Below are positions 1 through 64,000 of a stretch of DNA of 64,000 nucleotides, one piece after another (position 1 is the stretch's first letter; each line of letters starts with the position of its first letter). This DNA is from Heloderma charlesbogerti. Lineage: Eukaryota > Chordata > Lepidosauria > Squamata > Helodermatidae. The translations under genes and the position numbers were made by a program. The notes beneath the pieces were generated by a model, which ran no database searches, was not told the DNA's origin, and was given only the letters and a program-made list of their open reading frames with translations. The stretch lies in the NCBI GenBank assembly GCA_026122225.1, contig JANEZZ010000739.1:992001-1056000 (forward strand), in the 5' to 3' direction.

Positions 1-2
1 GG

Positions 3-662
3 GAGGAAAATCCCCAGGCAACTGAGGAGGAGACGGCGGAGGTTCTGCCCACAGGGCGACCCAATTGGGGGGTGGCCACAGCGGCACATAGACGCTTACA
101 TGCTGACTATTTTCGACTCATTTTAGCAGGCATGAAGCAAGCCGCGAGAAGGGCCCCCAATTTGCAAAAAGTCCTGACTCTAAAGCAAGACAAAAACGAA
201 CCTCCTGCTGTGTTCCTCCAAAGGCTGAGGGAAGCCTTCGCTAAATATACTGACATTGACTTGAATGATCCAAATAATTTCAGGATCCTCACGACTCAGT
301 TCGTGGGAAATAGCTGCCAGGACATCAGAAAGAAGTTGCAAAAAGTTGAAGGAGGGTTGGCAGCTGACCTAGGAGTTTTAGTTGAAGTAGCTCAAAAGGT
401 TTATGAGAGGCGAGAAGAAGAAGGAAAAGAAAAAGACAAGAGGCAGGCCAAGCTCCTTGCTGCGGTTCTTAAACCTGACAAGGAGGGAGCTAGGAAGGGG
501 AGAAAAGGGGGAAGGAAAGGATCTCCCCTGGGGAAAGATCAATGTGCCTTTTGTAAGAAAATGGGGCACTGGAAGCGTGACTGTGAGGCTTTGAAGCAGA
601 AAGAGAGAGGGGAAAATACGGGAGAAGCGCAGAGAGTTCTGTATGAACAGGAAAGAGATTAG
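3..662 (+). CDS. gag: gag 3' part (capsid end and nucleocapsid), partial
   Basis: The frame is open from base 3, so the ATG or GTG-like positions inside are not real starts and the gene continues upstream. The first 120 residues look like the C-terminal half of a capsid (an RLREAF segment followed by a helical stretch). A highly charged KE/RK-rich linker follows, then one zinc knuckle, C-X2-C-X4-H-X4-C, at 543-584, which packages genomic RNA. The frame ends in TAG at 660-662. The following pro frame is in register with gag, as in gammaretroviruses, where a fraction of ribosomes read through this UAG. The stop is therefore the normal gag terminus rather than damage. Confidence 0.9.
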   Translation, partial: EENPQATEEETAEVLPTGRPNWGVATAAHRRLHADYFRLILAGMKQAARRAPNLQKVLTLKQDKNEPPAVFLQRLREAFAKYTDIDLNDPNNFRILTTQFVGNSCQDIRKKLQKVEGGLAADLGVLVEVAQKVYERREEEGKEKDKRQAKLLAAVLKPDKEGARKGRKGGRKGSPLGKDQCAFCKKMGHWKRDCEALKQKERGENTGEAQRVLYEQERD

Positions 663-1382
663 GACAGACTGGGGCCCGGCCCCCTCTTAGCCGTCTCTGA
701 GGCAAGACGGGACCCCATGGTCAAAATAAAGGTTGGGGGCCGCTCCTACAAAGCCCTTGTGGACACAGGGGCCGCCCTGTCCGTCCTCCCCCTCAGTGAG
801 CCCCCAACGGGAGGTGGGGAGTTCACCACCATAATGGGGGTCGAGGGAAGGGCAACCCAAGTGCCCCTCTCTCGTCCCCTGTTCACCAAGGTTGGGAAAA
901 CACACCTAGAACATGCATTTGTCTGTACCCCCTCCTGTCCGATGGCATTGCTAGGGAGGGACTTATTGACTAAACTCCAAATTGAGATTGCTTTTACTCC
1001 TGACGGAAGGATGGAGATACGGCTCCCTAAACAGCAGAGTAGTAACTACCAAATGGCCCTTTTGAAGGTTGCAGAAGAATCCACCCCAGAGGCCACCGAG
1101 GACTGGAGCTTAATAGAAAACAGAGTCAACCCTCTAGCTTGGGCCGGGATTGGAGGGGCCTCTCGTGCCAAGTTGGCAGCACCATACAAAATTCTCCTCA
1201 AGGAGGGAGCAAGGCCTGTTCATGTGAAACAGTATCCCCTTTCCCGCCAAGGAAAGGAGGGCCTACAACCAGTAATAACAAAGCTCCGAGAAGAAGGCCG
1301 GCTCATTGAGATAATGTCCCCCTATAACATGCCCATCATCGCTGTGCCAAAAAGGGAAGGGGGGGCAAGGGCTTTCGCTTAG
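663..1382 (+). CDS. pro: Retroviral protease and start of reverse transcriptase (readthrough part of gag-pol)
   Basis: This is open in the same frame as gag immediately after the UAG; ATG 717 is incidental. The aspartic protease active site DTGA lies at 762-773, followed by a flap-like GVEG region and a terminal LLGRDLL helix, all usual for a retropepsin that cleaves Gag and Gag-Pol. From about 1130 the frame enters the N-terminal reverse-transcriptase segment (KQYPLSRQGKEG). It runs into TAG at 1380-1382 because the frame shifts by one base in or near a run of seven G at 1359-1365. The rest of pol continues in the next frame. The shift could be genuine decay or a sequencing error in the homopolymer. 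Confidence 0.9.
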   Translation, partial: DRLGPGPLLAVSEARRDPMVKIKVGGRSYKALVDTGAALSVLPLSEPPTGGGEFTTIMGVEGRATQVPLSRPLFTKVGKTHLEHAFVCTPSCPMALLGRDLLTKLQIEIAFTPDGRMEIRLPKQQSSNYQMALLKVAEESTPEATEDWSLIENRVNPLAWAGIGGASRAKLAAPYKILLKEGARPVHVKQYPLSRQGKEGLQPVITKLREEGRLIEIMSPYNMPIIAVPKREGGARAFA

Positions 1383-4300
1383 TGCAAGACCTCCGGCTCA
1401 TTAATCAGCAGATCGAGGCCCCCCATCCTGTGGTCCCCAACCCACACACCCTCCTTGTAGGAATTCCGGAAGAGCACGCCTGGTTCACTGTCATAGACCT
1501 AAAAGACGCCTTTTTTAGCATCCCCCTCCACCCTGATTCAAGGCCTTTGTTCGCCTTTGAATGGGAAAGCCCGGGGGTGTGTGTGTCAAAAGTTCAATTA
1601 GCATGGACAGTCATCCCTCAGGGGCTGAATCTCTCACCGGTGGACTTTGGCCAGCAGCTCCAAAAGGATCTCGAACCCTGGGTCCAGCAGCACTCAGAGG
1701 TGCATCTCCTCCAGTACTGTGATGACCTCCTGATTTCAGCCAAGGCCAAGAATGCGTGCCTGAGTGGGACGGTTTCCCTCCTCAACTATCTAGCACTGGG
1801 GGGGGGGGGGTATAAAGTGTCAAAAGAAAAAGTACAGTTGGCCCAACCAACTGTAAAATTCCTAGGCTACCACATAACTAAAGGGACTCGGAGCCTAGGG
1901 CAAGAAAGAGTTGAAGTCATCCGTGACACTCCTGTCCCTAAGTCCCCCCGCGAATTAAGGGCCTACCTGGGGTTGACCGGATTCTGCCGACTATGGATAG
2001 CAAACTATGGGGAGACAGCGCGGCCGCTGTATGAGGCGCTGCAGAAAGATAGACTGGATAAATGGAAATGGACTAAGGAAATGAATAAGTCTTTTCGCAG
2101 TCTTAAAGCTGCTCTTGTGTCACCACCTGCTCTAGCCATACCAAATCCCAGCCAGCCATTTAGACTTTATGTGCATGAAAATAAGGGCATAGCTTCGGGA
2201 GTGCTTTGCCAGCGAAAAGGGCCCTCTTGGAGACCAGTGGGATATTACTCCAAGGTCCTAGATGTCGTAGCACGAGGATGGCCAAGTTGCCTGAGGGCAG
2301 TAGCGGCAACAGCTCTGGTTTGTGCTGAAGCCGAGAAAATGACAATGGGAGGACCCATTGAAGTTTGGGTGCTGCATGGAGTGCCACAAATTTTGGGATC
2401 AGGAGGAGGAAGCAAATTTCTCAACCCAGCCCGGCATTCCCGATATGAAATAGGTTTACTAACAAACGAAAACCTCACTTTTAAGGCTTGCTCCAGCTTT
2501 AATATCGCCACACTACTGCCAACATTACTGGGCACAAACGGATCAGGACTCCCAGATCATGACTGCCTTGAAGTATTAGACCTAGACACCAAAGGCCGAC
2601 CGGACCTTGAGGATGAACCAATAGAGGGAGCCAGAGATCTGTTTGTAGATGGATCTAGCTATATGCTGGATGGAAGGTGCTACACAGGCGCGGCTGTCGT
2701 TACTCTAGAGGAGAGTGTGCGTGAGGAAAGGCTGCCTCCTCATTTCTCTGCCCAATCTGCTGAACTGGTAGCCCTGACAAGAGCCCTGCAAGCCAGCAAG
2801 GGAAAGCGAGTAAATATTTATACCGATAGCAAAAATGCCTTCGCCGTTGTGCATGCTGATGGGCAACTGTGGAAAGAGAGGGGATTCCTTACAGCAAACG
2901 GATCTCCAGTGGCTAATGGCAGCCTAATAGTGGATCTTCTGGATGCCCTCCAGCTACCCTCACAAGTAGCTGTTGTCCACGTCCGAGCCCATGGGAAAGA
3001 AAAAGAGGAAAAATGGAGACAGGGAAACCAGAAGGCAGATGAGGCCGCAAAAAGAGCAGCCAGAGAGGGAATCCAAGGAACATTCCTCATTCTACCCAAA
3101 AGAAAAGAGCGCCCCACATACTCCCCTGCTGAGTTACGGATGGCACAAGAACACGGAATAAGTCCCTGCGATGACGGATGGATCCAGATGACAGATGGAA
3201 GACTGCTTCTTCCACAGACCCTGCAGAGGGTTGTTCTAGAGCAAGTTCACCATTCTCTTGGACACCCTGGAGCATCAGCCATGATCGACTATTGCAAGAG
3301 GCTGTTTGTCTCCCCTGGCTTAACTGTATGCGCCCACCGACTAGCCGCAACCTGTGAAGTCTGCCAGAAAACCAACCCTCCCAGGGCACCCCCTCCTCCA
3401 AAAGGAGGGCGACCATGGGCCTACTATCCTTTCCAGAGGGCGCAGATTGATTTTGCTGAGATGCCACCATGTAGGGGTTACAGGTATTTGCTTGTAATAG
3501 TATGTCAAATGACAGGGTGGGTAGAGGCATTTCCATGTAGGACCTGCCAAGCTAAAACTGTTGTTGCTAAATTGTTACAGGAGGTGGTGCCCCGGTTCTC
3601 CCTGCCCGAAGTTATAGAGTCCGATCAGGGCTCACATTTCACCTCAGTTATTACACGGGGGATGGCACAAGCTCTGGGAGTAGAGTGGCATTTACGTTGC
3701 CCCTGGAGGCCCCAGGCAAGTGGACAGGTTGAAAGAATCAATCGGAGCCTCAAGGAGACTTTAACCAAACTCCAACGAGGGGTGAAGCTCACTTGGGTTG
3801 AGGCTCTGCCAATAGCTTTAACGAAGCTTCGAAGGATGCCAAGAAAGGACATAAAATTGTCCCCCTTTGAACTGATGTTTGGGTTCCCGCCTCGGGTACA
3901 CTGTGGAAGGAGGGAGGAAGTCAAGTGGGAGGTGGGTGATCAGATGCTAAGGGATCAGTTGACTTCTCTACAGTCTGTTCTTTCACAGCTACGAGCTTAT
4001 TCCGTTCCGTTTCAGAGACTGCCGTTAGATGCACCTATCCATCCCTTCCAGACGGGAGACGAGGTGTTGCTGAAAAAGTGGAATAAAGAAGCTTTAAAGG
4101 AAGGGTGGGAAGGGCCTTATTTGGTGGGACCAACCAGCCACTCGTGTGTAAAGCTTGTGGGTTCTAGTAAATGGACACATTGCAGCCGGATAAAGCCATT
4201 TAAGCGACCCTCGCTTCCTTCTGTCACTTGGAAAGAACAGGAGGACACAGGCAACGGTCCTTTGCTCCCTGGCACCCCTCTGGAAGCTGCCAAGGACACA

Positions 4301-4393
4301 GGCGAAGAAGCCATCCAGGAGCCACAATCGCCTGTAATATACAAGTCACAACATCTGGGAAAAGCTCGGGTTCAAATTACAAAAAACTTGTAA
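1382..4393 (+). CDS. pol: pol: reverse transcriptase, RNase H, integrase
   Basis: This long open frame starts one base out of register with pro. Reverse transcriptase carries the catalytic YCDD at 1715-1726 (residue 112 of this segment). RNase H follows, with VDGS near 2645, the AELVAL glutamate helix, YTDSKNAF and a final NQKADEAAK. Integrase has the zinc-binding HHCC domain from about 3248 (HHSLGHPG to CEVCQ), then DFAEMP, ESDQGSHF and ASGQVERIN, giving a D-35-E spacing between the last two acidic residues. It ends in a GPYLVG segment typical of gamma integrases. No internal stop is present. A run of G at 1799-1810 keeps the frame. The enzymes would copy viral RNA to DNA and insert it in the genome. 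Confidence 0.95.
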   Translation: MQDLRLINQQIEAPHPVVPNPHTLLVGIPEEHAWFTVIDLKDAFFSIPLHPDSRPLFAFEWESPGVCVSKVQLAWTVIPQGLNLSPVDFGQQLQKDLEPWVQQHSEVHLLQYCDDLLISAKAKNACLSGTVSLLNYLALGGGGYKVSKEKVQLAQPTVKFLGYHITKGTRSLGQERVEVIRDTPVPKSPRELRAYLGLTGFCRLWIANYGETARPLYEALQKDRLDKWKWTKEMNKSFRSLKAALVSPPALAIPNPSQPFRLYVHENKGIASGVLCQRKGPSWRPVGYYSKVLDVVARGWPSCLRAVAATALVCAEAEKMTMGGPIEVWVLHGVPQILGSGGGSKFLNPARHSRYEIGLLTNENLTFKACSSFNIATLLPTLLGTNGSGLPDHDCLEVLDLDTKGRPDLEDEPIEGARDLFVDGSSYMLDGRCYTGAAVVTLEESVREERLPPHFSAQSAELVALTRALQASKGKRVNIYTDSKNAFAVVHADGQLWKERGFLTANGSPVANGSLIVDLLDALQLPSQVAVVHVRAHGKEKEEKWRQGNQKADEAAKRAAREGIQGTFLILPKRKERPTYSPAELRMAQEHGISPCDDGWIQMTDGRLLLPQTLQRVVLEQVHHSLGHPGASAMIDYCKRLFVSPGLTVCAHRLAATCEVCQKTNPPRAPPPPKGGRPWAYYPFQRAQIDFAEMPPCRGYRYLLVIVCQMTGWVEAFPCRTCQAKTVVAKLLQEVVPRFSLPEVIESDQGSHFTSVITRGMAQALGVEWHLRCPWRPQASGQVERINRSLKETLTKLQRGVKLTWVEALPIALTKLRRMPRKDIKLSPFELMFGFPPRVHCGRREEVKWEVGDQMLRDQLTSLQSVLSQLRAYSVPFQRLPLDAPIHPFQTGDEVLLKKWNKEALKEGWEGPYLVGPTSHSCVKLVGSSKWTHCSRIKPFKRPSLPSVTWKEQEDTGNGPLLPGTPLEAAKDTGEEAIQEPQSPVIYKSQHLGKARVQITKNL

Positions 4394-4394
4394 T

Positions 4395-5789
4395 ATGAAG
4401 CAAGTATTGTGGGTGGTGTTGGTAATGTTAGTTAAAGAAATATTAACGTGGATGGTGATACCTCAAGGACTTGGGCTTGACAGCTTTAAGATAAAACCCC
4501 GAAATGTCACACCAACACCCCTCAGACCACTTCTGGTACAGATCCCTGAGAAAGAGAGGCGTCCCTGGAGAACCAGGTTAGGGATCCCAATAACAGAGGA
4601 AACTGATAATGTGTGGTTAGAGTGGATAAAGTATACAGCCAAGTCTTTAAATAAGTCTGACTGTTTTGTTTGTGCCACAGGGAGATCTGTAGCAAAGGAG
4701 CTGCCCTTTCCACTGGGATGGGACACTCCTTCCCTCCTCACCTGCGTGATCCGTTTGTTCCAACACCCTGATGCATGGGGAGAGGAGGAATGCCAGACCC
4801 TCAATAAATTATACCCCCCACTCAAATCAAAGGATCGTGTCAGACCTTCCACAGTCTTCCTGCAAAGAAGAAACCATACCGGATGCATACACTGAAACCT
4901 TGCAGACACAGAGGGGCGTATAGGGAACCTGACGAGTAAAGTAAGATGTGTTAATTCCACCCGCTTTAGGAATAATTCCCTTTCAATCCCACGAGCTGAT
5001 CTCTGGTGGTATTGTGGTGGCCTAGAGTTGTATGAGGTATTGCCCTCCAATTGGTCCGGAGCTTGTGGGTTAGTTCAGTTGGCAGTCCCCTTTTCAATTG
5101 CATACCATCCAGCAGAGAAGACTGGCCAACCCCGGCAGAAACGATCAGTAACCCCTTTTGATGATCAAATATATATTGACTCCATAGGAGTACCAAGGGG
5201 AGTGCCAGATGAGTTCAAAGGAAGAAATCAAATTTCTGCAGGATTTGAATCTACCCTGTTTTGGTGGGTGACCATTAACAAAAATGTAGATTGGATCAAT
5301 TACGTTTATTATAATCAACAGAGGTTTATAAACTATACTCGAGATGCTGTAAAAGGATTGGCTGAGCAGCTAGATGCCACCAGCCAAATGGCTTGGGAAA
5401 ATCGGCATGTTCTTGATATGATGTTAGCAGAAAAAGGAGGGGTTTGTGTCATGCTAGGTGGACGGTGTTGCACCTTCATCCCTAACAACACTGCCCCAGA
5501 TGGCACGGTAACAAGGGCTTTGCAGGGTCTCACCGCCTTGTCTGAAGAATTAGCCGAGAATTCAGGGATTAACAACCCCGTGACTGACTGGTTGGAGAGA
5601 TGGTTTGGAAAATGGAAACACCTAGCAGCCTCAATCCTTATTTCGCTTGTAGTGATGATAGGAGTTTTAGTGTTATTTGGTTTTTGCATTATCCCCTGCG
5701 CTAGAGGCTTATCCCAGCGGTTAATTGAAACCGCTCTGTCAAAACAGATGCTCTTGCTTTATTGTGCTGATAAAGAAACTCCGTTTTAA
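4395..5789 (+). pseudogene. env: env, one in-frame stop (surface and transmembrane subunits)
   Basis: ATG 4395 follows the pol stop by one base and begins a hydrophobic signal peptide. The surface part has a CXXC motif at 4662-4673. One TGA at 4893-4895 interrupts the frame, and the reading frame downstream is open in the same register to 5789, so this is a single 465-codon gene with one nonsense change. A furin-type RQKR site is at 5133-5144. The transmembrane part has a fusion-peptide region, a heptad region, CX6CC at 5445-5471 and a membrane anchor near 5630-5700 with a short tail. CXXC with CX6CC marks a covalently linked gamma-type envelope. As it stands it cannot give a full envelope without readthrough. 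The total length is short for the group. Confidence 0.9.
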
Positions 5790-5815
5790 ATGCTTTAAGA
5801 CGTGAATAAAGACTT

Positions 5816-5827
5816 AAAGGAGGGAAT
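5816..5827 (+). other. Polypurine tract
   Basis: A purine run (aaaggagggaa) directly abuts the TGTTAG start of the 3' LTR. This is the primer site for plus-strand DNA synthesis in retroviruses. Confidence 0.85.
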
Positions 5828-6192
5828 TGTTAGAAAAAAAGGAGACTCCATAACTGTTGGCGTCTCAAGTTACGTAAGAGCCCGAGTGGCGGGAAAATAT
5901 AGGCGGAGCAAAAAGGGAATCATACTGACGCGCTCATGACTAACGGCTTGGTAAGCTGATAGTGACTGTTTATTGGATATTAACTTAGTGAGCCGATGTA
6001 CTAACTGTTTCATTGGTTACTGGTAAGAACAATAGAAGCGATATGATATAAAGGGCTTTTGCACACGTGTCTCGGGGTCCAGACTGCTCTGCACCCGTTT
6101 TGCAAAACGTTCCATAAAATAGTGTTGGATCCACTGCTGCCTGCCTGGCATTCTTTTCTTCTAAACCGAAAGCAAGGACTTTTTATCTAACA
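5828..6192 (+). repeat. 3' long terminal repeat of the retrovirus
   Basis: The boundaries are TGTTAG at 5828 and CTAACA at 6187-6192, perfect 6-bp terminal inverted repeats, with the polypurine tract just upstream. The length of 365 bp is short but within the gamma-type range. A CCAAT-box in inverse orientation (ATTGG near 6012) and a TATAAAG at 6047-6053 give a U3 promoter, so R should begin near 6075. An ATAAAA near 6113 may be the polyadenylation signal. The matching 5' LTR and the target duplication cannot be examined here. Confidence 0.88.
6047..6053 (+). promoter_or_regulatory. LTR TATA box
   Basis: TATAAAG lies in the distal half of the LTR, about 30 bp downstream of an ATTGG (inverse CCAAT) motif. 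This is the usual spacing for a retroviral U3 promoter. Confidence 0.6.
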
Positions 6193-7092
6193 CCTCCAAG
6201 GGGCGACATTAGCATTTTGTGCAACACAGAGAGGAATTCATCTTTCTCTTTGCTGCTGCTCAGCTGTTTCCTGATCAGCTGAGCAGTGGTGATGGTGGGG
6301 AGGTCACACCTAGCTTCTCCTCCACCTCTACTGTGCCTGGAGGATGTAGCTCCCCAAAAAGAACACTTCCCCTTGCCTTGCCCAGGGGCTTCAGGGAGTG
6401 GGCAGGCCCTTTGTCATGTTCCCCATGGAGGCCAGCTAGTAATGGCTGATAACCTCAATCACCTGGTTTGCATGGCATAATAGCCCACCGTGCCTTAATT
6501 TACTGTGCTGAGCACCATGAAGTAAAGTGTTCCATTCTGACAGGGAATCTATCAATCTCAGATACAGAAGAGCTGTGTTTTCTTCCAATTTTTGGCAGAC
6601 TGGTTACTCAGGCTGCTGATTAATCCCTGTTCAGAAATGGTCTTATCCATGAGACCTTGTCCAGAGCCTTCGTGAGCTGGATGGAGAGACCTTGCATAGG
6701 TGTTACTATAGGGTGACAGTCATGGCCGTGTGTTAAGGATGAGTCAGCTGAATTGCATTTTGCAATATAACCAAAATTGGGTGGAGTTGGGGGAAACGGG
6801 ACAGTAGGTTTATACTGAGAAAATGGCTCAATGGACTGATCTGAAGCTTGGCAGTGTAGGAGAGGTCTGTTTGAGGATGATCCATGTCAATTTTGAGGTA
6901 GAAAGACAGGAAATTGCTTATTTTTTAGGACTTTAAAGACTGATGCAACCTCACCAGGCTTTTGACCAGTATTGTCTGTCCTCCCCCACTAGACTTACAT
7001 GGGGTTTAGCTGTAGTAATTTTTCTTCATTTGTACAGCATATTTGGAAAACAGTTTGTCATCTTAGGTAAGGGAGAAGGATTAGTATGTGCC
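6193..7092. repeat. V2R unit flank, copy 1 (no gene seen)
   Basis: No convincing coding sequence. From about 6280 the sequence is homologous to 25980-26760 (shared: gcagtggtgatggtgggga, ttcagggagtgggcagg, catggcc..gtgttaagg). It is the outer flank of the V2R tandem duplication. The segment just after the LTR (6193-6280) has no match that I can see in the window. Confidence 0.7.
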
Positions 7093-8254
7093 ATTGGATA
7101 GGGGTGAATGCTCCTTCCTTGTTCTCCTCGACCTCTCAGCGGCTTTCGATACCGTTGACCACGGTATCCTCCTGGACCGCCTGGAGGGGTTGGGCATTGG
7201 GGACACCGTATTGTGGTGGTTCCGGTCCTTCCTCTCTGGCAGGTACCAGAGGGTAGCACTGGGAGAGGAGGTTTCGGACCTGTGGCCACTTACTTGTGGG
7301 GTGCCACAGGGTTCCATCCTCTCCCCGATGCTATTTAACATCTATGTGAAGCCGCTGGGGGCTATCATCAGGAGGTTTGGGGTGCAGTGTCATCAATATG
7401 CGGATGACACGCAGCTCTACCTCTCATTTAAATCTTCACCAAAGTTGGCCGTAGAATCCCTGTCCAAATGTCTGGAGACGGTGAGTGGCTGGATGGGGAG
7501 GAATAGGCTGAAGCTGAACCCTGACAAGACCGAGGTACTTTTGGTGGGAGACAAGAGGAGGCTGGAGGATGTTGACCTGGTGTTGAATGGGGTATGGCTA
7601 CCCTTGAAAGACCAGGTCCACAGCCTGGGGGTCATTTTGGACTCCCAGCTGTCCATGGAGGCTCAGGTGTCAGCTGTGAGCAGGACAGCACCGTATCAAC
7701 TCCATCTGATACGGCGGCTGCGCCCCTTCCTTCCTGACCATCTGCTCCCATCGGTTGTACATGCCCTGGTCTCCTCTCGTTTAGACTACTGTAATGCGCT
7801 CTACGTGGGGTTACCCTTGAAGATGGTTTGGAAACTGCAGCTGCTACAGAACGCGGCAGCTCGCCTGATTAAAGGCAGCCGCCAGTGAAATCACATCACT
7901 CCAGTGCTGAAGGAGTTGCACTGGTTACCAGTTGTTTTCTGGGCCAAATTCAAGGTGTTGGTTTTGACCTTTAAAACCCTATATGGTTCTGGCCCAGCCT
8001 ATCTTAAGGAGCGCCTCCAGCAGCACCAGACAGGCCGCTTAACAAGATCAGCCTCGGATGGCCTTCTCTCTGTCCCATCAGCCAGGACAGCTAGACTGGT
8101 GGGGACAAGGGAGAGGGCCTTTTCTGTGGTGGCCCCCACTCTGTGGAACTCCCTCCCTAGGGAACTCCGTCATGCCCCCTCTTTAATGAGCTTCTGTCAT
8201 GCATTAAAACGTTGTTGTTCAGGCAGGCATTTGGGGTGGGTTAGGGTATTTTAG
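7088..8254 (+). pseudogene. L2-like ORF2, reverse-transcriptase C-terminal part
   Basis: The frame reads LDLSAAFDTVDHGILL, then GVPQGSILSPMLF, then the catalytic YADDTQLY near 7398, the thumb, and the C-terminal LHWLPV and WNSLPRELR blocks common to L2/CR1-group LINEs. One in-frame TGA at 7886-7888 splits it. The frame resumes in the same register to 8254, and the stop is compatible with a CGA to TGA change. The endonuclease and N-terminal half are absent. Confidence 0.85.
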
Positions 8255-8395
8255 AAAATGTTTTTATTGTAGAATTTTATTGTTTTAAACTGTTTTTATT
8301 GTATGTTGTACATCGCCCAGAGTGGCTGGGTGACCAGCCAGATGGGTGATTAATAAATTTAATAATAAATAAATAAATAAAATAAAATGTCCTAC
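7093..8395 (+). mobile_element. L2-like LINE, 5'-truncated
   Basis: The C-terminal part of a non-LTR reverse transcriptase is followed by a short 3' UTR ending in a (TAAA/AAATA) simple tail at 8350-8390. The 5' end is abrupt at about 7093, typical of truncated target-primed insertions. The homologous stretch in unit 2 (about 26735-26760) lacks it, so it inserted after the units diverged. L2 assignment rests on the ADDTQLY motif, the C-terminal LHWLPV and ERAFSVVAPTLWNSLP signatures and the short-repeat tail. Confidence 0.85.
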
Positions 8396-8486
8396 AAGTA
8401 AAATACATAGAATCATAGAATAGTAGGCTTGGAAGGGGCCTACAAGGCCATCGAGTCCAACCCCCTGCTCAGTGCAGGAATCCAAG

Positions 8487-10091
8487 TCAAAGCATCCCTG
8501 ACAGATGGCTGTCCAGCCTCGTCTTGAAGGCTTCCAGTGTGGGAGAGCCCACCACCTCTCTAGGTAATTGGTTCCATTGTCGTATTGCTCTTACAGTCAG
8601 GACGTTTTTCCTGATGTTCAGCCAGAATCTGGCTTCCTGTAACTTCAGCCCATTATTCCGTGTCCTGCACTCTGGGATGATCAAGAAGACATCCTGGCCT
8701 TCTTCTCTGTGACAACCTTTCAAGTCCTTGAAGAGTGCTATCATATCTCCCTTCAGTCTTCTCTTCTCAAGGCTGAACATGCCCAGTTCTCTCAGTCTCT
8801 CTTCATAGGGCTTTGTTTCCAGTCCCCTGATCATCTTTGTTGCCCTCCTCTGAACCCTCTCCAGTTTGTTTGCATCCTTCTTAAAGTGTGGTGCCCAGAA
8901 CTGGACACAGTACTTCAGATGAGGCCTAACCAGTGCTGAGTAGAGGGGAACTAGTACTTCCCGGCATTTGGAAGCTATGCTTCTATTAATGCAGCCCAAA
9001 ATAGCATTTGCCTTTTTTGCAACCACATCACATTGTTGGCTCATATTCAGCTTGTGATCGACAACAATTCCAAGATCCTTCTCACTTGTAGTGTGGTTGA
9101 GCCACGTATCCCCCATCTTGTAACTGTGCATTTGGTTTCTTTTTCCTAGGTGCAGAACTTGGCATTTGTCCCTATTAAATGTCATTCTGTTGTTTTCTGC
9201 CCAGCGCTCCAGTCTATCCAGATCACTTTGAATTTTGTTTCTGTCTTCCAAAGTATTAGCTATCCTGCCCAATTTTGTGTCATCTGCAGATTTGATCAGC
9301 ATTCCCTGCACCTCCTCCTCCAAGTCATTAATAAAAATGTTGAAGAGCACTGGGCCCAGGACTGAGCCCTGCGGTACCCCACTCGTTACCTCTCCCCAGT
9401 TTGAGAAGGTCCCATTGAGAAGCACTCTTTGAGTCTGATTCTGTAGCCAACTGCGGATCCACTGGATCGTTGTTTCATCTAGCCCACTTTGAGCTAGTTT
9501 GCTCATCAGGAGATCATGGGGCACTTTGTCGAAAGCTTTGCTGAAGTCGAGGTATATGATGTCTACAGCATTCCCACGGTCTACAAGGGAGGTTACTTGA
9601 TCAAAAAATGAGATCAGATTTGTCTGGCAGGACTTGTTTTGGACAAATCCATGTTGGCTTCGAGTAATCACGGCATTGTTGTCAAGGTGCTTCCAGATGG
9701 ATTCCTTTATCATCTGCTCCAGAATTTTCCCAGGGATTGATGTCAGACTGACTGGTCTGTAGTTCCCAGGTTCCTCCTTTTTACCCTTTTTGAAGATAGG
9801 GACAACATTAGCCCTCCTCCAGTCATCTGGCACTTCCCCCGTCTTCCATGATTTCTCAAAGAGAATAGACAGCGGTTCTGAGAGTTCTTCTGCCAGTTCC
9901 TTTATTACTCTAGGATGCAGTTCATGTGGCCCTGGAGATTTGAACTCATTCAAAGTAATTAGGTGTTCCTTGGCCATATGCCTATCAATCTCAAGCTGCA
10001 ATCCTGCCCCTTCAGCCTGTACTTCGCCTTTGCCAGGGGGGTCATAGACCCTCTTTTGGGAGAGGACTGAGCCAAAGTAGGAATTGAGCAC
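8487..10091 (-). CDS. CR1 ORF2, reverse transcriptase part
   Basis: The open frame has 534 codons without a stop. Motifs seen are FKKGKKEEPGNYRPVSLTS, the DFSKAFDKVPH block (IIYLDFSKAFDKV), GVPQGSVLGPVLFNIFINDL, the catalytic ADD in SADDTKLG near 9290, and a C-terminal domain ending HLSGML. The residue before ADD is Ser, where CR1 enzymes generally have Phe or Tyr, so activity is doubtful. The true frame starts upstream in the endonuclease. ATG 10091 is internal, because a one-base frame change near 10140-10200 separates the two parts. Confidence 0.9.
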   Translation of the reverse strand: MLNSYFGSVLSQKRVYDPPGKGEVQAEGAGLQLEIDRHMAKEHLITLNEFKSPGPHELHPRVIKELAEELSEPLSILFEKSWKTGEVPDDWRRANVVPIFKKGKKEEPGNYRPVSLTSIPGKILEQMIKESIWKHLDNNAVITRSQHGFVQNKSCQTNLISFFDQVTSLVDRGNAVDIIYLDFSKAFDKVPHDLLMSKLAQSGLDETTIQWIRSWLQNQTQRVLLNGTFSNWGEVTSGVPQGSVLGPVLFNIFINDLEEEVQGMLIKSADDTKLGRIANTLEDRNKIQSDLDRLERWAENNRMTFNRDKCQVLHLGKRNQMHSYKMGDTWLNHTTSEKDLGIVVDHKLNMSQQCDVVAKKANAILGCINRSIASKCREVLVPLYSALVRPHLKYCVQFWAPHFKKDANKLERVQRRATKMIRGLETKPYEERLRELGMFSLEKRRLKGDMIALFKDLKGCHREEGQDVFLIIPECRTRNNGLKLQEARFWLNIRKNVLTVRAIRQWNQLPREVVGSPTLEAFKTRLDSHLSGML

Positions 10092-10135
10092 CTCTGCCTT
10101 TTCTTTGTCATCTGTTATCGTTTTGCCATCCTTAT

Positions 10136-11098
10136 TTAAACCTGAACCACCATTTCTTCCCTCTGCCTTTTACTATGCACGTAGCTGAAGAAAGCCTTTT
10201 TGTTGTTTTTAGCATCCCTTGCTAACCTCAGCTCATTCTCAGCTTTAGCCTTCCTGATGCCATCCCTGCAATTCTGTGCTATCTGCCTGTACTCTTCCTT
10301 TGTTACTTGGCCTTCTTTCCACTTCCTATATGTGTCCTTTTTTGTTTTCAGGTCATCCCTAAACTTTTTGTGAAGCCACATTGGCTTCTTCTGTTGTCTT
10401 CCACCTTTGCTTCTTGTTGGAATTGTTTGTGATTGTGCCTTGAGAATTTCCTTTTTTAAAAGCTCCCACCCATCTTGGACTCCTTTTCTCGTTAGTGTCG
10501 CTTGCCATGGGAGCTTACTGATCATTGTTCTGAGTTTATTAAAATCAGCTTTCCGAAAATCCAGGGTACGCGTTTGACTACACTCAGCTTTTGCTTCCCT
10601 TAAAACCAAGAACTCAAGTACAACATGGTCGCTTTCCCCTGGAGTTCCTGTAACTGCTACTTTATCCACTAAGTCATCTCTGTTGGTTAGGATCAAGTCA
10701 AGGATAGCCGATCCTCTAGTTCCTTCCTCTACTTTCTGTAGGAGCAAGTTATCCACCACACAAGTCAGGCATTTCCTGGAGGGGCCATGTTTTGCAGAAT
10801 TGGTCTCCCAACAAATATCGGGGAAATTGAAGTCCCCCATTACTACTACATCATGCTTCCTTAAAACATTGGCTATTTGCTTTTCAAAAGTTTCATCCTT
10901 GTCTTCTCCTTGATTGGGTGGCCGGTAGTAGACTCCGACCACCAGGTTCCTTTTATTCTTTGCTCCATTTATTTCAACCCAGATGCTCTCGATGGGGCTA
11001 CCAAGCTCCTCCTCCTGTATTTCTGTGCAGAGATATGTATTTTTCACATACAGTGCAACCCCACCTCCCTTTCTGTTCCTCCTGTTCTTTTTGAACAA
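10136..11098 (-). pseudogene. CR1 ORF2, endonuclease part (N-terminus missing)
   Basis: This is an apurinic-like endonuclease of CR1: GGGVALYVKN, VGVYYRPPNQ, VVMGDFNFPDICWE (catalytic GDFN) and GESDHVVLEF (SDH). The N-terminal part of the domain is absent because the element is truncated near 11117. The frame ends in TAA at about 10136, just before the polymerase part, which is one base out of register. Confidence 0.85.
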
Positions 11099-11117
11099 GT
11101 TATATGTTCAACTTGTA

Positions 11118-12086
11118 GGTTTTGAAAAAAAGTGTGTTTTTTTCACCCCATCTTAGCCTATTTCTGACTCAGTATAAGACAGCTTCTTATGTTTTCTCCT
11201 TATTATCCCTTCATCTGGTCCTAGTTTATGCTCAGCACTGAAAATCATCTAGAGTGTTGATCCCTTGTGAGTCTGAGCTCGAGTATGGCACGTGTTAGTA
11301 TTGTCAGACTGTGTAAAGATGTACAGTTGGAGTATAGACTAAGTTAGTTGCACATAGGTCCCTTTCAAATCCATGTGAGATGTTAGCCATGAGTCAAGCC
11401 CCATAGTTTTTAATGTGCAAGTAAGTACAGCTAACATAATTGGGATCCAAATCATAGCCTCAGGAAAATGGAGTATGTGATCCCCATTGATTTCCAAAGC
11501 TGCCTACACAAGAATGGCCTATGATATGAAAATATATTGGGAGGGAAAAGCCAAGGAAAGCTTTTCATCAGTCAGGAAAATGTCCACCATATCAAGAAAA
11601 TCTCTTTGCACCCCAATCCTGCAAGGGAGACACAAATGTGGAAGCAGGCTTCAGCTCGCACAGCTGATCTGTCAATTGATCCACATTTCGAAAGTCTGGC
11701 AGACCGGCAAGACCCTGTTCTGTGAGTGGAAGGGAGAACAGTCAAAATAGTGTGCCCCACTCCTTGTTGCCTTTGTCTTCCTGTGCTCTTTCCTGCTCCC
11801 ATTAGGCTGAAAGTTTTTCTTCCTTTCTCTCTGGCTGCTCCACCAAACCAGCTTTAAAACTCTCTGGGTCTCAGGTATCTACTTCAGGTAGTATGGGGGT
11901 TGGCTAGTAGATGTCAGGTGGATAACCAAAAAAAGAAAAGAGAACACAAGTTTACTGAAAACAATGTTAATAGGTAAATGTTTTTACATCTGTATGAATA
12001 CAAACACAATACACAACAATCTCATATGTGCAACAGTGTAATAAAATAATCAGGGATAAATGCATTTAGCAAACCTAACTAGATTG
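11118..12086. repeat. V2R unit flank, copy 1 continued (no gene)
   Basis: Homologous to 26775-27245 (shared taggttttgaaaaaa, caccccatcttagcc, gatccccattgatttccaaa, tgcctacacaagaatg) and in part to 60585-60760. No coding sequence is supported. The region 11820-12086 has no recognisable content. Confidence 0.65.
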
Positions 12087-12125
<39 letters not shown>

Positions 12126-12310
12126 TTATCCAGGTCTGTTATCCAATCAAAATCTTACTGTCATAGGTCCACCACTCGTATGACCAATTTTCCAGCTCCA
12201 GGAGTTCTGACTCTTTCTTTCCCCTTGGACTCTGGGTTCCTTCCTTCCTTCCTTCCTTCCTTCCTTCCTTCCTTCCTTCCTTCCTTCCTTCCTTCCTTCC
12301 CTCCCTCCCC
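12087..12310. repeat. Microsatellites (TC)n and (TTCC)n
   Basis: A CT-dinucleotide tract at about 12087-12126 and a TTCC tetranucleotide tract at about 12237-12300 running into CCCTCC. They give polyserine/leucine-like frames that are not genes. Confidence 0.95.
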
Positions 12311-13289
12311 CACTCCCTCCCCCACTCTCTTTTTCTGTCAACTCCTTTGTGTGTCTCAGTTCCTAGGTGTTTATATCTTAAATTTAGTTTTTATAATCCC
12401 CAACCCCAACCAGTCAGGAGGGTAGGTTTTTTGTTCACTTTTGTAACCTAAGGACTTTTCTAGACAAACCTTCTAACCCTCCACTTTACTGCTATTTCTG
12501 CTTCCAAAATCTTTGTGGGATTAAGAGCAGATCTGTACACACAGGCTTTTTCCTTTTCTGCCTTTTAAAATGTTCTGCTACATAACCCGTAGGTGGCAAT
12601 GTGGTATAGCAGAATTGTGCAACTGAACTATTGTTTTATTCCACCATTCCTCAAAATGCTGGATTTTCCTCGATCAATCCCCCCCACCACTACGAAAATG
12701 CTTGGAAACCACAGGAGAGGAGGATGATGTTGTCATCTAAAGCATCTGCAAACTACCGTGAGCGAGGAATGGCAATTACACAATTAAAGCCTTGTCTAGA
12801 AAAGCCCTAAATATCCATCGGTGTTGTTCTTCTGACCTTCAGCTGAACCTCCTGCAAACTCTTTTTTCCCTTTTCCCTCTTACTTTTAGTTGGAACTGCT
12901 GCAGACCTTTAGCTTCCTGAGCAAACATCCTGAGTCCTATAATTTAAGTAATCTTTTAACCTCTAAACTATTACCATTTTGGCTGAAACTGACAAGCACA
13001 TACACACAGAGAAGATTAAACTCGATAATATTCAAAAGCAAATCTAAATAAAGAATGGAGGACAGTTGTGTTCCTTCACAGATTGGCATCTACATTCCTA
13101 AATCAATTCTAATTCATGCCTCCACTGGTCTGGCCCAAAGCATCATTTGATACAGATGCCTCTCAGGGATCTAAAGGAGTTGTGTGAGAAAAAAAGTAGG
13201 AGGAACAAAAGCTTTCTTTCTTTCTTTGTTGAAAACATTTGTGTCCTGCCCTATATCATTAACATCTCAGCGCAACATACAGATAAAAT
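12311..13289. other. Intergenic DNA downstream of V2R gene 1
   Basis: No gene is visible. From about 12830 it aligns with 28230 onward and 60770 onward (shared tggaggacag, ttccttcac, gattggcatc), so it belongs to the tandem unit. 12311-12830 appears specific to unit 1. Confidence 0.5.
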
Positions 13290-13385
13290 CAATTTAAGAA
13301 TTTCTCCCCGAAACTACTTCGGGGGGCCGAATATATTGGCACTCAGCCCCCCGAAGTTTCAGGGAGAAATTCTCCCCCATCCCTA
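13290..13385 (+). mobile_element. Fragment of palindromic hAT-like MITE (3' end)
   Basis: It ends in CCCATCCCTA and contains the family-specific ggggggccgaat..ttggcactc and gagaaattct. The two halves pair with each other (aatttctccc.cgaaact and agtttcagggagaaatt), so the remnant is itself a hairpin. It is the only remnant of this family in unit 1. Confidence 0.65.
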
Positions 13386-14142
13386 GCTACAAGACAGTTC
13401 AACTAGTTCCAAGCTAATTTCATATCTTTTTGTGTTCCCACAAGAAGTCTTTTGTATTACACATTTGAGCCTGTAATTTTTTCCTCAGTTCATCAGCTGG
13501 GGATGCAGAAATATTCCACTGGGTATTCTGAACAGGAATCTGGCTTTTCAAATGTTTCATTTGAATGCTGAATAGGACCAATTTCTCTTATGCCTGCTGC
13601 ATGATCCATATTCCCAAAGGAAAAAACCTGGACGCAAAGATGCAGGAGCAGGTAGCAGCAATGGCTCTTTTAAAGATGACATATGCCTGCTTGACCTCTC
13701 TTCCTTTGCTTGTTTGTAAAGAGAAGAAGATGCTGCCAGTGTAGTGATGCTTGAAGCATCTTTTCTGTCAGTGATCATGGGAACTGAACTACAAAGCCCA
13801 TGATCCCTACTGGAAATAGACACCACAATATTATGCTGGCAGCATCATCACTTCACAAACAGCCAGAGAGGAAAGAGGACAGGCTCAGTGAGCACCTCCC
13901 ATCTTCTGAGGTGCTCAAGATGTGTGGGGATAGGTTAGCAGGCAGCACAGGGTGGGGTGTTTGTCAGCTGACTTGACACATGGGGACTCATTTGATGTGG
14001 GCTATGCCTGCTTATGTCTCCTCAAAAGAATACAAGCAGGGGTATTCATCTATGGGAGCACCCATTTTTGAATCCTTATAATGTCCCTGCCATCATAATT
14101 TCCAGAAAGGTAAGTCTCAGAATAAACACAGAAACATATCTT
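13386..14142. other. 3' flank of V2R gene 1 (no second gene)
   Basis: Homologous to 28640-29200 and 61500-62790 (shared gaagaagatgctgccagtgt, gatgctggcagcatc-type sequence, ctacaaagcccatgatccc, attatgctggcag). It probably holds the 3' untranslated region of gene 1. No distinct AATAAA could be assigned with confidence. Confidence 0.5.
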
Positions 14143-15044
14143 TCAACTTTTCCTTCTTATGAACAGCTCCCTGTTGTTCAGTTCAGGCCTCAGTACAATA
14201 ATGTAGCATTTAGGGAAAAAGATGAAACTCAGTAATCCAACACTGGAGGACAAGATGGAGAAGATCTCCACAGCCACCACATATTTTCCTTTGGTACTCA
14301 CGTAGGATGGAACAAAAGATAACCACACGCTGCAAAACACCAACATGCTGAAAGTGATAAATTTGGCCTCATTGAAACTGTCGGGCAACTTCCTGGCTAA
14401 GAAAGCCACAATGAAACTGACAATTGCCAGGGAGCCCAAATAGCCCCAAACACAGTAAAACATGGAAGCAAAGCCCTCATTGCATTCCAGTATGATTTTC
14501 CCATCCAACGAGTGCATATCCACATCTGGGAATGGAGGAGATGTACTTAGCCATACTGTACAAATGCCTGCTTGAATCAAGGAGCAGGAAAGGGCAATAG
14601 AATTGGGAAATCCTTTCCCCACCCTTTTCCTCATCCTGGACCCTGGTTTGGTAGCCATGAATGCCAGAACCACAGTGATGGTTTTTGCCAAGATGCTGGA
14701 AAGGGCCACAGAGAAGACAATGCCAAAAACTGTTTGTCGGAGAAGGCAGGCCGCCTTTCCAGGCTCCCCAATGAACAGCAAGGTGCAGAAGAAGCAAAGA
14801 AAGAGGGAGATGAGGAGGATGTAGGTGAAGCTCTGGTTGTTGGCTCTGACTATGGGGGTGTCCTTGTGTTTCAGAAAGGTTGCAAGCACCAAAGTTGTGA
14901 TCAAACAGAAAGAAAGCGCCAAGATGGTCAAGATGATGCCTAAAGGTTCTTCATAAGAGAGGTAGCTTAGGACCTTGGGAATGCATTGCGTTTGGTCCTT
15001 GTTGGGATACTGATCTTCTAGACATTTGACGCAGGCATCCATGT
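14143..15044 (-). CDS. V2R gene 1 exon 6 (seven-transmembrane domain)
   Basis: 902 bp after ttattcag, ending TGA. It starts DMDACVKC (end of the cysteine-rich domain). Seven hydrophobic segments follow, with family motifs [37 protein letters not shown] and [14 protein letters not shown]. The C-terminus is [17 protein letters not shown], matching the PKxY motif of class C receptors. It is uninterrupted. Confidence 0.95.
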
Positions 15045-18000
15045 CTGAATAAAAGGAAGAGCTGATGTAATTTCTCAAAATGCTGGACAACATTTACCTA
15101 ACAGTGGCAATTATAGGAGTGAGAATGCATCTTTTTGTGTTTTTCTTCTTTTAAAAACTGTGGAACATTCTGAGCTGGTGTCCTGGAGTGGCTACTTTTC
15201 TTTCTTTTCTTTGAGACAGGCGATTCCTGTTTCAGGCCTCATGTTAACCTATGAATGCAGTAGATAGCATTTGGCAGAAGTCATTCTTTCTTAGTCTTTG
15301 GCTTTATTTGTTATGTGGAAGTAATAATAATACTAACCTTATTAGACTATTATAAGAATTATAGGGATTACATATATGCAGTACTTTTCACATGCTGAGT
15401 ATTGTGCTGGTACTGGTGCTTGTGTTGTTGTTTTTATTAATAAAGTCTTGTCATTCTAGACTGGGGATCATTTTAATCTGACAGCATGTTCTGACGGCAC
15501 TTAATACAGCCATCCTGCTGAAGCTACAGAGGTCTAAGTATGGTCAGTTAACATAGGAAGAGCTGTGTTGGATCAGACGAAAGCCCATCTAGTCCAGCAT
15601 TCTGCTCCCACAGTGGCCAGCCATATACCTGTGGAAAGCCTATAGACATGAGTGCAATATCACCCTCCTGCTTGTTTTCCCTAGCAGCTAGTATTCTACT
15701 GGTGCTTTTCCAAGCCCAATTTAAAGTGCTGGTTTTGACTTTTAAAGCCTTAAACAGTTTGGGACCAAGTTACTTGAAGGACTGCCTTCACCCATATCAG
15801 CTTGTCCGCACTTTAAGATCAGAAAGAGAGGCCCTTCTCATTTGCCCACCTGTGAGAGTAGTCAGGTGGGTGACCACACATGAGAGGGCCTTCTCTGCAG
15901 TGGCTCTACACCTTTGAAACAAGCTGCCATCAGAGGTCCACCATGCTCCATCATTGCAGACTTTTAAGAAGGCCTTGAAAACATATTATTTTACCTTGGC
16001 CTTCTCGAGATATGACTGCTATTTTTGCTGTTACTGCTGTTAACATTGTTGCTGGTTTTATTATTGCCTTTCATTGTTGTTTTTATGTTTTTATCACTTT
16101 TAATATTTTAAGTGTGTTATGTATTTTATTGTTGTAAGCCACCTTGGGAGGGCTTCTGCTCTGAAAGGCGGCCAAGAAATATTTTAAATAAATAATTAAA
16201 AAAATAGTATTTGGCGTACTGTCTCTCATACTGGAGGCAATATATACCCACCATTAAAAGTAACAATATGTAATAAATAGAACATATTGAAATCAAACCA
16301 TCATGGGATTGGTTTTACTACATTTAAGTCTAGCATTTTAGTAGTTCTGCTCCAGGTTGATCAGGTAGCAGTCTTAACCCAGTTGGGATGCATTTGCTCA
16401 TTTTTCACTCACGTGCCAGCTTTTCTGTTGCTAGAGAAAGTGGATCTGATCATAGTGCTATATGCTGAAATTGTATCAAGATGCCATTACTGCAGCGTGC
16501 TCTATGTTGGGCTGCTTTTGAAGAGTATTCAGAAACTTTTGCTGGTCCAAAATGTGATGGGCTGTACTTTGACTTGAGTTAGTTATCGGGAGCATGTGCT
16601 TCTCTGGCTGAAGCAGCTTCTCCGCCTTCCAATTCATTTCTGAGCCAAATTCAAATTTCTGGGTGATGACTTTTAAAACTTTAAATGTCTTAGGAACTGA
16701 TTTTCTAAAGGACTCTCTCCTGCCTTATGAATTTACCCTTGTATTAAGCTTTGTTACAGAAGGTCTCATTGAGGTTCTGATTCCAGAGTTATGATTTGGT
16801 AGACCTAGGAGAGTGCCCTTATTTGTTTGTTTGTTTGATTGGTACCCTGCCTTTCTACCAAGAAATGGCGCTCAGGGCAGTTTACAATCATAGATAAATA
16901 AAAACTTCATTAAAACAATAATAAAACAAATACATTGAACACAACTGAAAGCACAACAGTAACATAATGAAATCAGCACCCAACCCAGCAGACCCACTTA
17001 CATACAAAAAGCCAGCTTCAAGTAAAGGGTATTTTCCGGCTGGTGGAAGGAGAGCAGAGAGGGAACCAACTTGTCTTCCTCGGCAGAGAGTTCAACAGCC
17101 TTCTCCAGGCCTTCTCAGTGGCTGCATCTAGGCTGTGGAAGTCCCTGCCGAGGGACAACATCCTTGTTTCCTTTCTGCCCCGATTTGTTTCAACAGGTAT
17201 TAGACCTATTGGGAAGCTGATGGTGTTTTATGCTTCCTAAGTGTTTTATGAAATTTTACCTGTCATCCTTCTTTTTAAAGCTGTTAATTAAAAAACAGAT
17301 GAATCATTTGATAGTTTAAAAAAATCTGTGGCCAGAGCCACCTTCAAATGCATTCATGAAGTACTCATTCTCCAAATATATAATAAATAAATTATTTATA
17401 AATAAATAAGAAGTGCATTACATAATGGGCATATCTCTGCAGCTTATGCCTCCTACCCTTCTGGTGAGAGATCATCCCTTCTGGACATGGAGCACAATCA
17501 TAGCAGCAAAATTTCTCTCCTTCCCTCTTTTTCTTGCTGAAGCCAGGATAGCAGTTGTCATTGCACAGAGACAGGGGCACCACCTGTACAGAAGTGTGGA
17601 GGATGGCTAACGGTAAGAGTCTGTGTTTTGAGAATATCTGTGCTGCAAATTGCGGGCTGCTGACTTCGATCAAATGATGATATTACAGATGGCCAGGAAA
17701 TATATCTTGAGCGGGGGTTGGAAGGGAACTTCAGGGGCAATTAATGCCTGCCTCACACTTGGGGCGATCTTTACCAGCTCAAAAATTCTCTTCCAGCTTG
17801 AACTGAGAGAGACAAATTTCCTGGTGGCAAAATGCTTTGCACAGAGAGGAGAACGGCATCTTCGAGGCTAGGCAATCAAAGTCTCTTTTCAGCCAGGGTT
17901 CATGAAGCCCAGGGTGAAGAGCTATGTGTGCCAGTTATCCCCATGACTTGGGCTTCAGGTGGGGAAACAGACAGTGTTGGTGGGAAGAGCTGCTCAGACT

Positions 18001-21000
18001 GAGACAGTTTCCTTCTCTTCAGAGATTTTCGGTTGGATCCAGATTTAGTCATACTTATAGTAGACCCGTTTAAAGCAGTGAGACTTAAGCTAGTCAAAAC
18101 TAAGTTAAGTCCTCTTGATTTCCACACGTTTACTCCCAGTATGACTAAATCTTGATCCAATCCAAGTTTAAGCAGTAACACAAAATTGATAAGCTCCAAA
18201 CCTGTGCAGAGATACTTTATACTCACCTCTTCGACAAGGATTCAAGATCAAGTAGGGGAAGGCTGAAGGGAGCTCTTCCTCTGTCTTACTCACTTTGGAC
18301 TGGACCACCAAAACACACACAAAACCAGTAGTCTCAAGAGCTGAGTGTCCAGTGGGCTGTATAGGGGGCCAGTGAAGTTTGACTAATTGGGGATCATATA
18401 TTGATTGGCTAACATAAATTTAATAGTTTCATTGGTTCGATTTATTAATAATGTTACTTTCAACCCTAAGTGTGACCAGTGAAAATGCACTGCACAGAGC
18501 ATGCAAACATGTAGAAAGATGATAAACATACTCTGGAGATGAGACCTAGACCACTTTTTTTCCCCACCAGAAATCAGTTCATGAAAGCAAAAGAGATTTT
18601 GTGACATTTCATCAGAATTAAAGCTGCAATGCAATAAATTGTTTTAAAAAGCATTGGAATTGGCTTATATGCAGCAGTGTCAGGAGGGCAAGACTTTGGG
18701 CAGACATCCTGGGCCCCCCTCACAGAATGAGCATGGGTTCACCAAATGCAACAGGATTGGCTTACTACTTTTTGAAGTAGGTGACATATCAATGAACAAG
18801 CATCTGCAGCTATGTCTCACCTGATTAAACCTTTTATGCCACATGATTTGGTCATCATTAATGGTTAACTCTTTGCCTGGAGAAGCCTGGGGATCCAGTC
18901 TTCCAACTTTTAATCTAACCACCGAGCCATTGGGGAACATCAACCAGTTTGTAACATCAAATCCTGCAACTAATGCTCCATTTACATCAAAGCGCACAGT
19001 GTCTCCAGCATTGTTATTGAATAAGGTGCTCTTTAGAAAGTGATGGACCTAGATGGAAAGAGAATATGAACAAAGGGACCACTAGGTCTTCAAATTACTG
19101 CCATGGGCTTCACAAGGGCCTGTCTCAACCAACATGAGGATTACTCTTTTTTGGACCAAATATGTGGTGATTTTACATGTCTAGACAGCATTTCCATCCA
19201 GTTGGCTTCATGTGCGTGGCAGATTAGGATGAATAATTCTTAAAATTCACTATTTTGGGGGTTGGATCCAGACTTAGTCATACTTAGTGAAGACACCCTG
19301 AAATCAATGCTTGCATTCATTTCAAGAGGTCAGCTGTAAGCATGATTAAGTCTGGATCCAACCCAAGTGGGGCTGGAACTACTACTTCAAAAGAATTTGC
19401 AAAGTAAAACTGTTTCCTGGCAATGTTTTATACAGAATTAAAAGTCCCTTTGGAAAGAAGGTAGCCTACTTTTTAAAAGAGTGTTGAGATGCAAGTACCT
19501 GCCATGATTGCGCATTCTGAAATGCCAGTCTCCCTCGTTCTACCCATGTTCTGCGTTTGGAGCTGGACTCGTACATGGCATGCAAAGCATGTGCCACAGC
19601 ATAGACAGCATTGTAAACGTTGTAGCTATGGCCGGTCATCTTCATTTCAAACAAAGTTCCAGGAAGAGTCTCCAGCTTCTCCCCCCCTGTGCAGTTTTCC
19701 TTGCTCTCCTCCATCGTATCAGACATTTTTAGTGAACAATTGAATGCCTGTTCCCAGAAATCCTGGATAAAACCATCCCCTTTGGCCCAGGAAGGTATTA
19801 TCATCTGGAGAAATGTTCGGAATCCTAATGGCTGATCTGAGTTAACGGTGAAGGATATGGACCCATGGAAGGTTTGTATATCCCAAATCTTTTGAACAGG
19901 TAGTGAAGCAAAATCCCAGTGGGATGTAACAACCCACACTTTCCCCAGTGGGGGCAATGACAAAAAGGGTGCTAGAAACAGCAACACTCTCAAAACCTGA
20001 AAAGATGGGGGCTCTCCATAGACAAAGAATACATTGGCTTTGCTCTCCATCATAATGTTATAGTTTTTCCACTGCTGTAAAAACATATCTATCAGCTCAT
20101 CAGCATAATCCCAGTTGGGTATTCTGACAATGAAGGCAGAGCAGATGGCATTCTTGGCAAGCATTGGTACCATAGTCTGTAAAAATGTGTTGCCTCTGTC
20201 ATTATCCACAGCAGAGAGCCCAATCCATGTCCATCTGAAATGCTGAAGTAGCAGCACAACTCCCCTGTACTGTTGGGCTTCATTTGGGACCATCTGGTAC
20301 AAAAATGGGAATAGGACTTTGGCGCCGTGTGCTGGCAAAAATGATCCATATGTGAGCTGAATGTAAGTATTTTTCAGATGCTTTATAAGGGAATGTTAAG
20401 TCACAGAAACATCAAGTCCAACAGCTCCCCTTTTGATGCCAGAAATCCAGAATTAGAGATTCCCCAGCTAAGAGCTGTACAGTCGAAAAATGTAACAGCT
20501 GTACAGTAATGGAGCACCCCTGTCTCCGATAATAGGTTCCATTGTTCAACTGTGTTTACTTTTAAGACCTTCCCTCCAATGTTGAACTATAAACTAATCC
20601 TGTCCTTGGGCAGCAGGGAAGAAGTCTTTGCTTTCTTCTATGTGATAGCCATTGTGGTAGAGCATGTGCATCGAATGCAGAAGGTTCAATCCCTGGCTTT
20701 TCCAGGTAGGTCTAGGAAAGAATCCAGCCTGAAACCCTTGAGAGCCTCTGCCAGTCAGTGTTGACAATGAAGAGCTAGGTGGAGCAATGGTCTGCAGCTT
20801 CCTATGTCCCCCCTCCCCCCCATTCCCCAGTCCCCTAGTCCCCATTCCCCTAGTCCCCTGTTCTCCAGGCTAAATACACTCCATTTGTTCATGAATTTGA
20901 ATCCATTCTGATTTGGTTATAGCCTTAGAGTGTGGCACCCAGAACTGAAATCTGTATGCTTTGTCTACTCATTGAGTTAAATGTGGCTAGCTCCCAGAAA

Positions 21001-23360
21001 AGGGTATATATTGTTGCAGCAAACCCATGCTTTATTTAAAAGCTGCATAATACTGCTGATTCTAATCTTGAGATCCTTATTAATTGTACTACTGCCAATC
21101 CAGGATTTCCCTGTCCTATTGCTGTGAGGGTTTTTTTTTTTTGGGGGGGGGTCCTAAATGCAGAACGTTGCCTTTATTTCTGTTGAATTCCATTTTGCGA
21201 ATTTATGCCCAGCCTCCCATTGTGTCATGTTTATTTTGAATTTTACCCCTGCTTTCTCAGGTGTTAGCTACCCCCTTGTTTTGTGTCACCTGAAGGTTTG
21301 ATATGGATTCCTTTCACACCTTCATCTAACTAATTGATAGAAATATTGGAGAGCAAGGGCCCAGGACAGACCCCTGCAGCACCTAGGAATGGCACGGATG
21401 CGCGACTGTGTCCAGGAGTCTGTTGGTCTTCCCCCCTGCCCACACCCCTGGACCATGCCCACCAAGCCTCTGGCCTTGCTAACCCCTGCTTGCATCCTCC
21501 CAGATGTTCCCTGCACTCCCCTGTACACTTCTGCAAGTGTCTGCCATGTTGCAGAGCTTATTTTTACGGAAAAGGTCATTAAAATGTGCATATTTGAATA
21601 TGTTCAAATTTGGCTGGGAAAGGTTCATACAAGCAGTGTTAGAGGCATAAATGTCCCATTTACGCCTCTAATATTACTTATATCAAGCTTTCCCAGCCTG
21701 AATTTATGCATATTTAAATATGTGCTTTTTAGTGACCTCCATTTTTTCTGTAAAAACAAGCTCGGCAAAATGGTGGGCATTCGTGGACAGGATCCAGGGT
21801 GAGTGTGAGTGGCTCAGTGAGCTCATGGGAGCTAGAACAGGGGCAGCACTTCAGAGAGCACCCACTGGTTCCAGATGGGTTCGCCCATCCCTAGCAGCAC
21901 TCAAAACCTCCTTCCACTTTGATGAGGAGCCATTCTTTGGGTATGGCTTTCCAATAAGCAGTGTGAATCTATGGGGTTCATCACCTGGAGCTTTTATCCT
22001 GCTATTGAGATGGCTTTCTCATGGAAGTTTGCGGGCTGTTGAGATGACGCTGTTATCCTCCAGGGTGTCTCCTGCAATTTCCCCCAGCCTATCATGACCT
22101 CTCTGTAAAATTCTCCAATAGCAGAAGAAACCGCTCTATCTGCCTGCTGTGGGCATTTGTTTTCAGCTGCTGGGGGTGCGTGCGGTCAGGATGACAAAGG
22201 CATTGAGGATGGGAGTGGGGTGTGCAGGAGCAGATTTGGCAGGAGCAAGAGCAAGACTTGCCTGTTGATTGCAACTCTGCCTCCACTCAAGTGTTGCTGA
22301 GGAAGGACTTTCCTCGATTCCCAGGTGTCCATGTAAATGCTTGAGCACATTTCTCAGTTGGAGGGAGAAGAGGGTAAAATGCCTCCCTGCAACGAAGGAA
22401 GATGCATCTGATCCCCCACCCCACCAAGCCCAGAAGCAACGTCCTCTGTTGATTCAGAGCACCCCATTAAGTTCAGTGGGGCTTACTCCCAAGAAAGTGT
22501 GCCAAGGGTTGCAGACTTACAGGGCGATCTTATGTCTACTCAGAAGTAAGTCCCAGTGAGTTCAATTGGGTTTACTTCCATGTAAGTGTGTCAAGGGTTG
22601 CAGGCTTATGGGACAGTCTTACATTTTCTGTCTACTCAGAAGTAAGTCAGAGGTTTCCTGGGGGCTGCGAGAAAAGAGTACAGCAGAAGTTAACTATGGA
22701 AACAAGAACCCCCACCCAGCTCCTTTGCACACATGCCAGGGAGGGAGGAAGGCACTCCCTCAGTTCAAACCACATGTCTGCCATGTAAAGGAGCCCTCCT
22801 TAATCCTGCAAAGAAACCGAAAGCAGGAAGCTCCAGAAAGGATGTGGATTTTTGTAGGTTTTTTGCTTAATGTAGAAACACCCTACATCCCTATATAACA
22901 ATATTATCACTTTGCCTGCATAAAACCAGTTGGCTAACCAAAAGATCCTGGCACTCTTTTTCAGATGTTTTGTTGAAATGATGACAATGGTGTGTTACAC
23001 CTGTGAAGTCTCCATATGCCCATGTGTACAGCTTACCTGTGGAGTCTTATAGCTTGCTGAAATGATGGCCATATTGGCAGAGACTTCAGAGAGGCAGCCT
23101 CCAATGAGAGCTATCAGATTGTTCTGGCTGTGACACTTGAAGTTGGGGAGAAACCTATGTTGTGTGGAAAGAAGGTTCAGGGTTGCCTTAAAGGTCATCC
23201 TTGCCGCATAGTAGCTATTGAGAATATGGAACCCCAGAGAGAGATTGGGTAAGATTTGTGGATCCTCATTGATCTCTTTTACAGCAAATGCCAAGGCCAG
23301 GACATGCTGGTAGTTCTTAGGCACAGAACTGTAATAAGAGTTACAGTCTGTTAAAGCCAG

Positions 23361-23398
<38 letters not shown>

Positions 23399-24477
23399 TG
23401 CATTTGTAGCCTATGCAATGACAGAAGTTATTGCAAATGGAAAGTATTATAAGCTGCCATAAACTCATCTCCATTTGAAGGAAATAGCCCAGATTTGTCA
23501 GAACAGTGAATGGTGCCTTATGGCCAAGTTTACAAGTTACTTAAAAAAGACCCATATACCCCTATATTTTAGCTGTGCACTTCACATGCTCAGAGTGCCT
23601 GATCTTGTCTGATCTCTGAAGCTAAGCAGGGTCAGCCCTGGTTAGTACTTGGATGGGAGACCGCCTGGGAATCAGGCTTCCTGCACTGAGCAGGGGGTTG
23701 GACTCGATGGTCTTGTAGGCCCCTTCCAACCCTATGAGTCTATGATTCTAAATGTAAAAGTATGAACAATAAATGGGGACAAGGCTGAGTCTGCAAATGC
23801 CTGCATACACATTCTCTCATTAGGAAGTCTGATTTGATTGTGGGTTCCTCTCAAATGTGCTTTAGGCTTTAGCAATAAACCGAGGGCTATTCCTGTGCAA
23901 TGTGGAAATAGCTCTGGCAAATTAGAGTGTTGAAAAGAATAGGAAGAATGAAACATGATGGTATTTCTAAAATACAATAATGTGAAATGACAATTTATAA
24001 AATGGGAAGACTGGAAGTGCATGAGAGGGGGCAGAGATGGAGACAACACATGATAGGGAATGAGGAGCACTGTGAGAAAAACCAAATGTAGGCATTCTCC
24101 TACCTAGTGTGTTCTAGATGTTTTGCCCTTCAACTCCCATCATCCCCAGCCAGTGTGGCTGATGGTTAGAAATCCTGGGAGCTGTAGCCCAAAACCTCTG
24201 GAGGACACCAGCTTTGGGAAGGTGTCCTCCAGATAAATGCTAATGTGCCATTCATTCCAATGGGCCTTGCAGAGAAAAACTCACGAGTGTTTTGTACCCA
24301 ACAAGATAATATAGAAGGGAGCTGGAAAAAATTTAACAAGCCCAAAGGTTGCTGGAATGTCACTTTTCTCACATCATTGAGCAAATAAATTGTTACTGAA
24401 GCACAGTGATGCATTTTGAGTTATTATGACCTGAACATATTACAATGAGAAGGAGGGAGGGGGAGAGAGAGGGAGGG

Positions 24478-24508
<31 letters not shown>

Positions 24509-24777
24509 TAAATTACACCTTACATAGGTTCATCATGCAACGTCTGCGCAGGCTGTTCCATGAAAGAGAAGTTATTATAGAGGAAGAAGACCTGAGAAAC
24601 AATCCCACCAATGACAAAGTCACCAGGCTGGTAATATTTATGAGGAATAGGGAGGGGATCATCAGATGCGGTGCAATTAATAGAATGTGTCTTGCATTTA
24701 GTATGACATAGCAGGAGAAGCAGCAACAGCAACATGATCCAGTTGACAAAATGTTCTCTCCAAAAATCAGTTCGCAT
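14143..24777 (-). CDS. Vomeronasal type-2 receptor gene 1, six exons, apparently intact
   Basis: This is a class C GPCR used in pheromone detection by vomeronasal neurons. Exons (minus strand): 24777-24524, 23328-23037, 20356-19499, 19048-18821, 17583-17457 and 15044-14143. All internal borders fit AG/GT. The lengths (254, 292, 858, 228, 127 and 902) sum to 2661 bases, and phases join without a stop, giving 886 residues. Exon 1 encodes the signal peptide; exons 2-4 the ligand-binding Venus-flytrap domain (about residues 85-544); exon 5 the cysteine-rich nine-cysteine linker; exon 6 the seven-helix domain. Six exons with a large third exon is the standard V2R structure. The exon 1 start is the least certain (ATG 24777 or an internal ATG at the leucine run). 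Expression is not shown by sequence. Confidence 0.9.
15640..16200 (+). mobile_element. L2-type LINE 3' end relic
   Basis: Degenerate coding remnants resemble [20 protein letters not shown] and [11 protein letters not shown], matching the C-terminus of the L2-like element at 7904-8254. A 3' end, gtaagccaccttgggagggc, and an (AAATA) tail follow. Confidence 0.75.
16330..17290 (+). mobile_element. Two further old LINE (L2-type) relics
   Basis: 16330-16790 carries degraded L2-like segments (tatgttgggctgcttttgaa, ccaaattcaaatttctggg). 16800-17290 is a second repeat (ctgcctttctaccaagaaatggcg, gagttcaacagccttctcca). The latter recurs at 36330-36770, and in part at 32280-32520. Confidence 0.6.
17457..17583 (-). 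CDS. V2R gene 1 exon 5 (cysteine-rich linker)
   Basis: 127 bp. It encodes [16 protein letters not shown] and [16 protein letters not shown], the nine-cysteine class C domain that couples the ligand-binding module to the membrane helices. The acceptor is tgtacag and the donor AAGG/GTAGGA. Confidence 0.92.
17584..18820. other. V2R gene 1 intron 4
   Basis: No gene. It holds one short MITE (18031-18163). The 3' part, 18660-18820, is homologous to 35580-35830 and 37830-38130 in unit 2 (shared gcagtgtca, gagggca, ttggcttac). Confidence 0.6.
18031..18163. mobile_element. Short palindromic MITE
   Basis: The termini are inverted: ggttggatccagatttagt at the left, actaaatcttgatccaatcc at the right, about 133 bp. 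The same family occurs at 19259-19364, in the next intron of the same gene. Confidence 0.75.
18821..19048 (-). CDS. V2R gene 1 exon 4
   Basis: 228 bp, 76 codons, from [16 protein letters not shown] through [20 protein letters not shown] to FNQ at CAG/GTGAGA. It completes the ligand-binding domain. It serves as the intact reference for the rearranged exon 4 copies of unit 2. Confidence 0.93.
19259..19364. mobile_element. Short palindromic MITE, second copy
   Basis: Terminal inverted repeats gggttggatccagacttagt and the reverse complement near 19345-19364, about 106 bp, inside intron 3 of gene 1. Confidence 0.8.
19499..20356 (-). CDS. V2R gene 1 exon 3 (main ligand-binding exon)
   Basis: 858 bp, exactly 286 codons, starting LTYGSF after cattcag and ending SWQ at CAG/GTACTT. 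It contains [15 protein letters not shown] and [14 protein letters not shown], then NCTGGEKLE and [20 protein letters not shown], the hallmark blocks of V2R Venus-flytrap domains. No stop or frameshift is present. No equivalent of this exon was found in unit 2. Confidence 0.93.
20560..20790 (+). mobile_element. tRNA-like SINE relic
   Basis: ggtagagcatgtgcatcgaatgcagaaggttcaatccctggc has the shape of A and B boxes of a tRNA-derived SINE (B-box ggttcaatccc). It is degraded and has no clear target duplication. Confidence 0.5.
20925..21383 (-). mobile_element. Old CR1 relic
   Basis: It matches the 3' region of the CR1 copies at 8870-9370 with many changes (gtgtggcacccagaactg, aggtttgatatggattcctt, ggcccaggacagacccctgc). 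The same relic sits at 47870-47985 in unit 2, so it predates the duplication. Confidence 0.75.
21384..21893. mobile_element. hAT-like MITE, large-hairpin type
   Basis: 510 bp between TAGGAATGG and CCATCCCTA, flanked by near-identical 8-bp duplications gcagcacc (21376-21383) and gcagcact (21894-21901). The interior folds on itself around 21655 (left ttggctgggaaaggtt and gttagaggcataaatg, right ttacgcctctaat and aagctttcccagcc). Unit 2 has the empty site at about 47977-47985. It is inserted in the CR1 relic. Confidence 0.85.
21894..23036. other. Remainder of V2R gene 1 intron 2
   Basis: 22440-22640 contains two imperfect copies of a common reptile repeat (ttcagtggggcttactccc; tctactcagaagtaagtc). 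Otherwise no feature. The homologous part in unit 2 is cut from about 48045 straight into exon 2 by a deletion. Confidence 0.55.
23037..23328 (-). CDS. V2R gene 1 exon 2
   Basis: Begins after ttattacag at 23329 and ends CAG/GTAAGC. It encodes [20 protein letters not shown] and then PNLSLGFHI, ending SYKTPQ, the first lobe of the ligand-binding domain. A (CAA)n repeat at 23362-23398 lies about 33 bp upstream of the acceptor and weakens the pyrimidine tract. Confidence 0.9.
23362..23398. repeat. (CAA)n microsatellite at exon 2 border
   Basis: Twelve or so CAA triplets. On the minus strand they read TTG and lie just upstream of the exon 2 acceptor. Confidence 0.95.
23588..23751 (+). mobile_element. 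5S-rRNA-derived SINE with CR1 tail
   Basis: The head matches 5S rRNA (gatctctgaagctaagcagg; ggttagtacttggatgggag; accgcctggga). The tail matches the CR1 3' end (gggggttggactcgatgg; ccccttccaaccctatga; tctatgattct). This is a SINE3-class chimera that CR1 enzymes could mobilise. A second copy is at 43765-43935. Confidence 0.92.
24112..24225. mobile_element. Palindromic repeat (aactcccatcatc type)
   Basis: caactcccatcatccccagc at the left pairs with gctgatggttag..gggagctgtag at the right. Also at 53455-53580 in unit 2 at the same intron position, so it predates the duplication. Widespread in reptile DNA by general knowledge. Confidence 0.6.
24445..24510. repeat. (GA)n microsatellite beside exon 1
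   Basis: A GA/GGGA-rich tract lies immediately downstream of the exon 1 donor of gene 1 on the minus strand. It is matched in unit 2 at 54250-54355. Confidence 0.92.
24524..24777 (-). CDS. V2R gene 1 exon 1 (signal peptide, N-terminus)
   Basis: The frame from ATG 24777 contains a run of eight leucines (signal peptide, about residues 15-24). It is followed by [20 protein letters not shown], a classic V2R N-terminal block, and ends TLHDEP at a CCTAT/GTAAGG donor. It joins exon 2 in phase 2. A GA-rich microsatellite begins just 14 bp into the intron. Confidence 0.87.
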
Positions 24778-25970
24778 TTTTCCATCAACAGCTTTTTATG
24801 TTTCTATATTATCCATTTTGCAATGTGCTCCTTTGAACTGGAGATGATTTACACCAATTTACTGCTTGGTCTGTTGGGCAATATGTTTGCCAGTACATGG
24901 TCTTATAGTTTATAGTATCCCTGCATCCATCAGTGTCCCCAAACTGTATATCCTCTTTATCTGCTCACTTTATCTGCTAAGGCTGGGTGAGAAGTATAAG
25001 CTTATTTTCCATTTAAAATTCATCTCATATAACCATTCAGATAAATAGGCAGCAATAACTACGCACTGGTGTAAAAAAAATGTAACTTTGAGGATTGTAA
25101 AAAATGAATTGTTTAAAATTTTGTACAATATATTCTTTTAAAAGGAGTGATGATAGATGAGGCAAGATAATGGCCAAGATGAAGAGTGATATAAAACATT
25201 TGCTCAGAAAAATGCCAGCTACATTACAGTACAGTGAAGCAGGTAATTCATAACTCATTAATAAGGTCCAGGTTTTCAGAATAACAAACCAGTGAATGAA
25301 AGGCTAACTAGGCAAGGAGAAGGGCAGTCAAAGAGGGATACTCACACTATACTCTTTTGGGATTAAAAATCTTGATGGAATCAGGTGTTGGAAATATACC
25401 TAAAATATAAATGGGAACTGATCATACAAATGAATGACAGATCCCTATCTATGCCTAGACTGAGTTCTGAACAACATGTGGAGTTTTATAATTTTTTCCA
25501 GGTGATGATTGTTGATCTTGCTGGCAGGCTCTGGAAATCCATTGTGTAACAGAATGAAAACCAGTAATTTAGACAATAGAATGGAAGATTATCACTTCCC
25601 CAGTGTGTTGTTAGCATTTGAAATTGCATAAGAGACGACAACATTGCAAGGATATTTCCCTGAATCCTGCATTTATTATTCTCTCTTTTGAAGGACGGAA
25701 AGGAGTAAGTGGCACAGAGACTGGGAGGCCTCAGCCCACAGCGGGACTTAAGTTCAGCCACGACTCACCCCTATTTAGAATAACCTGAAGGCCCAGGTTT
25801 AAATGCCGAGTCGCAACCTGGGGATTCAACACATCACTTCCAATTAATTTCTGTGTCATGTATGCTTATTAACAGTGTTGTGTTGTTTTTAAAAAGCTGA
25901 TATCATGAACGATTATAACGTACAGATGAGCATAAGCAAAAAGGAAAGGTCTCTGCCCCAAAGAACATCC
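24778..25970. other. 5' flank of V2R gene 1
   Basis: It is homologous to 55230-57190 in unit 2, apart from the MITE inserted there (shared aacattttctcca, cagctttttat, tgcttgg, cattaataaggtcc). It should contain the gene promoter; no TATA or other motif stands out enough to name. Confidence 0.5.
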
Positions 25971-27245
25971 AATCAGTGGCGGGCAGTGGTGATGGTGGGG
26001 AGATCACAGGGAGGGGAAGTTTAGCTCCCCCCATTTCTGTACCTTAAAGTAACAGCTCCCAATGGAGCTGGTTTCCCTTGCCTTGCCAGAGGGTGGGACT
26101 TCAGGGAGTGGGCAGGGCCTTTGTCATCTTCCCCAAGACTCCAGCTAGTAATCGCTGCTAACCTCATTGACTCAGGTGAAAGTTGGCTGTAGTGTACCTG
26201 AGAGAAATTGCCATGATGCACCAGAGATTATCCTTATATTTTGGCCACCTTTTCTCCTTATAATATGCTCAAAAAGCAAGCAACAGCCAGAAAATAGCAA
26301 GTCCACAGTATGATGTTGGTTGACCAGGGCCTTGGTGGGCAGGATGTGGAGGTCTTGCGTAAGTGTTCCTATAAGGCAACCACCATGGCCCTGTGTTAAG
26401 GTCAAGTTGCCTGTATCACATTCCGCAATTATAACCCAAAGGTGGCGGGGGGGGGGTAGTAGGTTGTATGTTTTATACTGAGAAAATGTCTAAATGGACT
26501 GATCTTGGCAGTATAGGAGAGGACCGTTTGAGGATGATCCATGCCAATTTTGAGGTAGGAAGGACAAGAAATTACTTATTTATAGGAGTCTAAAGTTTGA
26601 TGCATCCGGTGTTTGACAGGTGTTGTCTGCTTCTGCTCTTATGGACTTACACGGGGTTTACCTTGTAGTATTTTTTCTCCATTTATACAGTGTATTTTGG
26701 TAAACAGTTTGTATTATTCGGTAAGGGAGAAGGCATAGGATGTTCTGCGTTTCAGAAAAAAGTATACAGTATTGATAGGTTTTGAAAAAACTGATTTGCA
26801 CCCCATCTTAGCCTATGGCTTTGCTTATATTTGCACAATGGGAGGGGGAATATCATGAATTATTTTTTTGAGCATAATCTCAGGAAAAGGGAGTGGGTGA
26901 TCCCCATTGATTTCCAAAACTGCCTACACAAGAGTGGGAGATGTAGGCAAATCAGGAAGAAAAAGCCAAGGAAAGCTTACATTTGCTTTTAATCAGTCAA
27001 GGAAAATGTCCAGTATTTCAAGAGAACCTCTTAGCACCCCAGTCCTGCAAGGGAGAAACAAAAGTGGAAGCAGGGATCTGCTTGCACAGCTGATCAGTTT
27101 ATCAGTTCTGATAAAATCCATTTAGAAGGTGTTGCAGACCAGGAAGATCCTATTCTGTGAGTGGAAGGGAGAACAGTCAAAATAGTATGCCCCACTCCTC
27201 CTTGCCCTTGTCTTCCTATGACCTTTTCTGCTGCCACTAGGTTCA
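25971..27245. repeat. V2R unit flank, copy 2 (no gene, empty site for L2 and CR1)
   Basis: Homologous to 6280-7090 plus 11118-11800. It runs without interruption across about 26735-26785, where unit 1 holds 4 kb of L2 and CR1. No coding content. Confidence 0.75.
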
Positions 27246-28229
27246 ATGTCACCTGTTCAAATACTGAAAACGTTGTAAGGCCTCAATCCATTGCATTATA
27301 GGACGTGAGTGTTTCTCCTTCCAGTGTTGTAATATCAGTAGTCTTTTAGCTGTCCAAAGGGCACAGGGAATCCATTTACACTGACCATTTGTTAATTTCC
27401 ATGAAGCAGGAAGGTAATTTAAAAGAGGATATTCAGCAGTGAATATGAAAGATTGTTCCACTACAATTTTCCTGTATAATAACCTCTCCCCCCAAAGAAG
27501 CAACTGCAAGACATTGCCAAAACATGTGTTTAAGGGTGCAATCCTATTGACATACATGGTCACCCCTGACCTCCTCTGAAGTCGGAGGCAACCGCCTATC
27601 CAATGCAGGGTAGTTGGAGCACGGAGGAGAGGATTCCCTCCATGTTCTGGCTGCTCTGCAGTTTTCTTTAGATGCCTGATTTCGGGCATTTAGGTGCAGC
27701 TTTGGGGAGGGGAGGGGAGGGGAAGGGGTCTGGAGACCGCAATGTGAATGCCCCCCCCCGCTCTGTCTGTGCTCTGTGTTAGGAGCACAGGCAGGCACAG
27801 AGGGTCAGCCACTGCAGTTCTCTCTGCCTCAGCTATGAGGAGGAGGAGGGGGCGGGGAGCATGGTTTCCCAGCCCTGAGCTCATATTGCTGTCTATGAGC
27901 TTGAGCTGGGAAACTGAAAAATCCTATCTCCCCTGGTGCCATCTAGGGGACATAAGAGTGTTCTCTAAAAGAAGCATTAGCTGTATTGCACCACCAGCAA
28001 TTAGCAGAATTAGACAATCCCTTAGTAAAGAGACATTGCTGTGTCCAATAGACATGAAGCAAAAGTTGTTGCTGAATAAGATGCAGCCTAGGATCCATAG
28101 ATGCAACAGGAAGATGCCAAAGCAGCGATCCGCTGATCAGGCATTTGGTGGTGGTGCCCACAGTAGTTATTCAAATTCCAAAATGTGCCCATGGGACCAA
28201 AAAAGGTTGGGGACCCCTCCTCCAAAAGA
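27246..28229. other. Unit 2 specific insert, possible LINE relic and hAT end
   Basis: The minus strand of 27249-27520 has a degraded frame with LLILQHWKEKHS and IEALQRF blocks that recall the C-terminus of an L1-type polymerase; weak evidence. 28185-28215 carries aaaaaaggttggggacccct, resembling the end of a hAT/Charlie transposon. The rest is G-rich and unassigned. Confidence 0.35.
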
Positions 28230-29206
28230 TTACCATTTTGGCTGAAATCGATGAGCACACACACACAAGATTAAACCTCATATCAATGAAAACCCAAACT
28301 AAATAATACATGGAGGACAGATATGTTCCTTCACCGATTGGCATCCACATTCCTATGTCAATTCTCAGTCATGTCTGCCCTGCCACCCTGGTCTGTCCCA
28401 AAGTACTGTTTGATGCATATCCCTCTCAGGGACATGGTGTGATAAACAAGTACAAGGAACAGAAGCTGTATTTCATCCAGGAAAGAAATAGCTACAAGAT
28501 GGATGCAGGTAGTTCCAATCCAATTTAATGTCTTCTGGAGTTCAAACAAGGAGTCAAATGAATTACACCTTTTGAGTGTGTCATGTTTTCCTAACTCCAT
28601 CAGCTGGCTATGGACATACATCCCCACTGACCACCCTCAGCAGGAATCAGAGTGTTTCATTTCAATGCTGAATGGACCCAATTTTGTCTCATTCCTGCTG
28701 CACATTCCCCATTCCTAAAGGAACCCCCCCTCCACATTAGAGGCCAAGATGGGGTTGCAACCACCACCAAGGGCTCCTTGAAAGATAAAAGAGGCCTGTG
28801 GGCCTTCAGTAGTAACTACTTGTAATGTGAAGAAGATGCTGCCAGTGTAGTGATGCTAGTAACATCTTTTCCATTGGTGATCATAGAAGTGGAACTACAA
28901 AGCCCATGATCCCTGGTGGAAAAAGACACCAGAGCATTATGCTGGCAGTGGCTTCACTTTACAAACAGCCACAGGGGAAAGAGGACAAGCTCAGTGGGCA
29001 CCTCCCATTTTTTCAACATCCCAAGATGTGTTTCCCTCCAGTGGGGATAGGGAAGCAGGCAGTGTTGGGTGGTGCGTGTGTGTAAGCTGACTTGAGATTG
29101 GGCCCCATTTGATATCGGGTATGCCTGCATACATCTGCTCACAAGTGTCTGAGCTGGGATGTTCACATATGCCAGCATTCATTTTTGAGTTCTTATGATA
29201 TACCTG
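28230..29206. repeat. Unit 2 3' flank of V2R pseudogene
   Basis: Homologous to 13000-14140 and 60770-62790. No gene. Shared landmarks include ttccttcac.gattggcatc and gaagaagatgctgccagtgt. Confidence 0.6.
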
Positions 29207-30152
29207 CTACCAGCACTTCCAGTAAAATATGTCCCAGGATAAAGGCAGAAACATATTCTTCCACTTTTTCCTTCTTATTAGGTGCTCCCTGTTGCTCAGT
29301 TCAGGCCTCAGTACAATAATGTAGCATTTTGGGGAAAAGATGAAACACAGCAATCCAGCACTGGAGGACAAGATGGCAAAGCTCTCCACAGACACCATGT
29401 ATTTTCCTTTGGTGCTCAGGTAGGACGGAATAAAGGATAACCACACACTGTAAAACAACACCATGCCGAAAGTGATAAATTTGGCCTCATTGAAACTATC
29501 AGGCAACTATCCTGGCTACGAAAGCCACAATGAAACAGACAATTGCCAGGGAGCCCAAATAGCCCCAAACACAGTAAAACATGGAAGCAGAGCCCTCATT
29601 GCATTCCAGAATGATTTTCCAGTCCAACGAGTGCATGTATCTGGGAATGGGGGAGATGTACTTAGCCAAACTGTACAAATGCCTGCTTGAATCAAGGAAA
29701 GGCAACAGAACTGGCCAGCCCTTTCCTCATCCTTTTCCTCATCCTGGACCCTGGCTTGGTAGCCATGAATGCCACAACCACAGTGATGGTTTTTGCCAAG
29801 ATGCTGGAAAGGGTCAAAGAGAAGACAATGCAAAAAATCATTTGTCAAAGAAGGCAGGCTGCCTTTCCAGGCTGTCCAATGAACAGCAAGGTGCAGAGGA
29901 AGCAAAGAAAGAGGGAAATGAGGAGGATGTAGGTGAAGCTCTGGTTGTTGGCTCTGACTATGGGAGTGTCCTCGTGCTTCAGAAAGGTTGCAAGCACCAA
30001 AGTTGTGGTCAAAGAGAAAAAAAGAGCCAAGATGATCAAGACAATCCCTGAGGATTCTTCATAAGAGAGGTAGCTTAGGATCCTGGGAATGCATTGAGTT
30101 TGGTCCTTGTTGGGATACTGATCTTCTAGACATTTGATGCAGGCATCCATGT
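29207..30152 (-). pseudogene. V2R gene 2 exon 6, frameshifted
   Basis: The acceptor is intact (tttttttcag/ACATGG) and the first 100 residues read like gene 1. Then come an in-frame TGA at about 29845 in place of an arginine codon, a 7-bp deletion near 29695, a 4-bp deletion near 29637 and a one-base insertion near 29515. The original stop codon is also changed, so the last frame runs on to 29207. Confidence 0.93.
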
Positions 30153-30241
30153 CTGAAAAAAAGGGAAAGGCTGATTATTTATTTAAAGACTCTGGCCAGT
30201 ATCTACTGAAAGGAGTCAATTATAACAGTGAGAACGCATCG

Positions 30242-30834
30242 TAGTGATGTATGAAAGCCACTTACCTGTGACGAAATTTGATTCGCAGTGGAGGGGAGGT
30301 GCTCCGTCCCTCCCCCCGAAATTCTGGCCAGGGGGGAGGCGCCCCGTCCCTCCCGCTGCGAATCCTGGCCGGCCAGGACTGCAAATGGTAGCTGCCACCG
30401 TTTGCGTCCCTGCAGTCAGCCGTGATAGGCTACGTAAATGTTTACGTAGCCTATCATGGCTGAGTTAAAAAAACAAACAAACTGCGCGTACGCAAATGGT
30501 GGCGCCCATGGGCGCCGCCATTTGCGTTCCTTATTTTGACACGTCTAGATTTATCTTTACGTAAATCTTTACGTAAATCTTTACGTAGCCTATCACGTTT
30601 TTTTTTAAAACTTGGAAATGGCAGCGGTGGCAGCTGGTCGGAAGACCGGCCGCTGCAGCTGCTGCCGCCGAACCGCTGCCGAACCACCACCGGAGCCGCC
30701 GCTGCCAGGGAGATTCGCCCAAGGTAAGTCCCATCCCCGGGGGTGGCAGACCGTTTCGCCACCGATTTTGGGGGGCTGAATGCGCTGGCATTCGGCCTCC
30801 CCGAGATTCATGGCGAAATTCTCTGACATCCCTA
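30242..30834 (+). mobile_element. Palindromic hAT-like MITE, copy 1
   Basis: 593 bp from tagtgatgt to ACATCCCTA. Two AT-type palindromes (centred near 30440 and 30570) and GC-type palindromes (gcgcccatgggcgc core) are present. Outward splice-donor matches are at both ends: 30260-30268 (minus, CAG/GTAAGT) and 30721-30729 (plus, AAG/GTAAGT). No clear target duplication is found. Confidence 0.85.
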
Positions 30835-32622
30835 GTTCTGTAGAGGCTAAGATTTATTCTTTGAGAGAGGGAATATCTGATTGAGATCTCATCTCAAGCT
30901 ATGCATGTAGCAGGTGTCCTTTGGCAAAAGCCATTCTTTCTTAACCCTAGGCTTCATTTATTATTTGAAACTAATAATAATAATACTAAGCTTTCTAGGC
31001 TACTGTAAGAGTGCAGCTCTTCTAATATGCTCAGTGTTGCTGTTGTTGTTGTTGGTGTGTGGTGGTGGTTTTATTTAAAAAGTCTTGTCATTCTAGGTTG
31101 GGGAGCTCTTTAATCCCTCGGCATGTTCTGAAGGCACATAAAGCCATCCTGCTGAAGCTACAGGGCTTTGGGTCTAGTCATTTAACAAAAGAAGAGCTGT
31201 AACGTATCAAACCAAGGGCCTACATAGTCCAGCTTTTTGCTCCCATAGTGGCCAACCTTACGCATATCAGAAGCTCATAGGCAGGGCATGAGTACAATAG
31301 CTCACTTTTATGTCATGTTCCCCAGCAACTGACACTTAGAGTCATATTGTTTTGTTTTGTTATCACTGTAAATTGTATAGGAAGGGCTCTGCTGGATCAG
31401 ACCCAAAGATTATCTTGTCCAGAATTCTGCTTCTGCAGTGTCCAACCAGATGCCTATGGGCATGACTGCAATAGAACCATCATGCTTTCATTTCCTAGCA
31501 GCTCATATTCAGAAGCACACTGCCTTTGATGCTAAGGATAAGATATAGCTGTAAAATAGTTCCATCCCACGTGGGACTTTATCCACCTCCAACCCGTTCT
31601 TCCAGATCTAGAACATTTGGTTAGAAACCTCAAATTACATGACACAGAGCCAGACCAATAGACCCATTTATTTTCATGTTAACAAAAATAAGGCAAGACA
31701 GCAAGCAAGGGTACAGTAACACAGTAAACCAAGCTACAAGCTGTCCATCGTGTGCCTCTGTAACTTGCATTGTAAACTGAAGCCCAGGGGGGTCTCTTGC
31801 ACCTTCTACTTGTCCAAGGAATCCCTCTCTGGCCCAGAGCAATGCAGCATCCAACTCCAATGGACGCACCCCTCCCTGGTCTCTTGACAAAGGCTTCAAA
31901 TCCCCCTTACAAGGGCTAGCTGGCCAAGGCAACGAGCTATTCAGCATGTACTCAACCTGCACACCTGAGCCTTGTTAGTAAGGGCCATGGATAGTTGGAA
32001 GGGAGTATTTGGTCCAAGTCCAACAGGACAGAAACTCCTCAAGAGAGAGGGTCCAATCCATTTCCGATCCCATTGCAAATGTCTAGGAGATTACTTGTAA
32101 CACCTAAATGACTTAGGGACTGATTATGTGAAGGACCTCTCCTGACATATTCATTCACCTTAGCATTAAGATCTGTTGTACAGGGTCTCATTGGGGTTCT
32201 GATTGCAGAGTTGTGATTTGCTGAGACATAGCAGAGTGCCTTATTAATCTCATATATGCATTTTTAGTTATTTGTTTGATTTGTGGCCCATCTTCCTACC
32301 AAGAGAATTTCAATCAAGGCAGTGTACCATAAGAGATAAAACCTTAATACAAACTCGCTTAGGCTGTTGAACTCACTGCCAAGGGATAGCAGCCTTCTCC
32401 CCTCTTTGTCCCTTTTTATTCTGACAGGTATGAGGCCTATTGGGCAGTAGAAGCTTCTTTACGATTCCCAAGGCCTTGATGGAATTTTATTGATCATCCC
32501 TCTCTTTTTTAAACTGTTATTTTAAAAAAGGTTTATTCATTCGATTCTTTAAAGAACATACATTCTTTATACACATTCAAGAGGTACACACTCTTCAAAT
32601 ACATACATACATACGTACATAC
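30835..32622. other. V2R gene 2 intron 5, LINE relics and LTR-like segment
   Basis: 30840-31560 and 32100-32530 align with gene 1 intron 5 (15130-15660 and 16680-17290), including old L2-type relics. 31630-32103 is absent from gene 1. It contains, on the minus strand, an AATAAA and a TGTTACAAG start, suggesting a degraded solo LTR. No gene. Confidence 0.45.
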
Positions 32623-33410
32623 TAGGGATGTACGAAAGTCACTTACCTTTTCGAAGGGTGACATTCGTGGTGGGGGGTGGCGCTCTGTACCTCCCCCTGA
32701 AATCCTACCCCAGCTGGCTCCGCTCCGCAGCAACTCTGCAGAGCCGCTGGCCGGGTGCATCCACACGGCAGCTCTGCAGATGCAAATGGCGGCTGGCGTA
32801 GCAGCCACCATTTGTGTCCCTTCACTGAGCCATGACAGGCTATGTAAATATTTACATAGCCTATCATGGCAAAACTGGGGATGCAAATGGTGGCCGCTAT
32901 GCCATTTGCATCCCCGCTTTTGCCCTGATAGCCGACATAAATATTTACATAGCCTATCACTGCTCAGCGAAGGGACGCAAATGCCGTAGCGGCTGCCATT
33001 TGTATCCCCGCTTTTGCCGTGATAGGCTACATAAATATTTACGTAGCCTATCACAGCAAAAGCGGGGATGCAAATGGCAGCTGCTACGCCATTTGCGTCC
33101 CTGCTCTGAGCCGTGATAGGCTACCTAGATACTTACGTAGCCTATCACAGCTTGCCAGGGGCGCAAATAGCGGCCGGCATAGCAGCCGCCATTTGCGGCC
33201 TCAGCCCAGCAGTGGCTGGAGCCACCGGAGCTGGAGCTGCTGCTACTGCCAGAGCCGCCACCGCCAGTGGATCCACCGCTGGAGCCGCAGCCAGGTAGGC
33301 TCCATTTCGCAGGGCTTTCGCGGGGTGGTGTGGCGAGTTGCTCTGTTCCGCCACGGATTCTGGGGGGCTGAATTCTGTGGGATCCATGGCAGAATTCTCT
33401 AACATCCCTA
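32623..33410 (+). mobile_element. Palindromic hAT-like MITE, copy 2
   Basis: 788 bp, TAGGGATGT to ACATCCCTA. The target duplication is gtacatac at the left; at the right gtacgtac is restored once the later solo LTR is discounted (7 of 8). Four AT-type palindromes lie between 32829 and 33150. A perfect donor is at 32641-32649 (minus), and a weaker GTAGGC one near 33290 (plus). Confidence 0.92.
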
Positions 33411-33411
33411 G

Positions 33412-33914
33412 TGTCAGGGTGGACACTGAGCCCATAGAATCCCAGAGTAGTTCTGATGCTGAGGAAGAGCAGTCGCTCCTTCGGGAGAGGAGCGCACTCC
33501 TTTTTTCCCAGGACCAACAGCTGATGGAGCTTCCTCCCACCCACATTCCTAGTTTAGAAAGCAGTCCAGGGAGTGACTCAGCACAAATAGCAGACTGGGG
33601 GGGATGCACGGCGCAGACGCAAAGAGCGGCGCCAAATGGTTCGCGCTCAAAGAACGGTTGCGCCCAAAGGATCCAAGGGAAAAGGGGAGGGATTCTCCCT
33701 AGTCCTTATATTCAGGGGTCTGCCAGTAATTGCCCTTCAAACGGGGACCAACTGTTCTAACTTAGGGCATAGGGATGCTGCTGCTCAGATCTAGTTGCTA
33801 CCTGTAGAGCTGTTAAGTTATAAAAGAAGAATAAAGCTTTGAAAATAATCCCTTTGTCTGTGTCTGGACTTGGCTACTGGATTAGACTGAGAGCCCTCCA
33901 AGGAGCCCTTGACA
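33412..33914 (+). repeat. Solo LTR (503 bp) inserted at the end of MITE copy 2
   Basis: It begins TGTCAGGG and ends CCCTTGACA, with perfect TGTCA/TGACA ends. It is flanked by a 5-bp duplication cctag at 33407-33411 and 33915-33919. An AATAAA at about 33830 fits the polyadenylation signal. There is no internal retroelement, so it is a recombined solo LTR, probably of a Gypsy-type or ERV element. The 140-codon frame across it is not a gene. Confidence 0.88.
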
Positions 33915-33985
33915 CCTAGTACGTACATACATACTTAATGAGTATGTGTTGTAATGGGGTTATCTGTGTACAGTATGCCTCCTAC

Positions 33986-34112
33986 CCTTCCAGTGAGAGA
34001 TCATCCCTTTTGGACACAGAACGCAGTCATAGCAGCAAAATTTCTTCCCCTCCTTCTTTTTCTTGCTGTAGCCGGGATAGCAGTTGCCATTGCACATAGA
34101 CTGGGGCAGCAC
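33986..34112 (-). pseudogene. V2R gene 2 exon 5
   Basis: 127 bp with intact acceptor (gtgcag) and donor (AAGG/GTAGGA) and an open frame: VLPQSMCNGNCYPGYS and KFCCYDCVLCPKGMIS. The exon itself is undamaged but belongs to a broken gene. Confidence 0.9.
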
Positions 34113-34924
34113 CTGCACGGATGCATGGAGAGTGAGTAACAATAAATGCCTATGGGCTTCTCCACATGGAGGCTTTTTATCCCATGATTTTACTTGGGCT
34201 TCTGCTTCCAGATTCTTTCCGTGAGTAAGATTGGTCCTTTACATGCTCCCCCCACTTTCTCTGTGAGTTCTATATATTTCATCATACAGCAAGATGGCGG
34301 TGTTGTTATAATGCCACTTCCTCTTTTCACAGAGAAAATTAGACTGATTGAAAGTGGATCTTTTTGTTAACTCATTATTTCCATTTCAAATTAAGCCGCA
34401 TAAATCCTTGAAAAGCACGAGAGAGGCACTGGAGGTTGATGATGTAAAGGACACTGTGTATCACCTATCTCAGTCACAGGATAAAAGCCCCATGTCGAGA
34501 AGCCCTGTGTCTTGAGAATGCCCATGTTGCAAATTGTGGGTTGTCGACAGTGACTGAGTGATGACATTACAGATGCCCAGCAAATTTCTCCTGAACTCGG
34601 GTTGGAAGATAACTTCAATGGCTTTTATAGCCTGTCACAAGTCATAAGTGAGCTTTACAAACCTAAGAATTCTCTTCCAGCTGAAACTGAGAGAGACAAA
34701 TGACTACCTTTCCTGTCTGATAAATGCTATGCAGAGGCAGGAGCAAGGTCTCTTGTAGGCCAGCCAGTCAAAATCTTTTTCAGCCAAGGATCACCCAGCC
34801 AAGTCTCAAGAGACTCCCTCCCACCAAGGGTCTGTGAGGATGAGATGCTTTGGCAGCCAGGGATCACATGATCTAAGAGAGCGTGCTGGGCATGCCATCC
34901 CCATGGAACTGGGCTTAGGGTGGG
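34113..34924. other. V2R gene 2 intron 4, first part
   Basis: The homologue of 17590-17940. No feature of its own. Confidence 0.5.
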
Positions 34925-35525
34925 GAATCATAGAATCATAGAATAGTAGGGTTGGAAGGGGCCTACAAGGCCATCGAGTCCAACCCCCTGCTCAATGCAG
35001 GAATCCAAGTCAGAGCATCCCTGACAGATGGCTGTCCAGCCTCATCTTGAATGCCTCCAGTGTGGGAGAGCCCACCACCTCCCTAGGTAATTGGTTCCAT
35101 TGTTGTATTGCTCGAACAGTCAGGAAGTTTTTCCTGATGTTCAGCCGGAATCTGGCTTCCTGTAACTTGAGCCCATTATTCCGTGTCCTGCACTCTGGGA
35201 TGATCAAGAAGACATCCTGGCCTTCTTCTCTGTGACAACCTTTCAAGGACTTGAAGAGTGCTATCATTCCCCTCAGTCTTCTCTTCTCAAGGCTAAACAT
35301 GCCCAGTTCTTTCAGTCTCTCCTCATAGGGCTTTGTTTCCAGTCCCCTGATCATCTTTGTTGCCCTCCTCTGAACCCTCTCCAGTTTGTCTGCATCCTTC
35401 TTAAAGTGTGGTGCCCAGAACTGGACACAGTACTCCAGATGAGGCCTAACCAGTGCTGGGTAGAGGGGAACTACTACTTCCCGGGATTTGGAAGCGATGC
35501 TTCTATGAATGCAGCCCAAAAAAGC
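34925..35525 (-). mobile_element. CR1 LINE 3' fragment
   Basis: About 600 bp closely matching the 3' end of the 8.4-11.1 kb CR1: gaatcatagaatcatagaat terminus at 34925, and a frame at 35519-35010 coding the C-terminus ([20 protein letters not shown] to HLSGML). 5'-truncated. Confidence 0.93.
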
Positions 35526-36116
35526 ATTTGCCTATTGGGAAGCAGACAGCAGTGGTAGGAAGATCTTCTTTAATCAAGTCAGCAAAACGAGCAGGGGGGC
35601 TCCCAAATGCAGAAGGGTTGGCTTACCACTTCCCGTTTTCTCCTCCAGAAATCAGTTCATAAAATACAAGATTTTGCGAACTTTCAGCAAGAAAGTGGCT
35701 TAGATGCAGTGGAACCATGAGGGCAGGTCTTTGGGACGGATGTCCAAGGCTCCACTCAGTACATATTACAGAGGACATTAATGATGGGTCTCAAATGCAG
35801 CAGGGCTGGCTTACCACTTTCTGAAAAAAGTGAAGTAACACACTGTGCCATTTAAGAGCGCTCTCCCTCCTGCCTCATAATACCATTATGACCAGAGTTT
35901 GAATTTTCTCACGGTATAGCTATGCTTATGGAAACGTTCAGTCAGAAAATCTCTTCTATTGGACATCTCAGTAAATGACCACGGAAGTGTCTTCGGACAG
36001 CGCTGGCTCTTCAGCTTAGAAACGGGGATGAGCACCGCACCCTAGAGTCGGACACGACTGGTTGGGGACACCTTTACCTTTTTTTATTTACTCAAGCTTC
36101 TGCAGCTGTGACTCAC
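35526..36116. other. V2R gene 2 intron 4 continued, with SINE tail
   Basis: Homologous to gene 1 intron 4 near exon 4. 35975-36085 is the 3' end of a Sauria-type SINE (cttcggacagcgctggctct; agtcggacacgactggttgg). Confidence 0.65.
35975..36085 (+). mobile_element. Truncated Sauria-type SINE
   Basis: Matches 52915-53025 of the complete SINE nearly base for base; the tRNA-related head is missing. Confidence 0.88.
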
Positions 36117-36206
36117 CTGATTAAAGCTTTTATGCCACACAATTTGGTCATCATGAATGGTTAACTCTTTGCCTGGAGCAGCCTGGGGATCCAGTTGTCC
36201 AACTTG
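36117..36206 (-). pseudogene. V2R gene 2 exon 4, 3' half
   Basis: The CAG/GTGAGT donor and the last third of exon 4 (gcctggagcagcctggggat on plus). It stops abruptly at the VGRL point and is followed by an AT-rich tract. The missing 5' half is found inverted at 37249-37402, ending at the same codon. Confidence 0.88.
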
Positions 36207-36214
36207 GAAAACTT

Positions 36215-36325
36215 TCCAATATTATATATTATTTATTAAATATTATATTTTATAATATTATATATTATATATTATAATATTATATATTATAATATTATAT
36301 TTTATACAATATTAATTTATTTCAT
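36215..36325. repeat. AT-rich tract (TATAATAT)n at inversion breakpoint
   Basis: Irregular repeats of attatatattataat directly beside the broken exon. Confidence 0.85.
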
Positions 36326-36329
36326 TTGT

Positions 36330-36770
36330 ATCCTGCCTTTCTATCAAGAAATGGCGTCCAGTGCAGCTTCAATCACAGATAAATAAAAACTTCAATAAAA
36401 CAATAATAAAACAAATACATTGAACACAACTGAAAGCACAACAGTAACACAATGAAATCAGTACCCAACCCAACAGACCCGCTTACACACAAAAAGCCAG
36501 CTTCAATTAAAGGGTATTTTCCAGCTGGTGGAAGGACAGCAGAGAGGGAGCCAACTTGTCTTCCTTGGCAGAGAGTTCAACAGCCTTCTCCAGGCCTTCT
36601 CAGTGGCTGCATCTAGGCTGTGGAAGTCCCTGCCGAGGGACACCATCCTTGTCTCCTCTCTGTCTCAATTCATTTCAACTGTTATTAGGCCTATTGGGAA
36701 GCTGATGGTGTTTTATGCCCCCTGAGTGTTTAATGGAAGTTATTTCCATTAATAATAATTAATAATAATG
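36330..36770 (+). mobile_element. Old LINE repeat, copy of 16830-17260
   Basis: More than 80% alike by eye to the repeat in gene 1 intron 5 (aatggcgtccagtgcagc; agagttcaacagccttctcc). Confidence 0.7.
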
Positions 36771-37248
36771 GACTCCTCCCACCACCACCTGTCAACCCCT
36801 CAAGTCTCATTCCTTGCAAGGAAACTGTGAGGAGTTGAGAGGCTGTGGGGGCAGGAGTCCCATGCCACTCACCAGCTGCTCATTCTCTCCTCTTTTCAAG
36901 GAGAGAATGAGTGCTTGGTGGGCAACTCCTGTCGGCACTGCCTGTCAACCCCTTGTGGTCTCCAGACCGTGAAAGTTTGACAGGAGGTAGAGGCAGGAGT
37001 TGCCCAACAGCCACTTGTTATCTCCTTGCAAGAAGGAGAGATTGAGCGGTTGGCGGGTTGCGCAGGACTCCTGCCCCTGCCACCTTTGAACCCCTCACAG
37101 TCTACTTGCAAGGAAGGAGATCGCGAGGGGTTGACAGGTGGTGGGGGCAGGAGCCCCGTTGCTGCCCGCCTACTGCTTGCTCTCTCCTTGCAAGTAGAAA
37201 GCCCTTTCTGAAGCTCATTTAAAGATCTAGTTGTCTTGTTATTGATAG
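36771..37248. repeat. Inverted-repeat rich segment (ccttgcaaggag type)
   Basis: Several copies of a roughly 110-bp module around gtctccttgcaag and cctgccaccacc occur in alternating orientation. The texture resembles the MITE at 38632-39636, so it is probably a remnant of that family. Confidence 0.45.
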
Positions 37249-37402
37249 CTCCATCACATTCGAAAGAGCATCTTATTCAGTAACAATGCTGGAGACACTG
37301 TGCACTTTGATGGAAATGGAACAGTCGTTGCAGGATTTGATATTACAAACTGGCGGATGTTCCCCAATGGCTCAGTGGTTAGAGCAAAAGTTGGAAGACT
37401 GA
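37249..37402 (+). pseudogene. V2R exon 4, 5' half, inverted
   Basis: Plus-strand copy from the acceptor (attgatag) through RILFSNNAGDTVHFD and [16 protein letters not shown], ending at VGRL. It is complementary in content to the minus-strand 3' half at 36117-36206, which shows an inversion of about 1.2 kb with one breakpoint inside exon 4. Confidence 0.88.
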
Positions 37403-38131
37403 AGACAAGGGGTTGGCGGGTGGTGAGAGGAACTCTAGCGGCCACCATTTTGTGCAAAATGGTAGCTTGGGGTTTTACAGAACTGTAATGTTACCTAAAT
37501 GGTGGCAGTAAAGGTGCCATTTACCCAACATCACTTTCCCGTAAACTCCTGAGCTGCCATTTTGTGGAAAATGGTGGCTCGCTAAGGGGATGGATGGCTG
37601 CGGGGCACTTCTGGACCATGTGAGTGTCCAGCGAACAGGTCTGATAAATGACAGCAGCTCAGTGAGCAGGGTCTCGGTAGCTGAGTGTGGGGAAGTCTTG
37701 GACTCCCACAACATCCCTAATAGAGTCATGCTTAAGCCATAAGGGTGGCTGTCAAACATGTATTGGTGGCCTCATGCCTAGAACATATGAATACATAGCA
37801 AGATGATAAAGGTGACTTGGAGATAACACCTGGACCTCATTTTCTCCTGCAGAAATCAGTTCATGAAATACTTAGAGATTTTTTTGTCCTTTCAGCAGAA
37901 TTAAACCTGGAATGCAAAGGGTGTGTGTCCTCCGCAAACACATTGGGGGCTTATATGCAGCAGTGTCATGAGGGCAGGACACTGTCATCCAGACATCCAG
38001 GCTTCTCTCAGCAGAATGAGCATTGGGCTGCCAAATACAGCATGGTTGGCTTACCACCTTTTGAAGTAAGGGACATGCCAATGAACATGCAGGTTAAAAT
38101 AGTCACACATCAATAGTCAGCTAGGGCTCAC
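37403..38131. other. Second copy of V2R intron 4 end
   Basis: 37830-38131 repeats the intron sequence before exon 4 (also 18660-18820 and 35580-35830), indicating a local duplication. 37403-37800 has inverted repeats of gccattttgtg type, unassigned. Confidence 0.5.
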
Positions 38132-38358
38132 TTGATTAAAGCTTTTATGCCACATGATCTGGTCAGCATTAATGGTTAACTCTTTGCCTGGAGAAGCCTG
38201 GAGAGCCAGTCTTCCAGCTTTTGCTCTAACCACTGAGCCGTTGGGGAACATCCTCCAGTTTGTAACATTAAATCCTGCAACTACTGTTCATTTACATCAA
38301 AGTGCGCAGTGTCTCCAGCATTGTTATTGAATAAGAAGCTCTTTAGAACGTGATGGAG
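38132..38358 (-). pseudogene. V2R gene 2 exon 4, second copy
   Basis: A near-complete exon, 227 bp rather than 228 because of a one-base loss near 38287, so frameshifted. The donor is CAA/GTGAGC and the acceptor catag. Together with its flank it forms an inverted repeat with 37197-37402. Confidence 0.88.
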
Positions 38359-38631
38359 CTATGAATAACGAGACAACTAGATCTTTAAATGAGCTTCAGA
38401 AAAGCCTTTCTATGATGTTTCTTGATTCAATCCATTTTGCCTGAGATAACGAAAGTATTTCAAGCAAATTCCATCACATGGTAACAAACCTCTACTAAGT
38501 TTTTAACAGGTTATTCAGTAATGGTCACCATTTTATAGTCCTTTCAAAACCATCCATTAGTAAATGTTTCCAAAACTAATTAGGACAGAGGCCATAACTT
38601 CATTAGAACACTCACTGTTCATGGTTTTTAC

Positions 38632-39636
38632 TAGGGCTGTGCATGTACCCCCCGATTCAACTCATAAGCTGCCTTGGGGCTTTCGAGGTGGGCACGATTC
38701 AGCTCGGGCTGATTCAGGGCCCCCACGACCTGCCTCGGCCTATGAAGCTGAAGCGGGATTCGGACATCCAAATTCTGCTTAGGCCCCCTCAACAGGCTGT
38801 CCAGCCCCCAGCTTCTTACCTGGGCCCTTGTTCTGTGGTGGGGAGGGGTGCCACCACCAGGGGATCCTCTGCTGATGCTGCTGCCAGCACTGCTGGGGGA
38901 GCCACTGGGGACGGCGCTGCCAGCACTGCTGGGGAAACCATTGCCCATCAGAGTCCACCAACTGCCTGTTCTGCCCTCTTTGCAAGGAGGGAAGAACAGG
39001 TGATTGGCAGGAGGCACTGGCCATCTGTCAAGCATGCATGGCCTCCTTCCCTGCACAGAAGGGGACCACGCAAATTTGACAGGCACGAGGGCAAGAGTCA
39101 CCCTCCAACTGCGCTCTCTCCCTTCCTTGGAAGGAGGGGAGGGTGCCCGGTTGGAGGCCGAGTCCTGCCTATGTTCAAGCCTTCACTGGTTCCTTGGTTG
39201 TGAGGAGCCTGTGAAGGCCTGAGTGAGGCCAGCAGCGGCAGCTTGCAATGAGGCCGAGCTGCTGCTGCCATTGCCACAGGGGGAGCTGCTGCTACCGCCA
39301 GCTCCTAGGCCCTCTGGATGGGCGCTGACAGCCATCTTGTTCTGGGGAAAGGGGGAAGCCATTTTTAATAACAGCTCCTCCCATTCTCTGGAACAAGATG
39401 GCTGTCAGCATGCATCCAGAGGAACAGGTAAGGAGCTGGGGGCTGGGCGGCGGCAGCAGTGGCTGTGGTATGGCGGCCGGGCCTTCGGATCACTCCGAAG
39501 TGCACTGAAGTTATTCGGAGTGATCCAAGCTGCTTTGGGCCGCTTCATGCTCCCTCTGCCTCAACTCGGAGGCAGCCAAAGTGGCCCTCTTCAATTCAGA
39601 GTTCAGGCTTCCTGGCTGAAGCAATGCACAGCCCTA
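38632..39636. mobile_element. hAT-like MITE, second family (TAGGGCTGTGCA ends)
   Basis: 1005 bp with perfect terminal TAGGGCTGTGCA/TGCACAGCCCTA. The target duplication is gtttttac at 38624-38631 against ctttttac at 39637-39644 (7 of 8). The interior is GC-rich with internal inverted repeats (ccttgcaaggaggg; agatggctgtcag and its complement). It has several frames, none with recognisable protein similarity. Confidence 0.85.
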
Positions 39637-42600
39637 CTTTTTACATAGCGTTAGTGTTACTTATGTGGCTATTAATAGTACCAATTTTTATCTACAGTAT
39701 TTAACAAGTAAGTTCTAAGCAAACATTTAGTATAGTCTCTATAGAAACACTCTTTCCTGAAAATACAGCAGTATTTGATGGAATATATATTTTCTTCTGC
39801 ATCATTTATAAGGAAGCTTCACGTATATGAACAGGAACAAAAAAAGTATCTACAAATGTCGTAAACAGATCTGTTTCATTTATTTATAAACATAAACAAC
39901 CCCAATTATTAACAGCCAACAGCAAAAATGAAAGTTATCATTTCAGTGATCAAGTGCTCCCTTGCCTATTCCAGCCCTCTCCTCAAAAGGAATGAGAAAC
40001 TAAAGCTTTTTCTTAGACATTCTTAAGGGACATCCTTAAGTACCATTGACAATCTGCAGGTCACTTAACCCAAGTTATTGTTTCTTCTTTGTGGTCTCTG
40101 TCATTCACATACTGTATATGGGTTATGCACTTGCACAGAACAGTCATTTGGAACATTTTAGAGTGAAATGGAGTTTTAGGCGGAAGTCCCACCCACCTCC
40201 TCTGCACATGGTCCAAGTGTGGCTCTGTCTCACCTGCCTCTCAGTTCCTTTTCATCTGTTGCAGTGATGAGCAGCATCTGGAACTTTCTTTTGCCTCCCT
40301 GCAAATATTCTACAAAAATTCTGCTGTCCCCTCCTGGGACACTGAACAGAGTACTTCTTTCTCTTTTTTGTTCCTTTCCTATCTTCTCTGAGTTTTTCTT
40401 CCTTTTTTCTTCATTGCCCCTTGAGTCACATGGTCTCGAAAGCCTTTTTCAGAAATTTTACTAGCTGTAGCAAGAAGATGCCATTGACTGATCTAACTGC
40501 CTTCTCTGCCTTGGAGAAGAACACTGGGTGGGCTCCTGGGCCCACTGCCAGACCTTTACAAAGCAGGCCAGGAGAAACAGAAGGACACACCTCCATGCCC
40601 TGTTGTGGGAACAAGTCCTCAAGGCAGCAGACACAGCCGCATTGAACCAGCCTCTGCGTCCTGCCTCGGCTTCCATTTGCAAGAAGCCAGCTTTGGCTCT
40701 CTCTCAGCATCTTCCAGTGCACACTATGGAAAGCACTTCAAGGCAACCATTCTCGGCATTGAAAGTACCACTCTCTGCCATACTGACAGCATTGTCCACC
40801 CTCTCAGACCAACAAATCAAGACCGGCCCTTTGGTACCAGCAGTTGAGAACAAACAGGTCAGACAGACCAAGTCCCAAAATAAAGGCTTTGATAACTCCC
40901 AGGTGCCAGGACCGAAAAAGAAAAAAAGATGGCTTGCATGATAGAGTCTGACATTGAACCTGAACCTATGCTGGTTCCAAATCAGCCACCCTCTGTACAG
41001 ATCATGCCTCAAACTCTTATGCAATCACCAATGCCAATCTTACACCCATGGGTCCATAACTCCCCAGATGATATCCTGTGCCTGGGCTCGGTATCAGAAG
41101 GTGAATTCAGAGAATGTTTCTCTCTGGAACCATTCCATAACCTCCCTCAAGACCACCTTCCAAGGAAGTATAGATCCCCTCAGTGCTGACAGACCTCGCC
41201 AGCCTCCTTAGCTTCTCTTGGGGGTTTTCTTCATCATCACTGTGATATGCCATGGGAAAGCCATAGTTGCTGCCACTTCTACAGGTCTCCTTCCCATCAT
41301 TATGAAGACCATTCACCACCAAGACAGAACCATTATGAGTACAGGGAGAGAGACTGCTTGCATCACCATTCCCGTTCCCAACGTTCTCATCCCCTCACTT
41401 TCTAGAATGATCTAAGGCAGCTTCCAACTCTGCAACACCTTCTCACAAAGTAACCAAACCACCTGTTGCTCATTTACTGGAAACTACCATGGTCCCAAGC
41501 TTTAGGAGTTTGCCTCTCACTCTCTGCCCTCCTCTTTTTTCAGAATGTGAAAATGTGTGATCCTGAAAAAATGTGATCCTGAAAAAGCTCCTGGAGCCAT
41601 CAGACTCTTTTCCCACTTCATCTGTCCAGGCCTCAACCTCCTCAACAGATGCCACCCTAGGGGATCAAAATCCTCTCTCCCTGTTGGATGATGCAAGGCC
41701 ATACATGGGATAAATCCTCAGAATGGCAAAATCCCTTGGACTAGAGATTAATGTCCCTCCTGTCCCAATACTGGATCTAGAGCCAACCCACACATGTGAT
41801 TTACCGTGGAGGGAAAACACTTCAGGGTCATACAGAACACATGACATTGTGGCCACCCTGCCGCTTCCCCCTCTAAAACGCACATTTTCTGAAAGTCATT
41901 TTTGTGAGTATTTTACCTTAAATGCAGCTCTTGGGTGCTTCAGCTGCAGTGTGCCCCATTCACCCAAATTAAATCCTGCATGCTGGGTATGCCTAGGGGT
42001 GTGTCTGTGCCTGGCTGTGAGGGACTGGGAGAATAGCCTGCTAGGTCTACTCAGGTGTAAGGAGCAGAGGCGAGAAAGTGAGCCAAAGGGGTGGCGAAGG
42101 GGTGCCATCAGGAGCCACTGTTCTGCCACTGCCTGCCCTCCCCACTGCCCCCTTGAGCAGCCTGCCCTCCTCACCATGTCTATAGCATCTTTCTCCCATT
42201 GCGAAAATTGGACCCCCCCCGCCATAGGGCTGCTTTTCCCATTAGAGGCTCTTGACTCATTCATAGAATGCAGCCTTTTTTCTCTATTCATAAAAGCTCG
42301 GTTTTAATCTTTAATCTTTCGTAATGTACCAGTGGTGGATGAGAGGGGAGAGATGTGGGGTTGAACTATGGGGGCTTAATTCAGTGCTTCCAAACTTCCC
42401 TGAGGGTGGATATGGGGTGGGGAACAAGCCTCTCATTTGCTCAGCAGCATCTCTGTGTTTGATAATGTTCAGCGCAAGTGGCGGGACTCTGCCTACATGA
42501 CCCCAAATTAAGGAGGGTGGATGTGCAGTGTGACCGGTGAAAGCGCATTTTAAGGTACTGTATACTCTGCTTTTCTGGCTATGGGTGTCCCTGACAGACC

Positions 42601-42640
42601 AAAGCCGATTTCATGAAAATCCGCATTAAACATGAAAGCA
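39637..42640. other. Unassigned stretch, possible decayed retrotransposon gag
   Basis: No exon of V2R type. At 40440-41420 a run of short plus-strand frames includes an H/R/S/Y-rich stretch (HHYEDHSPPRQNHYEYRE near 41300) that resembles nucleic-acid-binding gag proteins of vertebrate retrotransposons such as DIRS. The frame is broken several times. Nothing recognisable at 39637-40430 or 41420-42640. Confidence 0.3.
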
Positions 42641-42684
42641 CTTCACATGCCATTGCAATGTAGATCCAACCCTGGTCTTTAAAA

Positions 42685-43400
42685 GAGGCTGTGCATGGAC
42701 CCCCCACTTTGCTTTGGATGCCCCTTCAGACCTTCCAAAGGAGCCTCACTTTGCTTCAGACTGATTCAGACCCCATCCGCTTTGACTCAGATCCAAATCT
42801 GAAGTGATATTCAGATATCCGAATCATTCATTTTTGGCACTTTCCCATGGACTTGCATGGGAAAACACAAATGTCCATACATTTTTCAGTTTTTATGATA
42901 CACACATAAAATTTGGGGAACTCTCAGAACCTCCAGAGGGGTGTCCACCTGCCAAATTTCAGGCAATTTGTCCCAGTTTTTTGTGTGCTAATTGCAGGTG
43001 AAATTTGATTTTTTTCAAGGAAGTATCTCAAAGCAAAGAGCCATAACTTTCAACTGCTTGTACAGAAGTGCATGACAGTTGGAGAACACACAGCCCCCCC
43101 TGGAGGGCATTCAACCTGCCAAATCTCAGACAGTTTGTCCCAGTAGTTTTTGTGCAAGGTGAAGGTGAAATTTGATCTTTTCAAGGACATCTCTCCAAGC
43201 AAAGAGCTGTAACTTTTCACTGCTTGCACAGAAGTGCATGAAAGTTGGAGAACACACAGCCTCCCTGGAGGGCATCCCACTTGCCAAATTTCAGACAGTT
43301 TGTCCAAGGAGTTTTTGTGCTAGCCACAGTTAAATTGTGCTGTTCCCAAGAACTCAAACCAAAGTTCATAAAGGGATAATCAAGTTAAGTGTTGAAGTGG
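42685..43400. mobile_element. Second-family MITE relic with internal tandem repeats
   Basis: It starts ggctgtgcatggacccccca like the 38632 element and passes through gattcagacc..ccgaatcattc. From about 42895 to 43345 it has three tandem copies of a 170-180 bp unit (landmarks ctgccaaattt/c.cag.cagtttgtcc, aaagagc.gtaactttca.ctgcttg, agaagtgcatga). Confidence 0.7.
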
Positions 43401-43764
43401 TGAGGAGGTCACTATCTCTAAACTCTGCTGTGAGTTTCTTTGAAGTGCAAATAACCTCTTTCCCCTAGTACTACTTTCCTATTCACAGTCAAAAACCTCA
43501 GGGTCTCTTTGGCAGAATTGCCTGGGAAAACACTGGCTGGTAGGCGGGAAGCAAAGATAGCAACCCTGCCAGGTGGGCACATTGTCTTGAATGAAGAGCA
43601 ACGACAGTTGTCTCCTGGACTGACAAGAGGCAGGAAGCAACACAGCAACCCTGCCAGGAGGGCACAGCAGCACTTCGCCCACCTGTGCCCTTGCCAATAC
43701 CCCGAAGATGCCTCATATTGGGCTTGCTTGCTTTGCAACACACAGCATAGTATTGTATTATTTA

Positions 43765-43935
43765 AATAGAATCATAGAATCATACAGTTGGAAGGGGCCT
43801 ACAAGGGCATCGAGTCCAACCCCCTGCTCAATGCAGGAAGCCTGATGCCCTGGTGGTCTCCCATCCAAGTACTAACCAGGGGTGATGCTGCTTAGCTTCC
43901 GAGATCAGATGAGATCGGGCACATCCAGCCCTTTG
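43765..43935 (-). mobile_element. 5S-rRNA-derived SINE with CR1 tail, second copy
   Basis: Reverse orientation of the copy at 23588: tail atagaatcatagaatcata, then CR1-like ggaaggggcctacaag, then 5S-like ctcccatccaagtactaacc and gcttagcttccgagatcaga. Confidence 0.92.
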
Positions 43936-45309
43936 TTTGTTCTAATAGTGTTAATTTGTGTAGCGCTTTGCCCACTGTTTCTGGAAATGTGGACTGTGCA
44001 TAGTCCTTTGGCACACTGTTTGCTTGTCCACACAGCACAAGTGCGCACACACAACACACACACACAAAAGCAAACACTAAACTATTGTACAAGCAAAGGG
44101 GCGGGGGGAAACTAACTATAATCCTAACAGAAGAGAATGGGGATGATGATGATGATTATAGAGATCAAACATGGGAAGGGAAGGAATACAGGAATTGAGA
44201 AGGGGAGATGGAGGGAGCCAAGAACAAGGAAAGGAATATATATATATACACACAGAATCAAGGTAAAGGCAAAGTAATGGTTGAGAGAGAATTGAACAGG
44301 TGGCGGGGGTGGGGGAGATAAGCAACTACAGTGAAATTTTCTGGATTTTTAAATGAACAAAGAAGAAGAATGAATAGAAATTTATTACAAAAGGGCTGGG
44401 TGGGAAGAGAATAACATAGCTGTCATAGCACGCGCTTTCCTCTCGGCTTCGTTCTGCCCAAGGCGAGTGGGAAGGGTTAATTTGCTTCCCGCTCTCCTTC
44501 GGTGGGAGAGCAGGAAACTCTAGGCTACATAGTCAAGGCCCATCAGGATCAAGGAAAGGGCATACCCACACAACCAAGGAGTTCCAGGCCACCACTTTCA
44601 CATTGGCAACTCCACGCTGCATGGGTTCTGGCAGAGGGAAGTCCAAAAGTGATAGATCAAACCCAGCCTGCCGTACACTGAGCTGACTACAAACACAGAC
44701 ACACAATCCACAGCAACGAGAGTTCAAGTCTATGAAAACCCCCACAGTACTTTTCATGGCAAGTCCTTAACAATCCTAAGTTCCAGTCCATGTGCAGAGT
44801 GCCTCCAAAAGCCCAGATGATGATGGATCCAAACAGAGAAGGCTTCAGGCAATGAAGATGGAACGTTCCTAGCAAAGGCTCTTCGCCTTTGCATCAGCTT
44901 AAAAGGGAAGGTGTGACTGTAGGACACCCCCCCCCCCAGACCCCTTGACAGACAAGGGCCTTTAGCTTTTCAGCAAGGCCCCTGTCTAAACAGGATGGCA
45001 CTGCTCAGCCTTCCAGCAGTGACGTTTCAACCTGGGTGACCCTTCTGCAAACCCCATCCCACATCTGTCAGGTTCTCACAGACAGCTTCTAGCCTCCCTG
45101 CCTGCCAAAGCCAGACCAGCAGGTGAACAGGGAGCTGGGTGATTCCTCCTGGCTCTGCTCTGAGAACATTGACAAAGAGAAGCTCACACAGACTCTGACA
45201 TTCCAGAGGCTGAAAAGGCCCAAGCCCTTCCAGGCTACTTCTAATTAGATCCTGGCTATAACCTACAAGGCCCACTGCAGTACTGAAACTGAGCCCTGAC
45301 AGTGAGCAG
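43936..45309. other. Unassigned, microsatellites and possible minus-strand LTR
   Basis: Short (AC)n, (ATG)n and (TA)n tracts lie at 44045-44260. Read on the minus strand, 45301 begins TGTCAGGGCTC like the solo LTR at 33412, and an AATAAA lies near 44385. A long terminal repeat is possible, but I could not find both ends or a duplication. Confidence 0.3.
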
Positions 45310-45364
45310 GAGGCTGAAGGTCAGTCAAACAGAGGCAATGAAACCAAGGCCTACAACAAGAAGA

Positions 45365-45396
<32 letters not shown>

Positions 45397-46919
45397 AGAG
45401 ACTCCTTGCTGCATGTCACTGAAACCCAAGTATGCCATGAAGACCCACGGACTTGCCAGGTATGCTGTCTCCCAGATGTGACTGAAGTGAGCCTGCACTC
45501 ATAAAGCCCACTGACAGGTATCCCTTTCTTCTCATCCATATGGGAACAAATGATACTGCCAAGCAGAGCAACAAAGAAATCATGTCAGACTTTGGGAAGG
45601 AAACTCAAGAACTTTGGGGCCCAGATAGTTTTCTCATCTATCCTTCCAGTAGTTAGAAGAGGGATAGAAAGGGAAAGAAAAATACTCCAGGTGAATGACT
45701 GGCTACGAAGGTGGTGCCGACGTGAGAGCTTTGGATTCTGGGGCCACGAGCTATACTTCCTGGAAGATGGACTGTTGGCAAGGGATGGGTTGCTAGGGAT
45801 GTACAAAAGTCACTTACCTTTCTGCGGATTATATTGATGGTGGCGGGGGAGGCGTTCTGGCCGTGGAGGGCTCTGGGGAAAAAACCCAACAACTGCATAT
45901 GCAAATGGCGGCTATGGCCGCTGCCATTTGCGTTCCTTATTTTTAGCTGTCTTAATCTACGTAAATATTTACGTAGACTATGACGGCAAAAATAAAGGGG
46001 AACGCAAATAGCGTAGCGGGCGCTATTTGCATCCCTTTTTGATTCACCGTTTTAGGCTACGTAACCATTTACGTAGGCTAAAACGGCGAATCAAAAAGGG
46101 ACGCAAATAGCGCCCGCTACGCTATTTGCGTTCTCCTTTATTTTCGCCCTCATAGTCTACGTAAAAATTTACATAGACTAAGGTGGCCAAAAATAAGGAA
46201 TGCAAATGGTGGCGGCCATTTGTGTACATGGTTTTTTTTTTAAACCCAGCCATGATAGGCTATGTAAATCTTTACGTAGCCTATCACGTCATTTTGTTTG
46301 GTTTGTTTTGTTTTTTTTACAAGACTGCAAATGGCGGTGGCGGCAGCCGGTCGGAAGACCAGCCGCTGCCGCTGCCGAAGTCGCCGCTGGAGCCATCGCC
46401 GCCACCCGGAAGATCCACCCCAGGTAAGTCTCATCACAGGGGGGGTCCATGGGGGGGGTGGCAGGCCATTCCGCCACGGAGTTCGGGGGGCCGAATGCAC
46501 TGGCCTTCGGTCTCACCGAGATCCGTGGTGGAATTCTGTGACATCCCTATGGGTTGCACCTCACAAAGGCTGGGAAGAATGTGTTTGGCCACAGCATGAA
46601 GAACTTCATCAGGAGGGCTTTAAATGGAATCCTACAGGGGAGGGAGATGTAAAGTTGGGGGTAACAATGGATGAAGGCTCATGCACCACAACGGAGAGAA
46701 CAGCTCTAATAGTGCCCAATCATAGTCTTCAAAACAATGTAGGAAGAAAGCCAGACTATAAATCACATGGTCTATGATGTCTATATACTAATGCCCAGAG
46801 TATGGGAAACAAACAGAACAAACTTGAACTCTTAATATGGGAGGGAAATTATGACTTGATAGGTGTAACTAAAACTTGGTGGGATGACTCCCATGACTGC
46901 AATACAGCAATTGAAGGAT
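45310..46919 (+). mobile_element. CR1-like LINE, 5' half with ORF1, split by MITE
   Basis: 45400-45790 is a decayed ORF1 resembling CR1 esterase-type ORF1: RDSLL block near 45400, then MGTNDT-like bases at 45540, then QIVFSSILPVVRRG and ESFGFWGHELYF. After the MITE at 45794-46549 the sequence continues to the start of the endonuclease frame (ELLIWEGNYDLIGV and TWWDDSHDC at 46830-46905). A second MITE truncates it at 46920. A (AGT)n tract at 45365-45395 precedes it. Confidence 0.75.
45794..46549 (+). mobile_element. Palindromic hAT-like MITE, copy 3
   Basis: 756 bp with a perfect 8-bp duplication tgggttgc at both sides (45786-45793; 46550-46557). Four AT-type palindromes between 45945 and 46290, separated by GC-type ones. 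Perfect outward donors at 45812-45820 (minus, AAG/GTAAGT) and 46421-46429 (plus, CAG/GTAAGT). Confidence 0.95.
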
Positions 46920-47295
46920 TAGGGATGGCGGAGAATTCCGCCATGGACTCCAATGAGGCCGGATTCTAAAGAATCTGGCCCCTCAGAGTCCGTGGCGGAA
47001 TGGACCACCCACCTCCGCCACCCTGCAAAGTTTCCCTGGAATGGATCCTACCTGCCACCAGCCGGGTCCGGTCCGTCCGCTGCCGTCTGCTGCCGGTCTG
47101 CAGAAGCAAATGGCATCTGGCGTAGTGGACGCTATTTATGTCCCTTCTCTTTACTGTGATAGGCTACATAAATCTTTACATAGCCTATCATGGCAAAGAG
47201 CGGGGACTCAAATGGCGTCTGGCATAGTGGCAAAGAGTGGGGATGGCAAAGAGCGGGGATGGCAAAGAGCGGGGACTCAAATGGCATCTGGCGTA
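46920..47295 (-). mobile_element. Palindromic hAT-like MITE, truncated copy
   Basis: Starts TAGGGATGG with gagaattccgcc, the 3' end of the family in reverse. One AT-type palindrome lies at about 47155-47197. It is cut off at 47295, where the V2R inverted repeat begins. A short tandem (gcaaagagcggggatg) lies at 47230-47275. Confidence 0.8.
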
Positions 47296-47296
47296 C

Positions 47297-47803
47297 CCAA
47301 AACAAGGGTAATCCCAATGTTGGTTGAGACAGGCCTTTGTAAAGTTAACTGTAGAAATTTCAATTGCTAGTTGTCTCTTTGTTTATATTCTCTTTTAATT
47401 GAGGTCTATCAGTTTCTAAGTAGCATCTTACTCAATAACAATGCTGGAGAAACTGCACATTTTGAGGGAAAAGGAGAACTGGTTACACAGTGTGATGTTA
47501 CAAACTGGATAATATTCCCCAATGCCACATTGGTTAGAGTAAAAGTTGGAATGCTGGATCCCCAGGCTTCCCCAGGCAAGGAGTTAACCATTAATGATGA
47601 CTAAATCGTCTGGCATAAAAGCTTCAACCAGGTATGAAATGTAGTTTCTCCAGCATTGTTATTGAGTAAGATGCTACTTAGAAAGTGATGGACCTCGATT
47701 AAAAGAGAATATGAGCAAAGAGACAACTAGCAATTGAAATTTTTACAGTTAACTTTACAAAGGCCTGTCTCAACCAACATTTGGATTACCCTTGTTTTGG
47801 ACA
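47297..47803. repeat. Inverted repeat made from V2R exon 4 and its intron
   Basis: The left arm, 47297-47450, and the right arm, about 47645-47803, are nearly perfect reverse complements over about 155 bp (tgttggttgagacaggcctt; attgctagttgtctctttg). Both come from intron 3 and the start of exon 4. The loop holds the rest of exon 4. Confidence 0.92.
47404..47631 (+). pseudogene. V2R exon 4, full length but inverted, one stop
   Basis: 228 bp between an AG acceptor and a CAG/GTATGA donor on the plus strand, opposite to the gene. The frame matches gene 1 (ILLNNNAGETAHFE; VTNWIIFPNATLVRVKVG) but has a TAA near 47602 in place of a glutamine codon. Confidence 0.9.
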
Positions 47804-48047
47804 CCAGTTGTGATGATTTTATATTTCTAGTTGCCATTTCCTTCCAGTTCATTTCGTTTATCACCCCTGTTTTCTCAGGAGTTAGGTACCCCTGCAAGTT
47901 TGATCAGGATTCCTTCCATACCTTCAACTAAGTAATTGATTAAAATATTGAAGAAGAACATGGGCCCAATGTAGAGCTGAGCAGCACTGAACCAAAACCT
48001 CTTTCCACTTTGATGAGGAACCAGGTTGGGGGTATGGTTTTCTAATG
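47804..48047. other. V2R gene 2 intron 2 remnant with CR1 relic
   Basis: 47870-47985 is the old CR1 relic also seen at 21240-21383. It is followed directly by the sequence after the MITE of gene 1 (empty site gagcagcactgaacc). About 1.2 kb of intron and part of exon 2 are deleted at about 48045. Confidence 0.75.
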
Positions 48048-48213
48048 AGTGGAAAGCAGGTTCAGGGTGGCCTTAAAGGTCATCCTTGCCGCATAATAGC
48101 TGTTGAGGATGTGGAAGCCGAGAGAGAGATTTGGTAAGATCTGGGGATTTTCATTGATCTCTTTTACAGCAAATGCCAAGGCCAGGACATGCTGGTAGTT
48201 CTTAGGCACCGAA
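48048..48213 (-). pseudogene. V2R gene 2 exon 2, 3'-truncated
   Basis: The acceptor (cttattccag) and the first 55 or so codons match gene 1 (tggccttaaaggtcatcctt; gccaaggccaggacatgctg on plus). The 3' part and donor are lost in the deletion. Confidence 0.9.
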
Positions 48214-48719
48214 CTGGAATAAGAGTTACAGGCTCTTTAACCAAAAAACGACGGCAGCATACATTTCTACTCTTCATCATCAAGTACCTGCATACTTCCA
48301 AGACTGAGGTGTAGCTTGAAATCATATAACACAATGAAGGAAAATAATAGAGGGAAGTTTTTAAAAAGCAAGACATTTGAAGCAGATATTTCTCTGAAGA
48401 GCTATGTACTCAAAATATTTTGGGAGAATTCTAGTGCTTAGTAAACTTGCATGCATGTATTGGGGTCAGCTCCTTTGCAAACCGAGACCCAGTCCACATG
48501 ATTAAAAGAGCCCAGCATGGGTTATTATAGAATTATTATTATTATTTAATTATTTTGATTGAATTACTATTATTATTGAATTATATTATTATTATTGAAT
48601 TATTATTGTTTAAGCTTAGTTAAGCCATGGTGGGCTACAGCGCCTGCTCGTGCGTGCCAGGCAGCATTTGAATATTCAGTGTCTGGCCATGGTTCCCACA
48701 ACACTTGCCGTGTTGTGAG
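48214..48719. other. V2R gene 2 intron 1, start
   Basis: No gene. An (ATT)n microsatellite lies at 48535-48610. Confidence 0.55.
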
Positions 48720-49506
48720 TAGGGATGTACGAAAGTCACTTACCTTTTCGAAGGGTGATATTCGCGGTGGGGGGGAGGCGCTCCGTCCCTCCCCCCGAAA
48801 TTCTCTCCGGCTGGCTCCACTCTGTGGAGATTCCGCAGAGCCGCCGGCCGGGGCCGCCCGCAGCCGGACATCCAGCTGCTGGGCAGCCTGCAGGGACACA
48901 AATGGTGGCTGCCATAGCCGCTGCCATTTGCGTCCCTGTATTTTGCCATGATAGGCTACGTAAATATTTATGTAGGCTATTATGGCAAAAAAAAAAAAAG
49001 GGAACGCAAATGGCAGCCACTACATCATTTGCGTTCCCTTTCCCCCCCCGCCGTAATAGCCTATGTAAATATTTACGTAGGCTATTATGGCAAAAAAAAA
49101 GGGGAACACAAATGGCGTAGTGGCTGCCATTTGCGTTCCCTTTTTTTTTGCCGGAATAGCCTATGTAAATATTTACATAGGCTAAAACGGCAAAAAAAAA
49201 AGGGAACACAATTGGCAGCTACCATAGCCACCGCCATTTGCGTTCCCTTAGTTAAGCCGTGATAGGCTACATAAGTATTTATGTAGCCTATCACGGCTAT
49301 ATGGAGGAAGCGAATGGCGGCTGCAGACGCGGCCGCCATTCGCAGGTCAGCGTGGATGGCAGCAGGTAGATGATCCATTCCAGGCCCATTTTGCCTGGAA
49401 TGGGTGGGGGGGACAGGGGGCTTCATTTCACCACGGATTTCGGGGGGCCGAATGCACTGGCATTCGGCCTCACTGAGATCTGTGGCGGAATTCTCTGACA
49501 TCCCTA
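48720..49506 (+). mobile_element. Palindromic hAT-like MITE, copy 4
   Basis: 787 bp with perfect duplication gttgtgag (48712-48719; 49507-49514). Four AT-type palindromes between 48945 and 49295. Outward donors: 48738-48746 minus (AAG/GTAAGT, perfect) and about 49363 plus (CAG/GTAGAT). Confidence 0.96.
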
Positions 49507-49622
49507 GTTGTGAGAACCCAGATCCATGGTCTGTTGTATTACGTGAGGGTCATTTAAGTCACACACAATCCCTGCCACCCGAATTCACACAACATGACAA
49601 GCCTCAGCCAGAGTCCAGACAC

Positions 49623-50372
49623 TAGGGATGTATGAAAGTCATTTACCTTTTAGAAGGGTGACATTCGCAGTGGGGGGAGGCGCTCTGTCCCTCCCCCCGA
49701 AATTCTCTCTGGCTGGCTCCGCTCCACGGAGATTCCATGGAGCTGCTGGCCGGGGCCGCCCGCAGCCGGACATCCGGCCGCTGGGCAGCCTGCAGGGATG
49801 CAAATGGTGGCTGCCGTAGCTGCCGCCATTTGCGTCCCTGTATTTTGCCATGATAGGCTATGTAAATATTTACGTAGCCTATCACTGCAAAAAACAAAAC
49901 AAAACAGCAGATGCAAATGGCGGCGGCTACGGCGGCCGCCATTTGCGTCCCCTTTTTTCCCCCCTAATAGCCTACGTAAATATTTATGTAGGCTAAAATG
50001 GCAAAAAAAAGGGAATGCAAATGGCGGCCGCCGTAGCCGCCGCCATTTGCGTTCCCTTAGTTAAGCCGTGATAGGCTATGTAAATACTTACGTAGCCTAT
50101 CACAGCTTCCGCAGGGATGCAAATGGTGTCCCTGCGTTAGCCATGATAGGCTACGTAAGTATTTACGTAGTCAATCACGGCTACATGGAAGAAGTGAATG
50201 GCGGCCGCAGATGTGGCCGCCATTCGCAAGTCAGTGTGGACGGCAGCAGGTAGGTGCTCCATTTCGCGGGGTGGGGGGCAGGATGGCTTCGTTCCACCTC
50301 AGATTTCAGGGGGCCGAATGCACTGGCATTTGGCCTCACCGAGATCCGTGGTGGAATTCTCTGACATCCCTA
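49623..50372 (+). mobile_element. Palindromic hAT-like MITE, copy 5
   Basis: 750 bp with perfect duplication ccagacac (49615-49622; 50373-50380). Four AT-type palindromes. Ends are closely similar to copy 4, only 117 bp away. The donors are slightly decayed (AAG/GTAAAT minus; CAG/GTAGGT plus). Confidence 0.96.
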
Positions 50373-50667
50373 CCAGACACTGAATATTTAAGAAGGTCAC
50401 TTGCATGTGCTCACTGTGGCTTAAGCCACAGTGGGCTGTTCAACTGTGTGAACAGACCCACAAACATAACTACAAAACAGTAACAAAAATGACAACCCCC
50501 CCCCCCCCAAGAAATAGCCCATATCTAAGTTCTGGTGTGCTCATTAGCTTTTTAAAAGCAAAGTCTAAGAAGACAGGGCACATAGATCAAGACTTAGTAT
50601 ATGCTTATCATTGAGAATCTTTGTACCAAACATTTCTGTGAAACAGGAAATATGCAATGCCATGAAG

Positions 50668-51546
50668 CAGGGATGTACGAAGGTTCCTCCACGGATCTCG
50701 GGGAGGCCGAATGCCAGCGCATTCGGCCCCCCAAAATCGGTGACGGAACGGCCTGCCACCCCCCCGGGATGCGATTTACCTGGGGCGGACCTTCCTGGCA
50801 GTGGCGGATGCAGCGGTGGCTGCGGCGGTGGTTCGGCGGCGGCGGCTGTGGCAGCCAGTCTTCTGACCGGCTGCCACCGCCACCATTTCCAGGTTTAAAA
50901 AAACAAAAAAACAAAAAAAGTGATAGGCTACACAAATCTTTACGTAGCCTATCATGGCTAGATTTTAAAAAAACACTGTGATAGGCTACGTAAATGTTTA
51001 CGTAGCCTATTACGGCTGATTAAAAAAAAAAAAGTGTGTATGCAAATGGCGGCGCCCATGGGCGCCGCCATTTGCATTCCTTATTTTGGCACGTCTTAGT
51101 CTACGTAAACATTTACGTACACTGAGACGGTGAAAATAAGGGGAATGCAAATAGCGTAGTGTCTACGCTATTTGCGTTCCCCTTATTTTCACCGTCTTAG
51201 TCTACGTAAATGTTTACGTAGATTAAGACGTGCCAAAAGAAGGAACGCAAATGGCGGCGCCCATGGGCGCCGCCATTTGCGTGCGTGCGTTTTTTTTTTT
51301 TCATCAGCCGTGATCGGCCGCCGCCATTTGCATCCCTGCTAGCCAGCGGCTGGATGTCTGGCTGCTGGTGGAGCCGGCGGGCGGCTCTGCAGAATCACTG
51401 CGGAGCATAGCTGGCCGGCCAGGATTCCAGGGGGGGAGGAATGGAGCGCCTCCCCCCCGGTGAGGATTCCAGGGGGAGGGATGAAACGCCTCCCCCCGCA
51501 CCATCAGCATAATCCCTGAAAGGTAAGTACCTTTCGTACATCCCTA
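50668..51546 (-). mobile_element. Palindromic hAT-like MITE, copy 6
   Basis: 879 bp in reverse orientation with perfect duplication ccatgaag (50660-50667; 51547-51554). Here the first base is C (CAGGGATGT), a frequent hAT terminus. Four AT-type palindromes. Between them is a perfect GC palindrome around gcgcccatgggcgc, twice. A perfect donor at 51530-51538 plus; CAG/GTAAAT at the left end, minus. Confidence 0.96.
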
Positions 51547-52249
51547 CCATGAAGTCAAACAACTGTTAATGGATCATTTATATTGCTTGACACCAGAGAC
51601 CCATTGATCATATTGAAGGGCATCTATCCTAAAAATATTCAATGAGGGAAACTTCAACGAGGGAAAACTGTGAACTGCCCAGAGAGCTTCAGTTATTGGG
51701 TGTATAAAAATGTAATAAATAAATAAATAACTACTGAAAGTTGGAAGTTCAAAGGGGAGCATTAGGAGCTTCCATAAACTCATCTACATTTGAAGGCAAT
51801 GCCCCAGATATGTCAAGACAGTGGATGGTGCCTGAGAGCCAATTCACAAATGACTTAAAAAAAACATACACCCTTATGATATTGTAGTTGTGCACTTCTT
51901 AGTGTAAAGGTTTGAATATGTGTGGGCAAGTCTGTGTCTGCAAATGCCTGCATCATAGACATTCCCTGATTAGGAAGACAGAACTGCTTGTGGGTTCCTC
52001 TCAAATGTGCATCATCTGTCAACAATAAACCCATGCATGTTCCTCTGTAATGTGCAAATTAGCCCAGGCAAATTACAGGGGTGAAAAGAATAGGAGGAAT
52101 GAAACACAGTGGTATTTCTAAAATATTATACTATGACATTATATTTAAAAAATAATGAGAAGACTGGAAGTGCTTGAGAGGAGGCAGAGATGTAGGAAAA
52201 ACATTACAGGGAATGAGAAGTGATGTGTCAAATACAAAATATGTGCACA

Positions 52250-52505
52250 ATCCACCATTTATTTATTTATTACATTTATATCCCGCTTTTTTTCCTCCAA
52301 GGAACTCAAGGTGGCATACATAATCCTCCTCCTCCTCCTCCATTTTATCCTCACAACAACAACCCTGTGAGGTAGGTTGGACTGAGAGTATGTGACTGGC
52401 CCAAAGTCACCCAGTGAGCTTCCATGGCTAAGTGGAGACTAGAAACCGGATCTCCCGACTCCCAGTCCAGCACTCTAGCCACTACACCACAGTGACTCAC
52501 TATGT
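52250..52505 (-). mobile_element. MIR-like (CORE) SINE
   Basis: Reverse orientation. ctctagccactacaccacag is the A-box end, tgactggcccaaagtcaccc the core, and cctcacaacaacaaccctgt the 3' part. Old and diverged. Confidence 0.6.
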
Positions 52506-52689
52506 TTTTTTCTGCAGAAACCAAGACCAGACTTCCCCAACCTGGTTTCCACTATATATTTTGGATTTCAACTCCCATCAGGCCCAGCCAGCATGGCAAC
52601 TGGTTAGGAATGCCATTTGCCATACCCCAGATATGACAATACCCCAGATAGGTCAGAACAGTGAATGGTGCCAAGTAATTCACAAATTA

Positions 52690-53035
52690 GGGGCCGCAGT
52701 GGCTTAGTGGTTAAGACGCTGAACTGCAGACTGGAAGGTCGGCAGGTCAGCAGTTCGAGACCCGAGTGCTGCGTGATGGAGTGAGCTCCTGTCTTCAGTC
52801 CCAGCTTCTGCCAACCTAGCAGTTCGAAAGCAAGAAATTGCAAGTAGATAAATAGGTACCGCCTTGGCGGGAAAGGTAACAGCGTTCCGTGCACCTCGGT
52901 GTTCAGTCATGCCGGCCACATGACCACGGAAGCATCTTCGGACAGCGCTGGCTCTTCGGCTTAGAAACGGGGATGAGCACCGCACCCTAGAGTCGGACAC
53001 GACTGGTTGGGGACACCTTTACCTTTTTACCTTTT
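52690..53035 (+). mobile_element. Sauria-type SINE, complete
   Basis: 346 bp flanked by 14-bp duplications taattcacaaatta (52676-52689; 53036-53049). The tRNA-like head has A-box tggcttagtggtta and B-box agttcgagacc. The tail is agtcggacacgactggttgg, shared with Bov-B LINEs. It marks a squamate genome. Confidence 0.94.
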
Positions 53036-53454
53036 TAATTCACAAATTACTTTTAAAACTCCTATACCCCTATGATATTTTACCTGTCCACTTCATAATG
53101 TAAAAGTATAAATATGTGTGGAAAAGACCATGCTTGCAAATCCCTGCATCATACACATTCTCTTATTAGGAAGTTAGATTTGCTTTTGGGTTCCTCTCAC
53201 ATGTGCTTTAAGCTTCAGCAATAAACCCAAGCGTGTCCCTGTATAATGTAGAAATAGCCGGGTCTATTACGGGGATGAAAATTTAGCAGCAACCGTATCG
53301 CTGCTAAACAATTAAACATGGTAGTATTTCTAAAATAGAATAATAAGAAATTACTTTTTTTTTTAGAAAATGAGAAGACTGGAAGTACATGAGAAGGGAC
53401 TGAGATGTAGGGAAAGGATGACAGGGAATGAGGAGTGGTGCTTCAAAAACCAAA

Positions 53455-53585
53455 TATGGGCTCTAGACATTTTGGACTTTGATTCCCATTAGTGCCAGCC
53501 AGCAGAGGTCATGGTTAGGAATTCTGGGACTTGTAGTCCAAAACAGCTGGAGGGCACCTGGTCAGGGAAGGCTGCCCTAGAGAAA
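53455..53585. mobile_element. Palindromic repeat, orthologous to 24112-24225
   Basis: ttggactttgattcccatta paired with attctgggacttgtagtccaa; same intron position as in gene 1. Confidence 0.6.
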
Positions 53586-54249
53586 TGCTCATGATTGATT
53601 AATTCCGATGCACCCTGTGGAGGAAAACTCATGCTGGCTTGTACCCAGTGAGATAATGTCCTGTTTTTCATATAATTCTAATCCATGGTTTAGTTAACCC
53701 ATGGGTTTTTGAAGTCGTTGTGAAGTGCCAACTCAGCTGCATGAAAAAAAAGGTTTGTTAACCATGAACAACCCAGAAAGAGAACCCATGGTTTGTCTTT
53801 ATGTTGTGAGCTCCAGGTTGTTTAAAGCATGGATTGTTATTACATGTGAGGCGAGAGCTGCGAGTTGTTCACAGGTTCTTGAATGAGGCAAAAGAGCTGA
53901 TGGGCGAGAGTGGTAAAAAAAAAACCCTCAGCCACTGTACATACCGGTACTACTACACCACACAGGGAGGGAGCAGATGAGTGAGGATGGAAACAAAACT
54001 CTCACAGATTGAGAAAACAAACCACAGAGTTTTCAATCATCTGCCAGACAACCCCTGGGTAGGACAGCATTCCATGGGTTACATCAACCATTGGTTAGTG
54101 TTATGCACAAACTAGGTCAAAGGGGGGAAAAAAAAGATTACCAAGCTCAAATATTGCTAGAATTCCACTTTTGCCCCACAAATAACTAAGGAAATTATTA
54201 CTGAAGCACAGTGATTCATGTTCTTAGTATTATGACCTGAACATATCAC

Positions 54250-54281
<32 letters not shown>

Positions 54282-54355
54282 GGAGGAGGAGGAGGAGGAG
54301 GAGGAGGAGAAGAAGAAGAAGAAGAAGAAGAAGAAGACGAAGAAGAAGAAGAAGA
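54250..54355. repeat. (GA)n, (GGA)n and (GAA)n microsatellite beside exon 1
   Basis: Three motifs in succession. The position matches the GA tract of gene 1 at 24445-24510, next to the exon 1 donor. Confidence 0.95.
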
Positions 54356-54368
54356 AATTATGCCCTAC

Positions 54369-55230
54369 ATAGATTCATCATGCAACATCTGTGCTGGCTG
54401 TTGGATGAAAGAAATATCATCATAGAGGAAGACGACCTGCGAAACAATCCCACTGATGACAAGGTCACCTTGCTGGAAAAATTTATGAGGGATACAGATG
54501 TACAAATTCCCTTACCTGGAGTCCGCGGGGGGGGGGGTCTACAGGGCAGGAGGCGATCCATTCCTCCCCCCCAGAATCCTTGCTGGCTGTCTCCACTCTG
54601 AGGTGAGTCCGTGGAGCCGCCGGCTGGCTCCATTCCGCAAGTGATACGGCCGCCATTGCCGTGCCGTATCACTGCTGAGGAGAAACAGGAAGTGATCCGG
54701 ACACAAGTGGCATCCGCTACACTGTTTGCGTTCCTGTTTCTTCTCGCGATAAGCTATGTGTCTGTATTTATGTAGATATTTACGTAGCCTATCGTGTGAA
54801 AAAACAGGGACGCAAATGGCCATTTGCATCCCTGTTTTTTCATGTGATAGGCTATGTAAATATCTACGTAAATACAGACGCGTAATCTATTGAGAGGAAA
54901 AACAGGGACGCAAATGGTGTTGCGGATGCCATTTGCATCTGGATCACTTCCCTAACGGAGCCACCAGGAGGGAGGATTTGGTCTGCGTGGGTCTAGGAGG
55001 TGGAGGTGAGTACATCTGTTCCTCCACGGACTCCAGGGGGGCTGAATTCAATGGAATTCAGCCTCATTTGAGTCCGTGGCAGATTCCGCGGACATCCCTA
55101 ATGTGGGAGAGGATCATCATATGTAGTGCATTTAATAGAACATGTGTTTCAAACAATATGACATAGCAGTAGAAGCAGGAACACCAATATGATCATCCTG
55201 CTGAGAAAACATTTTCTCCAAAATTCAATT
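54369..55230 (-). pseudogene. V2R gene 2 exon 1, split by a MITE
   Basis: The 3' part, 54369-54492, reads QGDLVISGIVSQVVFLYDD and QQPAQMLHDE to a CTAT/GTAGGG donor. The signal-peptide part, about 55101-55230, lies beyond the MITE. The insertion point falls in the codons after the leucine-rich signal. Confidence 0.9.
54493..55100 (-). mobile_element. Palindromic hAT-like MITE, copy 7, inside exon 1
   Basis: 608 bp with duplication atgaggga against atgtggga (7 of 8). The left terminus is tacagatgtac, the right ACATCCCTA. Two AT-type palindromes with an extended core (tatgtagatatttacgtag). Donors: CAG/GTAAGG minus near 54511-54518 and GAG/GTGAGT plus at 55003-55011. Orientation is uncertain because the ends have diverged. 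Confidence 0.88.
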
Positions 55231-55347
55231 CCCATTTTTCACTGACAGCTTTTTATCTGTCTGTATTATTAGTTTTGCTGTGGCCTCCCTTCAATTGTGT
55301 ATGATTTCATTGCTATGCTGCTACTGCTTGGCATGTTGGGTGATCTG
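55231..55347. other. 5' flank of V2R gene 2
   Basis: Continues the homology to 24778 onward, then is interrupted by MITE copy 8. Confidence 0.55.
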
Positions 55348-56173
55348 TAGGGATGTCAGAGAATTCGGCCACGGATCTCAGTGAAACCGAACGCCAGTGC
55401 ATTCGGCATTCGGCATTCGGAATGAAGCCCCCCGCCCAACCACCCTGCGAAAGGCGCGTGAAACAGAGCACTTACCTGGTGCCGTTCGCGCTGCTTTGCG
55501 AATGGCGGCCATATCTGCGGCCGCCATTCGCTTCCCCATTTAGGCTGTGATAGGCTATGTAAATACTTACGTAGCCTATCATGGCTAATGCAGGGACGCC
55601 ATTTGCGTCCCTGCAGAGGCCGTGATAGGCTTTGTAAGTATTTACGTAGCCTATCACGGCAAAAAAAGGGAACGCAAATGGCGGCCACCATAGCTGCCAC
55701 CATTTGCGCCTCTGTTTTTTTGCTGTGATAGGCTACGTAAATATTTACGTAGCCTATCACAGCAAAAAAAGGGAATGCAAATGGCAGCTGCCGTAGCCGC
55801 CACCATTTGCGTTCCTGTTTTTTTTGCCCTGATAGGCTACGTAAATATTTACGTAGCCTATCATGGTAAAAAAACAGGGGTGCAAATGGCGTAGCGGCTG
55901 CCATTTGCACCCCTGTCTTTTGCTGTGATAGGCTACGTAAATATTTACGTAACCTATCATGGCCAAAAACATGAATGCAAATGGCGGCCGCCACGGCCAC
56001 TGCCATTTGCGTCTGCAGGATCCAGACTCCTGCGAATGCACCCGGCTGGCGGCTCCGCGGAGTTGCCGCAGAGCGGAGCCAGCCAGGTTAGGATTTCGGG
56101 GGGAGGTGCGGAGCGCCTCCCCTCCACTGTGAATCACTCCTGCGAAAAGGTAAGTGACCTTCGTACATCCCTA
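55348..56173 (-). mobile_element. Palindromic hAT-like MITE, copy 8 (clearest palindrome chain)
   Basis: 826 bp with perfect duplication gtgatctg (55340-55347; 56174-56181). Five AT-type palindromes are centred at about 55565, 55640, 55743, 55847 and 55942. The third (55722-55763) is a perfect 42-bp palindrome. GC-type palindromes fill the gaps. Perfect outward donors at 55470-55478 (minus, CAG/GTAAGT) and 56157-56165 (plus, AAG/GTAAGT). Confidence 0.96.
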
Positions 56174-57190
56174 GTGATCTGTTTGCCAGAACCATGATCT
56201 TATACTTAATAAATGTCTCAGTGTTCATCAGTGTCCCAGTACAGTATATTTTCTTTATCTCCTAACGTCATGCATTAAGACTGAGTAACGATTATAAGCT
56301 TCTTTTTTTTTTTACCATCATTGTATGTAGCTGTTCAGCTATAGGCAACAAAACTTTGCAGTGGTGTAGAAAGAAAAAAGTGTAATCTTGAGGACACCCT
56401 ATCATATTTTAAATTATGTAACTTGAAACTTCAAATAGCAGTAATGAAGAATGAGGCAAGATGATTGCAAATATGCTACAAAACATTTGCTCAGAGGAAT
56501 GCAAGGTACATTATATTAGGGTAAGGCAATTACTCCATAACTCATTAATAAGGTCCCATTTTTCAGAGTAAGAAAGGGGGAAATGCCAGAATAACTGGGC
56601 AAGCAGAAGGTATGACGAAGAAAGGGACTCACAGTATACTTTTTTTTGGCTTAGAATTCATGTAGAATCAGTTCTTGGAAGCATACATAAAATATAAAAG
56701 GGGATTATTCATACACATGAATGGAAGTCCCCTGGTTATGCCTAAATTGAGAATTGAATAACAGGTGGAGTTCTATAGCTTTTTTGAGATGCTGATTTTT
56801 GACTTTGCCATCAGGCTCTGGAAATCCATTGAATAACAGTATGGAAACCAATAATTTAGATAATGATATGGGAGATGATCACTTCTCCGATGTGTTAGTC
56901 TTTGAAGTTGCATCAGATGTGACCAGGATCCTACACTTACTATTCTCTTCTATAAAGCATTAAAAAAATATGATGTAACTGGCACAGAGACTGGGGTTCC
57001 TCTGCCCTGAGCTAGATTTAAGTGGATGAACTTAACTCACTCTTTGAAGGCTGACGTTAAATGCAGCGTCACATATGGGGAATTTGATACTCAGCTTTAT
57101 CAGATTGATGTACAGCTCTTTTATCAGATCACTTCCAACTACTTTTTGTCCTGTTGATGTTTATTAAGAGTGTTAAGTTGTTTCAAATTT
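56174..57190. other. 5' flank of V2R gene 2, continued
   Basis: Homologous to 24870-25880 of gene 1. No further features. Confidence 0.55.
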
Positions 57191-59243
57191 TGACACTCTG
57201 TGTTTGTGTGTTGCGGGGGGCAGGCGGGTAGGCGGGCAGGGGCCCGTTATTCTGGGATATTCTGGGCCAGGTTCTCATGGCCAATGTAGCTTAGTACTGT
57301 GAAACCTTAGATTTCAAGGCAGAGTCCTTTCCTACCTAGAAATGCCAGAGACCTCAGTGGGCAGGTGAGGGACCAAATAATCCATTGGACCCACAGTGTG
57401 GGCACACACAGAGGCATTCACAGAAGCTTAAAGGCATGTTAACTGAGCGTTTTTAAGGCAGATGGCTTTATGAACCTGTCATAAGTGGTTTGTTCTTTAT
57501 ATATATATAAGAGCAGCATAGATAGCATAAGATAGGCATAGGATGAGATAGCTAAGTGAACCAAACATTAGGAGGCCTGATAAAAGATTGGTTCTGTGGG
57601 CCTAGGCAGGAGTGGATTTTGAGAAGTGCTTGTTTGGGTAATAGTGTCATTTCTACTTTGGAAAAGAGAGAAATTTAAGAATAGCAGGCTGCAGTTGATG
57701 AAACTTTTTTTTTATAAGTTACCGACCCCAGGTTAAAGAGACAGGATGCTTAAGGAAAAATTGGGAACTTTCTCTGGAATTGTCAAAGGCATTAACAATG
57801 ACTTTTGGAGATGTGTGAGACACTTAGATTTAGAGTAAGGGGCTTGGATGGAGCTAGACCACCTTATAATAACCAATAAGCTTAAAACATAACAGAGCCC
57901 ATGTAATATATTAGATATATGGCTGGCATAAGATTAGAGGGTATAGACATTTTACCCTGTGGGTACCCTATGGGTGAGGCCCTGCCTTCAATTTTGAGTC
58001 TAAAGGTGCAATCCTATGGGTCTTTAGATGGGAAAAGCCCTACAACTCCCAGCTTCCCCCAGCAAGCCATGGTACATGCTGGGAGTTGTAGGACTTTTTT
58101 CTGTCTAAACACCCATAAGATCCCACCTATAGGATTTTTTGATTTTTGAAAATGGAACTCCTGATTACTTTTTTAAAAAAAGATTCCTGGGAGAATAAAA
58201 TGAAAATTGCAGGGATAGTTACCTCTTCTGAAGTGATGAATTCTGCCAAATTTCATAATGATAGTAGCAAATTAATTGTGTGAAAGAGCATTGACATTTT
58301 GAGGGGGACGTGCTTATCACCCTATGCTCTTTGTGGACCATTGTTCTGAAAATGATAGATATCCCAGATGTTCCCCTAAGTAAGTAAACAACCTAGTTTC
58401 AAAGGGATAGGTGCAGTGGTTCATGTGGAAGGGGAGCTCTCCAATTTTGGGGTGGGGTGGGTGGGGGAACTGATTCACTTCAACTTCACTCACCCCCCCT
58501 CTGTGTTTTGTGACCTGGGATTAGAAGGTGGACCTGCCCATCATTCAACTGCAATCCCTCCCTCCTTTCCCTCCACCACTTAGAGAAGGGGTGTCAAACC
58601 TCTTTCAGCTCAAGTGCTGAATCCCATTTTGGAGAAGGTCTTGGGGGCTGCATTCCAGTCATGGTGGTGGTGGTGGTGGTGGTGTGTGTGTGTGCGGGCA
58701 CAAAAGTTCCAGCATATTTTAGCATAAAGCTCTTAATTTCAGAAAGGGCTTTAAACCTTTAAACCCCTTTAGAGAGTGGGAGAAATTGCACAAAAGCTGA
58801 AACCACCAATTGATTGCTGGGTCAGAGGAAAGGGGGTGAGGCCAGGGGTAGGGTACCAGGCCATCTGATGAACCCCTGAAGTCCAGATTCTGGACTTATA
58901 CAACCTCATACAGGTTGGCAATACCTTTCTGGCATGTGCCATTAGCCCTGAGGCTTTTGGAATCTGAATTATCCCCCTCCTATCTGTGCATTTCATTGGA
59001 TTTTCCACTCACACCTTTGCTGCCCTCATCTATATACTTCAGCATTCTGCCTGGATGGCTGATGAACTTTCTAGAACATTTGGTCTTTTTCCTCAGTACA
59101 GAAGTGATCAGTACAGATCTTTCCTCAAAATGGCTGCTGCTCTTCCACTACCCATTTCTCTTACCTCTTAAGAGCTGTGCTGTGCTCCATTGATGCACAT
59201 GTATTGACAGAGTCAAGAGAGAACCCAAATTGGCACCTGCATT
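57191..59243. other. Unassigned, one hairpin repeat
   Basis: No gene. A short hairpin repeat at 58004-58136 has arms gccctacaactcccagctt and tgctgggagttgtaggactt. A (GGT)n(GT)n tract lies at 58663-58695. Confidence 0.5.
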
Positions 59244-59981
59244 TAGGGATGTACGAATCACTTACCTGTTCTGGTCAGGGCATCCGCTGGGGGAGGGAGG
59301 TGCTCCCCCCTCCCCCCCGGAATCCTGGCTGGCCGGCTCCACTCCACAGCCAAGCCGCGGAGCCGCCGGCCGGCTCCGGCTGCCTGCAGCCAGACATCCG
59401 GCTGCTGGGCAGCCCTGCAGGGATGCAAATGGCGGGTGTCGTAGCCGTCGTCATTTGCGTCCCTGCAGTGAGCCATGATAGGCTATGTAAATATTTACGT
59501 AGCCTATCACGGCATGGGGAAAACCCCAGCATGCGCAAATGGTGGTAGCTGCTGCCATTTGCGTACGCTGGGTTTTTTTCCCCCTTGCCATGATGGGCTA
59601 CGTAAATATTTACGTAGCCTATCATGGCAGGGGGAAGAAAACCTCAGCGTACGCAAATGGCGGTAGCTGCCGCTATTGCGTATGCTGGGTCCCCCCCCAC
59701 CGTGATAGGCTACATAAATACTTACGTAGCCTATCACGGCCTCCGCAGGGACGCAAATGGTGTCCCTGCGTTAGCCGTGATAGGCTACGTAAGTATTTAC
59801 GTAGCCTATCATGGCTGAAGAAGGAGGAAGCAAATGGCAGCCACAGGACGGCCGCCATTCGCACAGCAGCGTGGACGGGAGCAGGAAGTGCTCCGTTTCA
59901 CGCGCCTTTCGTGGGTTGGGGGGCTGGGGCACTGGCATTCGGCCTCACCGAGATCTGTCGCAGAATTCTCTGACATCCCTA
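59244..59981 (+). mobile_element. Palindromic hAT-like MITE, copy 9
   Basis: 738 bp with duplication cctgcatt against cctgcgtt (7 of 8). Four 42-bp AT-type palindromes at 59472-59513, 59587-59628, 59699-59740 and 59774-59815. A perfect outward donor lies at 59260-59268 (minus, CAG/GTAAGT). The plus-strand donor has decayed to CAG/GAAGTG. Confidence 0.95.
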
Positions 59982-60454
59982 CCTGCGTTGTGTCGGCAAT
60001 AAGTGTATGTGCAAAGTGCACTGGAGAACATGTTCCCAATTAGAGTTATTGTTCAGATAAGGATGACTGAAGAGAGAGAAATGTGTGTGGAGGTTTTATG
60101 TGAACATGTAAAACCTTAATTTTGGAATGACCTGAACTTTGAAAAAAAAGAAAGAAAATCCTTTTAAAATGACCTTGCCGCTCCAGGACATTTTTCTTTC
60201 TTTAAAACAGCATTGCTTTAAACAAATAGTTTATCACTCAGTCACACCTAAGACAGCCTTCTTTTGGAAAGCCCCTAGGAAGAGGAAGTGTTTTGGCTGA
60301 AAGTAAACAGAGATGGAGGATTTCAATTTAAAAAGAACACCCACAAAGGCGGTGAGCACAATTCATTTTTTTTTTAAACTTACATATTTATTATTGGAAT
60401 ATACTACACTGCGTTTTTATTTATGAAAATTTCGTGACTCTTTGCAGATGATGA

Positions 60455-60579
60455 AAAAAAGCCGCATGACTGCTGGCTCTGCAGGACCTCATGGTGCCGT
60501 TCCGCAGAGGATTCCGTGGCACAGACTGAAGGGAATTTGATCCCATTTCAGTCCATGGCAGAATTCTCTGACATCCCTA
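60455..60579 (+). mobile_element. Palindromic hAT-like MITE, 3' fragment
   Basis: The last 125 bp only, ending agaattctctgacatcccta. The preceding 59982-60454 shows nothing recognisable. Confidence 0.75.
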
Positions 60580-62798
60580 TCTAAAGAAGAGTGGGAGACA
60601 TGGCCCATGAGTACAAATTGGAAAGAAAAAGTCAGGGAAGGTATGAATTCCCTTTTAATCAGTCAAAAAAAAAAATGTCTACTATGTCCATTTCAAGAAA
60701 ATCTTTCAGCCCCCAAATCCTGCCAGAGAGATGCAAAAGTGGAACCAGGCCTTCACTTGCACAGCTGCATATGAATGAACATTTAGATGGACATCCACAT
60801 TGCTAGGTCAATTCTCATTCATTGATTCCCACCCCCGATCTGGGTCTAAAGCATAATTTGACAAAGGCCCTTGTCAGGAACCTTAAAGAGTTGCTTGAGA
60901 AAAAACTAGAATGGACAAAAGCTATATGCAATGACAAAAAAATAAAAACAGCATAAAACCTCCTGGTTTCAGGCTATGTCATGTTGGCTGTCTCATAGTT
61001 GGCTGTTTCATAGTTGACTATTTCATCATTGGCTGGAATTAATGGTATCTCATATTGGGTCAATCTCCAAAAAGTCAGGAAACTGGAAGCTAAGGCTGAT
61101 GCTTTAATAGACATGCTCTATGATGTTGTGTAATCTTGCAAATTGTGCTTGCTTACAACTTACGTTCCATGCACCCAGACTTTTCCTTGGTCTTTCAGGC
61201 CTAAATCCAGATGAGGAGGATGGAGTGCCTGAGACCAGCATAAATGCCCCGTGTTATCCTGGTCCTGTGTTGCCTTATGAAGTTTCTGAGCCTTATTGTA
61301 TTACTCGAACAATCATTATATGAGTTGACCCATGCCAGTTTGTTGCTTACATCAGTAGCTGGATGGGTGGGTTAAGCGGTGAGGCTAGATGCCTCATAAG
61401 GCACTACAGGACCAGGAAAACATGGGACATTTTTGTTGACCAAAGATGTAGGTGCACATCAATCAAGGCATCAGACTCAGCTTCCAATTTACTGTAATTG
61501 TTTCATCACTCGATCAGTTATGGATGTACCAATATCCCACTGGTCACACGGAGCAGCAGTTGGATGTTTCAAGTGTTTCATTTCAGTGTGCAAAGGGCCA
61601 AATTTCCTCTAATGCCTGCTGCACTGTCCCCATGCCCAGTGTGAAAAATTCACATCATGGAAGCCAAGGTAGGTATCTGACAGCAGCAATGGCTCCTTTA
61701 AAGATGGTGCATGTCCTGCCTCCACTGGAAGATTCCTTCTTGGAGGAAGAACTGGAGGACCAGGAATCGCCCACCACCATCAATGCACAGGATCTACTAG
61801 TAGAACAGGAGAAATCTGGCCCTTCAGGGCTGACTACATGAGTGTATCACCTGTGGATGACAAGGACCCTGCCTTGGAGATGAAGGCAGGGAACCCCCCA
61901 AGCTCTCAAGAGAGACACTGCCTGAGAAGACCAGAACTCAAGAGTGCAAACTGAGCCAGAGGCCTCCTTGTAAGAAAAAGGTATATTAAAACATCTGAGG
62001 CCTGCTCACAAGGAGCACCCTTTCAGCTGCAGTCACTCACAGCTCACAGCTGAAGCTTAGGTGTGGTACTGTCAGCCTGTGAATAAAAGCAGCAGGGTAA
62101 GGGTGAGAGAGTTTCTGGAGATAATGTTGACCAGACTTTCCTGAATCCATCTTCTCTTGCCTTGACTGCAGACTTCTTCCTGTCATCTGTAGTTCTGGAC
62201 TGAACTCTGACTCTTCTTCTGCCTGCTCCTTGTCTGGTGTATCGCCTTGGGACCTTATTGTCTGTGACCTGGACTGCTGAAATGCTGCTTTTTGCCTGAT
62301 CACCTTGGAACTCTTGAACATGTAATTTCTGGGTTCAGAGTCTGGAAACATGCAGGCCTGCTGGGCCTGCACATCTTTGCTTACAACTGTTTCTAATGTG
62401 AAGAAGAGGCTGCCAGTGTGATGATGCTGGCAGCATCTTTTCCATCAGCAATCTTGGGAGCTGAACTACAAAGCCCACATATAAAATGACACCAGAGCAT
62501 TATGCTGGCAATGTCTTCACTTTACTAATAGCTACAAGGGAAGGAGGACAGGCTCAGTGTGCACCTCCCATTTTCTCAGGCTACAAGTTATGGTCACCCC
62601 CACTGGGGATAGGGAAGCAGGCAGTTTAGGGGCTGGGGAGTGTGTAAACTCACTTAAGATGGGGACCCTTTTGAGGTTGGCTAAGTCACTCAATTCTTCC
62701 TACAAGATGCAAACACCCATTTTCAAACTCTTATGACATCCCTGCCATCAGCATTTTCAGTAAAATACATCTCACTGTTAGGACAGAAACATATTCTT
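60580..62798. repeat. V2R unit 3 flank (no gene)
   Basis: Homologous to 11500-14140 and 26930-29200 (shared tttcaagaaaatct, ggaaccaggc..tcgcacagctg-like, gaagaagaggctgccagtgt). The 129-codon frame at 61452-61841 is in non-coding unit sequence and has no family resemblance. Confidence 0.55.
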
Positions 62799-63700
62799 TC
62801 ATTTTCTCCTTCTTACTAGGTGTGCCCTGTTGTTCAGTTCAGGCCTCAGTACAATAATGTAGCATTTAGGGGAAAAGATGAAACCCAGTAATCCAGCACT
62901 GGAGGACAAGATGGAGAAGATCTCCACAGCCACCATGTATTTTCCTTTGGTGCTCAGGTAGGATGGAACAAAGGATAACCAAACACTGCAAAACACCACC
63001 ATGCTGAAAGTAATAAATTTGGCCTCATTGAAACTGTCAGGTAACTTCCTGGCTAAGAAAGCCACAATGAAACTGACAATTGCAAGACAGCCCAAATAGC
63101 CCAAGACACAGTAAAACATGGACGCAGAGCCCTCATTGCATTCTAGAATGATTTTCCCATCCAATGAGTGTGTGTCCACATCTGGGAATGGAGGAGATGT
63201 ACTTAGCCAAACTGTACAAATGCCTGCTTGAATCAAGGAGCAGGAAAGGGCAATAGAATTGGCCAATCCTTTCCCCACCCTTTTCCTCATCCTGGATCCT
63301 GGTTTAGTAGCCATGAATGCCACAACCACAGTGATAGTCTTTGCCAAGATGCTGGAAAGGGCCACAGAGAAGACAATGCCAAAAACCATTTGTCGGAGAA
63401 GGCAGGCCGCCTTTCCAGGCTCCCCAATGAACAGCAATGTGCAGAGGAAGCAAAGAAAGAGGGAGATGAGGAGGATGTAGGTGAAGCTCTGGTTGTTGGC
63501 TCTGACTATGGGGGTGTTCTTGTGCTTCAGAATGGTTCCCAGCACCAACGTTGTGATCAAAGAGAAAGAAATCACCAAGATGGTTAAGATGATCCCTAAG
63601 GATTCTTCATAAGAGAGGTAGCTTAGAACTTTGGGAATGCATTGAGTTTTGTCCTTGTTGGGGTACTGAACGTCTAGGCATTTGCTGCAGGCATCCATGT
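62799..63700 (-). CDS. V2R gene 3 exon 6 (seven-transmembrane domain), partial gene
   Basis: 902 bp, the same length as gene 1 exon 6, after ttattttag. It is uninterrupted and ends in a stop after LVRRRK. It starts [20 protein letters not shown] and keeps all seven helices and the family blocks [15 protein letters not shown] and [17 protein letters not shown]. Only about 8-10% of residues differ from gene 1 by eye. The other exons should lie beyond 64000 on the same strand. The gene may be functional. Confidence 0.93.
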
Positions 63701-64000
63701 CTAAAATAAAGGAAGAGCGGATTGATTATTCCATGATACTGTGCAACTTCTACGAAGGGGTGTGAAGTCTAACAGTACGAATGCACCTTCCTGCATTCTT
63801 CTGCCTTAAAAAGAGTTTTTCGATTGTTTTGAAATCGTATTATGTAGTGGCTAAGTTAAGTATTTTGGTGAGATAGGAGACCCTGGACTCAGATCTTGCC
63901 AACCTATGAACTCACTAGGTAGCCTTTACGAAAAGTCATTTTTTCTCCACCTTATCCCGCATTTTAAAGATGGAAGTAATAATAATATTAACCTTACAAG
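63701..64000. other. V2R gene 3 intron 5, start
   Basis: Homologous to 15045-15345 of gene 1 (aatgcacctt.ctgcattctt; agtaataataatattaacct). No other feature. Confidence 0.7.

Follow-up and report, generated by a model that had tools for sequence, protein, structure and literature searches.

Nine palindrome-rich miniature elements in the window

Nine short elements with palindromic interiors, here called chain elements, lie in the window (the whole 64,000-nucleotide stretch of Heloderma charlesbogerti DNA analysed), each at the position given by the original prediction. They measure 593–879 bp, are named here by their first position, and two of them (50668 and 55348) are inverted relative to the other seven. 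Read on the + strand of the window, the closing tip is ACATCCCTA in 9/9 copies and the opening tip is exactly TAGGGATGT in 6/9; the other three open with TAGTGATGT (30242), CAGGGATGT (50668) and TACAGATGT (54493). The TAGGGATGTACGAAA ends (TAGGGATGT...ACATCCCTA) are short inverted repeats that follow the (C/T)A..T(A/G) terminal pattern.

Target duplications of 8 bp had been predicted for eight of the nine copies, five perfect and three with one mismatch. All five perfect duplications stood, at 45794..46549 (+, 756 bp, TGGGTTGC), 48720..49506 (+, 787 bp, GTTGTGAG), 49623..50372 (+, 750 bp, CCAGACAC), 50668..51546 (−, 879 bp, CCATGAAG) and 55348..56173 (−, 826 bp, GTGATCTG). The total fell to 7/9, with one mismatch at only two copies, the divergent element at 54493..55100 (+, 608 bp) and 59244..59981 (+, 738 bp). 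The copies at 30242..30834 (+, 593 bp) and 32623..33410 (+, 788 bp) have no 8-bp duplication, with 7/8 and 6/8 flanking positions mismatched, respectively. Among duplication lengths of 4 to 12 bp tried on the window copies, none other than 8 bp fits.

Putative splice-donor motifs facing outwards were located near the element ends (strand in brackets). Both ends carry one in 30242 (30260-30268 (−), 30721-30729 (+)), 32623 (32641-32649 (−), 33292-33300 (+)), 45794 (45812-45820 (−), 46421-46429 (+)), 54493 (54510-54518 (−), 55003-55011 (+)) and 55348 (56147-56155 (+), 55470-55478 (−)). Copy 48720 combines a left motif (48738-48746 (−)) with a weak right one, CAGGTAGAT (49363-49371 (+)); 49623 has a left motif with one change (49641-49649 (−)) and a right one at 50247-50255 (+); and in 50668 the motif at 51520-51528 (+) is accompanied by a weak form, CAGGTAAAT, at 50774-50782 (−). 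The left motif of 59244 is at 59260-59268 (−), and its right motif is destroyed by a 1-bp gap (CAGG-AAGT). The window further contains an unoriented chain-element fragment with A and B palindromes and no ends (47097..47220) and a 28-bp right-end remnant of the GAATTCTCTGACATCCCTA type on the + strand (about 60552..60579).

Tip matches in the genome numbered 192,964 compared to 25,124 for the reversed pattern; older relatives sharing these tips contribute to the count. The elements are short, non-coding (their reading frames are not conserved) and of high copy number, as is typical of MITEs. The concern that the duplications might be chance matches across genome-wide copies was answered on a different contig, C1, where 12/15 pairs of exact ends in the fetched loci, chosen for two tips close together, had duplications with ≤2 mismatches; the remaining three had 5–6 mismatches in 8 bp. 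Ac-type transposases prefer nTnnnnAn targets, and T occupied duplication position 2 in half of cases (equivalent to A at position 7, both strands counted; n = 39). This 39-pair sample was filtered to duplications with ≤1 mismatch, so it has no meaning as a success rate. For the analyses below, a set of 35 elements was used that left out an element at 38632 and six older relatives and took in three window copies missed by the filter, two of them without a duplication. At locus L014 the inner element, which has no duplication, was substituted for the outer one, and L042 was retained despite another insertion inside it.

A two-gene hAT element with related ends

The 2.3-Gb genome holds a large element of 9,387 bp (G000:C235:52195-61581) with ends related to those of the chain elements. 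Its reading frame of 879 codons (first ATG at codon 158) encodes a BED/hAT transposase with Dimer_Tnp_hAT (1.3e-16) and zf-BED (6.8e-5) domains. The product matches Hermes by sequence (PDB; best stretch residues 770-835) as well as four squamate proteins (39–42% identity), one of which is named ZBED4-like. The assignment of the chain elements to hAT was thus borne out by an element that has ends of the same type and a related transposase containing a hAT dimerisation domain; judged by its open frame, this element is presumably autonomous.

The C235 copy is flanked by a perfect 8-bp duplication, CACAACAC. This is modest evidence, because the second large copy with both ends (C1330) has no target duplication and a further CACAACAC lies within the C235 copy itself. 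The left tip of the C235 element is the point where homology between two large copies begins, and its right tip is degenerate (CCACCCCAA). In total, the left tip was recognised in two large copies and the right in four; of the five large loci other than C235 and C1330, none had a recognisable left tip and two had a right one. An occurrence of ACATCCCTA just 3' of the transposase stop codon was considered as the end of the large element and rejected as internal, as the sequence runs on alike in several copies. Likewise, the chain in the C2113 locus is a miniature element inserted there rather than part of the large element, and L070 also holds inserted miniature elements.

The large element unexpectedly encodes a second product, a Myb/SANT-like protein, for which a search of 5.8 billion proteins gave no match among 12 candidates. 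Pairing of a transposase with a Myb/SANT protein is a trait of PIF/Harbinger transposons and is not known to be one of hAT. Nuwa families, for example, are reported to have genes for both a transposase and a DNA-binding protein of the Myb/SANT type (PMC12730594). The large element resembles such two-gene transposons in its gene pair and differs from them in having a hAT transposase and an 8-bp duplication. If the Myb/SANT gene is a conserved companion of this hAT, the two-protein design of Harbinger-type elements would reach into another superfamily. With the Ac/ZBED-like branch of hAT the elements share an 8-bp nTnnnnAn-like duplication, short TAGGG tips and a partner transposase with a BED zinc finger and hAT dimerisation domain; the 9.4-kb length of the partner, its Myb/SANT-like gene and its palindromic 3' subterminal array set them apart.

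Palindrome architecture and origin of the chain elements

The palindromes are real, with stems making up 15–45% of each window copy compared to ~0% in ten mononucleotide shuffles of each. The interiors had been described as chains of palindromes rather than single stems. This held for five window copies, whose longest gapless palindrome is ≤142 bp (55348 has five A palindromes), but not for the other four, each of which contains one gapless palindrome of 222–306 bp, in most cases composed of smaller ones: 32623 (222 bp, 86% identity), 45794 (306 bp, 88%), 50668 (278 bp, 91%) and 54493 (264 bp, 83%). As 12/35 sampled elements hold one such composite palindrome (222–384 bp), the description was half right. 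The view that the chain architecture is unusual was correct, yet both palindrome kinds are already present in the 3' subterminal region of the large element. There, the number of units varies between copies, with fewer in C235 than in C1330, C2157 and C1725.

Both tips and, in some cases, the core of the miniature elements show homology to the large element. The left end of the large element, TAGGGATGTCAGAGAA, is the same as their right end, and the counterpart of its right end is the left end of the 48720 copy (81% over 84 columns, E = 1.6e-16). The core of some elements is an inverted duplication of the 3' segment of the large element. In L017, positions 9179-9004 of the large element appear inverted (76%, E = 1e-31), followed by 9004-9172 in direct orientation (76%, E = 2e-28). 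Such an inverted-plus-direct pair was found in three of the seven elements compared (L017, L022, 45794); matches were limited to the tip or A units in two (48720, L012), and no match was found in two (54493, L026). The small palindromes also carry a record of duplication. Among 46 blemished pairs in ten elements, the same blemish recurred in the mirror unit in 23 and did not in 19, while four matched on neither side; the 23 repeats indicate that palindromes were duplicated in blocks, blemishes included. The miniature right domain has only about 20 bp in common with the C235 element; given this and the degenerate right tip, C235 is a relative and not the direct progenitor. A large subfamily closer to the miniature elements was looked for and not found.

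It is therefore very probable that the chain elements are non-autonomous hAT elements descended from the 9.4-kb BED/ZBED-like hAT or a close relative, and that the chain arose by folding back. The starting state would have been a short array of alternating palindromes, variable in unit number, in the 3' subterminal region of the large element. At the birth of the miniature form, this segment would have been copied back on itself, giving a large palindrome of small ones, most likely through an inverted template switch in the course of an aborted gap repair; replication slippage could leave similar marks. Subsequent tandem gain and loss of a roughly 100-bp unit may then have produced the many-axis chains. 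The shared ends suggest that the miniature elements would be mobilised in trans by a transposase of the BED/ZBED-like type. This outlines how a miniature transposon can be built from a parent whose subterminal array is folded back on itself, and one genome contains an element of the parent type, the segment that was duplicated and the derivative.

A self-standing foldback or hairpin-replicating element, independent of hAT, could also have inverted repeats filling large parts of its interior, as seen here. Such an origin is extremely unlikely in view of the 8-bp duplications, the hAT-type tips and the existence of a large hAT whose subterminal palindromes are of the same kinds. Foldback elements are characterised by long terminal inverted repeats that extend to the tips, and the chain elements lack these; the mirror regions of the chain elements are internal, and their left and right domains gave no inverted match to each other. 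As to any role that the palindromes may play, their maintenance by selection for one-strand RNA hairpins, microRNA-like or structural, would fit the stable folding of the 55348 copy (24.7 s.d. better than 20 dinucleotide shuffles) and the 46 sub-threshold Rfam matches at 45000-60500 of the window, 45 of them to microRNA precursors. None of the 46 reached the gathering score of its family, and the copies contain no Rfam match over threshold. Selection on one RNA strand should leave more G.T than A.C mismatches, but the A palindromes have 74 and 81, respectively, which leaves this a very improbable explanation.

Comparable features occur in other transposons. Tam3 of Antirrhinum, also a hAT, has end regions that form hairpins and reportedly influence gap repair; it is a plant element, and the resemblance is a lead only. 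The Drosophila willistoni MITE Mar (Buster group) is likewise a short non-coding derivative explained by a full-length hAT, in its case through internal deletion, and neither a palindrome chain nor outward donors are mentioned in the sections of its description consulted (PMC3517528). Muta1 of Aedes, a type-2 foldback Mutator-like element, carries 12-bp repeats within 145-bp terminal inverted repeats. It resembles the chain elements in that its subterminal repeat arrays include a terminal palindromic motif and its non-autonomous copies vary in repeat number. It differs in superfamily and in its repeats, those of the chain elements being alternating ~40–55 bp palindromes in a short-tipped hAT (PMC5225508). 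A full-text literature search with the tip sequence returned, among the matches listed, no paper about a transposon judging by title and abstract, and the A-palindrome pattern had no match in viral contigs.

Outward motifs at the element ends

An unexpected observation was that the chain elements are CpG-rich and carry an outward donor consensus at both ends in 26/35 cases. The motif [ACG]AGGT[AG][AG]G faces outwards at the left end in 31/35 elements and at the right end in 29/35; dinucleotide shuffles gave 0.1 for the left end, 1.6 for the right and 0.005 for both, odds that overstate the case because the copies are related by descent, which the shuffles ignore. Inward motifs were found in 1/35 and 0/35 elements, and the interiors contain one in 19,239 bp.

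We tentatively consider that the chain elements may be mobile two-way start cassettes, in which transcripts initiated inside a CpG-rich, YY1-like, palindromic promoter core would be spliced into the host flanks from one outward 5' splice donor per end. Donors could persist on this account by helping the element to spread or stay open. Chain elements have a mean CpG o/e of 0.88, compared to 0.235 elsewhere in the window. Of all 8-mers in the right 200 bp (terminal 20 bp excluded), AGGTAAGT is the best conserved, and on the left the conservation of CTTACCT comes behind that of the tip and a G run. Changes at the sites, which were chosen as best matches, are mostly A/C at −3 and A/G at +3 and +4, a pattern shared with donors. 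However, the looser AGGT[AG], outward in 33/35 and 33/35, also faces inwards in 6/35 and 5/35. The C235 element has an outward donor motif at its right tip only, with none at the left end, and the large C1725 copy has a weaker form at the right tip. Protein-coding first exons were rejected, as the putative exons do not keep a frame (open in 21/28 and 17/30, phases mixed). The one element frame searched, from the 55348 copy, matched no annotated protein among 5.8 billion. The 38632-39636 element, with TAGGGCTGTGCA tips, a one-mismatch duplication and two outward donor motifs, offered a second family of similar layout; it was dropped as a replicate because only 1/12 further tips of that type has an outward donor within 400 bp.

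AGGTAAGT could equally well be read as a subterminal binding motif, inverted at both ends as is usual for such motifs, for the transposase, the Myb-like protein or a host factor (an E-box protein of the ZEB/Snail type, for example), a possibility of which we are no surer. It occurs once per end, outward at both, and is also found at the right tip of the large element. Subterminal repeats required by the transposase are common in hAT elements, and Tol2 reportedly has a repetitive subterminal region. Against a binding role, the spacing of sites meeting the motif is uneven and variable (22–25 bp on the left, 93–174 bp on the right), and the motif is missing at the left end of the C235 element and at both ends in 5/6 older relatives with the same tips.

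If the outward motifs do act as splice donors, new promoters and first exons would be readily supplied by a DNA transposon of very high abundance. A fuller scenario, which we regard as doubtful, would make the family a natural two-way gene-trap cassette, leading from a two-gene hAT with CpG-island ends to miniatures with promoter-like ends, a folded-back palindromic binding-site array and selected outward donors. Were it true, tens of thousands of copies would seed alternative promoters and first exons for host genes on both sides.

Abundance and palindrome anatomy of the chain elements

All nine copies described in the original prediction were present in the window (G000:C644:992001-1056000 of the 2.3-Gb genome). 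Target duplications of 8 bp were counted at seven of them rather than the eight claimed, the copies starting at 30242 and 32623 having none; five were perfect, as predicted, and two, instead of three, had one mismatch. Across the genome, the tip pattern TAGGGATGTN{0,1}A had 192,964 matches versus 25,124 for the reversed pattern, suggesting a number of elements in the tens of thousands, a figure that also counts older relatives bearing these tips. Additional elements were taken from loci round the first-listed tips of contig C1. Among 15 exact-end pairs at loci outside the window, in 12 the two copies of the 8-bp duplication differed at no more than two positions, and in the remaining three the flanking 8-mers differed at five or six. 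A pair search allowing at most one duplication mismatch returned 39 pairs, six of them window chain elements and one belonging to the separate 38632 family. T occupied position 2 of the duplication (equivalently, A position 7) in half of the cases (39 duplications, both strands). The working sample comprised 35 chain elements, alongside six older relatives, which share the tips and have no A/B chain.

In each chain element, left and right domains flank a core in which two kinds of palindrome alternate. Kind A palindromes are ~40 bp long and centred on TACGTAAATATTTACGTA; kind B palindromes span ~45-55 bp round GCAAATGGCGGC...GCCGCCATTTGC. Elements contain one to six A units, most commonly four (15/35). 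The original prediction described a chain in place of one stem. In a gapless search for a global palindrome (≥200 bp, ≥80%), however, 12/35 elements, including four window copies, had one large palindrome about a single mirror axis; the other 23 fell below this cut-off. Once gaps were allowed, several elements displayed at least two nearly equal mirror axes. There are therefore two kinds of core, hierarchical palindromes and tandem chains. The right tip of L009 (a locus outside the window) and of the window copy at 50668-51546 resembles the left tip (TTCGTACATCCCTA/G), giving a longer terminal inverted repeat; this may reflect an exchange between the two ends.

A large hAT element, its second gene and a proposed origin of the miniature elements

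A profile search of the genome for the hAT dimerisation domain considered 871 candidates and yielded 150 scored matches; seven loci from these matches, followed by loci on five further contigs, were compared. The original prediction proposed looking for an autonomous hAT with the same ends; a larger hAT element with related ends was found at G000:C235:52195-61581. This 9,387-bp element, hereafter the parent in the sense of a relative rather than a direct progenitor, ends in CGAAAGGTAAGTGACTTTCATCCACCCCAA and is flanked on each side by CACAACAC, which occurs once more inside the copy. Its open frame of 879 codons (first ATG at codon 158) contains zf-BED and Dimer_Tnp_hAT domains. Among annotated relatives of this transposase, the best four are squamate proteins, from Sceloporus, Phrynocephalus, Sphaerodactylus and Eublepharis. 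Homology between two main-family copies, on C235 and C1330, extends as far as exact TAGGGATGTCAGAGAAATTCTCTC; the C1330 copy has no target duplication. Right ends of parent type were present on C2157 and C1725, the latter with ACATCCCTA itself, and were not found within the stretches examined on C2113, C356 and C3212; the left tip was recognised at none of these five loci. A-like and B-like palindromes lie within 400 bp of the parent 3' end, with fewer units on C235 than on C1330, C2157 and C1725. A 97-bp tandem array of 4.5 copies lies near the parent 5' end (L076:3044-3539), and its copy number is apparently different in other large copies.

Near the parent 3' end sits a 117-codon minus-strand frame (parent 8012-8362; G000:C235 60206-60556) with a Myb/SANT-like domain match (2.6e-9). 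The gene was open, at 62-94% protein identity, at three other loci (L079, L083 and L085), with values of 94% on C1330, 77% on C2113 and 62% on C356. Apart from this frame, the C356 locus showed little likeness to the parent over the stretches compared. Two further loci carried its first 17 and 26 residues up to the edge of the examined stretch. A search by shared 5-residue words found no relative of the protein among 5.8 billion proteins, and no paper combining hAT, Myb SANT and accessory transposase terms was found in a full-text search of an open-access library.

Seven smaller elements were compared with the parent. The left domain of L017 matches the parent right end, and beyond it lie parent 9179-9004 inverted, 30 bp, and then 9004-9172 direct. 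L022 and the 45794 copy showed similar inverted-then-direct matches over shorter stretches; in 48720 and L012 the match was confined to the tip or the A units, and 54493 and L026 had no parent match. The small palindromes of ten elements contained 46 blemished base pairs; 23 of these recurred with an identical blemish in the mirror unit on the other side of the large axis, 19 did not, and four matched on neither side. The sequences thus indicate that the inverted duplication copied small palindromes whole, blemishes included. It probably arose through a template switch in gap repair that was then aborted, and tandem gain and loss of units, which the large copies also display, would suffice to generate many-axis chains from it.

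Mean CpG observed/expected was 0.88 in the chain elements versus 0.235 in the rest of the window; both ends of the parent were CpG-rich too, at 1.49 (first 250 bp) and 1.10 (last 800 bp), against 0.43 for the whole element. The palindromes resemble what we take to be candidate YY1-like (AAATGGCGGC), GATA, forkhead and octamer sites.

An outward donor-like motif at both ends

The motif [ACG]AGGT[AG][AG]G, which resembles a 5' splice donor pointing out of the element, occurred at the left end in 31/35 chain elements (minus strand, 22-25 bp from the tip), at the right end in 29/35 (plus strand, 93-174 bp from the tip) and at both in 26/35, where shuffles expect 0.1, 1.6 and 0.005. Facing inward, it occurred in 1/35 on the left and 0/35 on the right. 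The original prediction did not mention this motif. The looser AGGT[AG] was found outward in 33/35 elements at either end, and inward in 6/35 (left) and 5/35 (right). As the copies share descent, conservation carries more weight than the shuffle odds. AGGTAAGT was the best conserved 8-mer in the right 200 bp (terminal 20 bp excluded), and the sequence neighbouring it differed widely between subfamilies; median identity to the nearest sampled copy was 79% (best local match). In the six older relatives the motif was found at no left end and one right end.

Such a motif may act as an outward 5' splice donor, a reading drawn from its sequence, or serve as a binding site, and we regard the two as about equally probable. 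Several observations weigh against splicing: the left end of the parent has no donor motif, the C1725 right tip has only a weaker form, reading frame is not preserved in the putative first exons, and the donor layout is not replicated in the 38632-type family, where 1/12 sampled tips had a donor within 400 bp. Both the hAT superfamily and its miniature elements are already known. In comparison with papers listed from an open-access library, three features are, to our knowledge, unusual: a hierarchical core of palindromes whose parent segment can be traced, the paired outward donor motifs and the Myb/SANT partner.

Other elements and the window neighbourhood

Another hAT-like element, at 38632-39636, has TAGGGCTGTGCA tips, an 8-bp duplication with one mismatch and a pair of outward donor motifs; its tip pattern had 1,730 genome matches (some places counted twice) versus three in the control. 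The older relatives (L018, L026, L027, L037, L044 and also L011) are AT-rich and ~350-395 bp long, and L018 has, by eye, its own distinct run of short palindromes of GCACATTAGCACAAGTGCAC type. At L014 a chain element is nested in an older element that has tips of this kind and a perfect 8-bp duplication, and the nesting gives their relative order.

Three type-2 vomeronasal receptor-like frames, all on the minus strand (14143-15093, 19466-20395 and 62799-63725), were assigned by eye, and on this assignment the window lies in or near a cluster of such receptors. LINE-like frames were likewise recognised by eye, as was an endogenous retrovirus (663-5789) whose pol-like and env-like frames are long. 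The receptor-like and LINE-like frames, together with the 5S rRNA matches given next, suggest a squamate. Two 5S rRNA matches above threshold, at 23573-23689 (plus strand) and 43833-43944 (minus strand), are presumably 5S-derived SINEs.
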